Shown here: in pieces, positions 1 through 64,000 of the stretch
How the letters are laid out: every line of letters starts with the position of its first letter
How positions within the stretch are numbered: position 1 is the stretch's first letter
Origin: Gammaproteobacteria bacterium
GTDB lineage: Bacteria > Pseudomonadota > Gammaproteobacteria > Pseudomonadales > Azotimanducaceae
Length of the DNA: 64,000 bases
NCBI GenBank assembly: GCA_026707735.1
Contig: JAPOWH010000019.1
Span: 1 to 64,000, forward strand
Direction: 5' to 3'
Program-made: the position numbers and the translations under genes
Notes under the pieces: generated by a model
Seen by the model: only the letters and a program-made list of their open reading frames with translations
Database searches by the model: none
Told to the model about the DNA's origin: nothing

Positions 1-1
1 G

Positions 2-1279
2 CAGCACATTGACTTGCAGTTTGAGCGCATCCGAGCCGTTAACCTGGAACGCGGGATCGTAGACCGGCTACTGGGGCTTACAGGTATTAGTTTCGACACC
101 GCTGGCAGCGGATCAGCGGAAGCTACGATTCCGGCGGTTCCCTTGGAGTTCGCGACGTCGCTCCGGTCCACAATTGACGAGCGACGAAATAGCGTCGCTG
201 CAGAGGATGCAGATCCTGCCACCGCCATTCGGGACGAGCCTCAGGCAGAAGAGGCGATTGTTACCTATCGGTGGCCACAAGTCCTGCGAATCGGACTGTG
301 CTCCGGCAACATTGCGCTCGCGATTCCCTTCGTCGCGGTTATCGTCGGAACACTGGTCCAAATGTCCGGGCAAATGATGGAAGATTCGGAAGGCCGAAAT
401 CGTGTATATCAATTTGTTGAGTCCATTGTCGATTTTCATGCTCAGTTTTTGCCGAATGCAAGCTACGCACTTGCCGTGACGATTTTCATTGTGGCAGCGA
501 TAGTCATGCTGCTACTGGGTACTCTATTGTTTCAAGTCGCGTCCGCCTTCTTCAAGTGGCACAATTTTCGTCTCATTCCCACCGAGGATTCAGTCAAATC
601 GGTAGCCGGACTCAAGACGGTGCATGAAGTAAGGCTCGATATCCCCAAGATTCAATCGGTTAGCGTGCTGCAAAACTTGCGAAGCCGCTGGTTCGGTTTC
701 TTCACCATCAACGTGTTTCAATCGACTAGCGACGAACGGCATCGTCTCACTATTCCCTACTCGACAACTCGCATGAATTCCGAACTCTGCGACCGTCTAA
801 TGCCTGAGTCTGTGCACGATTTGCGGTTCGACCCGCGATCGAAGGATTTCCAATCGATTTCCAGTGCGTACTTCTGGGTTCCCTTTATTAAGAATGGCTT
901 GATCCCTACTGCTATAGGTACTGGAGTTGCACTTTTGCTGTTCAAAAGCGTGTTTGCGCTTCTAGTGCTCGCTTGGCTAATTCCGGTTGGCTTAGTCTGC
1001 TACCTGAATTGGAGCAAGGCTGGATATTTGTTCAACGAGAATGCAATTGTGTATCGAAGGGGAGCACTTAGCTACGCCATGATTTGCATGAAGTACGAGA
1101 AGATTCAGTCCGTGGAAGTTGCCAGGAGTTTCGTTCAAGAGTGGACGCACAGGGCATCATTGACCATAAGCGCGGCGACTGTGCAAGTAACAATTCCTTA
1201 CCTGGACATGGAGCGTGCCCAAGCGTTCAGGGACTACATTCTGTACGTGATTGAATCCAGCAATGAGGAATGGCAATGA
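2..1279 (+). CDS. PH-domain membrane protein, YdbT-like (5' partial)
   Basis: The frame is open from base 2 with no stop upstream. The first visible residues (QHIDLQFERIRAV) already lie inside a bacterial PH (bPH2/DUF304) domain, so the true start is left of the window; the TTG at 14 is only the first start-like codon. Counting from that TTG, hydrophobic segments lie near residues 90-112, 151-175 and 294-340. Further bPH2-like domains lie near 183-255 and 336-415, each with the typical 'I/EKIQSV' strand. This alternation of membrane segments and PH domains is the YdbT architecture. The molecular role of these proteins is poorly known; membrane or envelope stress functions have been proposed for Bacillus relatives. 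The 3' end overlaps the next, smaller PH protein by 10 bases, so the two are probably one transcription unit. Confidence 0.85.
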   Translation, partial: QHIDLQFERIRAVNLERGIVDRLLGLTGISFDTAGSGSAEATIPAVPLEFATSLRSTIDERRNSVAAEDADPATAIRDEPQAEEAIVTYRWPQVLRIGLCSGNIALAIPFVAVIVGTLVQMSGQMMEDSEGRNRVYQFVESIVDFHAQFLPNASYALAVTIFIVAAIVMLLLGTLLFQVASAFFKWHNFRLIPTEDSVKSVAGLKTVHEVRLDIPKIQSVSVLQNLRSRWFGFFTINVFQSTSDERHRLTIPYSTTRMNSELCDRLMPESVHDLRFDPRSKDFQSISSAYFWVPFIKNGLIPTAIGTGVALLLFKSVFALLVLAWLIPVGLVCYLNWSKAGYLFNENAIVYRRGALSYAMICMKYEKIQSVEVARSFVQEWTHRASLTISAATVQVTIPYLDMERAQAFRDYILYVIESSNEEWQ

Positions 1280-1887
1280 CCGATCTATTCGAGAATCCAA
1301 CCGTTCCCTTGGATCAGATTCCCAAAGCCACCGAAATCTGCTGGACAAGAGTGGAGATTCGATTGAGGTCCTTGATTCTGGTGAGGAATTTAATCTCCTC
1401 ATTGCTACTAATTCCACTTGTCCTTGGATTCGTGTTTATCTACCTGATAGAGCGCGAACTAATGTCCGAATACGATTACTGGATGTGGAGCGCACTCGCT
1501 TGGATGGCCAGAATAGTTCTCTCACTATTAATCGTCTTTTTGTTAACGTCGTGGTTTGTTTTCCCGTTCTTCGAAGTGCCGCGGCGTCGGTATGCAGTAC
1601 GGGAGGAGGACATCAACTACCACCGCGGATTGTTTCGTACTAGGACCTCAAGCACTCCCTTCAAGCGCATGCAACATGCCACCACAGTACGGGGTGTATT
1701 CGATCGCATGTTCGATCTTGCGACACTAAACATCTTTACGGCTGCCGGTCAGGCTTTCAGTATTCAAGGACTAAGTCCAGACACTGCCGAAAAGCTCCGT
1801 CACCACGTCTTGGAGCAAATATCGAGGCATCAGCAAGTCGAGTCTCCAACCGACCAAGCTATGCCTTCAGATGAATTGGAGGAGTGA
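1270..1887 (+). CDS. PH-domain membrane protein, YdbS-like
   Basis: This 205-residue protein has two hydrophobic segments (about 32-62 and 71-102) followed by one bPH2 (DUF304) domain at about 107-195. The domain shows the family pattern: a Y-x-V-R-E-E-D strand, 'FKRMQHATTV', then 'DLATLNIFTAAG' and a C-terminal helix. It is the small partner (YdbS type) of the larger YdbT-like gene just upstream and overlaps its stop (ATGGCAATGA), which suggests translational coupling. The GTG of the following cytochrome b gene overlaps this gene's own stop, so three genes are tightly packed. The function is unknown beyond being a membrane protein with a cytoplasmic PH-fold domain. Confidence 0.85.
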   Translation: MAMTDLFENPTVPLDQIPKATEICWTRVEIRLRSLILVRNLISSLLLIPLVLGFVFIYLIERELMSEYDYWMWSALAWMARIVLSLLIVFLLTSWFVFPFFEVPRRRYAVREEDINYHRGLFRTRTSSTPFKRMQHATTVRGVFDRMFDLATLNIFTAAGQAFSIQGLSPDTAEKLRHHVLEQISRHQQVESPTDQAMPSDELEE

Positions 1888-2534
1888 ACTCCAAGCCAAT
1901 GAACCCTGTGATTTGGGAGTGGCCTCTCAGGATTTGGCATTGGCTTCTAGCGATTTGCGCATCGACTGCATTGCTCACCGGGCTGGTCAAGCAATGGGAT
2001 GCGATGGATCTCCACCGCTGGGCAGGAATGGCAGTAGTGGCGTTGTTGGTGTTTCGTCTCTTGTGGGGGTTGTGGGGCGGAACCTATGTTCGGTTCAATC
2101 ACTACTTCACTACGCCATCGCGTGTATTTCTCTACTTCACGGGACGATTGGAACCGCAGCCGCACACGCCGCCTGGCGTGGCATTGGCTGTCTGCATGTT
2201 CGCTGCACTTGGGCTTCAAGCCACTGCGGGACTCTTCACAACGGACGACGTGTTCATTGAGGGACCTTTCGTTCGCTTCGCTCCGGACGAACTTGTAGAA
2301 ACCGCAACGGACCTGCACCATCAGGTTTGGTGGTTCATCGTTGTCCTAGTAGGCACCCACTTGGTTGCTCATGCGGTCTATGGAATCTTTTTGAGGAGTA
2401 CAATTCCACTCTCCATGTTCACAGGGCGCAAGCCCGTGCATGCAGATTCCACCGAGTTTTCGCTGTGGAGAGCTATCCTTAGCTTGTCAGTTGCGCTAGC
2501 GGTTTTTTGGATTTTGCTTAGTTATTCGCGATAG
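1884..2534 (+). CDS. Cytochrome b561-family membrane protein
   Basis: A 216-residue, four-to-five-helix diheme b-type cytochrome of the prokaryotic b561/hydrogenase-cytb group. Candidate axial haem ligands are visible: His19 in 'RIWHWLL', His44 in 'MDLHRWAG', and His145/His146 with His159/His163 in the 'DLHHQVWW...GTHLVAH' helix. The loop 'TDDVFIEGPF' is characteristic of this family. It would pass electrons between the quinone pool and a periplasmic acceptor. The GTG start overlaps the previous stop (GTGA). The 3' end overlaps the 3' end of a convergent cytochrome c' gene by 13 bases. Cytochrome b561 and c' genes often sit together, so the soluble cytochrome is a plausible partner. Confidence 0.9.
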   Translation: MNSKPMNPVIWEWPLRIWHWLLAICASTALLTGLVKQWDAMDLHRWAGMAVVALLVFRLLWGLWGGTYVRFNHYFTTPSRVFLYFTGRLEPQPHTPPGVALAVCMFAALGLQATAGLFTTDDVFIEGPFVRFAPDELVETATDLHHQVWWFIVVLVGTHLVAHAVYGIFLRSTIPLSMFTGRKPVHADSTEFSLWRAILSLSVALAVFWILLSYSR

Positions 2535-2956
2535 GAGTCGTGGCAGCCCTTGCACGCTGCGCCTACCGCTCGAAAAGCTGTTGAAACCTCACCTTCGTCC
2601 CCACCGTTGTCCACAACTTCCTTGAACTCCGCGGTGGCGTCCTTGAAGTTCTCCACCACCTCGCCGAATTCCTCGGGTTCGTCCCATATCTTGTCCAGCG
2701 CTTCCCCGCCTTCTGAACCTTCCTCGAATAGGGAAGCCATGATCTCCCCGTAGTCCGCAAGAGCGTCTGCGTGCATAGACAGATGGGATTCGAACGGCAC
2801 ATCTCCTCTAACAATTTTCAAAACAGATTGGAAATGGCCCCCAATTGCTTCCATGGATTCATGTCTGTAATCGGCAATTTCTTCGCTCGCAGCCAAACTG
2901 GCAACAACCAAAACCGCAACGGCTGCATGCAGCAACTTTCTAGGACTCTTGGACAC
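2522..2956 (-). CDS. Cytochrome c' (class II c-type cytochrome)
   Basis: A 144-residue exported protein: an N-terminal signal peptide (basic MSKSPRKLLHAA, hydrophobic core, cleavage near ASEE), a helical acidic body, and a C-terminal haem-binding CKGCH motif (Cys135, Cys138, His139). A CxxCH close to the C-terminus of a four-helix-bundle-sized protein is the class II cytochrome c' layout. Such proteins are periplasmic and bind NO or act in electron transfer or stress protection. It is convergent with the cytochrome b561 gene, the two coding sequences overlapping tail to tail by 13 bases. The next gene, yhaN-like, lies upstream on the same strand with its stop 62 bases away, so co-transcription from that side is possible. 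Confidence 0.88.
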   Translation of the reverse strand: MSKSPRKLLHAAVAVLVVASLAASEEIADYRHESMEAIGGHFQSVLKIVRGDVPFESHLSMHADALADYGEIMASLFEEGSEGGEALDKIWDEPEEFGEVVENFKDATAEFKEVVDNGGDEGEVSTAFRAVGAACKGCHDSYRE

Positions 2957-3017
2957 GGTGGACTCGCAAATCTACACTTGGGTTTGGGATTATAGGGTCT
3001 GCAAAATAACCGCTTCA

Positions 3018-6000
3018 CTAGGCTGCTTGCGGCGCTTCCCTTGCGCCAGTTGGCAGTTCGCATAGCGAGATATCTTTGCCCACAACATCTCGAGCAATTT
3101 CGACCAAATGGCGATGATGGGTAAAGAACAACACCTGACAATTGCGCGAGAGGTCGTGGAGAACTCGAACCCCCGCTGCGGCGCGTTCGTCGTCAAAGTT
3201 GGTAAAGAGATCGTCAACCACAAGCGGTAGTGAGGTGTCTGTATCAGCAACGTGCTTTTCGATGGCCGCAATTCGCAACGCCAGATAGAGTTGATCGACG
3301 GTTCCTTCGCTAAGACCGTCTAGTTCGACCGCCTCGCCACCGGCGCGATAGGCGACAAGCGTTGGGCCTTTGCTGCCCATCTGTGTTTCAAGTTGAGAAA
3401 ACGAGCCAAGAGTAAGAGTCTCGAAAATCTCGCCTGCACGTTTGACCAATGGTCCCTGGCGCTCCTTTCGAAATCGATCAATAGCCCAGTCGAGGACCAA
3501 GGCCGCTGCTCTAATGGGAATGAAATCCTCAATGGCGTTCTTCATGTCCGCCAATGCGAATTGTCTGTCAAGTTCAGCCTGTGCAGCATCGTCGGCGCCC
3601 GCCGTTTCATCCAGTCGTTGCTGTGCCGTTGTGTGTTCGCGCAGCACTACTTGTTGCTTCTCTCGTAGATGCGCAAGTTGTTTGTCCAACTCCAGCTCCT
3701 CACTTCGAGCGGCATCCAGATCTTGAACCGTTTCACACTCTTCGCGCAATTCCTGTATTGCAAAACCATCGCCATCGTTCTCCAAATCCTCTTTCAGACG
3801 GTTTAGCTCCTTGTCAAGCGCCCTGTGTTCGTCCGACTTCTTTATGCATTCACGCAGCGCGTTGATGTCTTCTGCATTGGCCTGACCTCGAAACTCGTCA
3901 ATCTCCGCAACTATTTCATTGCGCAACAGAACGGCTTCCTCTTGCTTTTTCTTGAGATCAGTCGCCCTCGTGTTTAGATTCTTCAGTTTCGACTTGCGGT
4001 CTTGCGCGAAACGCAACTTCTCAACGAGCAGGCGGACTTTGTCAAAAGCCGTACCTTCTTTCAATTCTTCATAGGAAATCGATATCTGGCGCTCGACGCG
4101 GTCCCTAAAGTCAGACAGTTCTGCTTGGATGGGATTAATGCTTTTTTCTACAAGCTCTTCAATGCTGTTAGCGGTCTCGCGTAGATCGTCGAATACGACT
4201 AGAATTTCAGCCACTTTTTCGAGGTTCTCGGTTGTCGACAGCCCAGTGCTTTCAAGGGCGTCTTGCCACCTGGATTTCCACTCGATTTCCTGCCTCTCGA
4301 TACCTTGCAGCGATTTCTGTTGCTTTTCTTTGTCGATCATCGCCGCTCTTTGCTGCTCACGCAATCCCTTGCTGTGGGCGTTACGCTCTTTGATTTCTCC
4401 ATCGTAGTTGCGGGCAAACGCGATCGCTTCTGCTAAAGACGCAAAATCCAATTGACGAGGTTCGTTCATCAACTTCCGCAAGACATCATGAAGTCGTGCT
4501 TGTGCATCGCTATCGCGCTGCGCTAGTTGCTCGACTTCACGTTCTGTGTCGTTGCGCTGGGTCAAGGCGGAACGCAACGATTCGCAGGTTTCGTCCCAAA
4601 CAAGCATGGTTTCGGGATCCGCCACGTCGAACGGTGCGCTACTCCACTCCGTTCGCCAGCGAACACTGACGTCTTCGATTTCGCTATCGATTGCTTGCAG
4701 CGACTTCTCAGCACTGTCCTTTTCGCGTCGCAATCTCTCGCAATTCAGCTGCATTTCGTTGTAACGAGCTTCGGATTCAGCATTCTCAAATCTCTTGTCC
4801 GCCGCCCCATCGGCAGCCGAAACCTCCTGCTCGTAATTCGCTGCCTGGACACTAAAGTCGCTCGGCGATTCCTTGTTGAATTCACCGGCAGACCGACTAT
4901 CAAAGTATCGTTCTCTTAGGGAGAACCAGTGTTCGTCCCTAACTCGACGGAGATCAGACAGTTTCTCCACGGTCACAAAGTCCTTGGTTTTGGCATAGCT
5001 GTCGATGTCAGCTTGCGCCTTGGCCACGCGGGAATCAAGCTCAAGCACCTTGTGATTGCCCAATCGCTGATCCTCTGAAAGCCTTCGGAGTTCATCGCGT
5101 GTAGCTTGGATCACCGTGCGAGGAGGAGTCTTTAACGTTTCGAGAGTATGCATGTCTACAGAAGGAAATAGAGAACGCTCGATCTGCTCGACTTGTTCGA
5201 TCTGAGACTTGAGAACCAGTTGAAGCCGAGGCAGATTCGCCACCTCATCAGACTCCTTCTGCGAGTACTCGATCGCAGCGTGGAGCTCTCCAAGATCAAT
5301 GATCGAACCAGCAAGCTCCACCTGTTCGCTCAATTCACGCTCCCTTGTTTCGGCATTCAGATATTGCTCTCTTGCGTTTTTCTGAGCGTTCAGCCGCATG
5401 CGCTGCTCTTCCACCAAACCTTTGAGGACACGATTGCGCTGCCTCGACGGAACTCGCTGCGAAATCACTTCAAATGAATCAGACTCCCAACCGAGCATTT
5501 GGGCAAGAGACCGATGGCTGGCCTGCTTGTGGTTCAACTCTTGCTGTCTCCGAACCAACTCGCGCTCCGACTGTTCCATCTTGGCTCTTAGCTCGTTGAG
5601 CTCTTCGATCTCACTTGCATCACTGATGACTCGCTCATCGTAGGTTGTTGCTCTAGCGTCAGCTTCTAGTTGCTTTGCTTCTTCCGCAAACAGATCGAGC
5701 TTGTCGTTGACTGAATTGTGCTTTGCCAATAACTTGCTGAGGTGTTCTTCAGCGTCCTCCCGGAGTCGTGGACAGTCTTTCGTCTGGTCCAATTGAAGAG
5801 CAGTCTCGTAATACTGGGTCACCTTTCCTTTCACTCTGCGAATGCGGGCCAGCTTCCTCCGTCGCGGTTCCATCTGCTGTATCTGATCACTCAATTGGCC
5901 AAGCAAATCGTCGAGTCGTTCAACTTCCGTGCGGCAACTCTCCCAATCGGCCGCTTGGGTTGAGAGTTCCGCCACTCTCTTCTTGGCTTCTTCAAATCGG

Positions 6001-6575
6001 TCGCGAGCGCTGTAGTATTTGCGGCTTTTGCTTTTGGTCGGAGCCCACAGTTGGTTCGCTTCGCCCTTCCATCCTTCCAATACATCTTGCAGCCCAACCA
6101 GTCCCGCCGTGGCTGAGAAGAGCGCTCGGCCTACGTCATCATTGGCATCGAGTATTGCTCTCGCGCCCTCCCGAAGACGTTCATGGTCTAGGCTAAACAT
6201 GCAATTGAAGAACTCCAAGCTGTTGTTGTTCAATGCTCTGCGCAAGTCGGCTTCACCATCCGCAAGCGCTTCGTTCGTATGGCGATCCCTTAGAGTGTTG
6301 GAGGTACCTTTTCGCCGTATGGCTACAAAATCTCCCTGCGATGTTTCGATCTGTGCACCAATTTGCAGGTTGGCATTGCCATGTTTGAACCCAATCGTGG
6401 ACCTTCTGGGAACTCCAAACAGAAAGTCCTCCAATGCCATTCGTGTTGTGGATTTGCCCGCCTCGTTGGGACCGTAAACCAAGTGGAAGTCTGGGTTTCC
6501 TTTTCCCGTTGAAAACTGAAGCTCGGTGTCTTCCAAGTGTCCGTAGCGCAACAGTTCAAGTTTCTTAACTCGCAT
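3018..6575 (-). CDS. yhaN: AAA/SMC-like ATPase, YhaN (SbcC-like)
   Basis: A very large ATPase of about 1185 residues. The N-terminal half-site has Walker A GPNEAGKST at about residues 35-43. Long coiled-coil regions rich in E, R, L and Q fill about 160-1000. The C-terminal half has a signature-like 'LSEGTVDQLYLALRIA' and Walker B 'LPLVVDDLF'. This is the YhaN/SbcC/Rad50 layout, and the LSEGTVDQLY signature is typical of YhaN. It probably works with the adjacent YhaO-like phosphoesterase in double-strand-break processing. I chose the ATG at 6575 because the longer frame begins with a TTG at 6593; the ATG lies inside the 3' end of yhaO (11-base overlap) and follows a purine-rich AGAGAAAAG. The pair is clearly an operon. 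Confidence 0.9.
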   Translation of the reverse strand: MRVKKLELLRYGHLEDTELQFSTGKGNPDFHLVYGPNEAGKSTTRMALEDFLFGVPRRSTIGFKHGNANLQIGAQIETSQGDFVAIRRKGTSNTLRDRHTNEALADGEADLRRALNNNSLEFFNCMFSLDHERLREGARAILDANDDVGRALFSATAGLVGLQDVLEGWKGEANQLWAPTKSKSRKYYSARDRFEEAKKRVAELSTQAADWESCRTEVERLDDLLGQLSDQIQQMEPRRRKLARIRRVKGKVTQYYETALQLDQTKDCPRLREDAEEHLSKLLAKHNSVNDKLDLFAEEAKQLEADARATTYDERVISDASEIEELNELRAKMEQSERELVRRQQELNHKQASHRSLAQMLGWESDSFEVISQRVPSRQRNRVLKGLVEEQRMRLNAQKNAREQYLNAETRERELSEQVELAGSIIDLGELHAAIEYSQKESDEVANLPRLQLVLKSQIEQVEQIERSLFPSVDMHTLETLKTPPRTVIQATRDELRRLSEDQRLGNHKVLELDSRVAKAQADIDSYAKTKDFVTVEKLSDLRRVRDEHWFSLRERYFDSRSAGEFNKESPSDFSVQAANYEQEVSAADGAADKRFENAESEARYNEMQLNCERLRREKDSAEKSLQAIDSEIEDVSVRWRTEWSSAPFDVADPETMLVWDETCESLRSALTQRNDTEREVEQLAQRDSDAQARLHDVLRKLMNEPRQLDFASLAEAIAFARNYDGEIKERNAHSKGLREQQRAAMIDKEKQQKSLQGIERQEIEWKSRWQDALESTGLSTTENLEKVAEILVVFDDLRETANSIEELVEKSINPIQAELSDFRDRVERQISISYEELKEGTAFDKVRLLVEKLRFAQDRKSKLKNLNTRATDLKKKQEEAVLLRNEIVAEIDEFRGQANAEDINALRECIKKSDEHRALDKELNRLKEDLENDGDGFAIQELREECETVQDLDAARSEELELDKQLAHLREKQQVVLREHTTAQQRLDETAGADDAAQAELDRQFALADMKNAIEDFIPIRAAALVLDWAIDRFRKERQGPLVKRAGEIFETLTLGSFSQLETQMGSKGPTLVAYRAGGEAVELDGLSEGTVDQLYLALRIAAIEKHVADTDTSLPLVVDDLFTNFDDERAAAGVRVLHDLSRNCQVLFFTHHRHLVEIARDVVGKDISLCELPTGAREAPQAA

Positions 6576-7872
6576 CTTTTCTCTCGCCCGCAAGCTGATA
6601 GCTCACTCGTTCAAGCACGCGTTCCAGGAGCTCGCTTTGTTGATGCTCCATCACTAGTTGCGAGTAGCTTCCTTCACTTGACTCCATTTCAGATTTCACA
6701 TCAATGTGGAGCTTCGACACCATATCGGAGAACTCATTGCTAATAAGCTCAAATAGTTCTGGGTCTTTTGCGCTTGCGCCCAAAAGTTGTGCAAGATCAG
6801 CAATCGTCTCCTGTGTGTCTGAGTCTGGCTTAGACGCTTTTGGCGGACGGGTTTGAACCTCCACTTTTTCAACCCACAACGCATCTCCCCCAATGTCCAA
6901 CGAAAGCGCTTGGATGTTTTCCTTGTGAGCGTCCGTCGAGGAAACGAGTCTCCCATGTAACGGTGTAGAGCCAGTCAATTGAACGCGTACTGCTGTGACG
7001 CGACTCCTGTCGTTATCGGCTAGCACTTCTGTCAAGACTTCTCCGACTGAGGTGGTGACTTGGTCGTAACTATCAAAACCATCGACGGATATGACGAGTC
7101 GCTGCCATCGCACGACGTCGCACTCCCACTCTTCAATATCCTCAACCCTTCCGTTCTCAACCGTCACCAGCGAGGCACTTCTCGGACCGTCTTCGTTAAT
7201 GTGTCTCCCTTGCAGGTTGCCGGGGAATACAACATGGGGATGTGCGTTCAAGATCTGGCGGGTATGAACGTGCCCAAGCGCCCAGTAGTCGTATCCTTTA
7301 TTGACCAATTCCTCCAGCCCGCAAGGCGCGTAATTTGCATGCCCGCCCATGCCGCCGAGACCCGTATGCAACACTCCTATGTTGAACTTGCTCTCAAAAG
7401 GAGTCGGGTAGTCTCGACTCAAATTCTCATTGACGTCCCGCTTCGGATAGCTTCGTCCGTGCAGTGCAACGTTGTGCGCATCCACCAAGTGTGTCTGCAC
7501 CTTGCTATGGCTAAACTCATGAACGTTGTCCGGCAGCACTAGCCGTTTCGTGATTTGGCTATGCGCGTCATGATTGCCGTAGAGCACATACGCACCAATG
7601 TTCTTGAGGCGTAGCCTCCGCATTTGGTCCACGAAGAACAGACCTGTATTGAAGTCATTCCAATCGCCGTCGTACAAGTCCCCGGCGATGATTACGAAGC
7701 TAGGACAAGTACTTACGACTCGGTCGATCAACTCAGCGAATGAGTCCCTGGTTGCCGAACGGATGCGGTCCACGGCTACGCCTTCGTATTGAGCCAGGCC
7801 TCTCATTGGGCTGTCTAAGTGGATGTCCGCTGTATGTAGAAACTGAAAAGTGTTTTCTGATGAACTTAGCAA
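6565..7872 (-). CDS. yhaO: Metallophosphoesterase, YhaO (SbcD-like nuclease)
   Basis: A 435-residue calcineurin-like phosphoesterase of the SbcD/Mre11 group. All metal-binding motifs are visible in order: 'HTADIHLD' (DxH), 'IAGDLYDGDW' (GDxxD), 'YGNHDAHS' (GNHD), the 'GVLHTGLGG' histidine block and 'LGHVHTRQ' (GHxH). The C-terminal third is an accessory region expected to bind the ATPase. It would be a Mn-dependent DNA nuclease acting with the overlapping yhaN-like ATPase. The only start before the first motif is the TTG at 7872 (LLSSSENTFQ), preceded at long spacing by AAGAGGA. The shared ATPase/nuclease overlap matches the known yhaO-yhaN arrangement. Confidence 0.9.
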   Translation of the reverse strand: MLSSSENTFQFLHTADIHLDSPMRGLAQYEGVAVDRIRSATRDSFAELIDRVVSTCPSFVIIAGDLYDGDWNDFNTGLFFVDQMRRLRLKNIGAYVLYGNHDAHSQITKRLVLPDNVHEFSHSKVQTHLVDAHNVALHGRSYPKRDVNENLSRDYPTPFESKFNIGVLHTGLGGMGGHANYAPCGLEELVNKGYDYWALGHVHTRQILNAHPHVVFPGNLQGRHINEDGPRSASLVTVENGRVEDIEEWECDVVRWQRLVISVDGFDSYDQVTTSVGEVLTEVLADNDRSRVTAVRVQLTGSTPLHGRLVSSTDAHKENIQALSLDIGGDALWVEKVEVQTRPPKASKPDSDTQETIADLAQLLGASAKDPELFELISNEFSDMVSKLHIDVKSEMESSEGSYSQLVMEHQQSELLERVLERVSYQLAGERKDAS

Positions 7873-7995
7873 TTTAGTATGAAAATCCTCTTACTGTGAG
7901 TTGTAGAAACGTTAGGTAATGCGTCAGTCGCTCGTCAATCCTCCGACATCATAATTGTTGAATCACAAATGTTAGTTCGGCTAGCCAACGCTCAA

Positions 7996-8925
7996 TCAAT
8001 CCGTCTGATGAGCGTAGCTTTCAAAGAGTGAACGACTGCCGAAAAAAGTCCTCGCCATTAAGCGAGGGGACGTACCCACGTTCTCTGCTATGGAATGAAG
8101 CAATCGCCCATCGAGAATCACTACATCCCCGGCGGCACCTGTCAATTCCGTCACTTCTACGTTGACGCCTTCCACAATTGCCTTTGCGCCACGTAGATCG
8201 GCAGGTCGGTCTGGAGACTTCGAATAAAGAACTTGGAAGAATTCGTGGCGTTTTAGCTTCTTTTTGAACTGACGCGAACTGACCCGCTGGAATTCATCGC
8301 GATACAGTCGGTGCGATCCAGCAATGACCACGGTGCCGTCTCCTAAAGGTTCGACGTCCGACAAGTAGTTCAAGACTACGACCCCTGGCGCTTTGGATTC
8401 GGGCAATCTCGGACAATCCGTATGCCAGATGGTTCTCGGCACTTCCCAAACTTTGTTGGGGTAGCGGGACGGAAGGTGCGGAAATGTAATAAGCCATTGC
8501 GCCGACCATTCAGTCAATTCGTCCTCTCCAACTAGAACCTGAGCCAACCCCCTTAGAGATGCTGTGTAAAGCAAGCCCGTGTTAGTGCGCTTGAGCGCGT
8601 TCTTCAGAGGCCGGAATTCCAAAACTGGATTTCCTGTGAAAGACCACGTGGATTGGTCGTCACGAAGAACCCCGTATTGGCCTATGGAATTCCAAAATGC
8701 GTCGACTAGCTGATTGCAAAGCTCCGAACTGTGGAATTCCCGCAATCTGAGAATTCCTCGATTGCGAAATTCATCAATTTGGCTAGGGTTAAGGATACTG
8801 TTGGATTCTAAGCTGCTTGCTGCGAGCAAATTTCCCTTAGATACAGCAGCTAACATGCCACTTATCAGCAAAAGTACTTTACTGTACATTTTATCATAAA
8901 GAACTGATGTCTCCGCAAATGGCAA
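7996..8925 (-). CDS. Phytanoyl-CoA dioxygenase (PhyH) family protein
   Basis: A 309-residue Fe(II)/2-oxoglutarate-dependent oxygenase of the PhyH superfamily. The facial triad can be read as 'WHTDCP' (HxD) and the distal His in 'GRLLHSIAENVG', followed by the 2-oxoglutarate-binding Arg in 'SPRLMARTFF'. The central 'LGDGTVVIAGSHRLYR' is the usual PhyH PGSH-like segment. The first residues (from the Met at codon 13, MYSKVLLLISGML) are hydrophobic and could be a signal or anchor, so the start may be 12 codons downstream of 8925. The substrate is unknown; family members hydroxylate acyl chains, amino acids or small natural products. It is divergent from the lipoprotein gene at 9448 and separated from yhaO by 124 bases. 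Confidence 0.8.
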   Translation of the reverse strand: MPFAETSVLYDKMYSKVLLLISGMLAAVSKGNLLAASSLESNSILNPSQIDEFRNRGILRLREFHSSELCNQLVDAFWNSIGQYGVLRDDQSTWSFTGNPVLEFRPLKNALKRTNTGLLYTASLRGLAQVLVGEDELTEWSAQWLITFPHLPSRYPNKVWEVPRTIWHTDCPRLPESKAPGVVVLNYLSDVEPLGDGTVVIAGSHRLYRDEFQRVSSRQFKKKLKRHEFFQVLYSKSPDRPADLRGAKAIVEGVNVEVTELTGAAGDVVILDGRLLHSIAENVGTSPRLMARTFFGSRSLFESYAHQTD

Positions 8926-9447
8926 GACTCAAACGTGAATTGTCGTCCTTGGGCAACGAGTCGAAAGCCTACAGAGGATTTACCTATTCTGAATATGAGA
9001 ATTCCTCGAATTTCAATTACATCCAGCTCCTTGAAATTAGCTCCGCTAGTCACCGTGAATCCACTTTACGACATCTTGGGTGACGTTATATTGAACAGGG
9101 TCGCGCCGAATCAAGATCACCACCAAGCAGTAGGTTTTCTCAACGTGATCTTGCCGAATGTCTCGCACCGACTGGGGAGTCTGGCGCAGCGACCTCGATT
9201 TACGCTGGGTCAAGCGAGTCGGCACGATTATGAGCCAAGTCCCGCACCTAAAGCATGTCAACGAGCAATCAATACCAGAACAGCAAGGGTAATACGAGGA
9301 CGTTGTACGTATGCCTACTTCTTGGCAGTTGCATTTGAACTGCGACGTTTAGATATGTTGTCACCTTGCAGCAAAGACAATTTTCGCGATTTTTAAACAA
9401 TACAACAGCAACTAAAATCTTAGGGTCTAGTCTTAAACGTTCAATCG
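8926..9447. other. 522-base divergent intergenic region
   Basis: The region separates the minus-strand PhyH gene from the plus-strand lipoprotein gene. I see no convincing gene: the open frames here lack a recognisable domain and a ribosome-binding site. A TAAAAT hexamer at 9413-9418, 29 bases before the lipoprotein start and preceded by a T-rich stretch at 9390-9397, is a possible -10 element. The region presumably carries promoters for both genes. Confidence 0.4.
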
Positions 9448-11310
9448 ATGAGAGTCGTTGAGACCCTCCGACCAATAATGTTGGTCTGTGCTGTATTCGT
9501 CTTGTCCGCCTGTGGCAGCGATCCGTCGAGCACTTACACGATTGTTGGGGAATACATTGCTGTTGTCCCCGAGGGGCTTCAACAGGCCGGTTCGCCGACA
9601 AACCGATCGACTGACTATTCAAATTCAATCATCACCCTGTATCGGACACAAATTGATGAAGACGGTCAGGTAGAGAGGGTTGCATTGGCATCCAAACCTT
9701 TCCGCGATGGACTAGTGGTCTTTGAAGGAAAATTGGATGCACCTGAGAGTATTGAGATTGCTGCAAATTCGAGCGAGACTTCGGAACCGCTGACAATTGT
9801 TGCTAGCGTGGGTCCGGGCGCTGAGCTTACGTTTGCACTATTGGACTATTGGTACCCATTCCCGGAAGACAAGCTAGCTCTTAAGGGCAAATCTCTACTC
9901 TTCCACGATTCGGCATCGAAATTTACGATATCGGGAAACGTAGATACAGAATTGCGAGGTTCACGCGTAATCACTATGGAGCTAGAAACATCTAAATGGA
10001 CTTCGCGCGGTCATCAAGAATTCGTAGAGTTGGGATTGTTGATGCTTGACGACGGCAAGTTTGTGTACGAGGATGAGATTTCTGAACCCGTGGTTGCAGA
10101 AATAGAATTTCGCGGCGACAACTTTGTGGTTTGGACCCAAGCCGTAATTGAACCCGGCGCGCACATCTCAATTCAGCCACGAACTACAGGCGCACAAACC
10201 ATCGCGACAATGCCCTCAGGGTGGTTTTCAATGGACCAAACGGGTACAGGCGACGAGAGAGGCCCGCTAACTATGTTCGCAACAGCAGAAAGCGGGCGCC
10301 ATACTAGGCTCATAGATAGTTGGCAACGAAGTCATACATTTCTGTTCACAGTCGACGCGTATAACGTGGCATACGAAGATTTCCTAGCGCAACAAGGCAC
10401 AATGGTCGACCAATCGCTCGATCGGGCGTCAACTGAGCCACCAAACCTTGACGAAGATCGAAGCGATGCATCCAACCCGTCGGCGTCAACCGCCTATGTA
10501 GCTGCACAAGAATGTAAACACGTTGATCTTTCGGGTGTGGAGTCGCCAAGTAGTCTTGGTCCTCCTCCCAATTTGACCCCTCCGCCGCACTTCAAGCTAT
10601 CAAGAGAAATTTGGGAGATTAGAAGGAACGCATTGGATCAGATAGCTCGACACGGGCTAGACCCCATGGATTCGTTGCTCGCTCTGGAATTAGGAGCTCT
10701 TACTTCTCCAATATTTGAAGAGGGGTCCGAATCGATCTTAGAGGACAAAATCAAGATTTATGACAATCTTGCATCCAACCTAAGTGAAGACATTGTGGCT
10801 CGACGAATAGATCCCGCACGCAAGGAAGTCGAATCAATATTGCAGTCACATCGCAATGACCGTCTCCTTCTACCGGGGCAAAAAGCGCCACCAATTACTG
10901 TTGCGACCTTGAAAAAGCAAGAAATTGCAATCTACGACGTATTTAGTCAAAACGACATCATTTACCTTCAGTTTTGGGACCCGCCCTACGGAAGCTGGAA
11001 TTTTGCGCGGTTACGGGAACTATATGACGCATACAGTGATCTCGGTCTGCAAATCGTCACTATATCTTTGGAGCCCAACTGGACCGACTGGGACACCGCT
11101 AGCGAACAGCAAGACATTCCGTGGTTGAATCTGGGAGATCTGAGTGAAGACGCGCCGATTGGTGCAGTCGCTGTCGCTTACGGAAGACTGCGAATGAACA
11201 AGAACTACCTCATAGACAACAAAGGTTGTATTCTTCGTAAAGATCTTCACGTCGACCAGCTCTCGCGCTTCTTGGTGGAAGAGTACGGAGAAGTCGCAAC
11301 AACAAACTGA
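9448..11310 (+). CDS. Lipoprotein with TlpA-like thioredoxin fold lacking CXXC
   Basis: A 620-residue lipoprotein: the signal peptide ends in lipobox LSAC (Cys22), and Gly at +2 favours outer-membrane sorting. The N-terminal part ('TIVGEYIAV...', 'LVVFEGKLDAPESIEI') resembles the DUF4369 domain that precedes TlpA/ResA modules. The C-terminal 140 residues follow a TlpA pattern: 'LLPGQKAPPITVATL' start, a beta strand 'IIYLQFWDPPYGSW', then 'LGLQIVTISLE' and 'NYLIDNKGCILR'. The redox site W-C-P-P-C is replaced by W510-D-P-P-Y514, and the usual cis-Pro before the LID strand is not evident. It therefore cannot be a normal disulfide reductase; a binding, scaffold or chaperone role is inferred. The middle region (about 130-470) is unrecognised. 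Confidence 0.8.
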   Translation: MRVVETLRPIMLVCAVFVLSACGSDPSSTYTIVGEYIAVVPEGLQQAGSPTNRSTDYSNSIITLYRTQIDEDGQVERVALASKPFRDGLVVFEGKLDAPESIEIAANSSETSEPLTIVASVGPGAELTFALLDYWYPFPEDKLALKGKSLLFHDSASKFTISGNVDTELRGSRVITMELETSKWTSRGHQEFVELGLLMLDDGKFVYEDEISEPVVAEIEFRGDNFVVWTQAVIEPGAHISIQPRTTGAQTIATMPSGWFSMDQTGTGDERGPLTMFATAESGRHTRLIDSWQRSHTFLFTVDAYNVAYEDFLAQQGTMVDQSLDRASTEPPNLDEDRSDASNPSASTAYVAAQECKHVDLSGVESPSSLGPPPNLTPPPHFKLSREIWEIRRNALDQIARHGLDPMDSLLALELGALTSPIFEEGSESILEDKIKIYDNLASNLSEDIVARRIDPARKEVESILQSHRNDRLLLPGQKAPPITVATLKKQEIAIYDVFSQNDIIYLQFWDPPYGSWNFARLRELYDAYSDLGLQIVTISLEPNWTDWDTASEQQDIPWLNLGDLSEDAPIGAVAVAYGRLRMNKNYLIDNKGCILRKDLHVDQLSRFLVEEYGEVATTN

Positions 11311-11706
11311 GATAACCAGCCCGATACAGGCCTCGAGAGCGTTGTCTTTAGCTACAGCTTGGTCTTGCTGCAATTCGTGGCTTTGAAGCTAGCAAGAATC
11401 TAAGCCAACCATGCTGAGTCTTTGGAAACAAGAATTGAACTACTGCGAGAGGCGGTCGTTCCCCGTGACCGACCGTGTGAGATTTTGGGGTGCGCATGAC
11501 ACAGACTTGGGAGCGTAACAACGATGTTTCATAGGTGCCGCCTGAGCAAGACTCCGCCGCAACTCGCGTAACAGAGAATTTCGATCCGAGAATGTGTCCC
11601 TTTTCAATCTCTGTTGCCCATAAATCGGTTTGATTCTCGTACCTGTGGTCAAGAATTCACCCCACTACCAAAATTCTTGCCTACAGCGACTTGCGACAGT
11701 CTTGAA
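11311..11706. other. 396-base intergenic region
   Basis: Lies between the convergent lipoprotein and oligoendopeptidase genes. I found no gene with a recognisable domain, no clear hairpin terminator with a T-run, and no tRNA-like fold. Nothing else is supportable here. Confidence 0.35.
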
Positions 11707-13554
11707 TCAATCGAAAATTTCGTCGCATAATGACTCAAAGTGAGCAACGCGCGGTTCAAGCGCGGCAACGGTAGCTCGCCAAAAATCTCGTTGCGAAATA
11801 TCTGCGTCCAAGTGCCTGGTAGCCAGCTCTTCCGCGCTTATTCGTCCTGTGTCGCGTAGAAGTCCCTTGTACCGCACAAAGAAGTCGTCTCCCATGCTTT
11901 CCCGTCGTTGGTATACGCTTTGGCTGAACAAGTAGCCAAACAGGTAGGGGAAGTTGTAGAAGCTAGTGCCAGAAATGTAGAAATGCAACTTATTGATCCA
12001 AAACAGATCGTCTGGTTCTGACAACGAGTCTCCGTACCACTCCTGCCAAGCCTCTGTCATCAAGGACCGCAATTCGCGAGGGAGCAACGGTTTTTCTGCA
12101 CGGGCTTCGTGGAAATTTCTTTCGAATTCGAACCTAGTTGGAATGTTTAGAAGAAATGCAGCGATGGCCGATAGCTCCTCCCACGCTACCGCTAGGCTCA
12201 TTTGCGGGCTCTCCGAGCGACTCAGCAAGGAATCTCGCACCAAGGTTTCACCGAACGTGCTCGCCGTCTCGGCCAGCGACATGCCGTAGGATTTCTGAGA
12301 GTCTGGTAGATCTCGCATTGCCCAATGGTGAAATGCATGGCCCAGTTCATGGGCTAGGATTGTGACATCGGTCATGGAACCGGAATATGTCATGTAGACT
12401 CTCGGCGTATTGCTCTTCGCAAATGAGGTGCAGTAAGCTCCTGGTCGTTTGCTCGGCCCAACGGTTCCCTCGATCCACCGATTCTCCGCCATCATGTGGA
12501 CGAAATCTCCCATCGATCCGTCCACCTGCCCGTAGGCGTCTGCCACAATGCCTAATCCTTCGTCAAAGGGAATGGTCGCGTCCTGGCCTGGCAGTTCCGG
12601 GGCAGGGGCACGCTGATCCCAAGGCCCGATCTTAGTCTTGCGGTATGCTCGCGCAAGAGCCTTGGCAGCCCGTTGCGAGAGATCTTTCGATTCCTTCGCG
12701 ACACCAATCACCGAGTCCAGAGTCTCCCTTCCAATGTGACTGGAATGAGCGGGAGCATCCAGAAAATGAACTGGTTTTCCGTTCGAACGTCTCTTACACA
12801 TTTCGAGGCGCCATCCCGCAAGCGAGTTGATGGCGGCAGCACACGTTTCCTCGTGGGAGGACCAGGCCGCATTGATTGCCCTCCAGGCATCTTCGCGAGT
12901 TCTGTCATCCGTTGACTGCATAAGTGATGCAGCTTCGGCAATACCTACTTCACGTTGGTCATTTCCATCTGCAACCTGACACTTGAGTTGTCCTGCTAGT
13001 CGGTCATACAACCTGCTCCAAGCGTGAATTCCGTTCTGACCTAGTGCGCTGACAAGGTTTTCCTCCTGCAGACTCAACAACTCATGTCGACGCAATCGAG
13101 AATGTCGTACTTGGAACTCCGCATCAATGACGCGTTCATCCTGCAAGTACTCATCGATGACGTCGTCCGGTGCAATGTTCAAAAATTGATTTGAGGGCTG
13201 GGCCAGCTCATTGAATCGGAGCCGATACTGGATGAGAGAACCTTCTAAGATTTTTGCCTGCTCGTCGTCCCCGTCCACAGACAACAGGCAATTGGCAAAC
13301 GTCGATGGGTTTCGCAGAAGCTTGGCTGCATCCTCAATCAGATTGTGTAAATCGCAGGCAGAGTTTATGGCTGCACTTTTCTCCGTGGCCGACATGTCGT
13401 CAATGTGGTCTAGCACAACCGTGAGGCCCTTGTTTCGGTCCTCGATGCGATCCAACATTGATGTCAATTCATCCAAGTCAGCTTGAATTTGAGGATCGGT
13501 GGGAGACTCGTATTCTTGGGAGAGGTCCCATGATGGGCCAGTTAGATCCGTCAT
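11707..13554 (-). CDS. M3 family oligoendopeptidase, PepF-like
   Basis: A 615-residue zinc metallopeptidase of family M3. The catalytic motif HELGH is at residues 402-406 in 'ILAHELGHAFHHWAM', with the third zinc ligand expected at the Glu of 'MSLAETASTFGETL' about 25 residues later. Upstream 'GAYCTSFAKSNTPRVYMTYSGS' matches the substrate-cleft segment of PepF-type enzymes. No signal peptide is present, so it is cytosolic and would trim short peptides. The size fits the family (about 600 residues). The start 'MTDLTGPSWDLSQEYESP' is typical for the group. It lies 195 bases downstream of the ankyrin gene on the same strand. Confidence 0.92.
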   Translation of the reverse strand: MTDLTGPSWDLSQEYESPTDPQIQADLDELTSMLDRIEDRNKGLTVVLDHIDDMSATEKSAAINSACDLHNLIEDAAKLLRNPSTFANCLLSVDGDDEQAKILEGSLIQYRLRFNELAQPSNQFLNIAPDDVIDEYLQDERVIDAEFQVRHSRLRRHELLSLQEENLVSALGQNGIHAWSRLYDRLAGQLKCQVADGNDQREVGIAEAASLMQSTDDRTREDAWRAINAAWSSHEETCAAAINSLAGWRLEMCKRRSNGKPVHFLDAPAHSSHIGRETLDSVIGVAKESKDLSQRAAKALARAYRKTKIGPWDQRAPAPELPGQDATIPFDEGLGIVADAYGQVDGSMGDFVHMMAENRWIEGTVGPSKRPGAYCTSFAKSNTPRVYMTYSGSMTDVTILAHELGHAFHHWAMRDLPDSQKSYGMSLAETASTFGETLVRDSLLSRSESPQMSLAVAWEELSAIAAFLLNIPTRFEFERNFHEARAEKPLLPRELRSLMTEAWQEWYGDSLSEPDDLFWINKLHFYISGTSFYNFPYLFGYLFSQSVYQRRESMGDDFFVRYKGLLRDTGRISAEELATRHLDADISQRDFWRATVAALEPRVAHFESLCDEIFD

Positions 13555-13748
13555 CTTGTGCAGTCCGTTTGTGAGGAAGTGCAGATTCTACAAATCGTGT
13601 GATGGTTTCTGGCTCCAGGTGAATGCTGAACACGTGGCTCCGCCGAGGACTACTTGGAGTGGACCCGCGGGGGGAGGCAACCTCGGCAAGTATGTTCAAA
13701 GAGACGAGACTGGGGAGCGTTCGTCGTTTGCAATCCAACCCCGTTGGA

Positions 13749-14792
13749 TCACCTGAGAAACAAGTAGACAACATCGCTCTTGCGATACTTGCGGGCGACC
13801 TCCAGAGGAGTTCTTCCATCGTCATCGAGCCTAGTTGGGTCTGCCCCCGCTTCAAGCAAAAGCCGGCAAAGAGTGAGATCGCCGCCGCGAGCCGCATAGT
13901 GCAGCGCAGTTCTGCCTTGAGGTCCAACGGCGTTCACTTCAGCCCCAAGATCAACCAATAGCTGGACTTTTGCGACGTTTAGCGACTTGTCGGCACGACA
14001 CGCATACATGAGCGGATGCAGTCCGTGATAGGGCCTCTGGTTTGCCGACAATCCGGACTTCACCAGCAATCGCAATTGCTCTACGTCGTTTGTCGCCATC
14101 CATAGGGTGGCATCCGAAAACTCGGGAGAAACGCCCTTTTCCAGCAGGTAGGACAAAACACCTGAATCTCCCATGTGCGCCGCGATATAGAGAAGCTGGG
14201 CATCGTAGTTCTGCAAATTTGCGCCTCGGTCGACAAGGTTCCTCAGGAGCTCCAATTGCCCGCCTGCCACACAGAAACTGACCAGAGGGGTGTAGTAGAT
14301 TTCGTCGTTGGGATCTTCGGCGTTCAGCAAACTTGGGTCGTCGCCAAGGAATCCAACCACGGCGTAATCGTCTCCAATGAATGCCGCTCGAAACACGTCC
14401 CTCCGTGCACCGAATCTGGCAAGCGGCTCGATCAGTAGTCTGCGACCGTAGTACGAAGCAGCTGTTATCGGATCTAGTTGCACGATCGATTCCGAGTTGT
14501 AGCAGCCAGTTAGGTGAACATCCGCACCATGTTCCAGTAGCCACATGACGGTCTCCAGCCGATTCTTGCGCACGGCTTCAAATAGGAAAGTCCGTCCGTG
14601 GCTCCCTCTCTTGTTCAAGAGGGAGGGATCATCTCGGATTAGCTGCTTTAGCTGATCCAGCTTTCCTTTTATGGCTATATCGCGCAGTTTCCCGGAAAGC
14701 TGCCTTTTCCAGTGGCCCGGGGGAACATCTAGCGGACGTACCCAACGTCCCCTCTGATCGGCTTCAGCTAGTGTGGATTGTGGTTGGCCCAA
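13749..14792 (-). CDS. Ankyrin repeat protein
   Basis: A 347-residue protein of consecutive ankyrin repeats without signal peptide or membrane segment. Clear repeat units include 'GRTFLFEAVRKNRLETVMWLLEHGADV', 'TPLVSFCVAGGQLELLRNLVDRGANL', 'LLYIAAHMGDSGVLSYLLEKGV', 'HPLMYACRADKSLNVAKVQLLVDLGAEV', 'TALHYAARGGDLTLCRLLLEAGADP' and a final 'TPLEVARKYRKSDVVYLFLR' cap. About eight repeats can be counted, some degenerate in the middle. Ankyrin arrays bind proteins; the partner is unknown. It is probably cytosolic. It sits between the oligoendopeptidase and the CoA-transferase on the same strand, with only 26 bases to the latter's stop, so it may be transcribed with it. Confidence 0.9.
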   Translation of the reverse strand: MGQPQSTLAEADQRGRWVRPLDVPPGHWKRQLSGKLRDIAIKGKLDQLKQLIRDDPSLLNKRGSHGRTFLFEAVRKNRLETVMWLLEHGADVHLTGCYNSESIVQLDPITAASYYGRRLLIEPLARFGARRDVFRAAFIGDDYAVVGFLGDDPSLLNAEDPNDEIYYTPLVSFCVAGGQLELLRNLVDRGANLQNYDAQLLYIAAHMGDSGVLSYLLEKGVSPEFSDATLWMATNDVEQLRLLVKSGLSANQRPYHGLHPLMYACRADKSLNVAKVQLLVDLGAEVNAVGPQGRTALHYAARGGDLTLCRLLLEAGADPTRLDDDGRTPLEVARKYRKSDVVYLFLR

Positions 14793-14818
14793 TTACTTTA
14801 CGGAGTTGTTTTAAAGGG

Positions 14819-16051
14819 TCACGATGGATTGGGTGAGAGAGTCGCGACTGCTCCGGTTTCAATCAATTCCTCAATGGAGTTCTGATCGTACCCAAGTTCC
14901 CTAAGGATCTCCTTCGAGTGCTCTCCCAGACCCGGTGGAGCTGTAGTAGGTACGTGTTCAACGCCACTCACTTGCAGGGGATGATTGAGGAGAAGAGGCA
15001 CACCGACCGAATTCTCATTTGGCACCATTGCTATGCGGTTTTCGAGTACTTGCGCGTCTTTCGCAGACTCTTCGACAACTGCCATGAGATTCACCGGCAG
15101 TTCAGCTTCCTCAAAAAGCTCCATCCATTCTCCAGACGTGCGAGTCTCAATGATGGCTTGAATTGCCTCTCCAGCCTCGCGCCTATTCCTATACATGTCG
15201 CGCATGGATGCAAATCTCGGATCCACCAAGAGACCCTCTGCACCCATTACTGTAAACAGTATCGAGAGCATTTGTTCGGTTCGAATCATGTTGAGTTGCA
15301 GCCAACGACCGTCCTTAGCTTGGTAGCCTTGCATGGTGACCCCCGGAACCTCAGTCGCATCTCGGTAACGCTCCATGTCCGCGCCCGCCATCGCACCCTG
15401 GGCAATCGCAGCATTTGACCAGAGTCCATTGGCCAACAGCGAAGTTTGTACAAACGATCCCTCTCCGGTTCGTTCCCGCTTCAAAAGCGCTGTCACGATG
15501 CCCGCGTAGATGGCCACCGCGGTAGGGTGGTCGCCCATGCCTGGCAGCCCTTGTGTCGGTTTGGTTCCAGGTTCCCGCATTAGGTCCATGAGTCCGCTTC
15601 GAGCCCAGTAGGCCAATTGATCAAAAGCCTTGCGGTCTCGCTCCTCGCCCAATTCGCCGTATGCAGTCAATGACGCGTAGACGATCGTTGGATTGGTGAC
15701 TTTGAGATCCTCATAGGTGGCATTGAATTCAATGCGAGACGGATACGGCATGTTGGTAATGAACACATCGCACCAATCCGCCAGTTCGTGAAGGATCTGC
15801 TTGCCGTGTTCCGTTTTGAGATTGAGTGCAATGCTGCGCTTGTTGCGACCGTCCATGTCCCACATGTAGTTGCGGCATTCTTCTGGTGTGCCCGGCATGT
15901 TGGACAAAATACGTAGCATGTCACCGCGACCCGGTTTCTCGATCTTGATGACATCGGCGCCAAAATCCGCCAACATCATGGCCGCAGCAGGAGCCGCGAT
16001 GACCGAAGCTGCATCGACAACCTTGAGTCCCGCAAATAGGGGTTCAGACAT
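14819..16051 (-). CDS. Class III CoA-transferase (CaiB/BaiF family)
   Basis: A 410-residue family III CoA-transferase. It opens with the family's 'LKVVDAASVIAAPAAAMMLADFGADVIKIEKPGRGD' block. The catalytic Asp is expected in 'GLPGMGDHPTAVAIYAGIV', where the family has its conserved G-D. The C-terminal 'APGLGEHSKEILRELGYDQNSIEEL' is also characteristic. The enzyme moves CoA from one acyl-CoA to a free carboxylic acid, usually to start degradation of an unusual acid. It is divergent from the small VOC gene. The neighbouring Rieske oxygenase, amidohydrolase, GST and Gfo/Idh genes are a plausible catabolic setting, but the acceptor acid cannot be inferred. Confidence 0.92.
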   Translation of the reverse strand: MSEPLFAGLKVVDAASVIAAPAAAMMLADFGADVIKIEKPGRGDMLRILSNMPGTPEECRNYMWDMDGRNKRSIALNLKTEHGKQILHELADWCDVFITNMPYPSRIEFNATYEDLKVTNPTIVYASLTAYGELGEERDRKAFDQLAYWARSGLMDLMREPGTKPTQGLPGMGDHPTAVAIYAGIVTALLKRERTGEGSFVQTSLLANGLWSNAAIAQGAMAGADMERYRDATEVPGVTMQGYQAKDGRWLQLNMIRTEQMLSILFTVMGAEGLLVDPRFASMRDMYRNRREAGEAIQAIIETRTSGEWMELFEEAELPVNLMAVVEESAKDAQVLENRIAMVPNENSVGVPLLLNHPLQVSGVEHVPTTAPPGLGEHSKEILRELGYDQNSIEELIETGAVATLSPNPS

Positions 16052-16205
16052 TGCACCAGCTTTGAGAAATTCCTGACAATGTTAATTAAGTTGATCTTCG
16101 AAGCGTCTTGTGTAATTCCATCGGTTCGCGAGTGCTACTATCGAACTTGTTCAAGTAGCGAATGGGGGTGCAAACCCTCTCGTGCTGTTGTAAAGGAATA
16201 GATCT

Positions 16206-16598
16206 ATGGCAGACCAAGCAAGATTCAAGGCCGCATATCCATTTCAAGACGACGTACTAGCTCTGCCTGTTGCGGACCGCGATGTCGCCGCTTCATGGTA
16301 CGGAGAGAAATTTGCCATGACGGAGGTGGAGCGCAAAGAAGACCCCTATCCTACTGTGATCATGGAGCGAGACGGTGCTAGGATGGGATTTTCGGAAAAC
16401 GGTGGTGATTCTTCGAATGACGGCGGGGCTATCTTGGTGGACGACGCAGCTCGAATGAAGGAAGAACTTGAAAGCCAAGGCGTAGATACCGGCAATTGGC
16501 GGATTGACGAACGAGACGGCAAAAAATATCAGGTCTTCTTTGTTGTTGCCCCTGATGGACTGTGTTTCTACTTCCACCAACTGCTAAATGCGGATTAA
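16206..16598 (+). CDS. VOC-family (glyoxalase/bleomycin-resistance fold) protein
   Basis: A single VOC module of 130 residues. It has 'VLALPVADRDVAASWYGEKFAMT' (first beta-alpha unit), the strand 'PTVIMERDGARMGFSENGG', then 'GAILVDDAARMKEELESQGV' and the closing 'FFVVAPDGLCFYFHQ', which corresponds to the usual 'DPDGNxxxF' segment. VOC proteins are metal-dependent isomerases, dioxygenases or binding proteins, so no reaction can be assigned. The start is supported by AAGGAA 9 bases upstream of the ATG. It is transcribed away from the CoA-transferase across a 154-base gap that should hold both promoters. Confidence 0.85.
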   Translation: MADQARFKAAYPFQDDVLALPVADRDVAASWYGEKFAMTEVERKEDPYPTVIMERDGARMGFSENGGDSSNDGGAILVDDAARMKEELESQGVDTGNWRIDERDGKKYQVFFVVAPDGLCFYFHQLLNAD

Positions 16599-16761
16599 AC
16601 GCAAGGCTATTGTCAACTACGTCAACACGCTCAACCCGTCTGCCGGTGAAGCGATCATGAAAGCTTGATTCTCCTAGGCGCAACTGAGCTTCTGATCGTT
16701 ACAAGCCAACAGACACTTCTCCATGCTGGAGACCCACCGTGGACCCGAGTCGAATCGCCAG

Positions 16762-17103
16762 TTAATCTGCCTCTGGTGGCGCTATTCCCTCCAATTCGGT
16801 CAATAGCGCCGGTACGTCATCTTTGACAATATTCCACACTAACTCTATATCAATTGTGAAGTACGCATGGACTATACGATTTCTAAGGCCGACGATTTGA
16901 GACCACTGTATTTCTGGATGCTTGTCCTTGGTTGATGTACTTATTCGAGAGGCAGCTTCTCCAATGACTTCCAAGACCTTTAGAACCGCATTCTGGTGCA
17001 GGTCACTTTTCTCAAACTCTTCATAGGCAATTCCCTCCACAAACTTCTTAGCCTTGCGAGCGGCTACGAGCATGTCTAGCAAAAGGGAATCATCGTGTCG
17101 CAT
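16762..17103 (-). CDS. hepT: HepT-like ribonuclease toxin (HEPN, DUF86)
   Basis: A HEPN-domain protein of about 113 residues counted from the ATG at 17103. The frame extends upstream to 17154, but those codons lie inside the antitoxin gene. The HEPN catalytic motif RX4HXY is present as R74-NRIV-H79-A-Y81. HepT toxins are RNases that in studied systems cleave tRNA; the motif Tyr is the residue AMPylated by the MntA antitoxin. The start ATG overlaps the last 14 bases of mntA, so the two are translationally coupled in antitoxin-first order, as usual for this TA family. Size and gene order both match the family. Confidence 0.88.
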   Translation of the reverse strand: MRHDDSLLLDMLVAARKAKKFVEGIAYEEFEKSDLHQNAVLKVLEVIGEAASRISTSTKDKHPEIQWSQIVGLRNRIVHAYFTIDIELVWNIVKDDVPALLTELEGIAPPEAD

Positions 17104-17452
17104 AGATGACTTCTGCAGTCTCCAAGATCTCTTTTCGCAAAATGTAGTTGTCACATCGCTCGACAGCGGAATGGGTCACAATATCGACGGGCCTACCGAG
17201 TACGATCGATAACTCAGATGCCATCGCCACAAACTCGATCCCTGGCACACCATCTGGTTCAAACTCCACAAGCACATCGATGTCGCTTTCGTCGTCATAG
17301 TCCTCTCGTAGAACCGATCCAAACAGGGACATTGTCGCTATATTCCAGCGTCTACAGAAGTTAGCGATTTTTTTGGAACCGACCAATTCAGGAAGATGCA
17401 GGGTAATCGAGCGTTTAGGAGTGGCTACTTGTCCAGTAGTAAGGTTTTTCAC
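17090..17452 (-). CDS. mntA: MntA-like nucleotidyltransferase antitoxin
   Basis: A minimal nucleotidyltransferase of 120 residues with the pol-beta motif GSX10DXD: 'LFGSVLREDYDDESDIDVLVEF', in which the two Asp after 'SD' bind metal. The third acidic residue is expected in 'RPVDIVTHSAV'. MntA antitoxins neutralise HepT by adding AMP to the toxin's active-site Tyr, and the key residues for that are all visible here. The start is a GTG at 17452 with no clear Shine-Dalgarno; a start a little further in, before the nucleotidyltransferase motif, is possible. The gene lies upstream of and overlaps the hepT-like gene. Confidence 0.88.
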   Translation of the reverse strand: MKNLTTGQVATPKRSITLHLPELVGSKKIANFCRRWNIATMSLFGSVLREDYDDESDIDVLVEFEPDGVPGIEFVAMASELSIVLGRPVDIVTHSAVERCDNYILRKEILETAEVIYATR

Positions 17453-17888
17453 AGGTCAATTCCACAATCTCTAAGCTAAAAATGAATAAGGCACACCGAT
17501 TTTAACCTCCCTACAAGCAACTGAAACGGTTTCGCAAAGGGGAAACCCTCATGCAAATATTGTTTGGTGGAACCAATGTTGACCCTAGAATGGAGATCAA
17601 TTCCGCAATATTGTGCGGCGAGTAGAGACACAAACCCCGTCTAATCCACGTTTGTTCGAAAATCGTAGCAAGCGTGCTATTCGTACATTTCCAACGGGTT
17701 CACATCCCACCAGGTAACATGATCTTGGCTACAATCAGTACGCTGCAAGGCACAGTTGAAACGAGCCAAAACGGGCACTTGCGTCCAATGCACTGTGCTG
17801 TGATTTGCTCAATTCGTGATCGTTTGGGCTGCGGCAAAATCGGAATTAAATCAAGAGCATGGCGAAGAACCCTAGTGTTTGACGCTAG
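17453..17888. other. 436-base divergent intergenic region
   Basis: Separates the minus-strand mntA/hepT pair from the plus-strand Rieske gene. No gene, hairpin terminator or RNA could be supported. It presumably holds promoters for both units, but I could not pick a convincing -35/-10 pair. Confidence 0.35.
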
Positions 17889-19085
17889 TTGAAGAAGAGA
17901 CAAATGCGTAGAGAAGAAAAACAGAGAGTTCTGTCGATTTTGCGGAAGGGTTGGCAGAACGACGAGTCTCACGATGCAGGCGGCATCATGCGATGCCCAG
18001 TATCGGACTATACCTGCCCGGAATTGCTTGCTCAAGAACAACGAACCTTCTTCCGAGAGACGCCGTTGCTCATGGGCTTGTCTAGCGACCTTCAGGAACC
18101 AAACAGCTACTGGGTGGACAACGCTTCTGGTGTCTCAATTCTCATGGTTCGAGACTCCGAGGGAGCGTTTAGAGCGTTCGGCAACGTTTGCCGCCACCGA
18201 GGTGCGCGCGTGGTCCCTGAAGGACGCGGAAATGCGTTGCAGTTTTCGTGCCCATTCCACGCTTGGACCTACAACAATCACGGAAATTTGATTGCCATCA
18301 ATCGAGAGCGTAAGTTTGGGTCGATTTGCAAGGAGGAGCATTCCCTCATCGAGCTTCCCTGCGAGGAGAAATTTGGAATGCTCTGGGTGAAACCCACTCC
18401 GGGAGGTACGGTCAATGTCGAGAACTGCCTTGGTGGCATGGAAGACGACATGTCGCATTGGGACCTCACGTCAAAGAGCCATGGAGCTTCCCAAGTGATT
18501 CCCGCCGATGCAAACTGGAAAATGGCAATCGACACGTTCGGTGAAAACTACCACTTTGACGTGCTCCATCGAGATTCGCTATCGTCAGAGATTAAGGGCA
18601 ACTTGCAAACTCACGACATCTATGGTCTCAATTACCGGATGGTATTTGCAAGGCGCAACCTTCTCGAGGCTTACGAATCCGTTGAGAGTCCCAACGACCT
18701 ACCGTTTCGACTTGTCACCCTTTGCGTCTACTTCATCTATCCAAACACCATTCTGCTCATCGACCAATATGCTGTGGACATTCTCCGAATATTTCCAGCG
18801 GACAACTCTACGAGCAAGTCAAACACGCACCACAGTTGGTACGTGTTCAACGACTCAAAGCACTACTTTGAGGAGGGTCCTCACAGCTACGAAGAACGCT
18901 TCGTCGGTTTCAATAGCGTCATCGTCAATGAGGACTACAACGTAGCTTCCCAATCACAGGCCGGGGCCGAATCCGAGATGTATTCGCACATTGTCTTTGG
19001 CCGCAACGAACCTGCGCTGCACCACTACCACAACGCTCACAGGATCGGATTGGGCCGCAAAGAGTTGGAGCTCGAAACCGCCTAG
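17889..19085 (+). CDS. Rieske [2Fe-2S] ring-hydroxylating oxygenase, large subunit
   Basis: An alpha-subunit-type Rieske non-haem iron oxygenase, up to 398 residues. The N-terminal Rieske domain has Cys/His pairs in 'NVCRHRGARV' and 'FSCPFHAWTY' (CxH...CxxH). The catalytic domain has the mononuclear iron motif 'DTFGENYHFDVLHRD', giving the two His, with the third Asp ligand further on. Such enzymes insert O2 into aromatic rings or demethylate and hydroxylate methylamines and betaines, using a separate reductase. No reductase or beta subunit is adjacent. The start is uncertain: TTG at 17889 or ATG at 17904, and even the Met before 'RCPVSDYTC' is possible. It is convergent with the D-aminoacylase gene 30 bases away. 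Confidence 0.9.
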   Translation: MKKRQMRREEKQRVLSILRKGWQNDESHDAGGIMRCPVSDYTCPELLAQEQRTFFRETPLLMGLSSDLQEPNSYWVDNASGVSILMVRDSEGAFRAFGNVCRHRGARVVPEGRGNALQFSCPFHAWTYNNHGNLIAINRERKFGSICKEEHSLIELPCEEKFGMLWVKPTPGGTVNVENCLGGMEDDMSHWDLTSKSHGASQVIPADANWKMAIDTFGENYHFDVLHRDSLSSEIKGNLQTHDIYGLNYRMVFARRNLLEAYESVESPNDLPFRLVTLCVYFIYPNTILLIDQYAVDILRIFPADNSTSKSNTHHSWYVFNDSKHYFEEGPHSYEERFVGFNSVIVNEDYNVASQSQAGAESEMYSHIVFGRNEPALHHYHNAHRIGLGRKELELETA

Positions 19086-19115
19086 CTCCGAACTCCAATC
19101 AAACTAGCAATGTTG

Positions 19116-20801
19116 CTACTCCGCGACGTTGGGATTCCGTAAAACTCGTCCTGCTCGTTCGCCGGTGTGTTCGTTGTCTTCGAGTATCACAGCTCCATTG
19201 CACACTGTGGCGCGATAACCCTTGGCCCGTTGTATCAGTCTGGGAGCTGAATCCGGGAAGTCGTGCACGAGCTGGGGTTGCCGCTCGGAAACCTTGTCCA
19301 GATCGATGACATTGACGTCGGCCTTCATGCCTTTCGCCAAGGTTCCTCGATCGTTGAATCCAATCACACGTGCCTGAGCACTGGTCAGTTTTCGAATTGC
19401 ATCCTGAATAGAGAATGAACCTTTATCACGCACCCAGTGCGACAGCATGAATGAGGTCCACCCGGAGTCCATGATCTGGCTGACGTGCGCACCCGCGTCG
19501 CCAATTCCCGGCAAGATCCAGTCAGCTTTGAGAAACGGTTCCAAGGCCTTGAGGTCATTGTTGAAGAACCGAATGTGGAAGAAGCCTCTTCCATCCGACT
19601 CATCCATGAAACGCAACCACGTCTCAACTGGATGTTCGTTCGCTCGTCCGGCGATACTCGCCAAGCTCTCAGAGGCATCTTTCACGTAATTTGGTCGGTC
19701 CGCGTCGCTAATCCAATACCAGCCGCGAGTTGTTTCCGCCAGTCGGCGTTTGTGCTCCGAATTTTCAATATCTTCAATCAGTCTTGCCCTTGTCTCCGGA
19801 TCACGAATTGCCCGCAATCGTTCTTCGAATGTCATGCGGCGCAACTTGTCCCAATGCTGGCCGGGAAACATGATCATCGATTTCAAACTTGAGAGAAACC
19901 CGCCGCTTCTCGGTAAAGTCAATCCAGTGATGTCCAGTCCTTCATCCTGCATGTCTTTGATATACGAGTCGTAGGCCGAAACACCTCCGTTTGAATCTGG
20001 AGTGTGCGGAGCGCTAAACAGCAGGCGTGCGCCCGATTCTCGCATTTGACTGCGCAGGATTTCTAGCTCCTCATTGAGTTTGCTGTAGTTGAGAACGCTC
20101 TGAAGTATGCCGCCGTTCTCCGCAACTGCCTTGGAAATTGCAACAAGCTCCTTGGGCTCGGCAAACGTGCCCGGTATGGAACGACCGTCGGGCAGCGTGT
20201 GTCCAGGAAGTCGATTTGTCGAGAACCCGACAGCACCTTCCTTCACAGACCTCCCAATCAATGACGCAATCTGCTCGATTTCGTCATCGGTTGCGTTATC
20301 GGTGATAGAACGCTCTCCCATCACATAGAACCGCGAGGCACAATGACCTACGAGCCCCGTGATGTTTATGGCCGGATTTAGCGACTCGATCGAATCAAGA
20401 TACTCCCCGTAGGACTCCCAATTCCATGGCAATCCTGTCAGGATGGCGTTCTTGGGTATGTCTTCGACAGTTTCCATCATGCCGGCGAGAAACTCTCGAT
20501 CTTGTTCCTTACATGGAGCGAAAGTAACTCCGCAGTTCCCAAAAAGTGCGGTTGTGACGCCGTGCCAAGAGACTGGCGTGAGGAGTGGATCCCAACCCGC
20601 CTGTGCGTCGAAGTGTGTATGCAAATCCACAAATCCGGGAGTCACGTAGTGACCCTCTGCGTCTATGGTTCGTGTTGCCCCTTCGCTTACAGTCCCAACC
20701 TCGCTAATCGAGTCACCATCGATGGCGACGTCCGCCTCGAACGGTTCTGACCCGGTCCCGTCCACAACGAGCCCTTTCTTGATTACTAAATCGTGTGCCA
20801 T
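19116..20801 (-). CDS. N-acyl-D-amino-acid deacylase-like amidohydrolase
   Basis: A 561-residue metal-dependent amidohydrolase of the D-aminoacylase/dihydroorotase-like superfamily. It opens with the beta-sandwich segment 'LVIKKGLVVDGTGSEPFEADVAIDGDSI'. Metal motif 'VDLHTHFDAQAGWDP' (HxH) follows, then 'FGNCGVTFAPC', 'GHCASRFYVMGERS' and a late 'GDAGAHVSQI' with the catalytic Asp. These are hallmarks of N-acyl-D-amino-acid amidohydrolases, although many relatives in environmental bacteria act on other amides. AGAGGAG lies 11 bases before the ATG. The gene precedes the Rieske gene in convergent orientation and follows a GST gene on the same strand, spaced 41 bases. Confidence 0.88.
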   Translation of the reverse strand: MAHDLVIKKGLVVDGTGSEPFEADVAIDGDSISEVGTVSEGATRTIDAEGHYVTPGFVDLHTHFDAQAGWDPLLTPVSWHGVTTALFGNCGVTFAPCKEQDREFLAGMMETVEDIPKNAILTGLPWNWESYGEYLDSIESLNPAINITGLVGHCASRFYVMGERSITDNATDDEIEQIASLIGRSVKEGAVGFSTNRLPGHTLPDGRSIPGTFAEPKELVAISKAVAENGGILQSVLNYSKLNEELEILRSQMRESGARLLFSAPHTPDSNGGVSAYDSYIKDMQDEGLDITGLTLPRSGGFLSSLKSMIMFPGQHWDKLRRMTFEERLRAIRDPETRARLIEDIENSEHKRRLAETTRGWYWISDADRPNYVKDASESLASIAGRANEHPVETWLRFMDESDGRGFFHIRFFNNDLKALEPFLKADWILPGIGDAGAHVSQIMDSGWTSFMLSHWVRDKGSFSIQDAIRKLTSAQARVIGFNDRGTLAKGMKADVNVIDLDKVSERQPQLVHDFPDSAPRLIQRAKGYRATVCNGAVILEDNEHTGERAGRVLRNPNVAE

Positions 20802-20842
20802 TTTTGTTCTACTCCTCTAAATACGTTGTTCTTTTTTCGAGC

Positions 20843-21478
20843 TCAAGCCTTCGCGCTGGACCGACTGCTTACATCGTCGTACCACCTCTTGATATTGCTG
20901 CATTGATCTGGAAAAGGTATTCGAGCCGCCGTCGTCGCAAAGTCGATGGTGCACAGCGCCGTGATGTCGGCGACGCTGAAATCGTCTCCAGCAACGTAGC
21001 GGGATTCTCCCAATTCCTCATCCAACCTGTGAAAGAAGCGATCGACCATGGTCTTGCCGCGTTCTGCCAGTTCGGGAATCGCATCGATTTCACCCACGTT
21101 TCCACCAACGCCACGTTTCTTGAATCCTGGATAGGAGTTGCGAAATGCTTCTGCTGTCGGCAGCAGTCCATCAAATTCCATGTGACGCTGCCTCGCCTCA
21201 ATTCTCGCTTTGCTCAAAGCATCTGAGCCAAACAGCGCCGGGTCTGGATGAGTTTCTTCCAAATACCGACATATTGCGAGAGATTCGTCAAGCACAGTTC
21301 CATCGTCCAGCACCAGAGTTGGCAAGCGTCCTCGTGGATTGACTTCCAAGAAGTCGCTGCTGAGGTTTTCTCCCGCAACGATATTGACTTGAACGACTTC
21401 GCACTCAATTCCTTTTTCCGCCATGAAAATGCGCAGACGACGAGGGTTGGGTGCAAATTGCTGATCGTAGAGTTTCAT
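20843..21478 (-). CDS. Glutathione S-transferase family protein
   Basis: A 211-residue GST. The N-terminal thioredoxin-fold domain starts 'MKLYDQQFAPNPRRLRIFMAEKGIECEVV' and has the glutathione-binding 'RLPTLVLDDGTVLDESLAICRYLEE', including the cis-Pro and the E-S pair. The all-helical C-terminal domain ends with 'SRYVAGDDFSVADITALCTIDFA', the N-capping box of GSTs. The first-domain active-site residue is not a classical Tyr; Ser or Asn near 'APNPRR' is in the right place. It may conjugate, isomerise or reductively cleave substrates in the neighbouring catabolic set. GGAGTAC precedes the ATG. It is probably co-transcribed with the amidohydrolase downstream. Confidence 0.92.
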   Translation of the reverse strand: MKLYDQQFAPNPRRLRIFMAEKGIECEVVQVNIVAGENLSSDFLEVNPRGRLPTLVLDDGTVLDESLAICRYLEETHPDPALFGSDALSKARIEARQRHMEFDGLLPTAEAFRNSYPGFKKRGVGGNVGEIDAIPELAERGKTMVDRFFHRLDEELGESRYVAGDDFSVADITALCTIDFATTAARIPFPDQCSNIKRWYDDVSSRSSAKA

Positions 21479-21616
21479 AAGAGTACTCCGAAGCGCGTTG
21501 CTTTATTGTAGAAAGTCACAACGTATCAAATTTCGCAGTCATAAATGACGGCTGAACGAGTTTCTCGGCAATTCCTAGCGTTCACCGCTGAGGATTACAG
21601 TAATTTGACGTGAGAT

Positions 21617-22882
21617 TCAGAAGCCCACTTCTCCACACTGCCGATTTATCTCATCAATGACTTCACAGACTCGAATAGATTCTGCTCGTGTGAATTGAGG
21701 CATCTCTTTCAATCCAGCGGCCATGCAACGATGCACCGCCTGCGCCTGGTAAAGAAATCCATGTTGATTGCCGCCGCTCCAAGTCCAACCCGTGTAGCGA
21801 ACTAGACGCTCCCCGTTCCATCGGGCACCCGCCGGTTGCCCCCTCGTGATCGGTGCAGGCGTTGGCATCGGATATTCGAATCGCTCGACATGATTGAACG
21901 GCCCGTTTGAGGGATTCCTGTCTTGATTCCAATGCGTCTCCAACCAATCTCCAGTCCATCCCTTTGAAGGGTCTAGCTCTAGTGTGGACTTTCCCTCCTG
22001 TTTGCGTGTTCCGTGACGAGTGGGACGACCTGTTCGAATTGTTACGGCCGTCGGATGATGCGAGGGGGTCTCGATGGTGATTCGGCCTTTCGTTCCCACG
22101 AATTGGGTCTCTTCCTGGAACCTGCCAGATGCAAACGTAATTACGGCAATACCACGCTGCTGGGAGTATTGCAGAATTGCCGCGCTCGGTGGAGCTCCGT
22201 GAGCAGAAGGCACATCATTGGCATATGGCTGTCCCCGCGATTTTCTGCCCGCTGCCGCAATCAAAGGCGTTTCGTCGCTGCCGAATCCCAAAATTGCTGG
22301 ATTGAGCGCATAGACTCGATCTGGGTAGTCAGCTTGTACTATTTGCAGATCTCCAATGTCTCCGCGCTCAAGCACTGCTCGTGCGTGCTCAATTGCCGGG
22401 AAAAACCGCAACCACATTCCTTCCTGACAGAACACACCTGCATCGTCTGCTGCAGCGTATACCTTTTTGGCTTGTTCCGCTGTGTCAGTGAATGGCTTCT
22501 CGCATAGGACATGTTTGCCGGCGTCGATTGCAGTCATCAGATCACGATGATGATCCCACGTCTTTGAGGCAATGTAGACGATGTCTACGTTTGGGTCGTT
22601 GCACAGCTCTTCATACGAGCCATATGCAGAGGGAATTTCATGCGCATCGGCATACATCTCCGCTCGCGACTTGTCTCGGGCTGCAACGGCTGTGATTTGT
22701 GCCCCCGGCACCTCTTGCAGCGACTTTATCCAGTCAGACGCAATGGCCGATGCACTGATGATTCCCCATCGCAATGGGAATCGTATGCCGCCTTCATCTG
22801 TAAGGCCTCGGCGAACGTCTAGAGGCGTGTTCATGGGCCACCCGTCGATTTGAGTCGGGTCCTCTACGTACTCATTGGTCAT
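21617..22882 (-). CDS. Gfo/Idh/MocA family oxidoreductase (copy A)
   Basis: A 421-residue NAD(P)-dependent oxidoreductase. The Rossmann half contains 'LRWGIISASAIASDWIKSLQEVPGAQITAVAARD' and the catalytic-lysine motif 'GKHVLCEKPFTD'. The C-terminal alpha/beta domain begins at 'EHARAVLERGDIGDLQIVQADY'. The usual GxGxxG is altered to G-I-I-S-A-S-A. The family oxidises sugars, inositols or dihydrodiols; resemblance to dimeric dihydrodiol dehydrogenases is suggested by 'MWLRFFPAIEHAR'. AGGAGAG precedes the first of two ATGs. A paralogue lies at 60615-61712 and shares the N-terminal tail 'TPLDVRxGLTD' and many blocks. Confidence 0.9.
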   Translation of the reverse strand: MTNEYVEDPTQIDGWPMNTPLDVRRGLTDEGGIRFPLRWGIISASAIASDWIKSLQEVPGAQITAVAARDKSRAEMYADAHEIPSAYGSYEELCNDPNVDIVYIASKTWDHHRDLMTAIDAGKHVLCEKPFTDTAEQAKKVYAAADDAGVFCQEGMWLRFFPAIEHARAVLERGDIGDLQIVQADYPDRVYALNPAILGFGSDETPLIAAAGRKSRGQPYANDVPSAHGAPPSAAILQYSQQRGIAVITFASGRFQEETQFVGTKGRITIETPSHHPTAVTIRTGRPTRHGTRKQEGKSTLELDPSKGWTGDWLETHWNQDRNPSNGPFNHVERFEYPMPTPAPITRGQPAGARWNGERLVRYTGWTWSGGNQHGFLYQAQAVHRCMAAGLKEMPQFTRAESIRVCEVIDEINRQCGEVGF

Positions 22883-23396
22883 TGGTCTCTCCTAGATTTG
22901 CCACGATCTATGCTCAATCTGCCCGCGTACCATACATTACCCATTGCGACGTCCTGGTGGAAATCGTGTAACGAAGCCCATGTCAAGAGCATGGTGTAGC
23001 TCTCTCATTGCCTCAAGACGGACTGGCTTCTAGACTCGCTAAGACCGTCTTGCACGTCTGAAGCAGCGCCAGACATTTTCGTAATCCCTTGATAAAAAGA
23101 CAAATACTGATTCGTTACTACACATCCTTCAATAGTGCAGATTTTTGAGACGTGGGTGCCGACGAACAATTGTTCTTAATTGGGAACTAAAAGAGCAACA
23201 GCCGCTCTTTGCAGCTAACACGATGCGTCCAAGCATGTCGTCAAAACATCCGTGCGACGTGTCGAATCTCAATTCGACCAACTTAGCGAGAGTGCTCCAA
23301 GTCATTTCCTCTGAGTTGTTCATCGCCTGAAGAGGCTCAAATTGTGCTAAATTCAACGAGTCCAACTCGCGACTTTATCGGCTTCACCAACGACTA
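22883..23396. other. 514-base divergent region upstream of the A2M array
   Basis: Separates the Gfo/Idh gene (minus) from the first alpha-2-macroglobulin gene (plus). No gene is supported; a 78-codon minus-strand frame at 23129-23365 has no recognisable content. Near the right end is an extended -10 element (listed separately) that recurs at the same distance from copy 2. Confidence 0.4.
23342..23356 (+). promoter_or_regulatory. Candidate extended -10 promoter of A2M copy 1
   Basis: TTGTGCTAAATTCAA contains TGC-TAAATT, an extended -10 (TGn plus a 4/6 match to TATAAT). The 15-base element recurs with one substitution (TTGTGCTACATTCAA) before copy 2, at almost the same distance from the start: 55 bases here and 53 there. 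Conservation in otherwise different upstream DNA argues for function. There is no good -35 box, as expected for extended -10 promoters. Confidence 0.4.
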
Positions 23397-26300
23397 ATGG
23401 CAACAACGATTCGACACCTAGCGTTCCTCGCAATTCTTGGCATTTGCATACAAGTGATGGGGCAAGAGGAAGACACTCAGCTTCAAGTTGTCCGTGTTAC
23501 TCCCTCTGGTGACGAAGTGCCCGTCACCAGAGGCGAAATCATCATCGACTTCAACAAGAACATGGTTGCATTCGGTCAAACAGACCAAGACCTGACCGAT
23601 GTGCCGGTAGAAATCAAACCTGAACTCGAATGCACCTGGCGATGGACCAGTGCCAATCAGCTGACATGTGTGCATGAAGCCCTGAGATACACGACTTCAT
23701 ACGTCATTTCGATTGGGACTTCATTGCAAGCCCTCGATGGCTCCATGCTCGATTCAACGCACGAAGTCTCATTCCGAACTGCTTCCTTAGGGGTGTTTGG
23801 CACAAACTCCCTCTGGCGAAGTCCTACACGCCCCATATTCGAAATCAGCTTCTCGCAGCCAATGGCCCTCGGTACGATTTTGGATAAGGTCCATATACGC
23901 GACCTGAAGACATCGGAATTGCATGAGGTCAAGGTCATGCATGCAGCTAGCTTGCCGAGGTGGAGCCAGATCACATCCACATTCTTTCAAAAGAACGAAG
24001 AGGGCGAGTGGAATCGGTCAAGCGATGCTGAGAGAGCAGACTTTTTGCATGCGCTTAGAGACGGGGGGATTGATCGTGGGAACTACGCTGAAGTAAAGCA
24101 AGAGTTTGCAACAAGAAGTTGGATGGTCGAACCGCTAGCTCCCCTGAAGCCCGATACCCCCTATGACCTAGAAGTCGCGTCCAACGCCAAATCAATTTTC
24201 GCGTCTGAGCCGACCACGCTGCCAATGCACATATCGCGATTCGAAGTCTATCCAGCTTTCGAATTTCTTGGTCTGGAGTGTCTAGACATCAAGGGGTCGT
24301 TCAAACAGCACTTAATCGACTCGTCGGACAACACCGGGACGCGTTTGACCGACTGCGATCCGGATCGAGGTATTACTTTGCTATTTACTGCTCCGGCAAA
24401 AGCCCATGACGTCAAGTACAGGTCTCTCATATCGCCCAAGCCCGACGATGACCGAAACTATGCCCGCGCTAGGTTCTACACGATGCAACAGGGGGTGCTG
24501 GCATACATTTCTCGATTTGAACTGCCAGGAGACAATCAAGACTTCGCGTCTAATGATGACCTGAGCAAGGTCAACATCGGGTATCAACTTACGGGAAACA
24601 CAACCTACGAATTGAAAGTGGGCGATGCACCGCTTTTTGACGTTTTTGCCAGATATTTGACAAGGCGTACAACCGTTGAATTTCGTACGGGTCCGTTGAA
24701 GCCAAGACTCAATTTCTTGTTTCCGTGGTTGGTCATGGGCGTTCAGTCCAACTTGGATGTTCCCGTCGATGTTGCCAATCTGAGTGATCTGCGCGTCAGG
24801 CTAGCCGCGAGAGCCGGATCCAATCAACGATGGTCCGTAAGCAGGAAACGGCAAAGGTTTGAAATTCCGCCCGACCAGATCGTTCCCGCTACTTTGGACT
24901 TCAAGAATTGGTTGCCGTCTAGAACTCTGCAGTTCGTGGCCGCCATTGAACCAATCGCAGATTCACAATATGGCGAAAATCCAACTACCACATGCATTTA
25001 TGGACAAGTCACCCCATATGACGTACAGGCTCGTATAGGGCACACCTCTTCCATCGCTTGGGTTACAGACCTCCAAACAGGTCAGGTTGTTCCGGACGCT
25101 TCAGTTTCTCTCGTGGAGATACGACAAGCTGGCGGTTCCCTTGTGGCGGAAGCTACCACAAACAAGAAGGGAATTGCCTCACTTCCCGGTAAATCGGTCT
25201 TTTCCGCGGGTGAGCGAGGGAGGAGTTGGCTAGTGCCATCTGATGTATTCGACGATGAGAATTGTCTAAATCCCTTCCCAGCTACGCACGCGTTGTACAT
25301 CGAAGGCCCAAAAGGCAATTCAACTCTGCCTCTTTCCCAAACACTTCTCACAAGAAGCGACTACGCAAGCTCCGTGCCGGTTCCTCACCTTACTGTGTGG
25401 GGGCATACGGCTCAAGGACTATATCGACCTGGCCAAGTTGTCCAATACAAGATTTTCGTACGGGAGCAAACCGACAAAGGATTGCGATCAGATGAGACAC
25501 GTCGCTTTCGGCTTGTCGTAACGCAAGGCTACGGCGAGCTAGTTCACCATGAGAACGCCATCGAACCAAACCAGTTTGGATCGTTTCACGGAGAATTCAC
25601 GATACCGAAATCGGTCAGAACAGACAGGAACTTGCGGTTCCTCGTAATGATCGACAAAGGAGAGAGCTTCTCTTCCATTTGGAACGCTGAGGACGATTCG
25701 CTGAATTATTCAGAGGTTGAATACTGGAAAGCGTTTGAGGTTGAAGTCTTCGATTTCGACCCGGCAACGATATATGTAGAAGTCTCTCTCGACGAGAACG
25801 AATATGAGCTCGGGGACACGCTGAATGCCAGTGGAAGAGCAGACCTCATATCAGGTGGACAATATTCCAATGCTCCGATCACAATCGAAACTCGCCTGAG
25901 ATCTAAAGGATTCGTATCACAACACCCTGAAACGAAGGAGTTTTCCTTCGTGTCAGCTTCCGACCAATACCACAACTGGACTTTAAAGGATTTTCAGACA
26001 GATAGCACCTCTACGGATAGCGAAGGCGTTTTCGACGCGTCTCTCTTGCTAGACATCGCTGACGTCGACTACGGTTCTTTGACGCTTTCTCTAGGCGTAC
26101 AAGAAGATAGTGGAAACATCATTTGGGAAAACACAAGAGCTACATACTTTGGCACAGACAGATTTGTCGGCCTTCGCCACATAGAAAAGCAAGCTCGAGT
26201 AGGTGAAACGGTAACGGTAGATACTGTTGTAGTGGACCAACAGGGCGAACCATTGAATGACTTACCGGTCAACCTCAGTTTCTTCCGGGTCTTATCGCAT

Positions 26301-29300
26301 TTCAACAATAACGAACTGCAAGAAAAATTGGTTCACACCTGTGAAATAGCCCCTGACCTCGCTTCTAGGTCTTGCTCCATGGCACCGTCTGAAGCGGGAC
26401 AGCTTCGCGTAGTAGCGACGATCAACACCGCGGATGGTCGCAACCAAGAGGCTATTCAATTTATCTACGTTCAGGGACGAGTTGTTGCTGACAAGCGTGA
26501 GCAATGGGACAACGTGCGCATAGCAAATGCAAGAGAGCTGAGGGATCGTTCATTCAATGTCGGCGAGTTTGCATCGCTAGTAGTTGAGCACTCTGTTCCG
26601 GGTTCTATGGCTCTAGTAACCGTTGAAAGACTTGGCATTCTTGACCATTGGGTGACCGAATTGGAAGGAACCCACGACGTCATCGATATACCCATACGAC
26701 AACACTACGCGCCTATCGTTAGAGCGACAGTTACAGTTACGACCACCAACTCGGTCACCAAGCCCAGAAGTTTCGTAGCTGCTGTCGACCAGGAGGCATT
26801 CCCTAATTCTTGGACGCGAACCGTTGATCTGCGGGTCAAGGATGCCACGCGATTGCTTGACTTGCAGATTACCACTGACAAGGAAGTGTACGCGCCGGGT
26901 GAAAAAGTGAAGGTTGAGATCGCTGTAAATCGCAGCTCATTTCAAGGCAATCAAGCAGCCACCGAATTGGCGGTTGCCGTGGTTGATCAAGGCGTGCTAG
27001 AAATGTCCCGAACAGGGATTGGGCATTACGACCCAGTCAAGGGACTATTGGAGGGCATGAACATCGATGTAGATGGCTACTGGCTGCTTTGGCAAGGTTT
27101 AAGCGCTGCGAATATGAGTCGTCTTGTGGCCGATTTTGATACGACCCCAAGATCAAACGAAGACCTAACTAGTCTATGGATGCCCAACCTGGAGACAAGT
27201 AGCGATGGCACAGCAAGCTTTGAGTTTGAAATTGGAGATCGCCTGACGGAATGGCGGATCATCGTTGTCGCTGCCTCCACCACCGAACATTTCGGATTGG
27301 GTCAAAAATCCATCAGAACAAACTTGGGAGTTGAGGTGCGGCCAGTTTTGCCGAACCAAGTTACCGATGGAGACATCTTCGATGCTACCTTCTCGGTACT
27401 GAATCGATCGGACACAAAGCGCAATGTCGATGTCACCATTGAGGCAGATGGCGACGGCACAGCATCTACGCGCACCGAATCCATTGCATTGGAACCATTT
27501 GAACGAAAGCTGGTGTCCGCAACGATTCAGGCACAATTAGGCCAATACGCAAAACCCTTAGTAGGTTCGATTCGGCTTATAGCCAAAGCTTCCTCCGGTA
27601 GCGATACCGATGCGCTGGTGCAGGAAGTTCCCGTGCGTCCGCACAAGCGCCGTTTTGTCAGTTCAATCTACGGCACATCGATCGATCGAGTGGTCGCTGA
27701 GCCAGTTGAAATCCCGGTGGACATTGCCGACGGAACCGGTTCGCTGGAAATCCAGGTCGCTCCCTCGCTGATCAATGCCGTGGACGACCGCGTGGCGCAG
27801 GTGCGCGACTATCCGTACCAATGCTGGGAGCAGCGTCTTAGCTCTGCGGTCGTAGCGGCGCATTTCTCCAAGTTGAGCGAGCGGATGAGCATCGATTGGG
27901 AGGACGCAAATCAATATATCCGGGATGTGCTGCAATCCGCTAGTGAATTTCAGTCTGCTAGTTCAGGCGGATTCGGCTACTGGAGCGGTGAATCCATTCA
28001 CCCAGATCTTTACCTATCGGCCTATACAGCTTTGGCGTTTCGATGGCTAGCGGATGCAGGCTTCGAGGTGCCACCAGTTGTCCTGCAGAGCCTGCTTGAG
28101 TACCTAGAAGACTACACCGTGTATCGGCTGCCCGACTACCTGAGCATTGACAACTCTGCGACGCCTTCGCTGAGACTGATGCTTGCAAACGCTCTTGTTC
28201 AACATGGAAAAGGGGATTTGCAATTGGTGGGCAAGCTCTACGAAGAGAATAAGAATCCCAATCTGTTTTCGGTTGCACAGACTCTTGAGGCGACCATATC
28301 CTTGGATGCGAAGAGCAACATGGCGGCGACTTTGGCAACGAGGCTGACGAACAGCATTGGTGTGACTGGCGATCGAGCGTTGATCCAGCACGGCGCGGTC
28401 AGCAGACGGAACTACATGCTTTCGAGCCAGTTGAAGACCACGTGCAGCGCCATCTCCTCCTTTGTCCGCGCCAGCGACCGAGGCGTGCCGCTGATCTCCC
28501 AGGAAAGGCTGGCGGAACTGGTCCGGGGCGTGATGTTCGAATGGAACCGACGGAAGTTCGGAGCCACGCCCCACGAGTCCTCGTTCTGCCTGAGCGCAGT
28601 CGTGGAGTACGCCGAGAGCATGGAGACCGTGGACGAGGACTTCAAGGTGGACGTGGAGCTGGTGATGGACGATCACTTGAGCCCGCCTCGACTCGAGACC
28701 AACGGATCGGCGCACTCGCTCGTCTACACGACTCCGCTGAAGCCCGACCACGTCGGGGCGCCCGCCGAGCTGCGGCTGAGCCAGACCGGCGACTCGAGGT
28801 TCTACTACAAGGCGACGCTTCGCTACGAGCCCGCCGAGGAGCAGTCCGACCGGGAGAACTTCGGGATCGACATCCGCAAGGCCTACTGGGTCAGGAGCGG
28901 AGATCAATGGGTCGAGCTGGACGACTCCCACGAGCTGAACAGGGGAGACGTGGTTCACGTGGGGCTCTATCTCGACATCCGCGACCAGCGCGACTTCGTG
29001 ATCGTCGACGATCCCGTGCCGGGATTCCTGCAGCCCATCAATCTACGCCTGGCAAAGACCAGTGTGCACGAGACACTTGTGTCATCAGTCCGCTCTTGGG
29101 GATTCTCAACCGATCGTTTGTTTGCAGGGGCGAATGTTCGAGGTGGGCGTCAGGCAAGCGAAGGTCCCGGCGAGCTTATACCAGCCGACTTGGAAGGGGA
29201 ATGGAGTGTTTTTGGTTATTCCCGGTGGGGTTTCTACAGTCGCCAGTTGCGCAACGACAGCGTCCGGTTCGCGAGCGACTTCCTGCGATCTGGCCGCTAT

Positions 29301-29438
29301 AGGCTGTATTGGTCGGGACGCGTGATCTCGACCGGCGAGTTCTTGGCCCGACCCGCTCATGCCGAGGCGATGTACTCCCCTGAGGTCTACGGCAACTCGC
29401 GACCTCGCAGAATCGCAACACACGCAAATTTGCCCTAG
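23397..29438 (+). CDS. Bacterial alpha-2-macroglobulin, copy 1 (CWEQ thioester)
   Basis: A 2013-residue exported protein with a signal peptide of about 22 residues and no lipobox, so it is predicted to be soluble in the periplasm. An Ig-like (Big_5/SbsA type) domain follows ('VTPSGDEVPVTRGEIIIDFNK'). Next come macroglobulin domains with the MG2-type motif 'WGHTAQGLYRPGQ' near residue 663, the variable bait-like stretch at about 1227-1256, and the conserved A2M core 'LTSLWMPNLETSSDG' from about 1256. The thioester domain carries 'YPYQCWEQRLS' (Cys1476, Gln1479), and a C-terminal MG10-like domain ends the protein. Bacterial A2Ms trap proteases by covalent capture through this thioester. It is first of three tandem paralogues. 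A 727-base segment is identical to copy 2. The Shine-Dalgarno sequence is poor; ATG at 23397 is used because it gives the signal peptide. Confidence 0.93.
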   Translation: MATTIRHLAFLAILGICIQVMGQEEDTQLQVVRVTPSGDEVPVTRGEIIIDFNKNMVAFGQTDQDLTDVPVEIKPELECTWRWTSANQLTCVHEALRYTTSYVISIGTSLQALDGSMLDSTHEVSFRTASLGVFGTNSLWRSPTRPIFEISFSQPMALGTILDKVHIRDLKTSELHEVKVMHAASLPRWSQITSTFFQKNEEGEWNRSSDAERADFLHALRDGGIDRGNYAEVKQEFATRSWMVEPLAPLKPDTPYDLEVASNAKSIFASEPTTLPMHISRFEVYPAFEFLGLECLDIKGSFKQHLIDSSDNTGTRLTDCDPDRGITLLFTAPAKAHDVKYRSLISPKPDDDRNYARARFYTMQQGVLAYISRFELPGDNQDFASNDDLSKVNIGYQLTGNTTYELKVGDAPLFDVFARYLTRRTTVEFRTGPLKPRLNFLFPWLVMGVQSNLDVPVDVANLSDLRVRLAARAGSNQRWSVSRKRQRFEIPPDQIVPATLDFKNWLPSRTLQFVAAIEPIADSQYGENPTTTCIYGQVTPYDVQARIGHTSSIAWVTDLQTGQVVPDASVSLVEIRQAGGSLVAEATTNKKGIASLPGKSVFSAGERGRSWLVPSDVFDDENCLNPFPATHALYIEGPKGNSTLPLSQTLLTRSDYASSVPVPHLTVWGHTAQGLYRPGQVVQYKIFVREQTDKGLRSDETRRFRLVVTQGYGELVHHENAIEPNQFGSFHGEFTIPKSVRTDRNLRFLVMIDKGESFSSIWNAEDDSLNYSEVEYWKAFEVEVFDFDPATIYVEVSLDENEYELGDTLNASGRADLISGGQYSNAPITIETRLRSKGFVSQHPETKEFSFVSASDQYHNWTLKDFQTDSTSTDSEGVFDASLLLDIADVDYGSLTLSLGVQEDSGNIIWENTRATYFGTDRFVGLRHIEKQARVGETVTVDTVVVDQQGEPLNDLPVNLSFFRVLSHFNNNELQEKLVHTCEIAPDLASRSCSMAPSEAGQLRVVATINTADGRNQEAIQFIYVQGRVVADKREQWDNVRIANARELRDRSFNVGEFASLVVEHSVPGSMALVTVERLGILDHWVTELEGTHDVIDIPIRQHYAPIVRATVTVTTTNSVTKPRSFVAAVDQEAFPNSWTRTVDLRVKDATRLLDLQITTDKEVYAPGEKVKVEIAVNRSSFQGNQAATELAVAVVDQGVLEMSRTGIGHYDPVKGLLEGMNIDVDGYWLLWQGLSAANMSRLVADFDTTPRSNEDLTSLWMPNLETSSDGTASFEFEIGDRLTEWRIIVVAASTTEHFGLGQKSIRTNLGVEVRPVLPNQVTDGDIFDATFSVLNRSDTKRNVDVTIEADGDGTASTRTESIALEPFERKLVSATIQAQLGQYAKPLVGSIRLIAKASSGSDTDALVQEVPVRPHKRRFVSSIYGTSIDRVVAEPVEIPVDIADGTGSLEIQVAPSLINAVDDRVAQVRDYPYQCWEQRLSSAVVAAHFSKLSERMSIDWEDANQYIRDVLQSASEFQSASSGGFGYWSGESIHPDLYLSAYTALAFRWLADAGFEVPPVVLQSLLEYLEDYTVYRLPDYLSIDNSATPSLRLMLANALVQHGKGDLQLVGKLYEENKNPNLFSVAQTLEATISLDAKSNMAATLATRLTNSIGVTGDRALIQHGAVSRRNYMLSSQLKTTCSAISSFVRASDRGVPLISQERLAELVRGVMFEWNRRKFGATPHESSFCLSAVVEYAESMETVDEDFKVDVELVMDDHLSPPRLETNGSAHSLVYTTPLKPDHVGAPAELRLSQTGDSRFYYKATLRYEPAEEQSDRENFGIDIRKAYWVRSGDQWVELDDSHELNRGDVVHVGLYLDIRDQRDFVIVDDPVPGFLQPINLRLAKTSVHETLVSSVRSWGFSTDRLFAGANVRGGRQASEGPGELIPADLEGEWSVFGYSRWGFYSRQLRNDSVRFASDFLRSGRYRLYWSGRVISTGEFLARPAHAEAMYSPEVYGNSRPRRIATHANLP
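28335..29061 (+). repeat. 727-bp identical segment, copy in A2M gene 1
   Basis: By eye this segment matches 34506-35232 base for base (constant offset 6171), beginning at GCAACGAGGCTGACG and ending at CTGGCAAAGACCA. It codes for the end of the thioester domain and the following macroglobulin domain. Most codons end in G or C, unlike the flanks. Outside it, similarity falls to clearly diverged paralogue level, apart from a roughly 90% similar tract around the thioester (about 27589-27960) and another near the 3' end. This is a gene-conversion-like mosaic. Confidence 0.85.
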
Positions 29439-29496
29439 GTGGTCGCTGCCTTAGCACTCAATCGAATGTCGGACGACTGCTTGTGTAGCCGACCAG

Positions 29497-29511
29497 TTGT
29501 GCTACATTCAA
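29497..29511 (+). promoter_or_regulatory. Candidate extended -10 promoter of A2M copy 2
   Basis: TTGTGCTACATTCAA, with TGC-TACATT as an extended -10, matches the element before copy 1 in 14 of 15 positions and lies 53 bases before the TTG start at 29550. It lies in the 111-base gap between copies 1 and 2, so copy 2 may have its own promoter as well as read-through from copy 1. Confidence 0.4.
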
Positions 29512-29537
29512 AACCAGCCCAGATCTTGGTTTTTCTT

Positions 29538-29545
29538 GGGGGAGG
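29538..29545 (+). promoter_or_regulatory. Shine-Dalgarno that fixes the TTG start of A2M copy 2
   Basis: GGGGGAGG ends four bases before TTG at 29550. It is the only strong ribosome-binding site in the region, and it places the start directly at the signal peptide 'TFKLQLVFLLSLLLCGIHS'. The alternative GTG at 29439 abuts the previous stop, has no such site and would add 37 residues ahead of the signal peptide. Confidence 0.7.
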
Positions 29546-29549
29546 TCTG

Positions 29550-32500
29550 TTGACTTTCAAGCTTCAATTGGTGTTTTTGCTTTCGCTACTCCTTTGCGGA
29601 ATCCATTCTCTGGGGGATGAAGAAGACAAAAAACTTGAAGTAGTTGGCGTTACACCATTTGGCAACGAAGTGCCTGTCACTAGAGGCGAAGTCATCATCG
29701 AATTCAACAAGAGAATGGTTTCCCTTGGTCAGATTGACAAGGAGCTTTCTGATGATCCCGTGGAAATCAAACCGTCCCTGTGGTGCAAATGGCGTTGGAC
29801 GAGTCCAAAGCAACTGACTTGCACACATCGCGATTACTTGAGGGACACGACGACATACGTCATTTCAATAGGTACGTCATTTGAGTCTCTCGATGGCTCA
29901 ACGCTTGCCAATGACGTCGAACTTACGTTTCGGACTGCATCGCTGGGAGTCCATGGGACCTACGATACGTGGCGAAACCCAACCCAACCGATTTTCGATG
30001 TGACATTCACACAGCCCATGTCTCTGGATACCGTACTCAAACACTTGCAGATCAGAAACGTACAAAGTTCCGAGATACAGCAAATCAAGGTCGTAAACGG
30101 CCCAATCCCACGATATCCTTGGGAATCCAATCGTCGCTACTTCCGCCAAAACGAAGACGCTTCGTGGAGAACTGCCAGTCCGAATGAAGAAGAGGAGCTA
30201 CTTCAGCTTCTTGGCGATGGTGACAGCGACCAGGAGCGTCACAGGGCCGACATGCCTAAGATTGCGTCCAAGGAATGGACCGTTGAAGCGCTAAGTCCAC
30301 TGGAGGTGGGTGCTACTTACGATCTGGAAGTTGCACCGGGCGCAAAGTCTATATTCGCTTCCGAGCCCACAGCCGACACTTTGCGAGTTACTAGCGTCGA
30401 AGCATTTGGAGGCTTTAAATTCGTTGGCCTGGAATGTATCAATAAGAACGGGACCTTCGAGAAGCACCTTGTCAATAGCGACAAGAGTAAATCAAGACCG
30501 TTGCGCGACTGCGACCCCGATGCTGGAATCTCCCTGTTGTTTACATCGCCGGCAATTCAGAGTGATGCCCGCACCGGTGTTTCCATATCGCCTGAGCCCG
30601 AAGTTAATGGCAATTACGACGTGTACTTGGAAGCCAGATTTGATGCCTACTCATGGGCCGTTTGGCGACGACACGGATTGATTCGGATAGTTGGAACTGA
30701 AGAATTTTGGTCCCGAGGCACTTTTGACTTAGACGATAACCTCAGCAAGATACATTTTGGATACCAATTCGATGGAAATACCACCTACAAAATAGACATT
30801 GGAGCCGAAAAAATTCGCGATGCGTTTGGCCGCACGTTAGAAGCACCCATCGAGATTGAATTCCGCACTAGTGCGCTTAAACCAAGGCTACTCGTCGAAA
30901 GTCCAGTAGTAATTGGCCCACAAGTAAGTCCTGAAGTGCCGATTAAGGTAGCGAATCTTCGCGACTTGCGTGTTCAGGTTGCCAACCAGCTCCCTACCGA
31001 ATTTGGCTGGTTGGTGAAGAGCAATCGACATAGGCTTGCTACGGCCACGGATCAAGTCATTCCCATCAGATTGAATCTCAGAGATTGGCTAAGCGAAGCC
31101 AAAACTCCATTTGTAGCATTGGTAACTCCGTCGGCAATTCCTCGTTTCGGCGAGGATCCTAGCGCGAGATGCATTGTGGGACAGGCCACTCAATACAACG
31201 TATGGGCTCGAATAGGCTATACCTCTTCCCTAGTTTGGCTAACAGACCTTGTATCTGGCCAAGTGGTGCAAGATGTGCCTGTATCGCTAGTAGCCTCGCT
31301 GGACAATTCTCAGCTGCCAATCAATAAAGTACTGACGGACAGCGATGGCGTTGCAAACCTCCCTGGCCGAATTCAATTGCCACAGGTTGTCAAGAAAGAT
31401 CGGCGTTGGGAATTGCCTGACGAGTTCAAGGACTTGAATTGCTTGAATTACTTCGATGCAGATCATTTCCTGAGAATCGACGAACCCGATGGATCTACTA
31501 TTGTTCCATTGAACAAATTCACTCGGGACCGAGATTGGGACTTCGGCCACATTTCACGAGATCTACATCTAGCGGTATGGGGGCACACAGCTCAAGGAAT
31601 CTACCGACCCGAACAACTTGTGGAATACAAAATATTCGTGCGTGAACTCTCAGCTGAAGGATTGCAATCGAACAAGAATCGCCTCTATCACCTCATTGCA
31701 TTTCAGCAAGATGAATTGGTTTTTCACCAAAACGGCATCGAACTGAATGATGTTGGTGCGTTTCACGGTGAGTTCCAGATCCCGAAGACCCTTGTGGGAA
31801 CATTGAGCTTCTTCGTTGTGGTCGACAACGGAGAGGACCTTGGGACTTTATGGGATGCCGACTATGGGTGGCTGCGTTTTGAGCACGAGTCGTGGCATGC
31901 ATTTGACGTCGAAGTCTTGGATTTCGACCCGGCGACGATTCTTGTAACGAGCAAACTTGACAAAGACGAATACATGCATGGCGAAGATCTAGAAATTGAG
32001 AGCCAATCAAATCTCCTTTCAGGTGGCCCCTATACAAACGCTCCTGTAGTAATCGAAGCTTCACTACGAGCCAAGAGTTTCGTTTCCCAACACCCGAAAA
32101 CGAATAAGTTTCGTTTTTGGTCTGAACACGGGCGGCGCGAGCATTGGGAGTTCAACGATTTTCAAACTCCTAGCAGCACAACTGACACTAGAGGCGAGTT
32201 CTCAGCATCTCTAAATTTAGACTCCAGATCTGTCGTATACGGTGAATTGACTGTTTCGTTGGGTGTACAGGAAGATAGTGGAGAAGTCATTTGGGATTTT
32301 GAGCGCGCCAAGTATCGTAGTGCGAACAGGTTCGTGGGCGTTTACCACGACGAAACTTCTGCTCACGTGGGCGAGGCAGTTTCCGTGGAAGCTGTTGTGG
32401 TCGCGCCAAACGGCCAGCCAAAGAATGATCTACCCATCACGCTTGAGTTTTATCGGGTCCTCTACCAAGGAAGCTTCAACTCGGGAACCAAAACGTTGGT

Positions 32501-35500
32501 CCATGTCTGTGAACTAACCGTGAATAACAGCAGGAAGTCTTGCACTATGATTCCCGAGACATCTGGCTTGTACCATGCGGTCGCAACGATCCAAACCGCG
32601 GGGAATGTTAATCAGGAGGCGGTCACCGCAATATACGTTAGCGGTCAAACACATGCGATTGAGGCCAATGAGCGCGATTACATGCGCATTGCAAACAGGG
32701 ACGAGTTGGCGATGCGAGAGTTTGTCGCTGGAGAAGTTGCCTCAATTGCGATCGAACACTCATTTCCAGGATCGCAAGCACTACTTGCGATCGAGCAGCT
32801 TGGCATATTGGAACACAAGGTAGTTGAGTTGACGGGAAACCTCCACGTTGTTGATATTCCCATATCAAACGCTTTTGCACCCTCTGTCCGCGTCAGTGTA
32901 ACAGTAGCGACTGTCGATTCACAAGAAAAACCACAGGTATTGGTGGCAGCTCAAAACCTAGAAAAATTCCCCAACTCCTGGGCTCGTTCCGTACGCCTCG
33001 ATGTGCGAAACTCATTAAAGCCCCTCGACTTGGAAATTACTACGGATAAGAATGTCTACGAGCCTGGAGACTTAGTTGAGGTAGACGTTGCGGTACGCGA
33101 TGGCTCCGTATCTCCAATGTCGTCACTGACAGAATTGTCTGTGGCCGTTGTAGACAGAGGCGTATTGGAGATGTCACGGACGGGAATCAAGCATTATGAC
33201 CCGATTCAAGGGTTGCTGCAAGAAACGAATATCGACGTTCAAGGACATTGGCTACTGTCAGACCAATGGCGTTACAGCTATTTGTCTGTGGCCGACTCTG
33301 AGGATTTTGATGAACCGACTCCACGGGCGAACCAGGATCTTACAAGCTTTTGGTTGCCGAATGTTGAAGTTGATAACGACGGAACGGCAAGCTTCGAGTT
33401 TGAGGTAGGCGACAGGCTGACCGAATGGCGGATAGTTGTCGTGGCCGCAACCGCGACGGATAGGTTTGGCTTAGGCGTGAAGTCCATCAAGACCAATCTG
33501 GGCATTGAAGTGCAACCAGTACTACCAAATCAGGTAACTGATCGGGATGTGTTCGACGCTAGCTTTTCCGTACTAAATCGCGGAGATAGCACCCGGAAAG
33601 TTACGGTAGAAGTCGTGGCCGAAGGCCACGTTGAGCCGTATTTTCACACTGAATCCTTAGTGCTGGCTCCATTTGAAAGACGACTAGTTTCTCCGAGAAC
33701 TCAAGCAAAATTTAACAGAAATAGAAACGTGTCGACAGGAACTATCAGGCTTCTCGCCACGGCTTCCTCCGGTAGCGATACCGATGCGCTGGTGCAGGAT
33801 GTTCCCGTGCATCCGCGCAAGCGGCATTTTGTCAGTTCGATCTACGGCACATCGATCGATCAAATGGTCGCTGAGCCAGTTGAATTCCCCGCGGACATTG
33901 CCGACGGAACCGGTTCGCTGGAAATACAAATCGTTCCCTCGCTGATCAATGCCCTGGAAGACCGCGTGGCGCAGGTGCGCGACTATCCCTACCAATGCTG
34001 GGAGCAACGTCTTAGCTCTGCGGTCGTTGCGGCGCAGTTCTCCAAGTTGAGCAAGCGGATGAGCATCGATTGGGAGGACGCAAGTCAATATATCCAGGAC
34101 GTGCTGCAATCCGCAATTGAGTTTCAGTCTGAATCGGGCGCGTTCGGCTATTGGAATGGACAAGAAGCGAACACAGATCTCTACCTTTCGGCATATACGG
34201 CTCTGGCATTCTCGTGGTTGTCAGATGCGGGCTACCACATACCAGTGACCGTGTTGGAGAAATTGCTTGACTTCCTCGCCGACCAGGGCATGTATAGGCT
34301 TCCAGACCATATCAGATGGGACAAAACGGCCGACTCCTCATTGAGGTTAATGGTGGCAAATGCGTTGGCGCAGCACCAAAAGGGAAGTTGGGGTCTTGTG
34401 TCTAGAATATACACCGAGAGCGCCGATTCCAGCCTCTTTGCGATGGCGCAGTCTCTCGAAGCCGCCATCGAGCTGGATCAGCCGCCGGATGTACTCACTC
34501 CTCTTGCAACGAGGCTGACGAACAGCATTGGTGTGACTGGCGATCGAGCGTTGATCCAGCACGGCGCGGTCAGCAGACGGAACTACATGCTTTCGAGCCA
34601 GTTGAAGACCACGTGCAGCGCCATCTCCTCCTTTGTCCGCGCCAGCGACCGAGGCGTGCCGCTGATCTCCCAGGAAAGGCTGGCGGAACTGGTCCGGGGC
34701 GTGATGTTCGAATGGAACCGACGGAAGTTCGGAGCCACGCCCCACGAGTCCTCGTTCTGCCTGAGCGCAGTCGTGGAGTACGCCGAGAGCATGGAGACCG
34801 TGGACGAGGACTTCAAGGTGGACGTGGAGCTGGTGATGGACGATCACTTGAGCCCGCCTCGACTCGAGACCAACGGATCGGCGCACTCGCTCGTCTACAC
34901 GACTCCGCTGAAGCCCGACCACGTCGGGGCGCCCGCCGAGCTGCGGCTGAGCCAGACCGGCGACTCGAGGTTCTACTACAAGGCGACGCTTCGCTACGAG
35001 CCCGCCGAGGAGCAGTCCGACCGGGAGAACTTCGGGATCGACATCCGCAAGGCCTACTGGGTCAGGAGCGGAGATCAATGGGTCGAGCTGGACGACTCCC
35101 ACGAGCTGAACAGGGGAGACGTGGTTCACGTGGGGCTCTATCTCGACATCCGCGACCAGCGCGACTTCGTGATCGTCGACGATCCCGTGCCGGGATTCCT
35201 GCAGCCCATCAATCTACGCCTGGCAAAGACCAATGCGCGCGAGATCCAGGCGACAAATGACAGATACGGCAAGCTTGTCCCAGCTGAGATAGCGGGCGAT
35301 TGGAACGTTTTGGGCTCATCCCGGTGGGGCTTCTACAATCGCCAGTTGCGCAATGACAGCGTCCGGTTCGCGAGCGACTTCCTGCCATCGGGACGCTATC
35401 GGCTGTATTGGTCGGGACGCGTGATCTCGACGGGCGAGTTCGTGGCGCGGCCTGCTCACGCCGAGGCGATGTACTCGCCCGAGGTATACGGCAACTCAAG

Positions 35501-35531
35501 ACGTCAGAGGATAGCAACAAACGCGGATTAG
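29550..35531 (+). CDS. Bacterial alpha-2-macroglobulin, copy 2 (CWEQ thioester)
   Basis: A 1993-residue exported paralogue of copy 1 with the same domain order: signal peptide, Ig-like domain ('VTPFGNEVPVTRGEVIIEFNK'), macroglobulin domains with 'WGHTAQGIYRPEQ', a divergent bait-like stretch, the A2M core ('LTSFWLPNVEVDNDG'), a thioester domain with 'YPYQCWEQRLS' (Cys1483, Gln1486) and an MG10-like C-terminus ending in 'MYSPEVYGNSRRQRI'. The first two thirds are clearly diverged from copy 1, whereas 34506-35232 is identical to it. The TTG start is chosen from the strong GGGGGAGG; the frame is open back to a GTG at 29439. The protein should be a periplasmic thioester-dependent protease trap; the target protease is unknown. 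Confidence 0.93.
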   Translation: MTFKLQLVFLLSLLLCGIHSLGDEEDKKLEVVGVTPFGNEVPVTRGEVIIEFNKRMVSLGQIDKELSDDPVEIKPSLWCKWRWTSPKQLTCTHRDYLRDTTTYVISIGTSFESLDGSTLANDVELTFRTASLGVHGTYDTWRNPTQPIFDVTFTQPMSLDTVLKHLQIRNVQSSEIQQIKVVNGPIPRYPWESNRRYFRQNEDASWRTASPNEEEELLQLLGDGDSDQERHRADMPKIASKEWTVEALSPLEVGATYDLEVAPGAKSIFASEPTADTLRVTSVEAFGGFKFVGLECINKNGTFEKHLVNSDKSKSRPLRDCDPDAGISLLFTSPAIQSDARTGVSISPEPEVNGNYDVYLEARFDAYSWAVWRRHGLIRIVGTEEFWSRGTFDLDDNLSKIHFGYQFDGNTTYKIDIGAEKIRDAFGRTLEAPIEIEFRTSALKPRLLVESPVVIGPQVSPEVPIKVANLRDLRVQVANQLPTEFGWLVKSNRHRLATATDQVIPIRLNLRDWLSEAKTPFVALVTPSAIPRFGEDPSARCIVGQATQYNVWARIGYTSSLVWLTDLVSGQVVQDVPVSLVASLDNSQLPINKVLTDSDGVANLPGRIQLPQVVKKDRRWELPDEFKDLNCLNYFDADHFLRIDEPDGSTIVPLNKFTRDRDWDFGHISRDLHLAVWGHTAQGIYRPEQLVEYKIFVRELSAEGLQSNKNRLYHLIAFQQDELVFHQNGIELNDVGAFHGEFQIPKTLVGTLSFFVVVDNGEDLGTLWDADYGWLRFEHESWHAFDVEVLDFDPATILVTSKLDKDEYMHGEDLEIESQSNLLSGGPYTNAPVVIEASLRAKSFVSQHPKTNKFRFWSEHGRREHWEFNDFQTPSSTTDTRGEFSASLNLDSRSVVYGELTVSLGVQEDSGEVIWDFERAKYRSANRFVGVYHDETSAHVGEAVSVEAVVVAPNGQPKNDLPITLEFYRVLYQGSFNSGTKTLVHVCELTVNNSRKSCTMIPETSGLYHAVATIQTAGNVNQEAVTAIYVSGQTHAIEANERDYMRIANRDELAMREFVAGEVASIAIEHSFPGSQALLAIEQLGILEHKVVELTGNLHVVDIPISNAFAPSVRVSVTVATVDSQEKPQVLVAAQNLEKFPNSWARSVRLDVRNSLKPLDLEITTDKNVYEPGDLVEVDVAVRDGSVSPMSSLTELSVAVVDRGVLEMSRTGIKHYDPIQGLLQETNIDVQGHWLLSDQWRYSYLSVADSEDFDEPTPRANQDLTSFWLPNVEVDNDGTASFEFEVGDRLTEWRIVVVAATATDRFGLGVKSIKTNLGIEVQPVLPNQVTDRDVFDASFSVLNRGDSTRKVTVEVVAEGHVEPYFHTESLVLAPFERRLVSPRTQAKFNRNRNVSTGTIRLLATASSGSDTDALVQDVPVHPRKRHFVSSIYGTSIDQMVAEPVEFPADIADGTGSLEIQIVPSLINALEDRVAQVRDYPYQCWEQRLSSAVVAAQFSKLSKRMSIDWEDASQYIQDVLQSAIEFQSESGAFGYWNGQEANTDLYLSAYTALAFSWLSDAGYHIPVTVLEKLLDFLADQGMYRLPDHIRWDKTADSSLRLMVANALAQHQKGSWGLVSRIYTESADSSLFAMAQSLEAAIELDQPPDVLTPLATRLTNSIGVTGDRALIQHGAVSRRNYMLSSQLKTTCSAISSFVRASDRGVPLISQERLAELVRGVMFEWNRRKFGATPHESSFCLSAVVEYAESMETVDEDFKVDVELVMDDHLSPPRLETNGSAHSLVYTTPLKPDHVGAPAELRLSQTGDSRFYYKATLRYEPAEEQSDRENFGIDIRKAYWVRSGDQWVELDDSHELNRGDVVHVGLYLDIRDQRDFVIVDDPVPGFLQPINLRLAKTNAREIQATNDRYGKLVPAEIAGDWNVLGSSRWGFYNRQLRNDSVRFASDFLPSGRYRLYWSGRVISTGEFVARPAHAEAMYSPEVYGNSRRQRIATNAD
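34506..35232 (+). repeat. 727-bp identical segment, copy in A2M gene 2
   Basis: Second copy of the segment at 28335-29061, identical by eye over 727 bases, with strongly G/C-ending codons. The first mismatch after it is at 35233 (A against G at 29062). Copy 3 has no matching GC3-rich sequence at the equivalent place, so homogenisation involved only copies 1 and 2. Confidence 0.85.
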
Positions 35532-35609
35532 GTATTGAGAGTGCGCTCTGAATCTGTTTGCAGGATCAATTGGAGTGGATCTTTGGTATTCCAAGACGCG
35601 TGCGGCTTC

Positions 35610-36083
35610 ATGATTCGAGTCTGGAGACCATTGACGCTTTGCTGCGTCTTGTTGTACGCGTTTATCGGGTCAACTGACCAAGAAGAATCTACTCCGCTCG
35701 AGGTTGTCAAGGTTACCCCTTTGGGTGGAGGTGTTTCAACGACCATGGGGCGAATCACCATTGAATTCAATAAACCCATGTTGGCACTTGGGGAACGGTT
35801 TCAGGAATTTAACGAGATTCCAATTGAGATAACTCCTAGCGTTGCTTGTACCTGGCGGGCGTTCAGTATGTACGAGTTTACATGTCTCCTTGACGACGAC
35901 CTCCTACCTGAGACAACCTATACGATAAAAGTCTTGGGAACCGCAGAGTCCTTGGATGGGTCAGTGCTCACCAACGGTCATGAATCCGTCTTCACAACAG
36001 TTCTCCTTGCGGTCGAACAAGACTGGATGTTTTGGAAAAGCCTACCAAAACGGTCGTTCGACTCTGGTTTTCTCACCCCGTAA
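35610..36083 (+). CDS. Alpha-2-macroglobulin copy 3, N-terminal fragment before frameshift
   Basis: This frame holds the signal peptide (MIRVWRPLTLCCVLLYAFIGS) and the Ig-like domain ('VTPLGGGVSTTMGRITIEFNK') of the third A2M paralogue. It then runs out of homology at about 36041 and stops at 36083. Comparison with copies 1 and 2 (W-R-S-P-T-R-P) shows that homology jumps to the -1 frame after 'FWKS', as expected if one C was lost in AAAAGCC(C)TACC. The ATG at 35610 gives the signal peptide directly; a TTG at 35535 is also in frame. The rest of the protein is the next entry. Joined, they give about 1995 residues, the same size as copies 1 and 2. Confidence 0.8.
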   Translation: MIRVWRPLTLCCVLLYAFIGSTDQEESTPLEVVKVTPLGGGVSTTMGRITIEFNKPMLALGERFQEFNEIPIEITPSVACTWRAFSMYEFTCLLDDDLLPETTYTIKVLGTAESLDGSVLTNGHESVFTTVLLAVEQDWMFWKSLPKRSFDSGFLTP

Positions 36084-39000
36084 CACTAAGCACGGTCGTT
36101 GAGACCGTGCGAATACGCAGTCATGATGGCTTAGAGGAAATTAGTGTTCGCGCAACACATTCACCAGAACTCTATTCACTTAGTGGAGACTTCCATTCAC
36201 TAACCGAAGACGGCAAGTGGAATCGCATTCCGAGAGACTCGGTGGATGCCTTTGCTGCCGCACTTGCGGATGGGTCAGCATGGAACAAAGTGCGAACGCG
36301 CACTGGGATTGCCGGAAGGCAATGGTATGTGGAACCAACTCGTGAACTTCAAAGCAATTCCCGCTATAGCTTGCGTTTGAGCGAAGGTGCCAAGTCAATC
36401 TACGCTACCGAAGGGACTAAAGAAGCAGTAGATTTCTGGTCGTTTGAGACTTTTGATGAGTTTAAGTTCATTGGATTGGAATGCACCAACACCAAGGGTG
36501 AGATTGAGCAATCTCTCACAACGGACAGTCAGTACAACGTTAAGACACTGGACGATTGCGACCCTGATAAAGCAGTGGTTCTGCTGGTCAATGCTCCATT
36601 ACCTAGAACAACAAGAACTAGAATTCCCAACGTTTCGCCAGAGCCCGAACCCAGCCGAAACTACCCCACAGAAGAGCAGATTACTTCTCCACCAAGAGAA
36701 AGGATTTTCAAATACTCTGATCCCCGATCCGGTTGGCATACTGATCGAGATGATGATTTCTTCCCGCTCGATCTTCCCTTCAAGTTTCGTGGAAAGACCG
36801 AATACACGATCACCGCCAGAGCGCAGCAAATGTCTGACGTATTCGGGAGGGCCTTGACTTTGCCAATCCCCCTGAAGTTTCAAACGGGACACATGACACC
36901 ACGCTTGGGAGGTATGGCGCCCATTGCCATTTTTGGATTGGATTCCCCAATGGAAATCCCTCTCAAGTTCGCAAATCTCAAAAACCTAAAAATTGAGCTG
37001 GGAATTGATCTTTTTGATCAGGAATATCGAACCACTAAGCAAGAGATCGTAGATTTCGATGGGCCTTTCGAGCAGGTAGTGGACGTCAACCTAGACATAC
37101 GAGATTGGCTACAGGGGAATACAGGACAATTCCTCGCAAAAATTGAGCCAATTGCCTACTCCAATATTGGCGAGAATCCTTCCGAGACTTGCCTATATGG
37201 TCAACTTACACCCTACAACGTACACGCAAGAATCGGACAGACATCGTCAATCGCCTGGGTGACCGAACTTGAAACGGGAGAAGTCGTCTCAGACGCAACT
37301 GTTGAACTTGTTCAACTTGTACAAAATCAAAGAAAAGTGATTTTCGCATCTGAAACGAATAGCGATGGGATTGTCAAACTGCCGGGAAAGACTTTGTTGC
37401 CCGGCTTTCCTTATATCGATCGAGGTTACGGAGGCCACTTTATCTCAAGTTACATTGGCGAGAGGTACACGTGCAACGGAGCATACAACGCAAAGTATGC
37501 CCTTAAGATAGCTGGACCCAATGGGAATGCGATACTTCCGCTAGAACAGCCCTTTGTTAAATCCGATGGCCGCACAGTTCTGCACGGTGAACCACATCTT
37601 TCGATATGGGGACACACGGCCCAAGGAATCTACAGTCCGGGCGATGATCTGCAGTACAAAATCTACGTGCGCAGGCAAACTGACGGCGGTATAGGCAAAA
37701 TCGACAACAGCGGCAAATTCCTGCTAGTTGTCCTTGGTTCGCGCGGCGGACTTGTTCATTTCAGAAACGCCATCGTGCTCAACGAATTTGGCGCTTTCGA
37801 CGGCGAGTTTCAAGTGCCTCAGTCTGCCTTGGGTTCGCTGAGGTTCTTGATTCTAGTAGATGAAGGAGAAACCGAAGTCGAAATCCAACAAATGCTCCCT
37901 CGACTAGCGGAAGCCAAGTACGGCAAGCTTCGTGAACGGTACGATTCCCATTGGGTTGCTTTGACAGTCGATGTTGTCGAATTCGTACCCGCGACCATTC
38001 GACTAGAAAGCAGTCTGGATGCCGACTCCTACTCAAACGGAGACTTCGTTACAGTGCGAGGAAGAACGGAGCTGCTCTCCGGCGGATCCTTCAGTGATGC
38101 TCCAGTTGAAGTTCGATTACATTTCGTTCCCAAGAACTTCGTACCGAGAACCCCTGCAACCGATGGTTTCCAATTCGCATTCTCTCCAACGGGCAGGGCG
38201 CCATCTGTGGACGGCAACTCGGGGAATAACGGCGCATTCCAGCTATCAAGGCGCATTACATTCGACAGCTTCTTCTATGGGACTTTAAAGGTGGCCACAG
38301 GCGTACAGAGTGATCGAGGTGATTGGGTCTGGGACTACAAGCAGGTGGACTTTAGGACTACCGACCGTTTTGTTGGCATTCGGCTAGACCGACAACCAAA
38401 GCGTGTGGGGAGTCTATTGACGGTTGACACGGTTGTAGCGGACCCAACGGGTAAACCAACGAATGACTTGCCAATAACCATCGAGATCGCTCGAAGGGAA
38501 TCCACAAATTCCGGCTACTGGGGCGATTGGAAGCAAGTCCACTTTTGCCGTATTGGAAGTAGCGATCGCGTCAAGTCATGTTCGTATACGCCAGATGTCG
38601 ATGGTTACTATCGCGCGACGGCGCGAAGTGCCGGCGACAACGAGCTGCCTCAAAGCGTAGAGCAAGAATTTTGGGTTCGCGGACAGGCCATTTCTACCCC
38701 TAGGGACCGCGGGAGCTATTTAAGATTCGTAGACCAATACGCCGCCTACAAGCCAGAATTTACGGTTGGAGACGTTGCAGCACTCGCCATCGAGCATTCA
38801 ATCCCAAATACCAAAGCTCTGGTCACCATCGAACGATTGGGGGTCCTCGATCAGTGGGTTGTCGAACTGCAAGAAAACGGTCAATTCATTGATATTCCAA
38901 TGAAAAAGGAGTATTCCCCTCGCGTTCGCGTATCAATGGTTGCCATGGTTCCAGCGTCAATGAACAAATCTAGGTCAAACGCTGCTACTAGAGTTGTACA

Positions 39001-41596
39001 GACTCATGCCAGCACCGAAAAAGCCAGCATGTTTTTGACTGTCAACGATCCAAAACCCTTGCTCGACATCAAGATTTCAACCGACAAGGAGGTTTACGAG
39101 CCGGGCGAATTGGTGACAGTTTCCGTTAGTGTGAACAATGAGGATGGCACGAGAATTGCGTCGCCTCACGAACTAGCTGTCGCTGTCGTGGATCAGGGTG
39201 TTCTCGAAGTCTCCAAATCTGGAATCGGACATTTTGACCCGCTGCAGGGCTTTTCCAATACATTTGAATTCGCTGTTCAAGGGTTTGGGTTGCTATCAAG
39301 AGGCTATGGAACCATCTATTGGTCATTCTCTTCCGCTGCCGGTGGTGGTGCCATTCAAAGACCGAGCGAGAGTCCACGAGAGAACACTGAGCTGATGAGT
39401 CAATGGATCCCAAGCATACACACCAATGCAAATGGAGAAGCAAGCTTCGAGTTTGAAGCTGGAGACCGTCTGACCCAGTGGAATATCATCGTGGTTGCGG
39501 CAGAATCCGCGGATCTGATCGGTTACGGCCACAAATCCATAAGGACAAACCTGGACTTGGAAATCCACCCGATTTTGCCAAATCAGGTTACGGAATCCGA
39601 TGTATTCAATGCAAGCTTCTTTGTTCTAAACCGAACTGATTCTGAACGAACAGTGAACGTAGCCGTAGAAGTAACTGGCGATGTCGAACCAGCCTCGATT
39701 CAAGATTCGATCAGGCTAAAGAGCTACGAACGGAAGATTGTCGCGTTACCTCAACATGTGCTACTCGACAAAGATCTTTCGTACCCAAAGGATGGATCGA
39801 TCAAGCTGTATGCGGCCGTGACATCCGGCGAGCTTGCCGATGCGGTTGTGCACACTCTGCCCTTAAAGCCAGATAGGAGAATCGCCTTTCGTTCCATTTA
39901 CGGTACTTCAAGGAAACCCAAAGTGGCCGAACCCGTTGACTTTCCACGGAATATCAAGAGGGGATCGGGGTTGCTGGATGTAGCCGTAACTTCATCTCTC
40001 GTTCGATCTCTAGATAGCAAACTGTCACAGATCAAGGACTACCCCTACAGTTGCTGGGAGCATCAACTAAGCAAGGCTTCAATTGCCGCGCAGTCCCAAA
40101 ACGTGCAGGGAAACATCGATTTTGACTGGCCTCAAGCGGAAGAATACATAGAACAGGTGTTGAGTTTGGCCGCTGACTATCAGGTTAGGTCTGGAGGATT
40201 TGTGTATTGGGATGATGGTAGGGACCATGCCTACCCTTATCTCTCGGCATACACTGCTCAAGTCTTAAATTGGTTGAGCGACATTGGACACGAAGTGCCA
40301 GAAGAGGTCGTTGCATCGCTGGACCAATATCTAGAGGAACAACTCGAGGAAGAACCATCCAATCTACGTGAGACTCCGTTCCTTATGGCGTCTTCGCTCC
40401 GAATGATGATTGCCAACGCCCTAATACAACGTGGCAGAGGAGATGCTGAGCTTGTTGAACGCATCTACGGAGAGAATGAGAATCTGGATCCGTTCGCACT
40501 GACGCAAGGGCTTCAAGCTGCACTTGCTGCCGAGGCACCCAGAACGCTATTGGACCAATTAAGCGCAAGGCTGGAAAACAGCATTGCAGTCTCTGGAGAC
40601 AAAGCGCTGGTCCAGCACGATGTTGTACGCAATGGCAATATCCTGCACTCGAGCATGTTGAAGACGACTTGCAGTGCAATCACCGCATATGTCCAGGCGC
40701 GTTCCAAAAACATTCCTCTCATTTCTGATCGGAAACTTGCTGAGCTAGTCCGCGGCGCCGTGTATGAGTGGAACAAGCCGAAACCCAGAGCAATTCCGCA
40801 CCGGTCTGCCTACTGTCTACACGCTGTGGCTGCGTACTTGGCGAACATGGAGCCGGAGGCAGCAGAATTGGACATTTCAGTAAAGTTGGCGTTGGGTGGA
40901 CTTGAACACGACATTCCTGTCTTGACACCGGAAGCGGATGCTTTCCCGCCGGATGTCGCAACTTTTTCAACAGTGCTTGAGCCCAAACATCTTGGTGAGG
41001 CTGGCGAACTATTACTGCGTCAAGATGATGAATCCCGAATTTACTACAAGGCTACCCTGCAATACGAGCCGCTCGACGCTGGACGAAATGCAGAAAACCA
41101 TGGAATCGACATCACCAAGAGCTATTGGATAAAGTCTAGAGATTCGTGGCAGGAAATTGACGACGCCACTGAACTAAGCCGAGGGGACTTGGTGCGCGTA
41201 GGCCTTAAAGTCGACGTACGGGACCCCCTCGACTTCGTGATAGTGGACGACCCTGTGCCGGGCGCTCTAGAACCCATCGATCCCCGATTGGGTTCAACCA
41301 ACATCGACGAGGTGGCTGGAGAGTTTTGGTTCTACGACGTACTACAGGAATTTGGGAATGACATTTGGAACACATGGGGATTCTTGCGACGAGGTTTCTA
41401 TAGACGCGAATTGAGGCATGACTCCGTCAAGTTCGTAAGTGACTTTCTGGATTCGGGGCAGCATCGAATGCAGTGGACTGGCCGGGTGATTGCTACCGGA
41501 GATTTCTTGGCTCGGCCTGCGCATGCCGAATCGATGTACGCTCCAGATATCTATGGCAAATCTAAAACTCAAAGATTGCGGATCGCGATTGACTAG
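36032..41596 (+). CDS. Alpha-2-macroglobulin copy 3, main fragment (CWEH, thioester lost)
   Basis: This carries all of copy 3 downstream of the frameshift. True homology starts at about 36041 with 'PTKTVVRLWFSHPVTL', equivalent to 'PTRPIFEISFSQPMAL' in copy 1. It contains the macroglobulin domains with 'WGHTAQGIYSPGD', a distinct bait-like stretch rich in Gly, Ser and Ala, the A2M core ('LMSQWIPSIHTNANG') and the MG10-like C-terminus. At the thioester the sequence is 'YPYSCWEHQLS': the Gln that forms the thioester with Cys is replaced by His (CAT at 40061-40063). A covalent thioester cannot form, so if made this protein would be a non-covalent trap. The long intact frame suggests recent breakage, a sequencing error, or continued selection. 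Confidence 0.85.
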   Translation: MEKPTKTVVRLWFSHPVTLSTVVETVRIRSHDGLEEISVRATHSPELYSLSGDFHSLTEDGKWNRIPRDSVDAFAAALADGSAWNKVRTRTGIAGRQWYVEPTRELQSNSRYSLRLSEGAKSIYATEGTKEAVDFWSFETFDEFKFIGLECTNTKGEIEQSLTTDSQYNVKTLDDCDPDKAVVLLVNAPLPRTTRTRIPNVSPEPEPSRNYPTEEQITSPPRERIFKYSDPRSGWHTDRDDDFFPLDLPFKFRGKTEYTITARAQQMSDVFGRALTLPIPLKFQTGHMTPRLGGMAPIAIFGLDSPMEIPLKFANLKNLKIELGIDLFDQEYRTTKQEIVDFDGPFEQVVDVNLDIRDWLQGNTGQFLAKIEPIAYSNIGENPSETCLYGQLTPYNVHARIGQTSSIAWVTELETGEVVSDATVELVQLVQNQRKVIFASETNSDGIVKLPGKTLLPGFPYIDRGYGGHFISSYIGERYTCNGAYNAKYALKIAGPNGNAILPLEQPFVKSDGRTVLHGEPHLSIWGHTAQGIYSPGDDLQYKIYVRRQTDGGIGKIDNSGKFLLVVLGSRGGLVHFRNAIVLNEFGAFDGEFQVPQSALGSLRFLILVDEGETEVEIQQMLPRLAEAKYGKLRERYDSHWVALTVDVVEFVPATIRLESSLDADSYSNGDFVTVRGRTELLSGGSFSDAPVEVRLHFVPKNFVPRTPATDGFQFAFSPTGRAPSVDGNSGNNGAFQLSRRITFDSFFYGTLKVATGVQSDRGDWVWDYKQVDFRTTDRFVGIRLDRQPKRVGSLLTVDTVVADPTGKPTNDLPITIEIARRESTNSGYWGDWKQVHFCRIGSSDRVKSCSYTPDVDGYYRATARSAGDNELPQSVEQEFWVRGQAISTPRDRGSYLRFVDQYAAYKPEFTVGDVAALAIEHSIPNTKALVTIERLGVLDQWVVELQENGQFIDIPMKKEYSPRVRVSMVAMVPASMNKSRSNAATRVVQTHASTEKASMFLTVNDPKPLLDIKISTDKEVYEPGELVTVSVSVNNEDGTRIASPHELAVAVVDQGVLEVSKSGIGHFDPLQGFSNTFEFAVQGFGLLSRGYGTIYWSFSSAAGGGAIQRPSESPRENTELMSQWIPSIHTNANGEASFEFEAGDRLTQWNIIVVAAESADLIGYGHKSIRTNLDLEIHPILPNQVTESDVFNASFFVLNRTDSERTVNVAVEVTGDVEPASIQDSIRLKSYERKIVALPQHVLLDKDLSYPKDGSIKLYAAVTSGELADAVVHTLPLKPDRRIAFRSIYGTSRKPKVAEPVDFPRNIKRGSGLLDVAVTSSLVRSLDSKLSQIKDYPYSCWEHQLSKASIAAQSQNVQGNIDFDWPQAEEYIEQVLSLAADYQVRSGGFVYWDDGRDHAYPYLSAYTAQVLNWLSDIGHEVPEEVVASLDQYLEEQLEEEPSNLRETPFLMASSLRMMIANALIQRGRGDAELVERIYGENENLDPFALTQGLQAALAAEAPRTLLDQLSARLENSIAVSGDKALVQHDVVRNGNILHSSMLKTTCSAITAYVQARSKNIPLISDRKLAELVRGAVYEWNKPKPRAIPHRSAYCLHAVAAYLANMEPEAAELDISVKLALGGLEHDIPVLTPEADAFPPDVATFSTVLEPKHLGEAGELLLRQDDESRIYYKATLQYEPLDAGRNAENHGIDITKSYWIKSRDSWQEIDDATELSRGDLVRVGLKVDVRDPLDFVIVDDPVPGALEPIDPRLGSTNIDEVAGEFWFYDVLQEFGNDIWNTWGFLRRGFYRRELRHDSVKFVSDFLDSGQHRMQWTGRVIATGDFLARPAHAESMYAPDIYGKSKTQRLRIAID

Positions 41597-41740
41597 CAAC
41601 AATTGCCACGTTGACTAAGTGATGCATCTACACGGCGCTTAACGCACAAACACAAGCGATGAATAGAACAATGTCTTGCTATCAAAAATAGTGGGAACTT
41701 TTCGGTCCACACTTCCAGCTCCTCACCCCAAAATTCGTTC

Positions 41741-43285
41741 GTGACCACTCACACATTAGCTCCGAATCAGGTCTACGAGTTTCTAGATCTGGGATATCTC
41801 ACCCTAGAACTCCAGGATGCTGCACTAGGAACAGACTTTGCTAAGCGAATGTTTGCGAGAGCACGCGAAGCCTACAACAAATTCGATCTCGAAACAGTGC
41901 ACCGCCACCGACTTAGGCATATAGCCGATGAGACCGTCGACTCCATGCCGGACGTCAATCGACTACTTTCTAGCCGCGAACTCAATGGTGCACTGACATC
42001 ATTGCTTGGCGAGAATTTCTACAGATATCGGCACTCGTTTATCCACCGAGCGGATAGATACGATCAGTCGTTTCACAAGGATTCGCCCTTACCCTGGGGA
42101 ACCAAGGGCGGGATTCGCTCCCACAAACTTGAATGGGCAATGGTGTTCTACTATCCGCAAGACACCAGTTTGGAGTTGGGTCCCACCGAAATCTTGCCTG
42201 GTTCGCAATATTGGAACGTAGATCGGATTGGAACAGGCAACATGCGAGGAGAGGATCGTCTTGGGTTGGACTTTGAAGGTAAAAACGTTGGTTCGACACC
42301 TGACTTAGTACTTCGAGACAGGCATCTGAAATCTCAATGGCGGTCGTTGGATCCGCACACGCAGCCTGTGAAAATCGAGGTGTCTGCCGGCTCTCTAGTG
42401 CTGATTCACTTTGATCTGTTCCATCGGGCGACACGGATGTCCTGCGACGGCGAACGCTACATGTTCAAGTTTTGGTACACACGAACGTCGGAACCAACGA
42501 CCAAACCCGAACCAAACGTTGACAGCTATCGGTGCAAAGATGCTCGTCGCCAACCCATTGTCAACGCGATAGGTTCCTGGATGAATCTGACCCCTTATTC
42601 GGCCCAATCGCAAAGAGGTCGCGGCCCATTGCCACCAAGTTCCCAAGTTGAAAGCGAACCCCAACGATTGTGCAATGCTTACTTGAAAGCAGAGCAGAAC
42701 AACCTCCAGCTTGTTGACGAAGTGTGCTCAGGGATTGAGTCAAATAGACGAGTCGCTACTTATGCGCTAGCTTCGCAACCCAGATTGGCCCAGGAGGCAG
42801 CAGTTAGCCTTGTATCATCAAACGATCTGCACGAACGACAGTGTGGGGCGTTTCTCATTGGAGAGTGTTGTTCAATTGATGACCCGATGGTCAACAGGCT
42901 GACTGAGTTGGTGGGTGACCAAGAACGGGATGTCTCGAGGGCTGCAATCATTGCGTTAGGTCGGGTCAAGCGGCGGCAAACGCATCCCATGGGGAAACCA
43001 GCCCACGATAAGCTCGTCGAAGGGTTGCTCAAAGTGCTTCAACCAGACAACTTCGACCCCTCGCAACGCCAGCTTGCTTGCCTCAGTCTATTGAGCTATG
43101 CCACGCATAGTCAAAACCCTCTTTCGCCCAATCAAATTTCGAGATTGGAGCGTACGGCAAATACAGAGACAAACAATTATGCAAGGAGCACATGCAACGA
43201 GGTGCTCCTTCGCGCAGCTCGAACGAGAAACTTTCTAGACCACAGCATTCAAACTAAACGCAGAACGATTAAGCATCACCAATGA
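41741..43285 (+). CDS. PhyH-family dioxygenase fused to HEAT repeats
   Basis: A 514-residue two-part protein. Residues about 10-260 are a PhyH-type Fe(II)/2-oxoglutarate oxygenase. The metal motif is 'SFHKDSPLPWG' (HxD), the PGSH-like segment is 'GPTEILPGSQYW', and the distal His and Arg lie in 'LIHFDLFHRATRMSCDGERYMFKFW'. Residues about 330-490 are helical HEAT-like repeats ('AAVSLVSSNDLHERQCGAFLIGECC', 'DVSRAAIIALGRVKR', 'RQLACLSLLSYATHS'). No signal peptide is evident. The GTG start at 41741 lacks a good Shine-Dalgarno, so the N-terminus could be a few codons off. The HEAT part probably binds a partner protein. It follows the A2M array after 144 bases. Confidence 0.82.
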   Translation: MTTHTLAPNQVYEFLDLGYLTLELQDAALGTDFAKRMFARAREAYNKFDLETVHRHRLRHIADETVDSMPDVNRLLSSRELNGALTSLLGENFYRYRHSFIHRADRYDQSFHKDSPLPWGTKGGIRSHKLEWAMVFYYPQDTSLELGPTEILPGSQYWNVDRIGTGNMRGEDRLGLDFEGKNVGSTPDLVLRDRHLKSQWRSLDPHTQPVKIEVSAGSLVLIHFDLFHRATRMSCDGERYMFKFWYTRTSEPTTKPEPNVDSYRCKDARRQPIVNAIGSWMNLTPYSAQSQRGRGPLPPSSQVESEPQRLCNAYLKAEQNNLQLVDEVCSGIESNRRVATYALASQPRLAQEAAVSLVSSNDLHERQCGAFLIGECCSIDDPMVNRLTELVGDQERDVSRAAIIALGRVKRRQTHPMGKPAHDKLVEGLLKVLQPDNFDPSQRQLACLSLLSYATHSQNPLSPNQISRLERTANTETNNYARSTCNEVLLRAARTRNFLDHSIQTKRRTIKHHQ

Positions 43286-43551
43286 GAAGTTCGACGGCAA
43301 CCTCACGAGAAAGAGTAGGTTTGACAGACTCGGTGAAGCGTGAGCATCTACAGGCATTCAAGCCTAGGTTCAAAACCTTGGGATCTTTACTACTGTGAAA
43401 CAATTGTTGAGCAAGCGCTCTAATGAGTAGGCGTTAAAGAACCTTTCAGGAATGGCCGAAATACGTGAACGTCATCGAGGTGGTGTGTCAGACGAACTGA
43501 CGTCAACGAATCTACAGGGAATATTGCACAAATTGCTTGAGGTGGGCATTC

Positions 43552-44577
43552 ATGTCGTATGAGCGGTCAAGACCAGTTGCACGTTTGACTTTTGCGTTAG
43601 GAGTCTTGATTACCTGCACATTGGCAACTTCAGTCGCGACACAACAGCAATCTATTGAGATGTCTTCGCCGGGAGATAGCGAGGGCATGGAGGAGATGCT
43701 CGAAGAGCTCAAAATAGTAATGTCGGGTCCTCAACCTACGGGTATCAATGATCCATCTCGTACCAATGCGGAAATCAACGAGTACGTTGCGGAATCAATA
43801 TTCTCGAAGGATACAGAGAAAGTTGAGAAGATGTTGGATGAGCTGTTTTACTTCTGTGTATTCGTCAGGCATAACCATGAACTTCAAGGACTACCCCTTG
43901 TGCAACGTGCGTTACACGAAATTCCCGGTCTCAAGGAGTTCCTCCTACTTCGCTGGCGAAACGTAGTCGAAGAGATTGGCGATTTAGGTAGGGGAGTGTG
44001 GCATTCAGACCAAGTCGAACCAGGCAAGCATACTGAAACGATTAGGGCATCAATTAAGAGGAAAACCATTCCAACAATTCTTGCTGTCATTTTTCCAGGA
44101 GACGACGATACGCTTGCAACGATTTGGGAATCTCACGACCCAATTCATCCAGGGTCGACTATTGGACTGCTTGACCTAGGTGGATTTATCACGCCTGAGT
44201 CAGTGGCGTTGAGAATCGAAACACTAATGGCTGAGAATGCAACAGTGCCATATCCCAGATCCGCGGCGATCGGACTAGGAAAATGTCGTACCGATGCAGG
44301 ACTAGAAGCGCTGGTAGTGAAGCTGGGCGATCCAGACATTGGCATTGCACTTAGGTCAGTAGTGATCGAAGCCATTGTTGCCCATGGTCCCAAGGCATTG
44401 ACCTATGCAGAAGAACTACGCAAAGGCGGGTTGAGGTACGGTATAACGACGAAAACAGTTTTGCCTCGTCCAGAACCCCCCAATATTGTCACAACTCTTA
44501 GCGAAGAGTGGTCTCGCTACAGAATCTATACAGCACTCAGAAGCCTAGAGCGATTGGAGAGTGTGGGCTTTGAATAG
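43552..44577 (+). CDS. Secreted HEAT-like protein of unknown function
   Basis: About 341 residues from the ATG at 43552, which is preceded by GAGGTGGG (43539-43546); a TTG at 43537 is also in frame. The N-terminus 'ARLTFALGVLITCTLATSVATQQQ' is a signal peptide. An acidic linker (MSSPGDSEGMEEMLEEL) follows, then a helical region, and near the C-terminus HEAT-like units such as 'PRSAAIGLGKCRTDAGLEALVVKLGDPDIGIALRSVVIEAIVAHG'. No catalytic motif was recognised. It lies 266 bases after a PhyH-HEAT fusion that uses the same repeat type, which is suggestive but not proof of a shared role. Confidence 0.7.
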   Translation: MSYERSRPVARLTFALGVLITCTLATSVATQQQSIEMSSPGDSEGMEEMLEELKIVMSGPQPTGINDPSRTNAEINEYVAESIFSKDTEKVEKMLDELFYFCVFVRHNHELQGLPLVQRALHEIPGLKEFLLLRWRNVVEEIGDLGRGVWHSDQVEPGKHTETIRASIKRKTIPTILAVIFPGDDDTLATIWESHDPIHPGSTIGLLDLGGFITPESVALRIETLMAENATVPYPRSAAIGLGKCRTDAGLEALVVKLGDPDIGIALRSVVIEAIVAHGPKALTYAEELRKGGLRYGITTKTVLPRPEPPNIVTTLSEEWSRYRIYTALRSLERLESVGFE

Positions 44578-44995
44578 GCGAATAGTGGATGTAGAGAAGC
44601 TGACAATTGCGTAGGTGCTCTGAACGGGGAGTACAGAGTCCTGTCGGAATTTCCTGCCGCGCATGGAACCCATCTGAATGGCAGTACATTGGCAAATTTG
44701 CTCTTGGGGGTTCTGGAGATTTCAATTGGCACCGAAATTCATCCAGAAAATTTTTCTTCAGTTTTTTACGTGCATTTGTTGCCTTTTCGCCTCTGGACGG
44801 CACGAACAGATTCCCACACGAACACTTTGTGCAAACGCGTGCTTGCACAGAGACCAAGAGAACCAAATAGCGCTATAGAACAAGACCTCGAACAGGCCGG
44901 AAACTCCAGTTGGTCGCCTAAGGTGTAAATAACGGTCTATCACTTACTCGCCGCCGTCCTAAAATGTCGCGTTCCACCTACACACTGGATCAACA
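44578..44995. other. 418-base intergenic region
   Basis: Lies between the secreted HEAT-like protein and the PhnB-like gene. A TAAAAT at 44960-44965, 31 bases before the PhnB-like start, could be a -10 element, but no matching -35 is visible. A minus-strand frame of 109 codons (44537-44866) with a CxxC-like start was considered and not accepted. Nothing else is supported. Confidence 0.35.
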
Positions 44996-45406
44996 ATGTC
45001 CGCAATCAATGTATATCTGACTTTCAACGGAGACTGCCGTGAGGCAATGGAGTTCTATAGTTCGGTGTTCGGAGCGACAATCGACTCCATTCAAACGTTT
45101 GCAGACGGTCCCGAATCGGGCGCTGACGTCGATGGCGACCGCATCATGCACGCGTCAATGTCGTTCGACAATGGATCGCTCATGGCAAGCGACACTCCTG
45201 AGGATTCGCCCGACTTGGTCGTAGGTGGTAATTTCTCGCTCACTCTCGAAACGAAGAGTCCCGAACAAACTGACGATTGGTTGGAGCAACTCTCCAGCGA
45301 CGGAGGAGCCGTGACGATGCCCGCCGAAAAAACCTTTTGGGGCTCATACTTTGGCATGTGCCGAGACAGATTCGGCATCAATTGGATGGTTATGTGCGAT
45401 GACTAA
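44996..45406 (+). CDS. PhnB-like VOC family protein
   Basis: A 136-residue PhnB/VOC protein: 'NVYLTFNGDCREAMEFYSSVFGATIDSIQTFADGP' is the typical opening and 'IMHASMSFDNGSLMASDTPED' the following strand pair. 'FSLTLETKSPEQTDDWLEQLSSDGGAVTMPAEKTFWGSYFGMCRDRFGINWMV' is the canonical C-terminal half. Members are small dimers with metal or ligand pockets; none has a secure reaction, and several are linked to bleomycin-resistance or methyltransferase-like annotations by fold only. It stands alone between unrelated genes. The ATG start gives the family's standard length. Confidence 0.9.
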   Translation: MSAINVYLTFNGDCREAMEFYSSVFGATIDSIQTFADGPESGADVDGDRIMHASMSFDNGSLMASDTPEDSPDLVVGGNFSLTLETKSPEQTDDWLEQLSSDGGAVTMPAEKTFWGSYFGMCRDRFGINWMVMCDD

Positions 45407-45549
45407 TGCAAATTTGAGAAAAGGGATTCCGAAACGTTAGCTGGCAATGAGTTCTCCCTAATCTCTTGTTAGTGCATTGGGAGAGAAGTGGTTTGCGAAG
45501 AAAGACGAACCCGCCAAGGTTCTTGGGGTGCAAGCCAATTTGCTGAGGC

Positions 45550-47100
45550 TTAGTTCCCGCTTAGCACAAAAACACGTTCCACACCATCGTTCCAGTTGGA
45601 TTCGAGCTCGAGTTCGAGCAATCGCGCATCCACATCGATGCCATTTGCGTCCTGCGATTCGCCCACGAGAGTAGCAACTGTCGTCACATTGTGGGCGCCT
45701 GAATCGATAATGTCTTGAAGATTATTTCTCTCCTCGTCGGTGAATACTCCCCTTCTATTCGCTTCCAATAGGTTGTACGCTGCTTGCGTCTTAGCAGCCA
45801 AAGATGGCAATTGTTCCAACGACTTGAACAACCGCCCAGGATCGGATCTTGCCCAGCGGCTGAATACCGCACTGAAGTAATTCGACTGCTGATCATCAGG
45901 TAGATCTGACCCCAACTCGACTGCACGTTCAAATTCTCCATTCTCGGCAAGAGCTCTGCCCACGGATCTGTACGAAGCAGCCTTTGTCGCACCATCTCGG
46001 ACACTCGACAACATCGCTATAGCCTTCTCAGTATTTACCTGAGCAACCTTCGATACGACATAGGGTTCTAGACCATGCCCAAACCTTCCTATCGGATCAT
46101 TCAACGCAGACTGCATCGCAAGATTGGGATCTTCGATGGCAAGATTTCTCAATACCTTGGTAAGGAGCTTGCGTTGCGGGCGCTTGTTTGCCACGCCGGG
46201 AAAGGGAACCGAAGCCACCCACTCTAACGCGGCGTAGGGGTCCGTTCGCGACCAATGTTCGGCAATCTCGTAGGCCAGATCGTACCGTCGATCATCGTTA
46301 GGGTCATCAGGCAACCGCGATAGGTATTCGACGGCATCCGGCGGATTGGTACGAGCAATTCCAAGCATTGCCTGTTGTTCAGCTGTGTTCCGCAATAGTT
46401 CAGGCAATTGCGCGAGACTATTCAGCAGACTCTTTGGATCGCTTTCGGTCCATGCATTGACCAGAGTCTCCTGCAATCCTCTCAGCAATCCGCCCAAATT
46501 GGCGGAATTCAGCGCTTCCAGCGTCGCAATGGGATCTGCTTTCGCCCACATTCTGACAACCGACGCAAGTGCATCTTCGCGCGATTGAGGCGACAATGAC
46601 AACGAGCTCTGAAAAGCCGCTGTCGGGTCAGCTTGCACGGCGTCGTGCAGTAGGGAGAGTACAACAACGTCAGCGACGGCACTGCCGCCAAGGGAGTCTC
46701 GTACTCGATCCACTACTGTAAGCCCATCTTCGATTGCCCATGCGGAGGCGATATTCAAGAATGCATCCACCTGTTCAATATCCGATTGGCCATCGTTTAC
46801 AAGAGCGTCCCAGCTCCTTTTGGGATCGACAGTCCTTGGCTCGCCGTTTTCTTCGGCAGATGATTGCGGTGTATCAGAATCATCGGATTTCAGGAGTGCA
46901 GAGTCGACTGCGCCTCCTGAATTTTCGACAAGCTCTTCTCGGCGAATGGGATCCGATTGGCTCGACGAAGCAATTTCAGCTGACTTGCTTTGGCCGGTAA
47001 AGTTCCAGTACATCACCGCACCAAGCACTCCAAGCGCAATTCCCGCTGCTATCAGCAAGAGTCCAAAAACGACCTGTTTGGGTGCTATCTTTTCCATCAC
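45550..47100 (-). CDS. Membrane-anchored protein of WxxxDP repeats
   Basis: A 516-residue protein with one N-terminal transmembrane segment ('VVFGLLLIAAGIALGVLGAVMYW') and an acidic low-complexity linker. A long helical region follows, made of at least eight units of about 35 residues, including 'WAKADPIATLEALN', 'WTESDPKSLLNSLAQLP', 'ARTNPPDAVEYLSRLP', 'WSRTDPYAALEWVASVP', 'LAIEDPNLAMQSALN' and 'WARSDPGRLFKSLEQLP'. The pattern W-x-x-x-D-P-x-x-x-(aliphatic) at the start of each unit suggests a TPR-like solenoid displayed outside the inner membrane. I do not recognise a named family or enzyme. It is on the same strand as, and 138 bases downstream of, the carboxylase gene. Confidence 0.75.
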   Translation of the reverse strand: MMEKIAPKQVVFGLLLIAAGIALGVLGAVMYWNFTGQSKSAEIASSSQSDPIRREELVENSGGAVDSALLKSDDSDTPQSSAEENGEPRTVDPKRSWDALVNDGQSDIEQVDAFLNIASAWAIEDGLTVVDRVRDSLGGSAVADVVVLSLLHDAVQADPTAAFQSSLSLSPQSREDALASVVRMWAKADPIATLEALNSANLGGLLRGLQETLVNAWTESDPKSLLNSLAQLPELLRNTAEQQAMLGIARTNPPDAVEYLSRLPDDPNDDRRYDLAYEIAEHWSRTDPYAALEWVASVPFPGVANKRPQRKLLTKVLRNLAIEDPNLAMQSALNDPIGRFGHGLEPYVVSKVAQVNTEKAIAMLSSVRDGATKAASYRSVGRALAENGEFERAVELGSDLPDDQQSNYFSAVFSRWARSDPGRLFKSLEQLPSLAAKTQAAYNLLEANRRGVFTDEERNNLQDIIDSGAHNVTTVATLVGESQDANGIDVDARLLELELESNWNDGVERVFVLSGN

Positions 47101-47238
47101 GGCATCCAGCGGTCAAAGATCGATACCGATTGTAATTGGGGTGTTGGGTTGGTCGAACGCTCATCGATTTGTAAGACAATGCTCAAATCGCTGCATCCTA
47201 TTGCGTGTCTCGCGCTATTCGAGTGCAACCTTGGTGCA

Positions 47239-50200
47239 CTACCAAACATCGACCAAAGGAGTTCGCATCTGTGGTTCCTGGATCAGCGGAGCACCCGCTT
47301 TCATGCCCGCAACAACCCATTTCCTTGTGTCCGCGGGATCGATCACGTCGTCAATTTCAAACACATGACCTGCATTGAGCCCTTTGCCTCGATCATAAGC
47401 GGCTTGCACCATTCTCTCGTAGGCAGCTTGGCGTTCCTGCAGGTCCTCTATTGCCTCCAACCTCGCACGCTGCCCAAGTTTGACCTGTCCTTCCAGACCC
47501 ATTCCGCCAAACTCGCTGGTTGGCCAAGCTACTACAAAGGCCGGCAGCCGGTGATTCCCTCCGCCCATGGCTTGTCCGCCTAGTCCGTAGGACTTGCGCA
47601 AAATGACCATGTAGGAAGGAACGCGTATGTTCGCTCCAATGACGAACATTCGAGCCGAGTGCCGCACAAGTGCGGTCTTTTCCACTTCTGGTCCAACCAT
47701 GATCCCAGGACAGTCGCATAGCAGAAGCAAGGGAATCTGAAATGCATCGCAAAGCTTCATGAAACGTGCTGCCTTGTCTGCCGCCGGACTGTCTATGGCG
47801 CCGGAGATTACAGCTGGATTGTTGGCGATAACGCCCATCGGTTTCCCATCTATGCGAATAAGGGAAGTGACCATAGCCGTGCCAAAATGAGGACGGAGTT
47901 CCAGTACCGAGTCCTTGTCCGCGAGAATCTGGATGAGCTCGCGAATATCGTAGACGCGAAGACGATTCTCTGGAATCACATGGCGAAGAAGTCGCTGATC
48001 GTTCGTCTCCCACTCGTCATATGGCCCCTGAAAGTAGGATAGGTACTTCTTGGTAGCAGCAACGGCTTCCTGCTCATCCCTTACTGCAATGTCCACAACT
48101 CCACTGGGAATCTGTACGGACATCGGGCCGACTTCCTCGGGGCTGTAGACTCCCAATCCTCCACCTTCGATCATGGCCGGCCCGCCAATACCGATGCTCG
48201 AATTTTCCGTTGCGATGATTACGTCGCAGCAGCCCAGCAAAACGGCGTTTCCGGCAAAGCAAAACCCGGCGTTCACCCCCACTATCGGCGACCTGCCATG
48301 GAGACGGCTAAGCAACGTCCACGACGGTGTGTTGAGTCCACCGCCCCCTGTTATCGCTCGGGAGCCACCACGCCCAGGGCGCGCGGCGCGGCTACCGCCA
48401 CCGGCTCTTCCACCGCCGCCTTCCGTAAAGAGAACTAACGGCGACTGCAGTTTTTCAGCAGTTTGGAACATGCGATCCATCATCTTGTGGTTCATGCCGC
48501 CCTGAGACCCAGCAAGCACCGAGTAGTCGTAGGACATAAGCACACAGCGCGATCGGGATTCCTCAAATTTGTCACCGTTGACATGTCCCAATCCCATGAC
48601 GAGCCCGTCCGAAGGGGCGTAGTCAAGAAGCTCGTCGATGCTTCCATGCAGTCCTTGGCCAACGGCTAGCGAGCCGTACTGAACGAAGGTTCCCTCGTCG
48701 GCGAGGTCGTAGATGTTTTCCCTAGCTGTTCGCCCTCCCTGATCGTGGCGCTTTTGCGTTTGACGCTCGCGGGATGCGTCGGTGGTTAGCGCGCGTCGGC
48801 GAAGAACCTCTGCCAAGTCCGCTCGTGGGGAATCCAGGTCCAAACGATCCTTTTCAGCTTGGCCCTTCTCTTCAACCAGGCCTTCCTCTATTACTACCAG
48901 CACAGAGTTTTCGGGCACGGTGTCGGTGGGTGACACGTTGATTTCCCGAACTGTGCCGCTTGACGGAGCCTTCACAACGTGCTCCATTTTCATTGCATTC
49001 AGCAGCATGACTTCTTGGTCCTGCCGGACCTCGTCGCCCACCTCTACGGACACTGTCAGAATCGTGGACTGCATGGCAGCTCGAACTGGAACCATTCTCG
49101 GCGCGTAAAGTACGTCCTGCTGGACTTGGGATCGTACTTGCTCTCTTTTTTGGCGACCTTCGGTCAATACCGCGAGCGGATCGTTGGCATCCACCTTGGC
49201 TCCCGCAAGCGTCAGCTGACTTCGGCTCGATCTCGTCTTGGCGCCTATCCTGGGCGACTTGAGAAGTTCGGCAATGTTGCTCTCAATGAACCCTGTGCGC
49301 ATGTTGCACGACAGTACTTCTGGGTGGTCAATGAGGTTCGCCAACACTGAGAGGTTGGTGTCTACACCCGCGATGTTGAACTCTGACAGCGCTCGCTGCG
49401 CACGGCGAACCAATGAAGTGAACTCGATCTGCCCCACATGGACGATGAGCTTTGCGACCAAGGAGTCGTAGAGAGTGCTCGATTCGTAGCCAACATAACC
49501 ATAGGAATCCACTCGTACACCTAAACCGGTCGGCGGTTCGTATGCGGTGATTGATCCGGTCTTTGGAATGGCTAGTCCGTCCTCTTGAAGTCGCTCCAAG
49601 TTAACTCTCATCTGCATTGCGCGACCTCGGGGAACAGGTTTGCCTTCCATGTGGAGACCCAATTCCTCTACCGATGCGCCGCTAGCAAGTTCGATCTGAG
49701 TTTGCACAAGGTCTACGTTGGTTACCTCCTCTGTGACTGTATGTTCCACCTGCAATCTGGCGTTGGCTTCGATGAAGTAATACGGTGCGTCGTCTCCCAA
49801 CTGCGAACCATCGACCAGGAATTCGAACGTGCCAATATGGTCATAGCCAGCGGCATCGGCCAGTGAAGTTGCTGCTTCAATGATCCTCTGCCGCAGCATG
49901 TCGGAAATTTGAGGCGACGGCGCGATTTCGACGATCTTTTGATGGCGTCGCTGCAGGCTACAGTCCCGTTCTCCAAGGTGGGAGACATTGCCATGCTGAT
50001 CGCAGACGATTTGCACTTCGATGTGCAACGCATCTCTCAAGAATTTCTCGGCATAAAGCTCTCCCGATCCAAATGCGGCCTGCGCCTCCGCACCCCCACG
50101 CTGGAAGGCCGACTCGATCTCATCGCGACCTTCTACAACTCGCATTCCTCTTCCACCGCCCCCGAAGACGGCCTTCAGCACCATTGAGGAACCTGTACCC

Positions 50201-50661
50201 AGCGAATCGAAGAATTCATGAGCTTCCGCAACGTTTTTCAACAATGTCGAAGCTGGAAGTACCGGAACGTTGCTGCGCTCGGCCAATTCTCGCGACTTGA
50301 TCTTGTCACCAAATCGCTGAAGAGACCCAACTCCCGGTCCTACAAAGATCAAACCAGACCGCATACATGCTTCGGCGAATTCGGAACTTTCCGCGAGAAA
50401 TCCATAGCCCGGATGAATGCCATCGCATTTCCCTTCCTTGGCCACACCCACGATCTGGTCGATATCCAGATAGGCGGCTGGTCCGCTGCCAGAAAGTTCG
50501 ACCAACTCGTCCACTGTGAGTGCGTGAAGCGACATCTGATCGTCCGATGGACAGACCCCGACGGTGCGGATTCCCATTTCCGTAGCGGTGCGGTGGATTC
50601 GCACGGCAATCTCTCCACGGTTTGCTATGAGCAATTTGCGAATTTGCGCGGTCTTTGGCAT
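47239..50661 (-). CDS. Single-chain biotin-dependent acyl-CoA carboxylase (BC-BCCP-CT)
   Basis: A 1140-residue fusion of all three activities of an acetyl/propionyl-type carboxylase. The biotin carboxylase is at about 1-450: 'ANRGEIAVRI', ATP-grasp 'GGGGRGMRV', 'ERDCSLQRRHQKIVE' and 'EANARLQVEHTVTE'. The biotin carrier domain has 'NAMKMEHVV' with biotinyl Lys558. The carboxyltransferase runs from about 620 to the end ('VGVNAGFCFAGNAVLLGCCDVIIAT', 'GGPAMIEGGGLGV', 'PLLLLCDCPGIMVG'). Unusual is a Gly/Arg/Ala-rich loop at about 744-774, where relatives usually have a shorter 'GGGRPGDTD'-like stretch. It would carboxylate an acyl-CoA using ATP and bicarbonate. The divergent acyl-CoA dehydrogenase 148 bases away suggests a joint acyl-CoA pathway. 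Confidence 0.92.
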   Translation of the reverse strand: MPKTAQIRKLLIANRGEIAVRIHRTATEMGIRTVGVCPSDDQMSLHALTVDELVELSGSGPAAYLDIDQIVGVAKEGKCDGIHPGYGFLAESSEFAEACMRSGLIFVGPGVGSLQRFGDKIKSRELAERSNVPVLPASTLLKNVAEAHEFFDSLGTGSSMVLKAVFGGGGRGMRVVEGRDEIESAFQRGGAEAQAAFGSGELYAEKFLRDALHIEVQIVCDQHGNVSHLGERDCSLQRRHQKIVEIAPSPQISDMLRQRIIEAATSLADAAGYDHIGTFEFLVDGSQLGDDAPYYFIEANARLQVEHTVTEEVTNVDLVQTQIELASGASVEELGLHMEGKPVPRGRAMQMRVNLERLQEDGLAIPKTGSITAYEPPTGLGVRVDSYGYVGYESSTLYDSLVAKLIVHVGQIEFTSLVRRAQRALSEFNIAGVDTNLSVLANLIDHPEVLSCNMRTGFIESNIAELLKSPRIGAKTRSSRSQLTLAGAKVDANDPLAVLTEGRQKREQVRSQVQQDVLYAPRMVPVRAAMQSTILTVSVEVGDEVRQDQEVMLLNAMKMEHVVKAPSSGTVREINVSPTDTVPENSVLVVIEEGLVEEKGQAEKDRLDLDSPRADLAEVLRRRALTTDASRERQTQKRHDQGGRTARENIYDLADEGTFVQYGSLAVGQGLHGSIDELLDYAPSDGLVMGLGHVNGDKFEESRSRCVLMSYDYSVLAGSQGGMNHKMMDRMFQTAEKLQSPLVLFTEGGGGRAGGGSRAARPGRGGSRAITGGGGLNTPSWTLLSRLHGRSPIVGVNAGFCFAGNAVLLGCCDVIIATENSSIGIGGPAMIEGGGLGVYSPEEVGPMSVQIPSGVVDIAVRDEQEAVAATKKYLSYFQGPYDEWETNDQRLLRHVIPENRLRVYDIRELIQILADKDSVLELRPHFGTAMVTSLIRIDGKPMGVIANNPAVISGAIDSPAADKAARFMKLCDAFQIPLLLLCDCPGIMVGPEVEKTALVRHSARMFVIGANIRVPSYMVILRKSYGLGGQAMGGGNHRLPAFVVAWPTSEFGGMGLEGQVKLGQRARLEAIEDLQERQAAYERMVQAAYDRGKGLNAGHVFEIDDVIDPADTRKWVVAGMKAGAPLIQEPQMRTPLVDVW

Positions 50662-50808
50662 CGTGATTCTGGTCGATGGAAAATGGTTGGCGCAATACTA
50701 ACGAATGTAGAGAACTGCCTTGAAATGCAACAAGGCGCTAGTGCTTAGAAAGTAAGGAATGAAGCCAAAGGGTATGCTTAATAGTTCACTAAAGGAGCAG
50801 CTCGCACT

Positions 50809-52029
50809 ATGGCAATTGACTTCACTTATCCACCCGATGTCGAAGACGCCCGGCTTCTAGCTCGAAAATTCTTCGAGGACACAGTGCGACCTCGCATTGA
50901 GAACACTCGTCGCGAGGGAGGCGAGGACTACTGGACCGCGATCAAGGGGCTTCGAGATGTCGCCAAGGATCAAGGGCTGTGGTGTCCCCACATGCCTGAA
51001 GAATGGGGCGGCATGGGACTCGGAATCACCGCCGTCGCTGCAATGTCCGCGGAAGCCGTCAAGTTTCCCATGGGACCATACATCATCAACTGTCAAGCGC
51101 CCGATGAAGGAAACATGCACACGTTGCTGCATTTCGGAACCGACGAGCAGAAGGACAAGTGGCTAAAGCCATTGATAGAAGGCACCATGCGCTCCTGTTT
51201 CTCAATGACAGAACCCGATACTGCAGGATCGGATCCCACGCAAATCAAAACTTCCGCAACTGAAGATGGCGACGAATGGGTAATCAATGGCCACAAATGG
51301 TTCACATCTGGTGCTCATGGGGCAAGGTTCGCAATCGTCATTGCGAAGACGGATCCAGACGCAGAGATTGCCCAGGCACGCAACAGCGCGTTCATCGTTC
51401 CCACGGACTCTCCTGGATTTGACATGGTGCGCGACATTAGAACTATGGGCGGCGGAGGTGGACACGCAGAAATCCGCTACAACGATGTGCGAGTGCCAAG
51501 GGAGAACATGCTTGGTGAACGTGGCGGCGGTCATAAGTTGGGACAGGTGCGGCTGGGTCCCGCGCGTCTCGCCCACTGCATGCGCTGGATCGGTCAGATT
51601 GAGCAAGCGCTGGAGCTGCTAGTCGACCGCGCACAGAAGCGCTTCGCCCATGGCTCCCTGCTCTCTGAAAAGCAGGGCATCCAGTGGATGATGTCCGAAA
51701 GTGCAATAGACCTATATGCGTCAAAGCTAATGGTGCTGCACTGCGCATACAAGATCGAGAACGGCATGGACTTTCGCGCCGAGGTTTCCATGGCCAAGCA
51801 TCACGTGGCCAACACACTCTGGAAAGTCACGGACCGCGCATTGCAAGTTCACGGGGCGTTGGGATATTCGAACGACTCTCCTCTTGCCCAGATGCTTATC
51901 AGCGCGCGGTGGTCGCGAATCGCCGATGGTTCTGATGAAGTGCACTTGATGAGAATCGCCGACATGGTTATGCGTTCGTACAACGAGACCGGGTCTGTGA
52001 ACCACGCCACGGGCGACCTTCCACTATAG
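50809..52029 (+). CDS. Acyl-CoA dehydrogenase family protein
   Basis: A 406-residue flavin-dependent acyl-CoA dehydrogenase. The middle domain has 'CFSMTEPDTAGSDPTQIKTSA' and 'EWVINGHKWFTSGA', the FAD-contacting segments. The C-terminal helices contain 'QVHGALGYSNDSPLAQMLISARWSRIADGSDEVHLMRIADMVMR'. The 'ADGSDEVH' in place of 'YEGTNEI' resembles the ACAD10/11 subgroup, in which an Asp may serve as base. AAAGGAG precedes the ATG. It is divergent from the single-chain acyl-CoA carboxylase and 34 bases upstream of the ABM gene, so the cluster looks like acyl-CoA oxidation plus carboxylation. The chain length of its substrate cannot be told. Confidence 0.93.
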   Translation: MAIDFTYPPDVEDARLLARKFFEDTVRPRIENTRREGGEDYWTAIKGLRDVAKDQGLWCPHMPEEWGGMGLGITAVAAMSAEAVKFPMGPYIINCQAPDEGNMHTLLHFGTDEQKDKWLKPLIEGTMRSCFSMTEPDTAGSDPTQIKTSATEDGDEWVINGHKWFTSGAHGARFAIVIAKTDPDAEIAQARNSAFIVPTDSPGFDMVRDIRTMGGGGGHAEIRYNDVRVPRENMLGERGGGHKLGQVRLGPARLAHCMRWIGQIEQALELLVDRAQKRFAHGSLLSEKQGIQWMMSESAIDLYASKLMVLHCAYKIENGMDFRAEVSMAKHHVANTLWKVTDRALQVHGALGYSNDSPLAQMLISARWSRIADGSDEVHLMRIADMVMRSYNETGSVNHATGDLPL

Positions 52030-52063
52030 AAAGCCCGGTAAGAGACCGACGAGAGCAAATTCC

Positions 52064-52351
52064 ATGATTTTCAACAACGTAGTCATCAACGTGCTGGATC
52101 CAGACGATACGGATACCGTTTGTGGGCTTCTCCAGGAATGTGCCGATCTATCTCGAGAGGAGCCTGGCTGCGCACGGTTTGAGGTGTACCAGTCCCAATC
52201 AGACCCCCAACAATTCTTTCTCATCGAACGCTGGGAGAACCAACAGCAATTGGATGCGCATCGCGAAGCGCATGCCTTCAAGAATATCTACATTCCCAGA
52301 GTTCTACCGTTGGTGAACCGGACTCCGCACCCGTCGGATCTGATTGGTTGA
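52064..52351 (+). CDS. ABM-domain (antibiotic biosynthesis/quinol) monooxygenase
   Basis: A 95-residue ABM-fold protein: 'DTVCGLLQECADLSREEPGCARFEVYQSQSDPQQFFLIERWENQQQLDAHREAHAFKNIYIPRVLPLV' contains the family signature E-P-G-C-x-x-(Y/F/R)...E-x-W...L-x-x-H-x-x-x-x-H. Such dimeric, cofactor-free oxygenases include YgiN-like quinol monooxygenases and Lsr-type isomerases. It is on the same strand 34 bases after the acyl-CoA dehydrogenase and could be co-transcribed with it. The exact reaction is not assignable. Confidence 0.88.
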   Translation: MIFNNVVINVLDPDDTDTVCGLLQECADLSREEPGCARFEVYQSQSDPQQFFLIERWENQQQLDAHREAHAFKNIYIPRVLPLVNRTPHPSDLIG

Positions 52352-52433
52352 CAAGACCACTAGTCGCCGCGCTTGGCAGCAACGAACGGTCAAGCTATTG
52401 GGCTGGTACAAACAACATGCTGTTTGATACCAT

Positions 52434-52462
52434 TTGACAAGCAGTTTTGCGAGTAGTATGAC
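52434..52462 (+). promoter_or_regulatory. Sigma70-type promoter before the TonB-dependent receptor
   Basis: A perfect -35 TTGACA (52434-52439) is followed after 17 bases by TATGAC (52457-52462), a 4/6 match to TATAAT. This is 50 bases before the preferred ATG. It lies in the 149-base gap between the ABM gene and the receptor gene, where a promoter is expected. Confidence 0.6.
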
Positions 52463-52512
52463 GTCGTGCGCTTCGCGCAGAACATCAACTTTTGGAATAG
52501 GTGGCCAAATCT

Positions 52513-55500
52513 ATGATCAAAGTCTTTAGGCAATGTGCGCTCTTCGCACTCACATTCGGTCTGTTGTCGCTCCCAACAGGAGTTTTGGCCCAAACGGATC
52601 AGGCAGGCGACGATGAGGACGTTGAGGAAATTGTGGTTACTGCACAGAGGGTTGCAGAGAACCTCCAAGACGTTCCTCTGTCGGTGAGCGCGTTCACCGA
52701 CTCGATGCTGGAAGAACAGCAAATCATTACGCCTTCCGACATTCAAATGAACACTCCCGGTGTGTCGTACACAGCTACAAACTTTGGAGGATTCAGTTTC
52801 AGTGTGCGAGGAATCGGAAGCTTGGTTGTGGGGTCGGCGTCCGAACCCGGAGTATCGGCACATTTCAATGAAGTGCCTCTGCCGCGCAACTTGAACACCA
52901 TGGAATTCTTTGACTTGGAGCGCGTTGAGATTCTGCGTGGTCCTCAAGGAACTCTATTCGGCAAGAACGCCACGGGTGGCGCGGTGAACTTCGTAACGAT
53001 GAAACCAGATTTCGACATTGTCGACGGCTTTGCCGCATACGAATTCGGTTCCGATGCGCATAGTCGCTTCACGGGAATGTTCAATGTGCCTCTGTCAGAA
53101 GCGTTTGCCGCAAGAATTGCAGTCATGACGTTGGAACGCGACGGCTACACCGAGAATCTTGCAGACGGTTTGGGGCTGTGGAATGTTGACGACGATATTG
53201 ACGGTCGCGATCAGTACTCCGTTCGCCTGACGCTGCAGTGGAAGTTTTTCGAGGACTCAACGATTCGACTAACCTATTCACGCTTTGAGGAAGACAGCGA
53301 CCGCGCACGAATTACAAACCAAGTGTGCGAGCGCAACGACATTCCCACGACCGGGTGCACTCCGAACGGTTTCGGATTTGAAACCCCACATCTTGGCGCC
53401 ACGACGGGAGGCATCTTTGGCGGCGCTGTGGGTGCAATTCCCTTTGGCGTAAGTGGAGATCCTTCTGAAGGCATCGTGGAATATCGATTCCCCCGGCCAG
53501 AAGGCGTAGGATTTCGCGCCGTGCACACGGACTTCGAACCAGTCTTTGAAGAAACCGGCGAGACGTTCGCGATTGCCGCCTATCACGATTGGGAAGACTT
53601 CAATTTCTCTCTGCTCGGAGCCATCAGCACCTCGGAATATAAGAGCAACCAAGACTACATAGTCGATGTAGGAGCCACACTCGGGCCGACGGCTCTGAAT
53701 CCAGCTGGAATATGGCCCACATCACGTCCTAGCGGCGGTGCAGGAGAGGATTGGGCACAGGACGGCGAGTGCCGAATCAATGGTGGTACTGCGGGCCTCT
53801 TCGGACGTTGCATACTCGACCAAGTCGACGGTACGAGAATATTCACCCTAGATCAGTCTGATGGCTACGGCGAATATTGGACTTTAGAAGCAAAGGTACT
53901 TTCGCACTTTGATGGAGAGATTAATTTTCTCGGAGGCGTAAGTGCCTATGGGAGAGAGCGAGCCACTGACTACTACGTGCTATCCAATACATTGGATCTC
54001 GTCTCGGTATATGGCGCGCCCGCCCTCGGTCTACCACCTCTCTATCCTGGATTCTTCCTGAACTCAGCGGCTCCCGATGGCAACCCGGGAAGGTTTGACG
54101 ACGGAAAATCGATCTTTGGAGAAGTCTACTACACGATCAGTGATGACATGGAGCTCACTCTCGGATTGCGCTACAACGAGGATGAGAAGGAAACCAACGA
54201 TACAAGTGTTCTGTTCAACTCGATCAATCATGTTCCATTGATTTTTGCTTCGGTTTATCCTGGAATTGTCGGGTTCGTTGCCGCGCAATTGGGTGTGCCG
54301 CCAGAATTCGTTCCGCTTCAATTCGCGTTGCAGGCGGCGTACCAGTTTGGCTTGCTTGATCCAAATCACTTGCTCAACACGAATGCGGCCTCGGGCGTTC
54401 ACTGGTCTCGAACGCTGAACTTGCTCCTTGGGCCCTTCGCATCTGGCGCTCCTGAAGTGGAGCTGGCTCGCTACTACGGCGTTTCGCAGGAAGAGATCGA
54501 TGCAGCCCTGCTCACCCCTGCATACAGCTTGGCAAGAATTGCCATCAGCAATCAAGTGCCCCTCGTTCCTCAATTTGGCGAGTCCAGAGCTCTAACTGGC
54601 AGCCCCTCGGATGGATCCTGGACCGCTCTAACCGGTCGTGCGGCAATCGACTACCAAGTTAACGACGACGTGCTGGTTTACGGCATCTTCAGCACCGGGT
54701 ACAAGCCCGGCGGGCTCAATGCGGCAATTCCGGTTCAATTCCAAGGAACCAGTGGATTCACCTTCGACCGCGAGGACATTGTGGCTTTCGAGGTGGGAAC
54801 CAAGAGCTACTTGCTGGATCGTCAACTGAAGCTAAACGGGTCGTTCTACCTCTACCGTTACAACGACTTGCAAGTTACACGGATCAAGAACAATAGCGCC
54901 ATACAGGAGAACATAGACGCGAACGTATGGGGGCTTGATGTCGAGGGTACCTACAGGATACCCACGATTCCGAACTTGTCGATGAACTATGCGTACGGCT
55001 ATTTGAGCACCGCAGTAGACGGGACGAGTTCGCTCGATCCCATCGACCGGACAGCGGGCAGCTCCGATTGGGTTCTTCTCAACAATGTCGATCCAGGCGC
55101 GTTGACGGGAATCAACTACATTGCACGGAAGGCTCATATCACACAGGCAGTAGTCGACGCCGCGCTTTCCACTCCTGGAGCAACCGCGGATCTTCGAAAC
55201 GGACTCACTCCAATATCAGTTTCCTACCCCGACAACGAGTTTGGTGTATCAGTCCCCGTGTATTTCTCTCGGAATTTCTTGAACGCGCTGGGTGTGGAGA
55301 CTTCGGATGGTCTTCTTACCAATCTCGACGGAAACGCGCTACCGAATTCCCCAGAACACACCTTGAAGCTGGGATTCGACTACGCAATCCCCGTTAACTT
55401 CATGGACGGAAACGTCGTTCTACGGTGGGATTACTATTGGCAAAGCGAATCCTACGCTCGCGAATTCAACACCCCCGGCGACGAAATCGACGCGTGGACG

Positions 55501-55692
55501 CAGCATAATCTGAGTGCAGTATTCACTAGCGGTGATGGCAAGATTTCCGTACGTGGATGGATTCGAAACGTCGAGGACAAGGACAATGTCACCGGCAAGT
55601 ACCTGACATCCGATACGTCAGGATTCTTCCGCAACTACTTCCTCACGGAACCTCGAGTGATGGGAATCTCTTTCCGCTACTCAATGAACTAG
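52513..55692 (+). CDS. TonB-dependent outer-membrane receptor
   Basis: About 1059 residues from the ATG at 52513, which directly begins the signal peptide (MIKVFRQCALFALTF...GVLAQTD) and is preceded by GGTGG. A GTG at 52501 is also in frame. The TonB box region 'EEIVVTAQR' is followed by the plug domain ('ENLQDVPLSVSAFTDSMLEEQQI', 'DLERVEILRGPQGTLFGKNATGGAVNFVT'). A long beta-barrel ends 'NYFLTEPRVMGISFRYSMN', terminating in an aromatic/polar pair near the C-terminus. The EIVVTAQR/GPQGTLFGKNATGG signature matches the large iron/small-molecule receptor subgroup. A promoter and a strong terminator bracket it as a single unit. The ligand is unknown; the catabolic genes downstream on the other strand suggest an organic substrate. 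Confidence 0.93.
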   Translation: MIKVFRQCALFALTFGLLSLPTGVLAQTDQAGDDEDVEEIVVTAQRVAENLQDVPLSVSAFTDSMLEEQQIITPSDIQMNTPGVSYTATNFGGFSFSVRGIGSLVVGSASEPGVSAHFNEVPLPRNLNTMEFFDLERVEILRGPQGTLFGKNATGGAVNFVTMKPDFDIVDGFAAYEFGSDAHSRFTGMFNVPLSEAFAARIAVMTLERDGYTENLADGLGLWNVDDDIDGRDQYSVRLTLQWKFFEDSTIRLTYSRFEEDSDRARITNQVCERNDIPTTGCTPNGFGFETPHLGATTGGIFGGAVGAIPFGVSGDPSEGIVEYRFPRPEGVGFRAVHTDFEPVFEETGETFAIAAYHDWEDFNFSLLGAISTSEYKSNQDYIVDVGATLGPTALNPAGIWPTSRPSGGAGEDWAQDGECRINGGTAGLFGRCILDQVDGTRIFTLDQSDGYGEYWTLEAKVLSHFDGEINFLGGVSAYGRERATDYYVLSNTLDLVSVYGAPALGLPPLYPGFFLNSAAPDGNPGRFDDGKSIFGEVYYTISDDMELTLGLRYNEDEKETNDTSVLFNSINHVPLIFASVYPGIVGFVAAQLGVPPEFVPLQFALQAAYQFGLLDPNHLLNTNAASGVHWSRTLNLLLGPFASGAPEVELARYYGVSQEEIDAALLTPAYSLARIAISNQVPLVPQFGESRALTGSPSDGSWTALTGRAAIDYQVNDDVLVYGIFSTGYKPGGLNAAIPVQFQGTSGFTFDREDIVAFEVGTKSYLLDRQLKLNGSFYLYRYNDLQVTRIKNNSAIQENIDANVWGLDVEGTYRIPTIPNLSMNYAYGYLSTAVDGTSSLDPIDRTAGSSDWVLLNNVDPGALTGINYIARKAHITQAVVDAALSTPGATADLRNGLTPISVSYPDNEFGVSVPVYFSRNFLNALGVETSDGLLTNLDGNALPNSPEHTLKLGFDYAIPVNFMDGNVVLRWDYYWQSESYAREFNTPGDEIDAWTQHNLSAVFTSGDGKISVRGWIRNVEDKDNVTGKYLTSDTSGFFRNYFLTEPRVMGISFRYSMN

Positions 55693-55714
55693 CCAGCTAA
55701 TCGCTACATTCAAG

Positions 55715-55748
55715 GGCTTTGGTCGCCTGCGGCGGCCGAAGCCTTTTT
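55715..55748 (+). terminator. Rho-independent terminator of the TonB receptor gene
   Basis: A 13-bp stem, 55715-55727 (GGCTTTGGTCGCC) pairing with 55731-55743 (GGCGGCCGAAGCC) with two G-U pairs and a TGC loop, is followed by TTTTT. It lies 23 bases after the receptor stop on the plus strand, in the convergent gap before the crotonase gene. The opposite strand has no T-run after the hairpin, so it acts mainly in the plus direction. Confidence 0.85.
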
Positions 55749-55810
55749 CTTTGCTAGCTCGAAGTTGACGGCAATAATTGTCGCTACAAATCGACAGGCT
55801 GCCGTTCCAT

Positions 55811-56575
55811 CTAGTCCGCTGGTTGTCGGTTCAAGCGTGCAAGTGCGTTCATATGCCCGTGTGCACGAAACATCGCGCCCACACCCATGATTTCCAAATC
55901 GGTGTTCAGCGTCTCTTTCATGGTCAGAAATCCTGGCCCTCCCGGCGCCATGATCTCGTTGCAAATTGACTGGACTTCATTCGCAAGATCGTCCTTCGAG
56001 ACAGCAACGCTGACCAATCCAATCCTGGCTGCTTCCTCGCCACTTACCTTACGACCCGTCATGAGCATGTAGCGTGCCCGCTTTGGACCCATGAGCACTT
56101 GCCACAATGGCATGCTCGTCACACCGTTCAAGCCACCTTGGCCAAAAGTCTCTGGAGACATGTGACCAATGACAGCATCCACCGCTGCAACGGATATGTC
56201 GCACACCAATTGAATGTAGCACCCTCCTGCCAAGCAATAGCCATGAATTTGAGCGATCGTCACCTTTGGGCAATTCCAAATGCGCATGTAGCGATCCTCT
56301 ATGCCGCGCAAACGCATCAATGCACTGCGTGCGGTCCAGCCTTCCTCAGGAGGCGTGATGTAGTACGAGCCACCTCTGTCATAGCCTGAACAGAAGGATC
56401 GACCTGCGCCCGAAAGCACGATCACATAGACGTCGTCGTCGTTTTCCGCCTCCGTGAAGGCAGCATCCAAATCGTCGAGCAACTGAAAATCCAGTGCATT
56501 GTGCCGCTCGGGCCTATTCATCTGAATGGATGCCACGTGGTTGTCCACGCTGTAGTTGACGGTCTCCATACTCAA
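55811..56575 (-). CDS. Enoyl-CoA hydratase/isomerase (crotonase) family protein
   Basis: A 254-residue crotonase. It has the N-terminal 'VASIQMNRPERHNALDFQLLDDL', the first oxyanion-hole segment 'SGAGRSFCSGYDRGG' and the second 'IAQIHGYCLAGGCYIQLVCDISVAAVDAVIG' (the usual G-x-C-x-G-G-G/x). Further conserved segments are 'PETFGQGGLNGVTSM', which replaces the E/E catalytic pair region, and 'RYMLMTGRKVSGEEAARIGLVS'. It hydrates, isomerises or hydrolyses an acyl-CoA; the precise reaction is not clear because catalytic Glu positions are not both evident. The start MSMETV gives the standard length. It is downstream of the copper amine oxidase gene on the same strand, spaced 30 bases, so it probably belongs to one operon. 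Confidence 0.9.
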   Translation of the reverse strand: MSMETVNYSVDNHVASIQMNRPERHNALDFQLLDDLDAAFTEAENDDDVYVIVLSGAGRSFCSGYDRGGSYYITPPEEGWTARSALMRLRGIEDRYMRIWNCPKVTIAQIHGYCLAGGCYIQLVCDISVAAVDAVIGHMSPETFGQGGLNGVTSMPLWQVLMGPKRARYMLMTGRKVSGEEAARIGLVSVAVSKDDLANEVQSICNEIMAPGGPGFLTMKETLNTDLEIMGVGAMFRAHGHMNALARLNRQPAD

Positions 56576-56605
56576 TACCTCGGTGCTAGTCGGATTGCGA
56601 CTTTT

Positions 56606-58555
56606 CTATGAATCGTTGGCTTTGCTGGACGGCTCGTCGGCGCCGATGTCAATGCAGTGATCTTGCGGTGGTAGGTTGATGGAGGGATTCCGGTCGAAGA
56701 AGCCATCCGGCTTCAATGTGAATCCGCAATACTCCACCGGCATGACTGGCCAATCTTCCGGTCGTGGAAGGTGAGTGGAACCGAAAGTGTGCCAGACCAC
56801 GATGTCTTGATCTACGATGGATCTATCCTGCTCCGTCCACCTAGCCAATCCGTCTCCGCCAGGATGAAGATTGGGGTAGTCTCCGGCGGCGCACAGCCTG
56901 CCCTCATCGAAAGGCGTAGCCCAGAAGTTGTACTGTGCGAATCCAGCTCGTTGAGCCACTTTCGACTGCTTCGTAGCCAGCGAGGCCGCAGTTGCACTAG
57001 GCACGAGCTTGTATCCAACTGGCTTCCCCAGTCGATTCAGGCTATTGGGATTTACCACTTTCCAGACACGTGAACTTGACGCATTTACCTGGCGGCGCGC
57101 TTGCACTTCGGATTCAAGAAGAGTGGGATTGGCGCGAAATGCCGTTCCATCTGGATTCTCGTCCGAAATCGGCTCTGCTTCGACATTGACTTCGTAGACA
57201 CGATTCGTTGGACCATCCACTTCGAAGTCCAATCGAAAACAAAACAGGTGCTGATGAATGGGAGAAGCCACGTTGGGAGCAACCAACGGAGCGAACTCTG
57301 GTCGTTCCGATCCTTCGTTCACTGCCGAAACGCCCACTATCCCCGTTAGCTTTACCTCCATTTCAATGGTGCCGTCCAAATAGAGGTACCAGTAGAAGCC
57401 GTACTCGTAGTTGCCAACTGTATAAAACGAGCTCACGACAAGACGCCTAGAGCGACGGACCTCTGTTGTTCGAGAAAGTCCATCGTGATGCTTCCAAAGA
57501 ATGCCATAGTCCTCTTCGTGAACGCAGATGGCACGTTCGATCGTTCGCGCTGACCCATCCGGTTTGATGGCGTAATGATCCAAGTAGAAAATCTCGCCAA
57601 CGCAGTCGCATCCTAGCTTTAAAGAATTCACGCAGTTGCCAAGGCTTGCCTCACCGGCATCCAGGACGTGCTTCCACACATGCATGGGGTCAGTGTCGCC
57701 GTAGGGCACGACCATATCGGAAAGTGCCGCTCGATGCAGAATTGGTCTAAGTCTGTCACCGTCCCGATAGCTCAATCTGTGCAAGACGAGACCGTTGACA
57801 GGATGAATCGACACGCCGAATTCCCAGTTGCGCCACTCAATCCGATTTTCCTCTACACGAAAGCCAGGTCCCTGCGATTGCTGTATTTCCAGAGGAGAAA
57901 GAGAAGGTTCGAGACTTGCCTGATGCTCTGCCGAATATCGAGCCGACTCCGGCGGCAGAGGAACGACGCCGTGATCTTCCAAATGCGCAACCTTTCCTTC
58001 GGTCAGATCCACATGAGCGATCAAGCCGTGAACGGGTCTTGCGTAGCCGTTGTCTTTGGCGTCTTCTCGAACGAAGCTAATGGCACGATGCGCTCGATGG
58101 CCCAGCGGAATGCTAGGATGCTGATAGCCGCCCGCCGGCCAAGGGTCAATCTGAATAAGCTCGAATTCGGTAACACCTCTCTTTCGCATGGCTTCCTGCC
58201 ACCCTTCATCGGCCTTGGTGATCTGTATCGCACGAACCACATCCGCGAAGCCAATAGGTGCCTGTCCATCCTCAATCCGCTTCAGACGCACTTCCTCGAC
58301 ACATAAGTCCACAGTTGCCTCAAATCCTCCATCGGTCCTGGAAGATTCGTACTCATAGCCGTTCAACCGCAACTGCCTTGACCCTCGCCCTGATGAGCGA
58401 TCTACTGACGACTCCAAGGACTTTGCAGGTTCGACAAGGGCAACGGAGCAAAAGACCGCACTATCGCTAAGTTTCTCCTTGACTAACGAAGATGCCCGCT
58501 CAATTTCCTTAGCAGTCAGTGGGTCGAACGTAAGTTGGATGGTCTCGTGTTTCAT
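56606..58555 (-). CDS. Copper amine oxidase (topaquinone-dependent primary-amine oxidase)
   Basis: A 649-residue copper amine oxidase. The topaquinone precursor is Tyr383 in 'TVGNYEYGFYWYLYLDG' (consensus N-Y-D/E). The proposed catalytic base Asp is in 'VLDAGEASLGNCVNSL'. Copper ligands His434 and His436 are in 'PIHQHLFCFRLDFEVDG', with a third His further on. The closing 'MPVEYCGFTLKPDGFFDRNPSINLPP' is diagnostic for the family. It oxidises primary amines to aldehydes with release of ammonia and H2O2. No signal peptide is visible, so cytosolic action is inferred. It lies within a minus-strand run with crotonase, PhyH, epimerase and Gfo/Idh genes, consistent with catabolism of an amine-bearing substrate. 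Confidence 0.94.
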   Translation of the reverse strand: MKHETIQLTFDPLTAKEIERASSLVKEKLSDSAVFCSVALVEPAKSLESSVDRSSGRGSRQLRLNGYEYESSRTDGGFEATVDLCVEEVRLKRIEDGQAPIGFADVVRAIQITKADEGWQEAMRKRGVTEFELIQIDPWPAGGYQHPSIPLGHRAHRAISFVREDAKDNGYARPVHGLIAHVDLTEGKVAHLEDHGVVPLPPESARYSAEHQASLEPSLSPLEIQQSQGPGFRVEENRIEWRNWEFGVSIHPVNGLVLHRLSYRDGDRLRPILHRAALSDMVVPYGDTDPMHVWKHVLDAGEASLGNCVNSLKLGCDCVGEIFYLDHYAIKPDGSARTIERAICVHEEDYGILWKHHDGLSRTTEVRRSRRLVVSSFYTVGNYEYGFYWYLYLDGTIEMEVKLTGIVGVSAVNEGSERPEFAPLVAPNVASPIHQHLFCFRLDFEVDGPTNRVYEVNVEAEPISDENPDGTAFRANPTLLESEVQARRQVNASSSRVWKVVNPNSLNRLGKPVGYKLVPSATAASLATKQSKVAQRAGFAQYNFWATPFDEGRLCAAGDYPNLHPGGDGLARWTEQDRSIVDQDIVVWHTFGSTHLPRPEDWPVMPVEYCGFTLKPDGFFDRNPSINLPPQDHCIDIGADEPSSKANDS

Positions 58556-58612
58556 GTCAATGCCAGGAGATGTAGGTGGTCAATCCCACTTCGTATGGTT
58601 TGTTCAAGATGC

Positions 58613-59452
58613 TTATGTGGAAGTTGACGATGGATCTGTGGGACGTCCTCGATAGCGTGCATTGGGAGGCTCCAATATTGCCAGTTTTCGGTCATCGATA
58701 TCGGGGTACTTCCGAAAGTCGTCCGGATCGAAGTAGTCGCCCGACCATGTCGTGCCATGAGGCGAGAACTTATAGAACACGGTTTGCCGTGGGACATCGG
58801 CATTCCAAGGTAGAGTGCCGTGCGTCAACGCTTCGGTGAAGACAATGGCGTCGCCGGGAACAGCAGGAATTCTCGTTACGCACGAAGGAATTCCCTCGCG
58901 CAACTTTCTCCAATGATCGGGCAGGTGAACATTGGACTTGTGAGATCCAGGTATGCAGCAAAAACCGCCGTCGTTGGGATGCGTGTCATAGAGTTCAAAG
59001 CTCACTGCAACCAATCCGTTGTAAAAACGGCCGTCGTGATAGCGGGAGTACTGCGAGCCTCCGCTCCATTTCCAGCCGCCGTGCAGGTCTGCGCCGGGAA
59101 AGCCTTTTGCAACGTGCGTATGAACATTTATGTGGTCGATGCGAAACGTAGGGATGGGAGGGCGATTTGACCGTTCCAATGCATGGCGTCCCGCATGATT
59201 GCCAATTATTTCCTCGAGTACTGGACTCAGGGCCGGTAGATCCAGCAAGTCTCGCCATACCTTGCCCCAATGAAGAGGACCGGATTGCTGATCAACGGGG
59301 TCAAACTGCTCGGTAGCCTGCCGCAATGTCGAGCGCATTTCCAAGATTTGCTCCCCGGACACTACGTCGCGCAGGACAACATACCCGAACGTGTCGAACA
59401 AATATCGCTGTTCTTCGTTCAGGCCTTGACTGACCTCTCTTGCCTCAGTCAC
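58613..59452 (-). CDS. PhyH-family protein with HxG metal motif
   Basis: A 279-residue PhyH-superfamily protein with 'YLFDTFGYVVLRDVVSGEQILEMR' at the start, the PGSHK block 'GGFCCIPGSHKSNVHLP' and the distal His and Arg in 'ALTHGTLPWNADVPRQTVFYKFSPH'. The proximal metal motif, normally H-x-D, appears as 'DLHGGWKW', giving H-x-G with no carboxylate at +2. In characterised Fe/2-oxoglutarate halogenases the acid is replaced by Ala or Gly, so this is either a halogenase-like variant, a family whose acid comes from elsewhere (for example 'YHDGRF'), or a non-canonical site. It is 57 bases upstream of the amine oxidase on the same strand. Confidence 0.82.
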   Translation of the reverse strand: MTEAREVSQGLNEEQRYLFDTFGYVVLRDVVSGEQILEMRSTLRQATEQFDPVDQQSGPLHWGKVWRDLLDLPALSPVLEEIIGNHAGRHALERSNRPPIPTFRIDHINVHTHVAKGFPGADLHGGWKWSGGSQYSRYHDGRFYNGLVAVSFELYDTHPNDGGFCCIPGSHKSNVHLPDHWRKLREGIPSCVTRIPAVPGDAIVFTEALTHGTLPWNADVPRQTVFYKFSPHGTTWSGDYFDPDDFRKYPDIDDRKLAILEPPNARYRGRPTDPSSTST

Positions 59453-59480
59453 ATTTCTTCCGAACGGTGTTTCGCCAATT

Positions 59481-60554
59481 TTAGGTCGGCAGAGAAAAGC
59501 CCTCTCTAAGTTTCGGTTGCACCTTGGCCACAGTCAGCAACGATTCCACGCAATCCCGCAACGACTCATCAAACGGCCGGAATTCGACATCGGTGACTGC
59601 CCTGATTCGATCGTTGCGCAGATCGCATGCTGCCCAAATGTCGCGCAGCTCCTTCTCGCGTGCCTTCACCCTATCTGGCTGGTTGTCCGTGACGCCGGGT
59701 GTGTCGTGCCCCAGTTCTGGAAGAAGCCGGTCGATGCTGGCACAAATCTCTTCAACCGTTGGCGTGTCCGTCGACCACGCTATGTAGCGTTCGCCGTTTT
59801 CTACCCTCACGCTCTCAAGAAGACCAATGTGGCAAAGCGCATCGTCTCTCACATCAACGGTCATCCAAGGTCGGTATCCGCCATTTTGATGGTTGGTGCC
59901 CAGCAGCATCAATTCCACAAGGTGTTGCCACGGGCCCATGTTTTTTTGATGTGGCGATAAGATTGGCCCCACGTTGTCTGCTGGGCAACAGGTTATGGCG
60001 TCCCAGTCCCCATTTTTCTCTGCCGCGTCGGAAAAGGCTCTTTGGGCGAGTACCTTGCCCATTGAGTAGCCTTGGCGATCAGGTGTTCGACGCGGATTCT
60101 CCTCGTCTGGATAGCGATCCTCATAGAGCGTCGGTCGGCGTTTGAGCTCGTTTATGTCAACTTCCGAGATCACCGCGGCAATGCTGGAAGTTACGATCAC
60201 TCTGCCCACGGTGCCCGATTGATTGATGCTGTTGATCATGCTGTCGCAGACTCGCTTCATGTATTCATGGTCGCGATAGTCGGTCACATGTGCAACATGA
60301 GCCACTCCGTGGCACCCCTTGAAAATCTGGTCGAAAGCGCCGTCGTCGTCGAGATTAGCTGAGTGAATCGTAAGCCGGTGTGACAGGTAGCCCGGCATTG
60401 CACGAAGAAAATCGCAGCGCTCCGGATCGTTTGAGTCCTTGACGCAAGCTCGAACCCTATACCCCTTGTCCAGCAACAACTTCACGACCCAACTCCCAAT
60501 GAAGCCTGCTGCCCCCGTAACAGCAACAGTTCCTTCCTTCGGTATCGCCGGCAT
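59481..60554 (-). CDS. NAD-dependent epimerase/reductase (extended SDR)
   Basis: An extended short-chain dehydrogenase of about 357 residues. The nucleotide motif 'VAVTGAAGFIGSWVVKLLLDKGYRVRACV' (GxxGxxG) leads the protein, and the active-site 'GYSMGKVLAQRAF' (YxxxK) lies mid-protein. 'VIVTSSIAAVISE' supplies the Ser. It resembles dihydroflavonol-4-reductase-like/cinnamoyl-CoA-reductase-like SDRs. I use the ATG at 60554 because GGGAGGAGGA lies just before it; another in-frame ATG is at 60581. It sits in the same minus-strand run as the PhyH and Gfo/Idh genes and could reduce a carbonyl in that pathway. The substrate is unknown. Confidence 0.9.
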   Translation of the reverse strand: MPAIPKEGTVAVTGAAGFIGSWVVKLLLDKGYRVRACVKDSNDPERCDFLRAMPGYLSHRLTIHSANLDDDGAFDQIFKGCHGVAHVAHVTDYRDHEYMKRVCDSMINSINQSGTVGRVIVTSSIAAVISEVDINELKRRPTLYEDRYPDEENPRRTPDRQGYSMGKVLAQRAFSDAAEKNGDWDAITCCPADNVGPILSPHQKNMGPWQHLVELMLLGTNHQNGGYRPWMTVDVRDDALCHIGLLESVRVENGERYIAWSTDTPTVEEICASIDRLLPELGHDTPGVTDNQPDRVKAREKELRDIWAACDLRNDRIRAVTDVEFRPFDESLRDCVESLLTVAKVQPKLREGFSLPT

Positions 60555-60558
60555 AGGT

Positions 60559-60567
60559 CCTCCTCCC
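60559..60567 (-). promoter_or_regulatory. Ribosome-binding site fixing the epimerase start
   Basis: GGGAGGAGG on the minus strand ends four bases before the ATG at 60554. It is a very strong Shine-Dalgarno and makes the in-frame ATG at 60581, nine codons further upstream, unlikely as the true start. Confidence 0.7.
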
Positions 60568-60614
60568 AATTGGCGCCTCATGAATGACGCGCGGATATTA
60601 CTAAATGACGGCTT

Positions 60615-61712
60615 CTACGCCGCGTATCGCTGCCGAGTGATCTCCGTCAACAAATCCATGGCATGCAGTGAGTCCTGCTTATCGTACTGAGGGCACACCA
60701 GCATCCCCGCTCCGAGGCACCGATGTACAGCTTCTGCTTGATATAGGAATCCATGCTGATTGGGAAACGGCCGAGGAATGGAGACGCCCCATGGCAATGG
60801 ATACACGTGATGTTGGACTGGAGCGGGGGCTCCTTGAGTGCGGTATCGAGACGGGACGCCATTGGTCGGAGGGACGCGTATGGTCAGATCTGTTGGGCAG
60901 TGTCCCGGTTGGCCGAGAGTCAATCTTCCTTTCGTCCCTATGATTTCGGTCGTCTCCGCGAGTTCGCAGTTGAACGGAGGGAATGTCAATACTGCACATT
61001 TGGTTTCCCCGTACTCGATGATCGCCGCTCCCGACCTCTTTCCCGATGCGGTGATCCTTGATGGTTTTGAATCCTTGCCGAACGCTAGCGGCGCCGCTTG
61101 TATGGTGTAAATCGGGTCGAAGAAATCGGCTTGCACGAGTTGCACGTCGCCCACAATTCCCGTTTCAATCGCATATCGTGCATGCTCAACTGCAGGAAAG
61201 AATCTTGTCCACATGCCATCTTGAAGCATGACACCTTTTTCCTCCGCTGCGCGATACATTTCATCGGCGTCGCCAACATTCTCAGCAAGAGGTTTCTCGC
61301 ATAGAACATGTTTGCCGGCGGCAATGCTCAGGAGGCTATGTTGCTTGTGAAGTCGCGTTATGGTCCCAACGTACACAATGTCTACGTTGGGGGAGTGGAC
61401 CATGTCGCTGTAGTTTCCGAACGCTTCCGGTATCGAATGGCGATCAGCGAATTGCTCAGCACGCTCGGGATCGCGAGCTGCCACTGCCGCTACCTCTGCA
61501 CCAGGGCATGCTTGTAAACTCCTTACCCACTGCGAAGAAATGTTTCCTGCGCCCAATATGCCCCATCGTAGGCGATGGGAGACATCTTTGGGATCGGTTA
61601 ACCCTAAACGAACGTCAAGTGGAGTCGATGGGTCTTGTGTTTCCTGAGTTGGCATGTCTATTCCTTGGAAATTCAGTGCTCGCGCATGCGTCGCTGGAAC
61701 AGGCTCTGTCAA
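60615..61712 (-). CDS. Gfo/Idh/MocA family oxidoreductase (copy B)
   Basis: Up to 365 residues, though the conserved part begins at 'MPTQETQDPSTPLDVRLGLTD' (codon 20, about 61655). The Rossmann domain has 'RWGILGAGNISSQWVRSLQACPGAEVAAVAARD', a standard GxGxxx, unlike copy A. 'GKHVLCEKPLAENV' holds the catalytic Lys. The C-terminal domain starts 'EHARYAIETGIVGDVQLVQADF'. It resembles dimeric dihydrodiol dehydrogenases, and it is a clear paralogue of the gene at 21617-22882. It is directly followed in the minus direction by the epimerase gene and preceded by the aquaporin gene with almost no gap, suggesting one transcript. Confidence 0.9.
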   Translation of the reverse strand: MTEPVPATHARALNFQGIDMPTQETQDPSTPLDVRLGLTDPKDVSHRLRWGILGAGNISSQWVRSLQACPGAEVAAVAARDPERAEQFADRHSIPEAFGNYSDMVHSPNVDIVYVGTITRLHKQHSLLSIAAGKHVLCEKPLAENVGDADEMYRAAEEKGVMLQDGMWTRFFPAVEHARYAIETGIVGDVQLVQADFFDPIYTIQAAPLAFGKDSKPSRITASGKRSGAAIIEYGETKCAVLTFPPFNCELAETTEIIGTKGRLTLGQPGHCPTDLTIRVPPTNGVPSRYRTQGAPAPVQHHVYPLPWGVSIPRPFPNQHGFLYQAEAVHRCLGAGMLVCPQYDKQDSLHAMDLLTEITRQRYAA

Positions 61713-62378
61713 TCATTGAGAGGTCTTCGAGCGAGCCACGAGGTGAAACGCAATCCAGCATAGTATGGCACCAACGAATTGCGCAACTATGAACATGGGC
61801 GCATCGATCGGCGCAATGCCAGAAAACGTGTCTGTGAGGCTGCGCGCTATGGTGACCGCAGGATTCGCGAACGATGTCGAAGCAGTGAACCAATATGCCG
61901 CGGCTATGTAGAGACCCACCATAGGACCGACCCATCGGGGCGCAGCGCTCAGGCAACCTAGTATCGTGGCCAGCAAGCCAAACGTCGCTACCACTTCTGC
62001 CAGTGCTTGAGCTCCACCGCTTCGTGAAGTCGAGGAAGTCTGAATCACTTCGAGCTCAAACATTGCGTGAGCCAACCAAGTTCCACAAATGCCGCCGGAA
62101 ATCTGCGCAGCGATGTAGCCCAACGCCATCCAGGCGCCAATCTCGCGTCGCATCAAGAACACAACCGTAACTGCAGGATTGAAGTGTGCTCCCGACAGGG
62201 GACCGATTACCACGATTAGAACAGCGAGGATCGCTCCAGTGGCCACCGTGTTTGCGAGCAACGCAATTGCAACATTTCCGTCGGCCAGATTCTCTCCCAT
62301 GATTCCCGAACCAACTACACCTGCAAGGAGGAATAGCGTGCCCAGAAATTCTGCGGTCAATCGAATGGGTCGGGACAT
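61713..62378 (-). CDS. Aquaporin/MIP family channel
   Basis: A 221-residue six-helix major intrinsic protein with both half-pore signatures: 'GAHFNPAVTVVFLMRR' (NPA 1) and 'TSFANPAVTIARSLTDTFSGI' (NPA 2). The overall sequence resembles the bacterial MIPs found near arsenic and small-solute genes (AqpS-like), where second-loop 'ARSLTDTFSGI' is common. It may conduct water, glycerol or another small neutral solute. It is an inner-membrane protein. It is encoded immediately upstream of the Gfo/Idh copy B, in the same direction, so it could move a substrate or product of the same pathway. No arsenic-resistance gene is visible in the window. Confidence 0.92.
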   Translation of the reverse strand: MSRPIRLTAEFLGTLFLLAGVVGSGIMGENLADGNVAIALLANTVATGAILAVLIVVIGPLSGAHFNPAVTVVFLMRREIGAWMALGYIAAQISGGICGTWLAHAMFELEVIQTSSTSRSGGAQALAEVVATFGLLATILGCLSAAPRWVGPMVGLYIAAAYWFTASTSFANPAVTIARSLTDTFSGIAPIDAPMFIVAQFVGAILCWIAFHLVARSKTSQ

Positions 62379-62458
62379 GAGCAGGCTAATCCGTACAAAG
62401 ACTCAAGACGTTAATGCTTTCACTCACATGTGAACACGGCATGTCACACGCTCGATTT

Positions 62459-64000
62459 CTACTGCGCTTCCTCAGTCTCGTCTTCTTGCGGATGCTGTCC
62501 GACGAAGAACTTCAAGTGCCACGAAATCAGTTCGCCAGACTCACCCTCCCGAGCATCTACCACCTTGAGTAGCCACTTACCTTCAGGCCTTTCCCCGTAG
62601 AACGCATTGGTGAGAAAGTGAAATTCGTCCGATTCGTCAATCGATCGCGCAAAGGCGTTGTTGAAGACGGGATTCACGACGCTCTCCGTGCCACTGGGCG
62701 ACGTTATCTGAATAGCAAGATCGCTCATGCGCGGATGGTCGGCAACAAATCGAACTTGGACTCCTTCAATGTGTACCACCACTTCGCTTGCAGGATCGTC
62801 AGGGTTGTCTGGGTCCACCTCTGCTTCGAGTTCTCCAGGTTCGATGCAATGTCGTTCCGTGGATTCGTCGCTGCAATACAGATATGCCAAAGGCAGGGCT
62901 ACATCCAGCGATAGATTCAATCCTGCGCCACTGCCATCGGGAATTTCAATTCCGACGTTAGGTTCATCGGGATTGAAATTCGGCGGCGTGCTCCCGGTCC
63001 ACTCGGTCACCGCAAACAGGCCAAGACTGTCAGGCTCATGGGTCTGCGCCAAGGAGACTGCAGCGTCTACATCGACGCCTCCAAACCCGTACCAATTGTG
63101 GAAGTGATAGCCCGCCGCGTTGGTGGTCCAACCGTGCTGAAGGATAAAGGGAGACTGTCCAACGGCAACGCGAACTCGGTCGAGTTCAGGTTCGATTATC
63201 CGACCCGTCTTGGCGAAAATGTGCTTTACATCACGAAAAGTAAGCTCCGGCTCGATACCCAGTAGTATTGCCACTGCGCCGGACATTACCGCAGCTGCCG
63301 CTGAAGTTCCCGACAGCAGGCCTGTGTAGTCGCCGTCGGGATTGGCGGAAGCGTCCCGCGTAAGTGGCTCGCGGGCGCCAGCGAGAACACCATACCCACG
63401 ATCCAATCCAAATTGGTCTGTAGAGATCAACGCCGCAGCAAATGAACCATACTGTCCAGCGGGAGCGGATATCCAAAGATTGCTACCCACACTCGAATAG
63501 CTTGAGCGCTGGTCTTGAGCATTAAACGCTCCTACAACCAAAACAAAGGGCAAGTTATTGGAGTAGTCGGCGTTTGAGCTACTGCATCCAATTTCCAAGT
63601 GTATGTCATGGGACAATGCTCCACACGACTCGAAGCTGTTGCCCGCCGACTTAATGAACATCATGCCTTTGCCCGCTCGAGTCCATCTCGTGAACCAGCC
63701 GAACAGATCGTAGGTGGCAAAGTTGTAGTCGCTTCTCAAAATCGAACCGAAGCTCATGTTTACGACGTCCACCGTGTTTTCCGATGCATCGCTGCCGCCA
63801 AATGACGTAATCAAATTGATGGAGGAGAAGTCCTTGAGCAGGTTGAAAGCCCGCAACGTCGCTTTCGGAGCAACCCCACGGCCACCTAGACCATTGTCAG
63901 CGATTGCTCCGACCGCGCCTGCTATAGTCGTGCCGTGATCGCCGGTCGTCCCGGGATTAAAGGGATCGTCCGGCTGCGATCCGTACCAGTACGAATCAGA
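62459..64000 (-). CDS. S8 subtilisin-like protease with C-terminal P domain (5' partial)
   Basis: The frame stays open to the right edge, so the start lies beyond it. The catalytic His is in 'GDHGTTIAGAVGA' near 63.9 kb and the Ser in 'SGTSAAAAVMSGAVAIL'; the catalytic Asp is outside the window. Between them lie 'VVNMSFGS' and the 'FVLVVGAFNAQDQRSSYSSVGSNLWISAPAG' segment. The last part ('VVHIEGVQVRFVADHPRMSDLAIQITSPSGTESVV...GKWLLKVVDAREGESGELISWHLKFF') is a proprotein-convertase P domain. Such proteins are usually exported. It is on the same strand as the aquaporin, whose start is about 80 bases further on. Confidence 0.92.
   Translation of the reverse strand, partial: SDSYWYGSQPDDPFNPGTTGDHGTTIAGAVGAIADNGLGGRGVAPKATLRAFNLLKDFSSINLITSFGGSDASENTVDVVNMSFGSILRSDYNFATYDLFGWFTRWTRAGKGMMFIKSAGNSFESCGALSHDIHLEIGCSSSNADYSNNLPFVLVVGAFNAQDQRSSYSSVGSNLWISAPAGQYGSFAAALISTDQFGLDRGYGVLAGAREPLTRDASANPDGDYTGLLSGTSAAAAVMSGAVAILLGIEPELTFRDVKHIFAKTGRIIEPELDRVRVAVGQSPFILQHGWTTNAAGYHFHNWYGFGGVDVDAAVSLAQTHEPDSLGLFAVTEWTGSTPPNFNPDEPNVGIEIPDGSGAGLNLSLDVALPLAYLYCSDESTERHCIEPGELEAEVDPDNPDDPASEVVVHIEGVQVRFVADHPRMSDLAIQITSPSGTESVVNPVFNNAFARSIDESDEFHFLTNAFYGERPEGKWLLKVVDAREGESGELISWHLKFFVGQHPQEDETEEAQ

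What the first reader, a model, noticed from the sequence alone, without database searches (positions are those of the whole stretch)
23397..41596. Tandem triplicate array of divergent bacterial alpha-2-macroglobulins
Three consecutive co-oriented genes of about 2000 codons share one layout: signal peptide, Ig-like domain, WGHTAQG(L/I)Y macroglobulin domain, A2M core, thioester domain and MG10-like C-terminus. Bacterial A2Ms are usually single genes, often next to pbpC, which is absent here. Three paralogues in 18 kb suggests a multi-specific periplasmic protease-trap system.
Basis: partly seen in the sequence, partly recalled or inferred. Interest (0 to 1): 0.75.

Follow-up and report, generated by a model that had tools for sequence, protein, structure and literature searches.

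The report
Bacterial array of diversified protease traps
A bacterium, probably from a marine sponge, carries three macroglobulin genes (proteins thought to trap attacking proteases) side by side; related species carry similar arrays in which the protease-baiting loop varies strongly and some copies have lost the chemical hook that normally locks the protease in place.

Summary
The array is real: three co-oriented bacterial alpha-2-macroglobulin (A2M) genes, confirmed by Pfam, profile comparison and predicted fold. Corrections: copy 3 is split between two frames near 36.0 kb and has CWEH instead of the CxEQ thioester; copies 1 and 2 share an exact 727-bp tract. Tandem A2Ms occur in 10 of 18 genomes of the genus, one clade on rpoB. 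In a phylum draw 184 of 397 genomes have A2M; three have three hits, only G000 shows them side by side. Two findings go further. Bait-loop identity is far below flanks and whole protein in 13 of 13 array pairs compared (15-65%), but at or above the whole protein in two non-array pairs (87%, 100%). Seven of 28 readable array copies lack the thioester, one by in-frame loss of the whole thioester domain, against 0 of 15 non-array copies. Best reading: a lineage-specific, birth-and-death array of periplasmic protease traps, uncoupled from PBP1c, mixing covalent and non-covalent forms with diversified baits. Trapping is untested; positive selection is not shown.

The parts
23397..29438 (+). A2M copy 1: Sec-type signal peptide without a lipobox-like motif, Big_5 Ig-like domain, MG domains, bait-region domain, A2M core, thioester domain, bMG10
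29550..35531 (+). A2M copy 2, same layout; frame open from 29439, start TTG 29550 inferred from GGGGGAGG just upstream and from the signal-peptide-like stretch that follows
35610..36083 (+). A2M copy 3, 5' piece (signal peptide and Big_5); frame ends at a stop at 36081-36083
35984..41596 (+). A2M copy 3, 3' piece in another frame (tool ORF 36032-41596), holding MG2, A2M_BRD, A2M and bMG10
27810..27833 (+). copy 1 thioester block YPYQCWEQ (intact CxEQ)
33984..34007 (+). copy 2 thioester block YPYQCWEQ (intact CxEQ)
40040..40063 (+). copy 3 YPYSCWEH: thioester Gln replaced by His
   Evidence: same motif in G003_C51
27090..27149 (+). copy 1 bait-loop core (residues 1232-1251, between ..YWLL and R1252), inside the lowest-confidence stretch of the predicted structure (model residues 163-217 = 1202-1256); assignment by position
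28335..29061 (+). exact 727-bp tract shared with 34506-35232 (late thioester domain to the start of bMG10)
34506..35232 (+). exact 727-bp tract shared with 28335-29061

Best explanation
The locus is an operon-like tandem array of periplasmic bacterial A2Ms that descend from a single type I A2M of the kind that sits beside a PBP1c-like gene in relatives. Shown here: three paralogues in line; no lipobox-like motif in copies 1 and 2; no PBP1c above cut-off in the genome; tandem A2Ms in a clade of 10 genomes, partly as positional families; decayed copies, a sequence tract shared between copies, and a mosaic copy; variable bait loops; repeated loss of the thioester. Inferred: a protease that reaches the periplasm cuts a bait loop, the molecule closes on it, and thioester copies (1 and 2) bind it covalently while thioester-less copies (the copy-3 lineage) hold it by conformation alone, as reported for MagD. 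Several baits in one cell would widen the range of proteases caught. In this assembly copy 3 is frame-broken, so only copies 1 and 2 would act.
For: Family and fold: Pfam domains above cut-off; profile match to five A2Ms of relatives over 1744 columns, E 1.1e-89; Foldseek best hits Salmonella A2M 4u48, E 5.3e-47 (C-terminal half of copy 1) and E. coli A2M 5a42, E 8.0e-25 (N-terminal half). YPY and ExMY pocket residues in all three copies. Tandem A2Ms in 10 of 18 genus genomes, one rpoB clade 100/100. Bait identity 0.15-0.65, below both flanks and the whole protein, in 13 of 13 array pairs; 0.87 against 0.85 (whole) and 1.00 against 0.77 in two non-array pairs. KGAxxGGDGG at the bait in 7 of 15 non-array rows and in fragment L098, in 0 of 45 array rows. 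Thioester absent in 7 of 28 readable array copies and 0 of 15 non-array rows. Two thioester-less pairs under purifying selection, dN/dS 0.21-0.33. A thioester-less A2M, MagD, traps protease non-covalently (PMC5764988, that Results section read).
Against: No biochemistry; target proteases unknown. Bait dN/dS stays below 1, so relaxed constraint could explain the variation. The N-terminal MG region also diverges fast (copies 1 and 2 are 40% identical over 129-660). The pairs share sequences and the copies share descent; Fisher's test on thioester loss gives 0.037 one-sided, 0.077 two-sided, without correction for descent. Of nine array genomes with readable copies, four (G005, G007, G011, G012) show only CxEQ. 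The PBP1c-linked copies of G008 and G009 also lack KGAxxGGDGG. TED_complement did not pass its cut-off; ECAM's RDDR motif is not kept as such, only RND/RHD-like variants. The promoter and terminator scan gave no more sites than shuffles, so the operon rests on gaps of 111 and 78 bp. Both models have modest pTM (0.51, 0.47).
Confidence: 0.62

Rival explanations
1. A decaying, functionally redundant array: tandem duplicates formed by chance, with bait and thioester variation reflecting relaxed constraint after the link to PBP1c was lost.
For: Copy 3 is frame-broken; A2M copies in G005, G009 and G011 are split into several frames and G008_C1_5578 is truncated; bait dN/dS exceeds the flanks but stays below 1.
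Against: Where synonymous sites are not saturated, unbroken copies have dN/dS about 0.16-0.26; positional orthologues persist across species; arrays persist across the whole rpoB clade; the loss of the thioester domain in G008_C1_9681 keeps the frame and bMG10.
Confidence: 0.22
2. The array members are structural or adhesive envelope proteins built of Ig-like and macroglobulin domains, with no protease-trap role; the thioester, where kept, would bind them covalently to a surface or another protein.
For: The N-terminal half is predicted as mostly beta strands; no lipobox-like motif in copies 1 and 2; some array copies lack the thioester or the whole thioester domain.
Against: Bait-loop position, YPY.CxEQ and ExMY of proven traps are kept in copies 1 and 2, and the loop that varies most among the segments compared is the bait.
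Confidence: 0.12
3. Assembly or binning artefact: strain variants joined into a false tandem array, with the copy-3 frame break a sequencing error.
For: A 727-bp exact repeat lies in the array; the G003 copies sit on short contigs or at contig ends.
Against: G007 shows three A2Ms in the same order on a 1.02-Mb contig, and G002 and G012 hold 4 and 3 on single contigs; the copies are too different to be strain variants. The frame break alone may still be an error.
Confidence: 0.04

Closest known systems
Type I bacterial A2M (E. coli YfhM/ECAM, Salmonella SaA2M)
   Same: Fold family and order of MG2, bait-region, A2M core and C-terminal MG domains; CxEQ in copies 1 and 2; YPY and ExMY pocket residues
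   Different: About 2000 residues against 1653 for ECAM (PMC3328433, passages); N-terminal Big_5 domain; CWEQ; no lipobox-like motif; no PBP1c gene above cut-off; tandem copies; variable bait
Type II bacterial A2M (P. aeruginosa MagD, E. coli YfaS)
   Same: Copy 3 and six other array copies lack the CxEQ thioester; MagD, too, has no lipobox and holds protease non-covalently (PMC5764988)
   Different: Not in a mag-type operon; arises inside an array of type I descent by point changes or loss of the thioester domain, with intact thioester copies next door
Animal thioester-containing protein and complement families (insect TEPs, C3/C5)
   Same: Recalled, not tested: paralogue expansion in which some members, such as C5, lose the thioester
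   Different: Bacterial, presumably periplasmic, in one operon-like array; a resemblance of pattern, not of descent

Membership tests
Type I bacterial A2M | MG, bait-region, A2M core and C-terminal MG domains | tested here: met
   All three copies pass Pfam cut-offs for MG2, A2M_BRD, A2M and bMG10; fold hits for copy 1
Type I bacterial A2M | CxEQ thioester motif, copies 1 and 2 | tested here: met
   CWEQ in both
Type I bacterial A2M | CxEQ thioester motif, copy 3 | tested here: not met
   CWEH
Type I bacterial A2M | gene beside pbpC (frequent, not universal) | tested here: not met
   No TIGR02073 match over cut-off in G000, best E 6.7e-53; PBP1c-like genes beside A2M in relatives, also below cut-off, reach 1e-127 to 1e-133; neighbours are other families
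Type I bacterial A2M | lipobox / inner-membrane anchor (as in ECAM) | tested here: not met
   Pattern scan of copies 1 and 2; the 5' piece of copy 3 was not in the scan
Type I bacterial A2M | bait cleavage and covalent protease trapping | not testable with these tools
   needs purified protein
Type II bacterial A2M (MagD/YfaS) | no CxEQ motif | tested here: met
   Copy 3 only (CWEH); copies 1 and 2 have CWEQ
Type II bacterial A2M (MagD/YfaS) | six-gene mag-type operon | tested here: not met
   No further A2M-type gene besides the array; flanking genes hit unrelated metabolic families, two (43537-44577, 45550-47100) hit none. Mag partner families were not searched by name

The most novel reading that the evidence does not exclude
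One bacterial clade has evolved its own counterpart of the animal thioester-protein repertoire: a recombining, birth-and-death operon of protease traps whose bait loops diversify as specificity modules, while individual copies shift from covalent to non-covalent trapping by losing the Cys, the Gln or the entire thioester domain. Together the copies would form a combinatorial defence of the periplasm against host (probably sponge) or rival proteases.
Probability: 0.3. Interest if true: 0.78.

Novelty: new variant of a known kind. Interest (0 to 1): 0.58.

Why it matters
Bacterial A2Ms are studied mainly as single genes whose natural target proteases remain unclear. An array in which the bait varies strongly, with non-array relatives as a conserved comparison, makes bait specificity directly testable. 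Paralogues without a thioester, and one without the thioester domain, are natural experiments on what the thioester is for. In my searches (I saw titles and starts of abstracts of the papers listed) I saw no report of tandem bacterial A2M arrays; the library holds only open-licence papers and the listings were capped, so this is weak evidence of absence.

Tried and rejected
Dedicated anchor partner: a repeat protein with an N-terminal hydrophobic segment (45550-47100) has homologues near A2M loci in other genomes, which suggested a MagB-like anchor. Rejected for G000: in a tree of 33 sequences (8 array-side copies, 25 others sampled from far more; the two partial PBP1c-side copies left out) the array-side copies of G000, G007 and the other subclade are not orthologous, and the family has dozens of candidate copies per genome, so adjacency may be chance. 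Within the other subclade the neighbour is conserved.

General homogenisation by gene conversion: rejected as a rule. Tracts of at least 88% identity appear in 1 G000 pair and 2 G011 pairs out of 34 within-genome pairs. An earlier BLASTN attempt at the same question missed even the G000 tract because its identity filter was applied to whole alignments.

First bait guess, residues 1108-1150, was dropped; the loop at 1232-1251 fits position and model confidence.

Positive selection at the bait: not shown. Anti-phage defence: copies 1 and 2 and the 3' piece of copy 3 have no PADLOC hit. RNA elements: no Rfam hit at gathering threshold in 16000-48000.

Host: not settled. Reading COS as Coscinoderma is my inference from the sponge list in PMC8163846 (passages; the word macroglobulin does not occur in its main text). 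PMC12203066 (passages) matches sponge rRNA reads to a similarly named Nitrospira SB0677. PMC6697440 (passages) reports an A2M-like repeat protein in a sponge thaumarchaeote.

Full report
What is there. Window 23397-41596 holds three co-oriented A2M genes. Copies 1 and 2 are open frames of 2013 and 2030 codons. The true start of copy 2 is probably TTG 29550, which opens a signal-peptide-like stretch and follows GGGGGAGG; this leaves a gap of 111 bp after copy 1. Copy 3 would start at ATG 35610, 78 bp after copy 2. Pfam finds Big_5, MG2, A2M_BRD, A2M and bMG10 above cut-off in copies 1 and 2, and bMG3 below cut-off. In copy 3, Big_5 passes in the 5' piece and MG2, A2M_BRD, A2M and bMG10 pass in the 3' piece. 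NCBIfam gives one insignificant hit (E 0.062) among the four pieces. phmmer with copy 2 against PDB sequences gives only a weak match to TEP1 over the thioester region (E 0.0016).

Copy 3 is broken. Its first frame stops at 36083; a second frame, open from 35984, runs to 41596. The first piece is 71% identical over 160 residues to a G003 protein that reads on without a break. I cannot tell a real mutation from a sequence error without reads. Its thioester block is YPYSCWEH; G003_C51 has the same change in an unbroken frame.

Is it an A2M? A profile of 24 relatives aligns with five A2Ms of other genera over 1744 columns, probability 100, E 1.1e-89; four of the five lie near a PBP1c gene that passes TIGR02073. 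AlphaFold models of the two halves of copy 1 (mean pLDDT 76.5 and 77.6, pTM 0.51 and 0.47) have as best PDB hits Salmonella A2M (E 5.3e-47, TM 0.38/0.26) and E. coli A2M (E 8.0e-25, TM 0.15/0.12). The low TM-scores mean that this supports family and local fold, not overall geometry; a second aligner was not available. The YPY and ExMY residues that shield the thioester in ECAM and SaA2M (PMC4498604, Introduction and Results read) are in all three copies; the RDDR motif of that paper is present only in altered form.

How unusual is the array? Of 397 genomes drawn from the phylum (G000 included), 184 have a PF00207 match: by my count of the table 174 have one, 7 have two and 3 have three (G000, G499, G525). 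The three G525 places and the two printed G499 places lie on different contigs; the list of places was cut. A draw of 195 genomes of the order with PF17973 agrees: 52 have a match, and only G000 has more than one over the cut-off. Among 146 relatives 28 have a PF00207 match. In the genus, 10 of 18 genomes show tandem A2Ms: G000, G007 and G012 with three, G002 with four, G008 on two contigs, G009 with two plus remains, G011 with three (two of them in broken frames), G005 with a frame-split copy plus remains, G003 with a full copy followed by one cut by the contig end, and G014, where PF00207 finds nothing but the tail of one copy is followed by the head of the next at a contig end. G013 has one copy beside a PBP1c-like gene; seven genomes show none, one of them only 78% complete.

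Species relations. On rpoB the ten array genomes form one clade (100/100) and the seven A2M-less genomes another (99/98); with midpoint rooting, genomes of other genera fall between them, so the 'genus' is not tight. Nine of the 21 RpoB rows are partial (661-1041 residues), some cut by the local alignment.

Descent of the copies. In the A2M tree of 31 full-length proteins copies 1, 2 and 3 each group with their counterpart in G007, and copies 1 and 3 with G003, so this array predates those species. The arrays of the other subclade form their own group with the PBP1c-linked copies of G008 and G009 as sister. The copies therefore multiplied separately in the two subclades or were homogenised within them. 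PBP1c-like genes lie next to the A2M in G013, G115, G045, G088, G008_C27 and G009_C36, all six below the TIGR02073 cut-off at 425-444 bits; this suggests the ancestral state. The best match in G000 is far weaker (E 6.7e-53 against 1e-127 to 1e-133).

Recombination. Copies 1 and 2 share an exact 727-bp tract although the genes are 64% identical in nucleotides over aligned codons, and a second stretch around the thioester is 91% identical. Copy 3 against G003_C51 is a mosaic: synonymous difference 0.44-0.61 over about the first 1200 codons but 0.08-0.09 beyond, where rpoB of the same two genomes stands at 0.81. A mis-binned G003 contig could explain the low overall distance, not the step inside the gene.

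The bait. The stretch before the A2M core holds a loop between ..YWLL and R1252 in copy 1. It falls in the lowest-confidence part of the model and where the bait of known A2Ms lies (recalled; PMC4498604 places the bait within MG8). My pattern could delimit it in 25 of the 60 A2M rows, and one of the 25 (G009_C14_9521) looks wrongly delimited and was not used. Of the 14 pairs I chose, 13 are array pairs (3 within G000, 10 between species): bait identity is 0.15-0.65, below both flanks (0.52-0.92) and the whole protein (0.36-0.83) in all 13. In the PBP1c-linked pair of G008 and G009 the bait is 0.87, a little below its flanks (0.95, 0.90) and above the whole (0.85). In the two Lac Pavin genomes it is 1.00 against 0.77 for the whole. 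KGAxxGGDGG lies there in 7 of 15 non-array rows (G013, G045, G115, both Lac Pavin, SRR3933267, Thiomargarita) and in fragment L098; the 8 without it are the PBP1c-linked G008 and G009 copies, which have GGGG, and six more distant A2Ms. None of 45 array rows has it, but many of these are fragments that may not cover the bait. Against a stronger claim: for G008_C1_14668 and G012_13954 dN/dS is 0.38 at the bait, 0.12 in the flanks and 0.19 elsewhere; for copy 3 and G003_C51 it is 0.17 at the bait and 0.26 elsewhere; for the PBP1c-linked pair 0.12 and 0.13. So the loop changes faster, partly by length, without proof of positive selection.

The thioester. Of 60 A2M rows found, 48 were long enough to align: 33 array and 15 non-array. 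Five array rows do not reach the site. Of the other 28, 21 have CxEQ and 7 do not: CWEH in G000 copy 3 and G003_C51; SWEQ in G003_C22, G002_5911 and G008_C25_3697; LWEQ in G009_C14_9521; and G008_C1_9681, where the part equivalent to about residues 1455-1867 of its G009 relative is missing while frame and bMG10 are kept. All 15 non-array rows have CxEQ. On the tree the losses fall in at least three separate places, not counting G003_C22, which was too short for it. Two thioester-less pairs have dN/dS 0.21-0.33, so they are constrained. Such proteins can work: MagD holds its protease non-covalently, whereas SaA2M with its thioester inactivated could not (PMC5764988, Introduction, trapping section and Discussion read).

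Location. In a pattern scan (not a signal-peptide predictor) copies 1 and 2 have signal-peptide-like starts without a lipobox-like motif; among array copies of at least 1100 residues the only such motif within the hydrophobic start is in G011_12511. ECAM has a lipobox (PMC3328433, passages). I expect soluble periplasmic proteins.

Judgement. Unproven are secretion, co-transcription, bait cleavage, trapping and the identity of the proteases.

Noticed in passing
window 45550-47100 (-): Repeat protein with an N-terminal hydrophobic segment and WA..DP..AL repeats, no significant Pfam or NCBIfam hit. The ten array genomes have 40-124 first-look candidates of this family, the other eight genus members 1-14; at most 8 per genome were scored. 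Confounded with the rpoB clade.
   Followed up: partly
L073:9681-14534 (-), genome G008: A2M frame with the thioester domain missing in frame and the C-terminal MG domain kept.
   Followed up: partly
rpoB loci L180-L184 and L186 (G010, G015, G001, G017, G016, G006): RpoB open frames of 1472-1473 residues against 1364-1390 in the nine array genomes with an unbroken frame; the match in G016, like that in G013, contains a stop. Possibly a lineage-specific insertion.
   Followed up: no
window 13749-14792 (-): Ankyrin-repeat protein, a class often noted in sponge symbionts (recalled).
   Followed up: no
window 7996-8925, 41741-43285, 58613-59452: Three PhyH-family genes in 64 kb, one directly downstream of the array.
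   Followed up: no
window 3018-6593 and 6565-7872 (-): Overlapping pair: AAA_27 ATPase and calcineurin-like phosphoesterase, resembling a YhaN/YhaO- or SbcCD-type pair (names recalled); the ATPase has weak PADLOC hits only.
   Followed up: no
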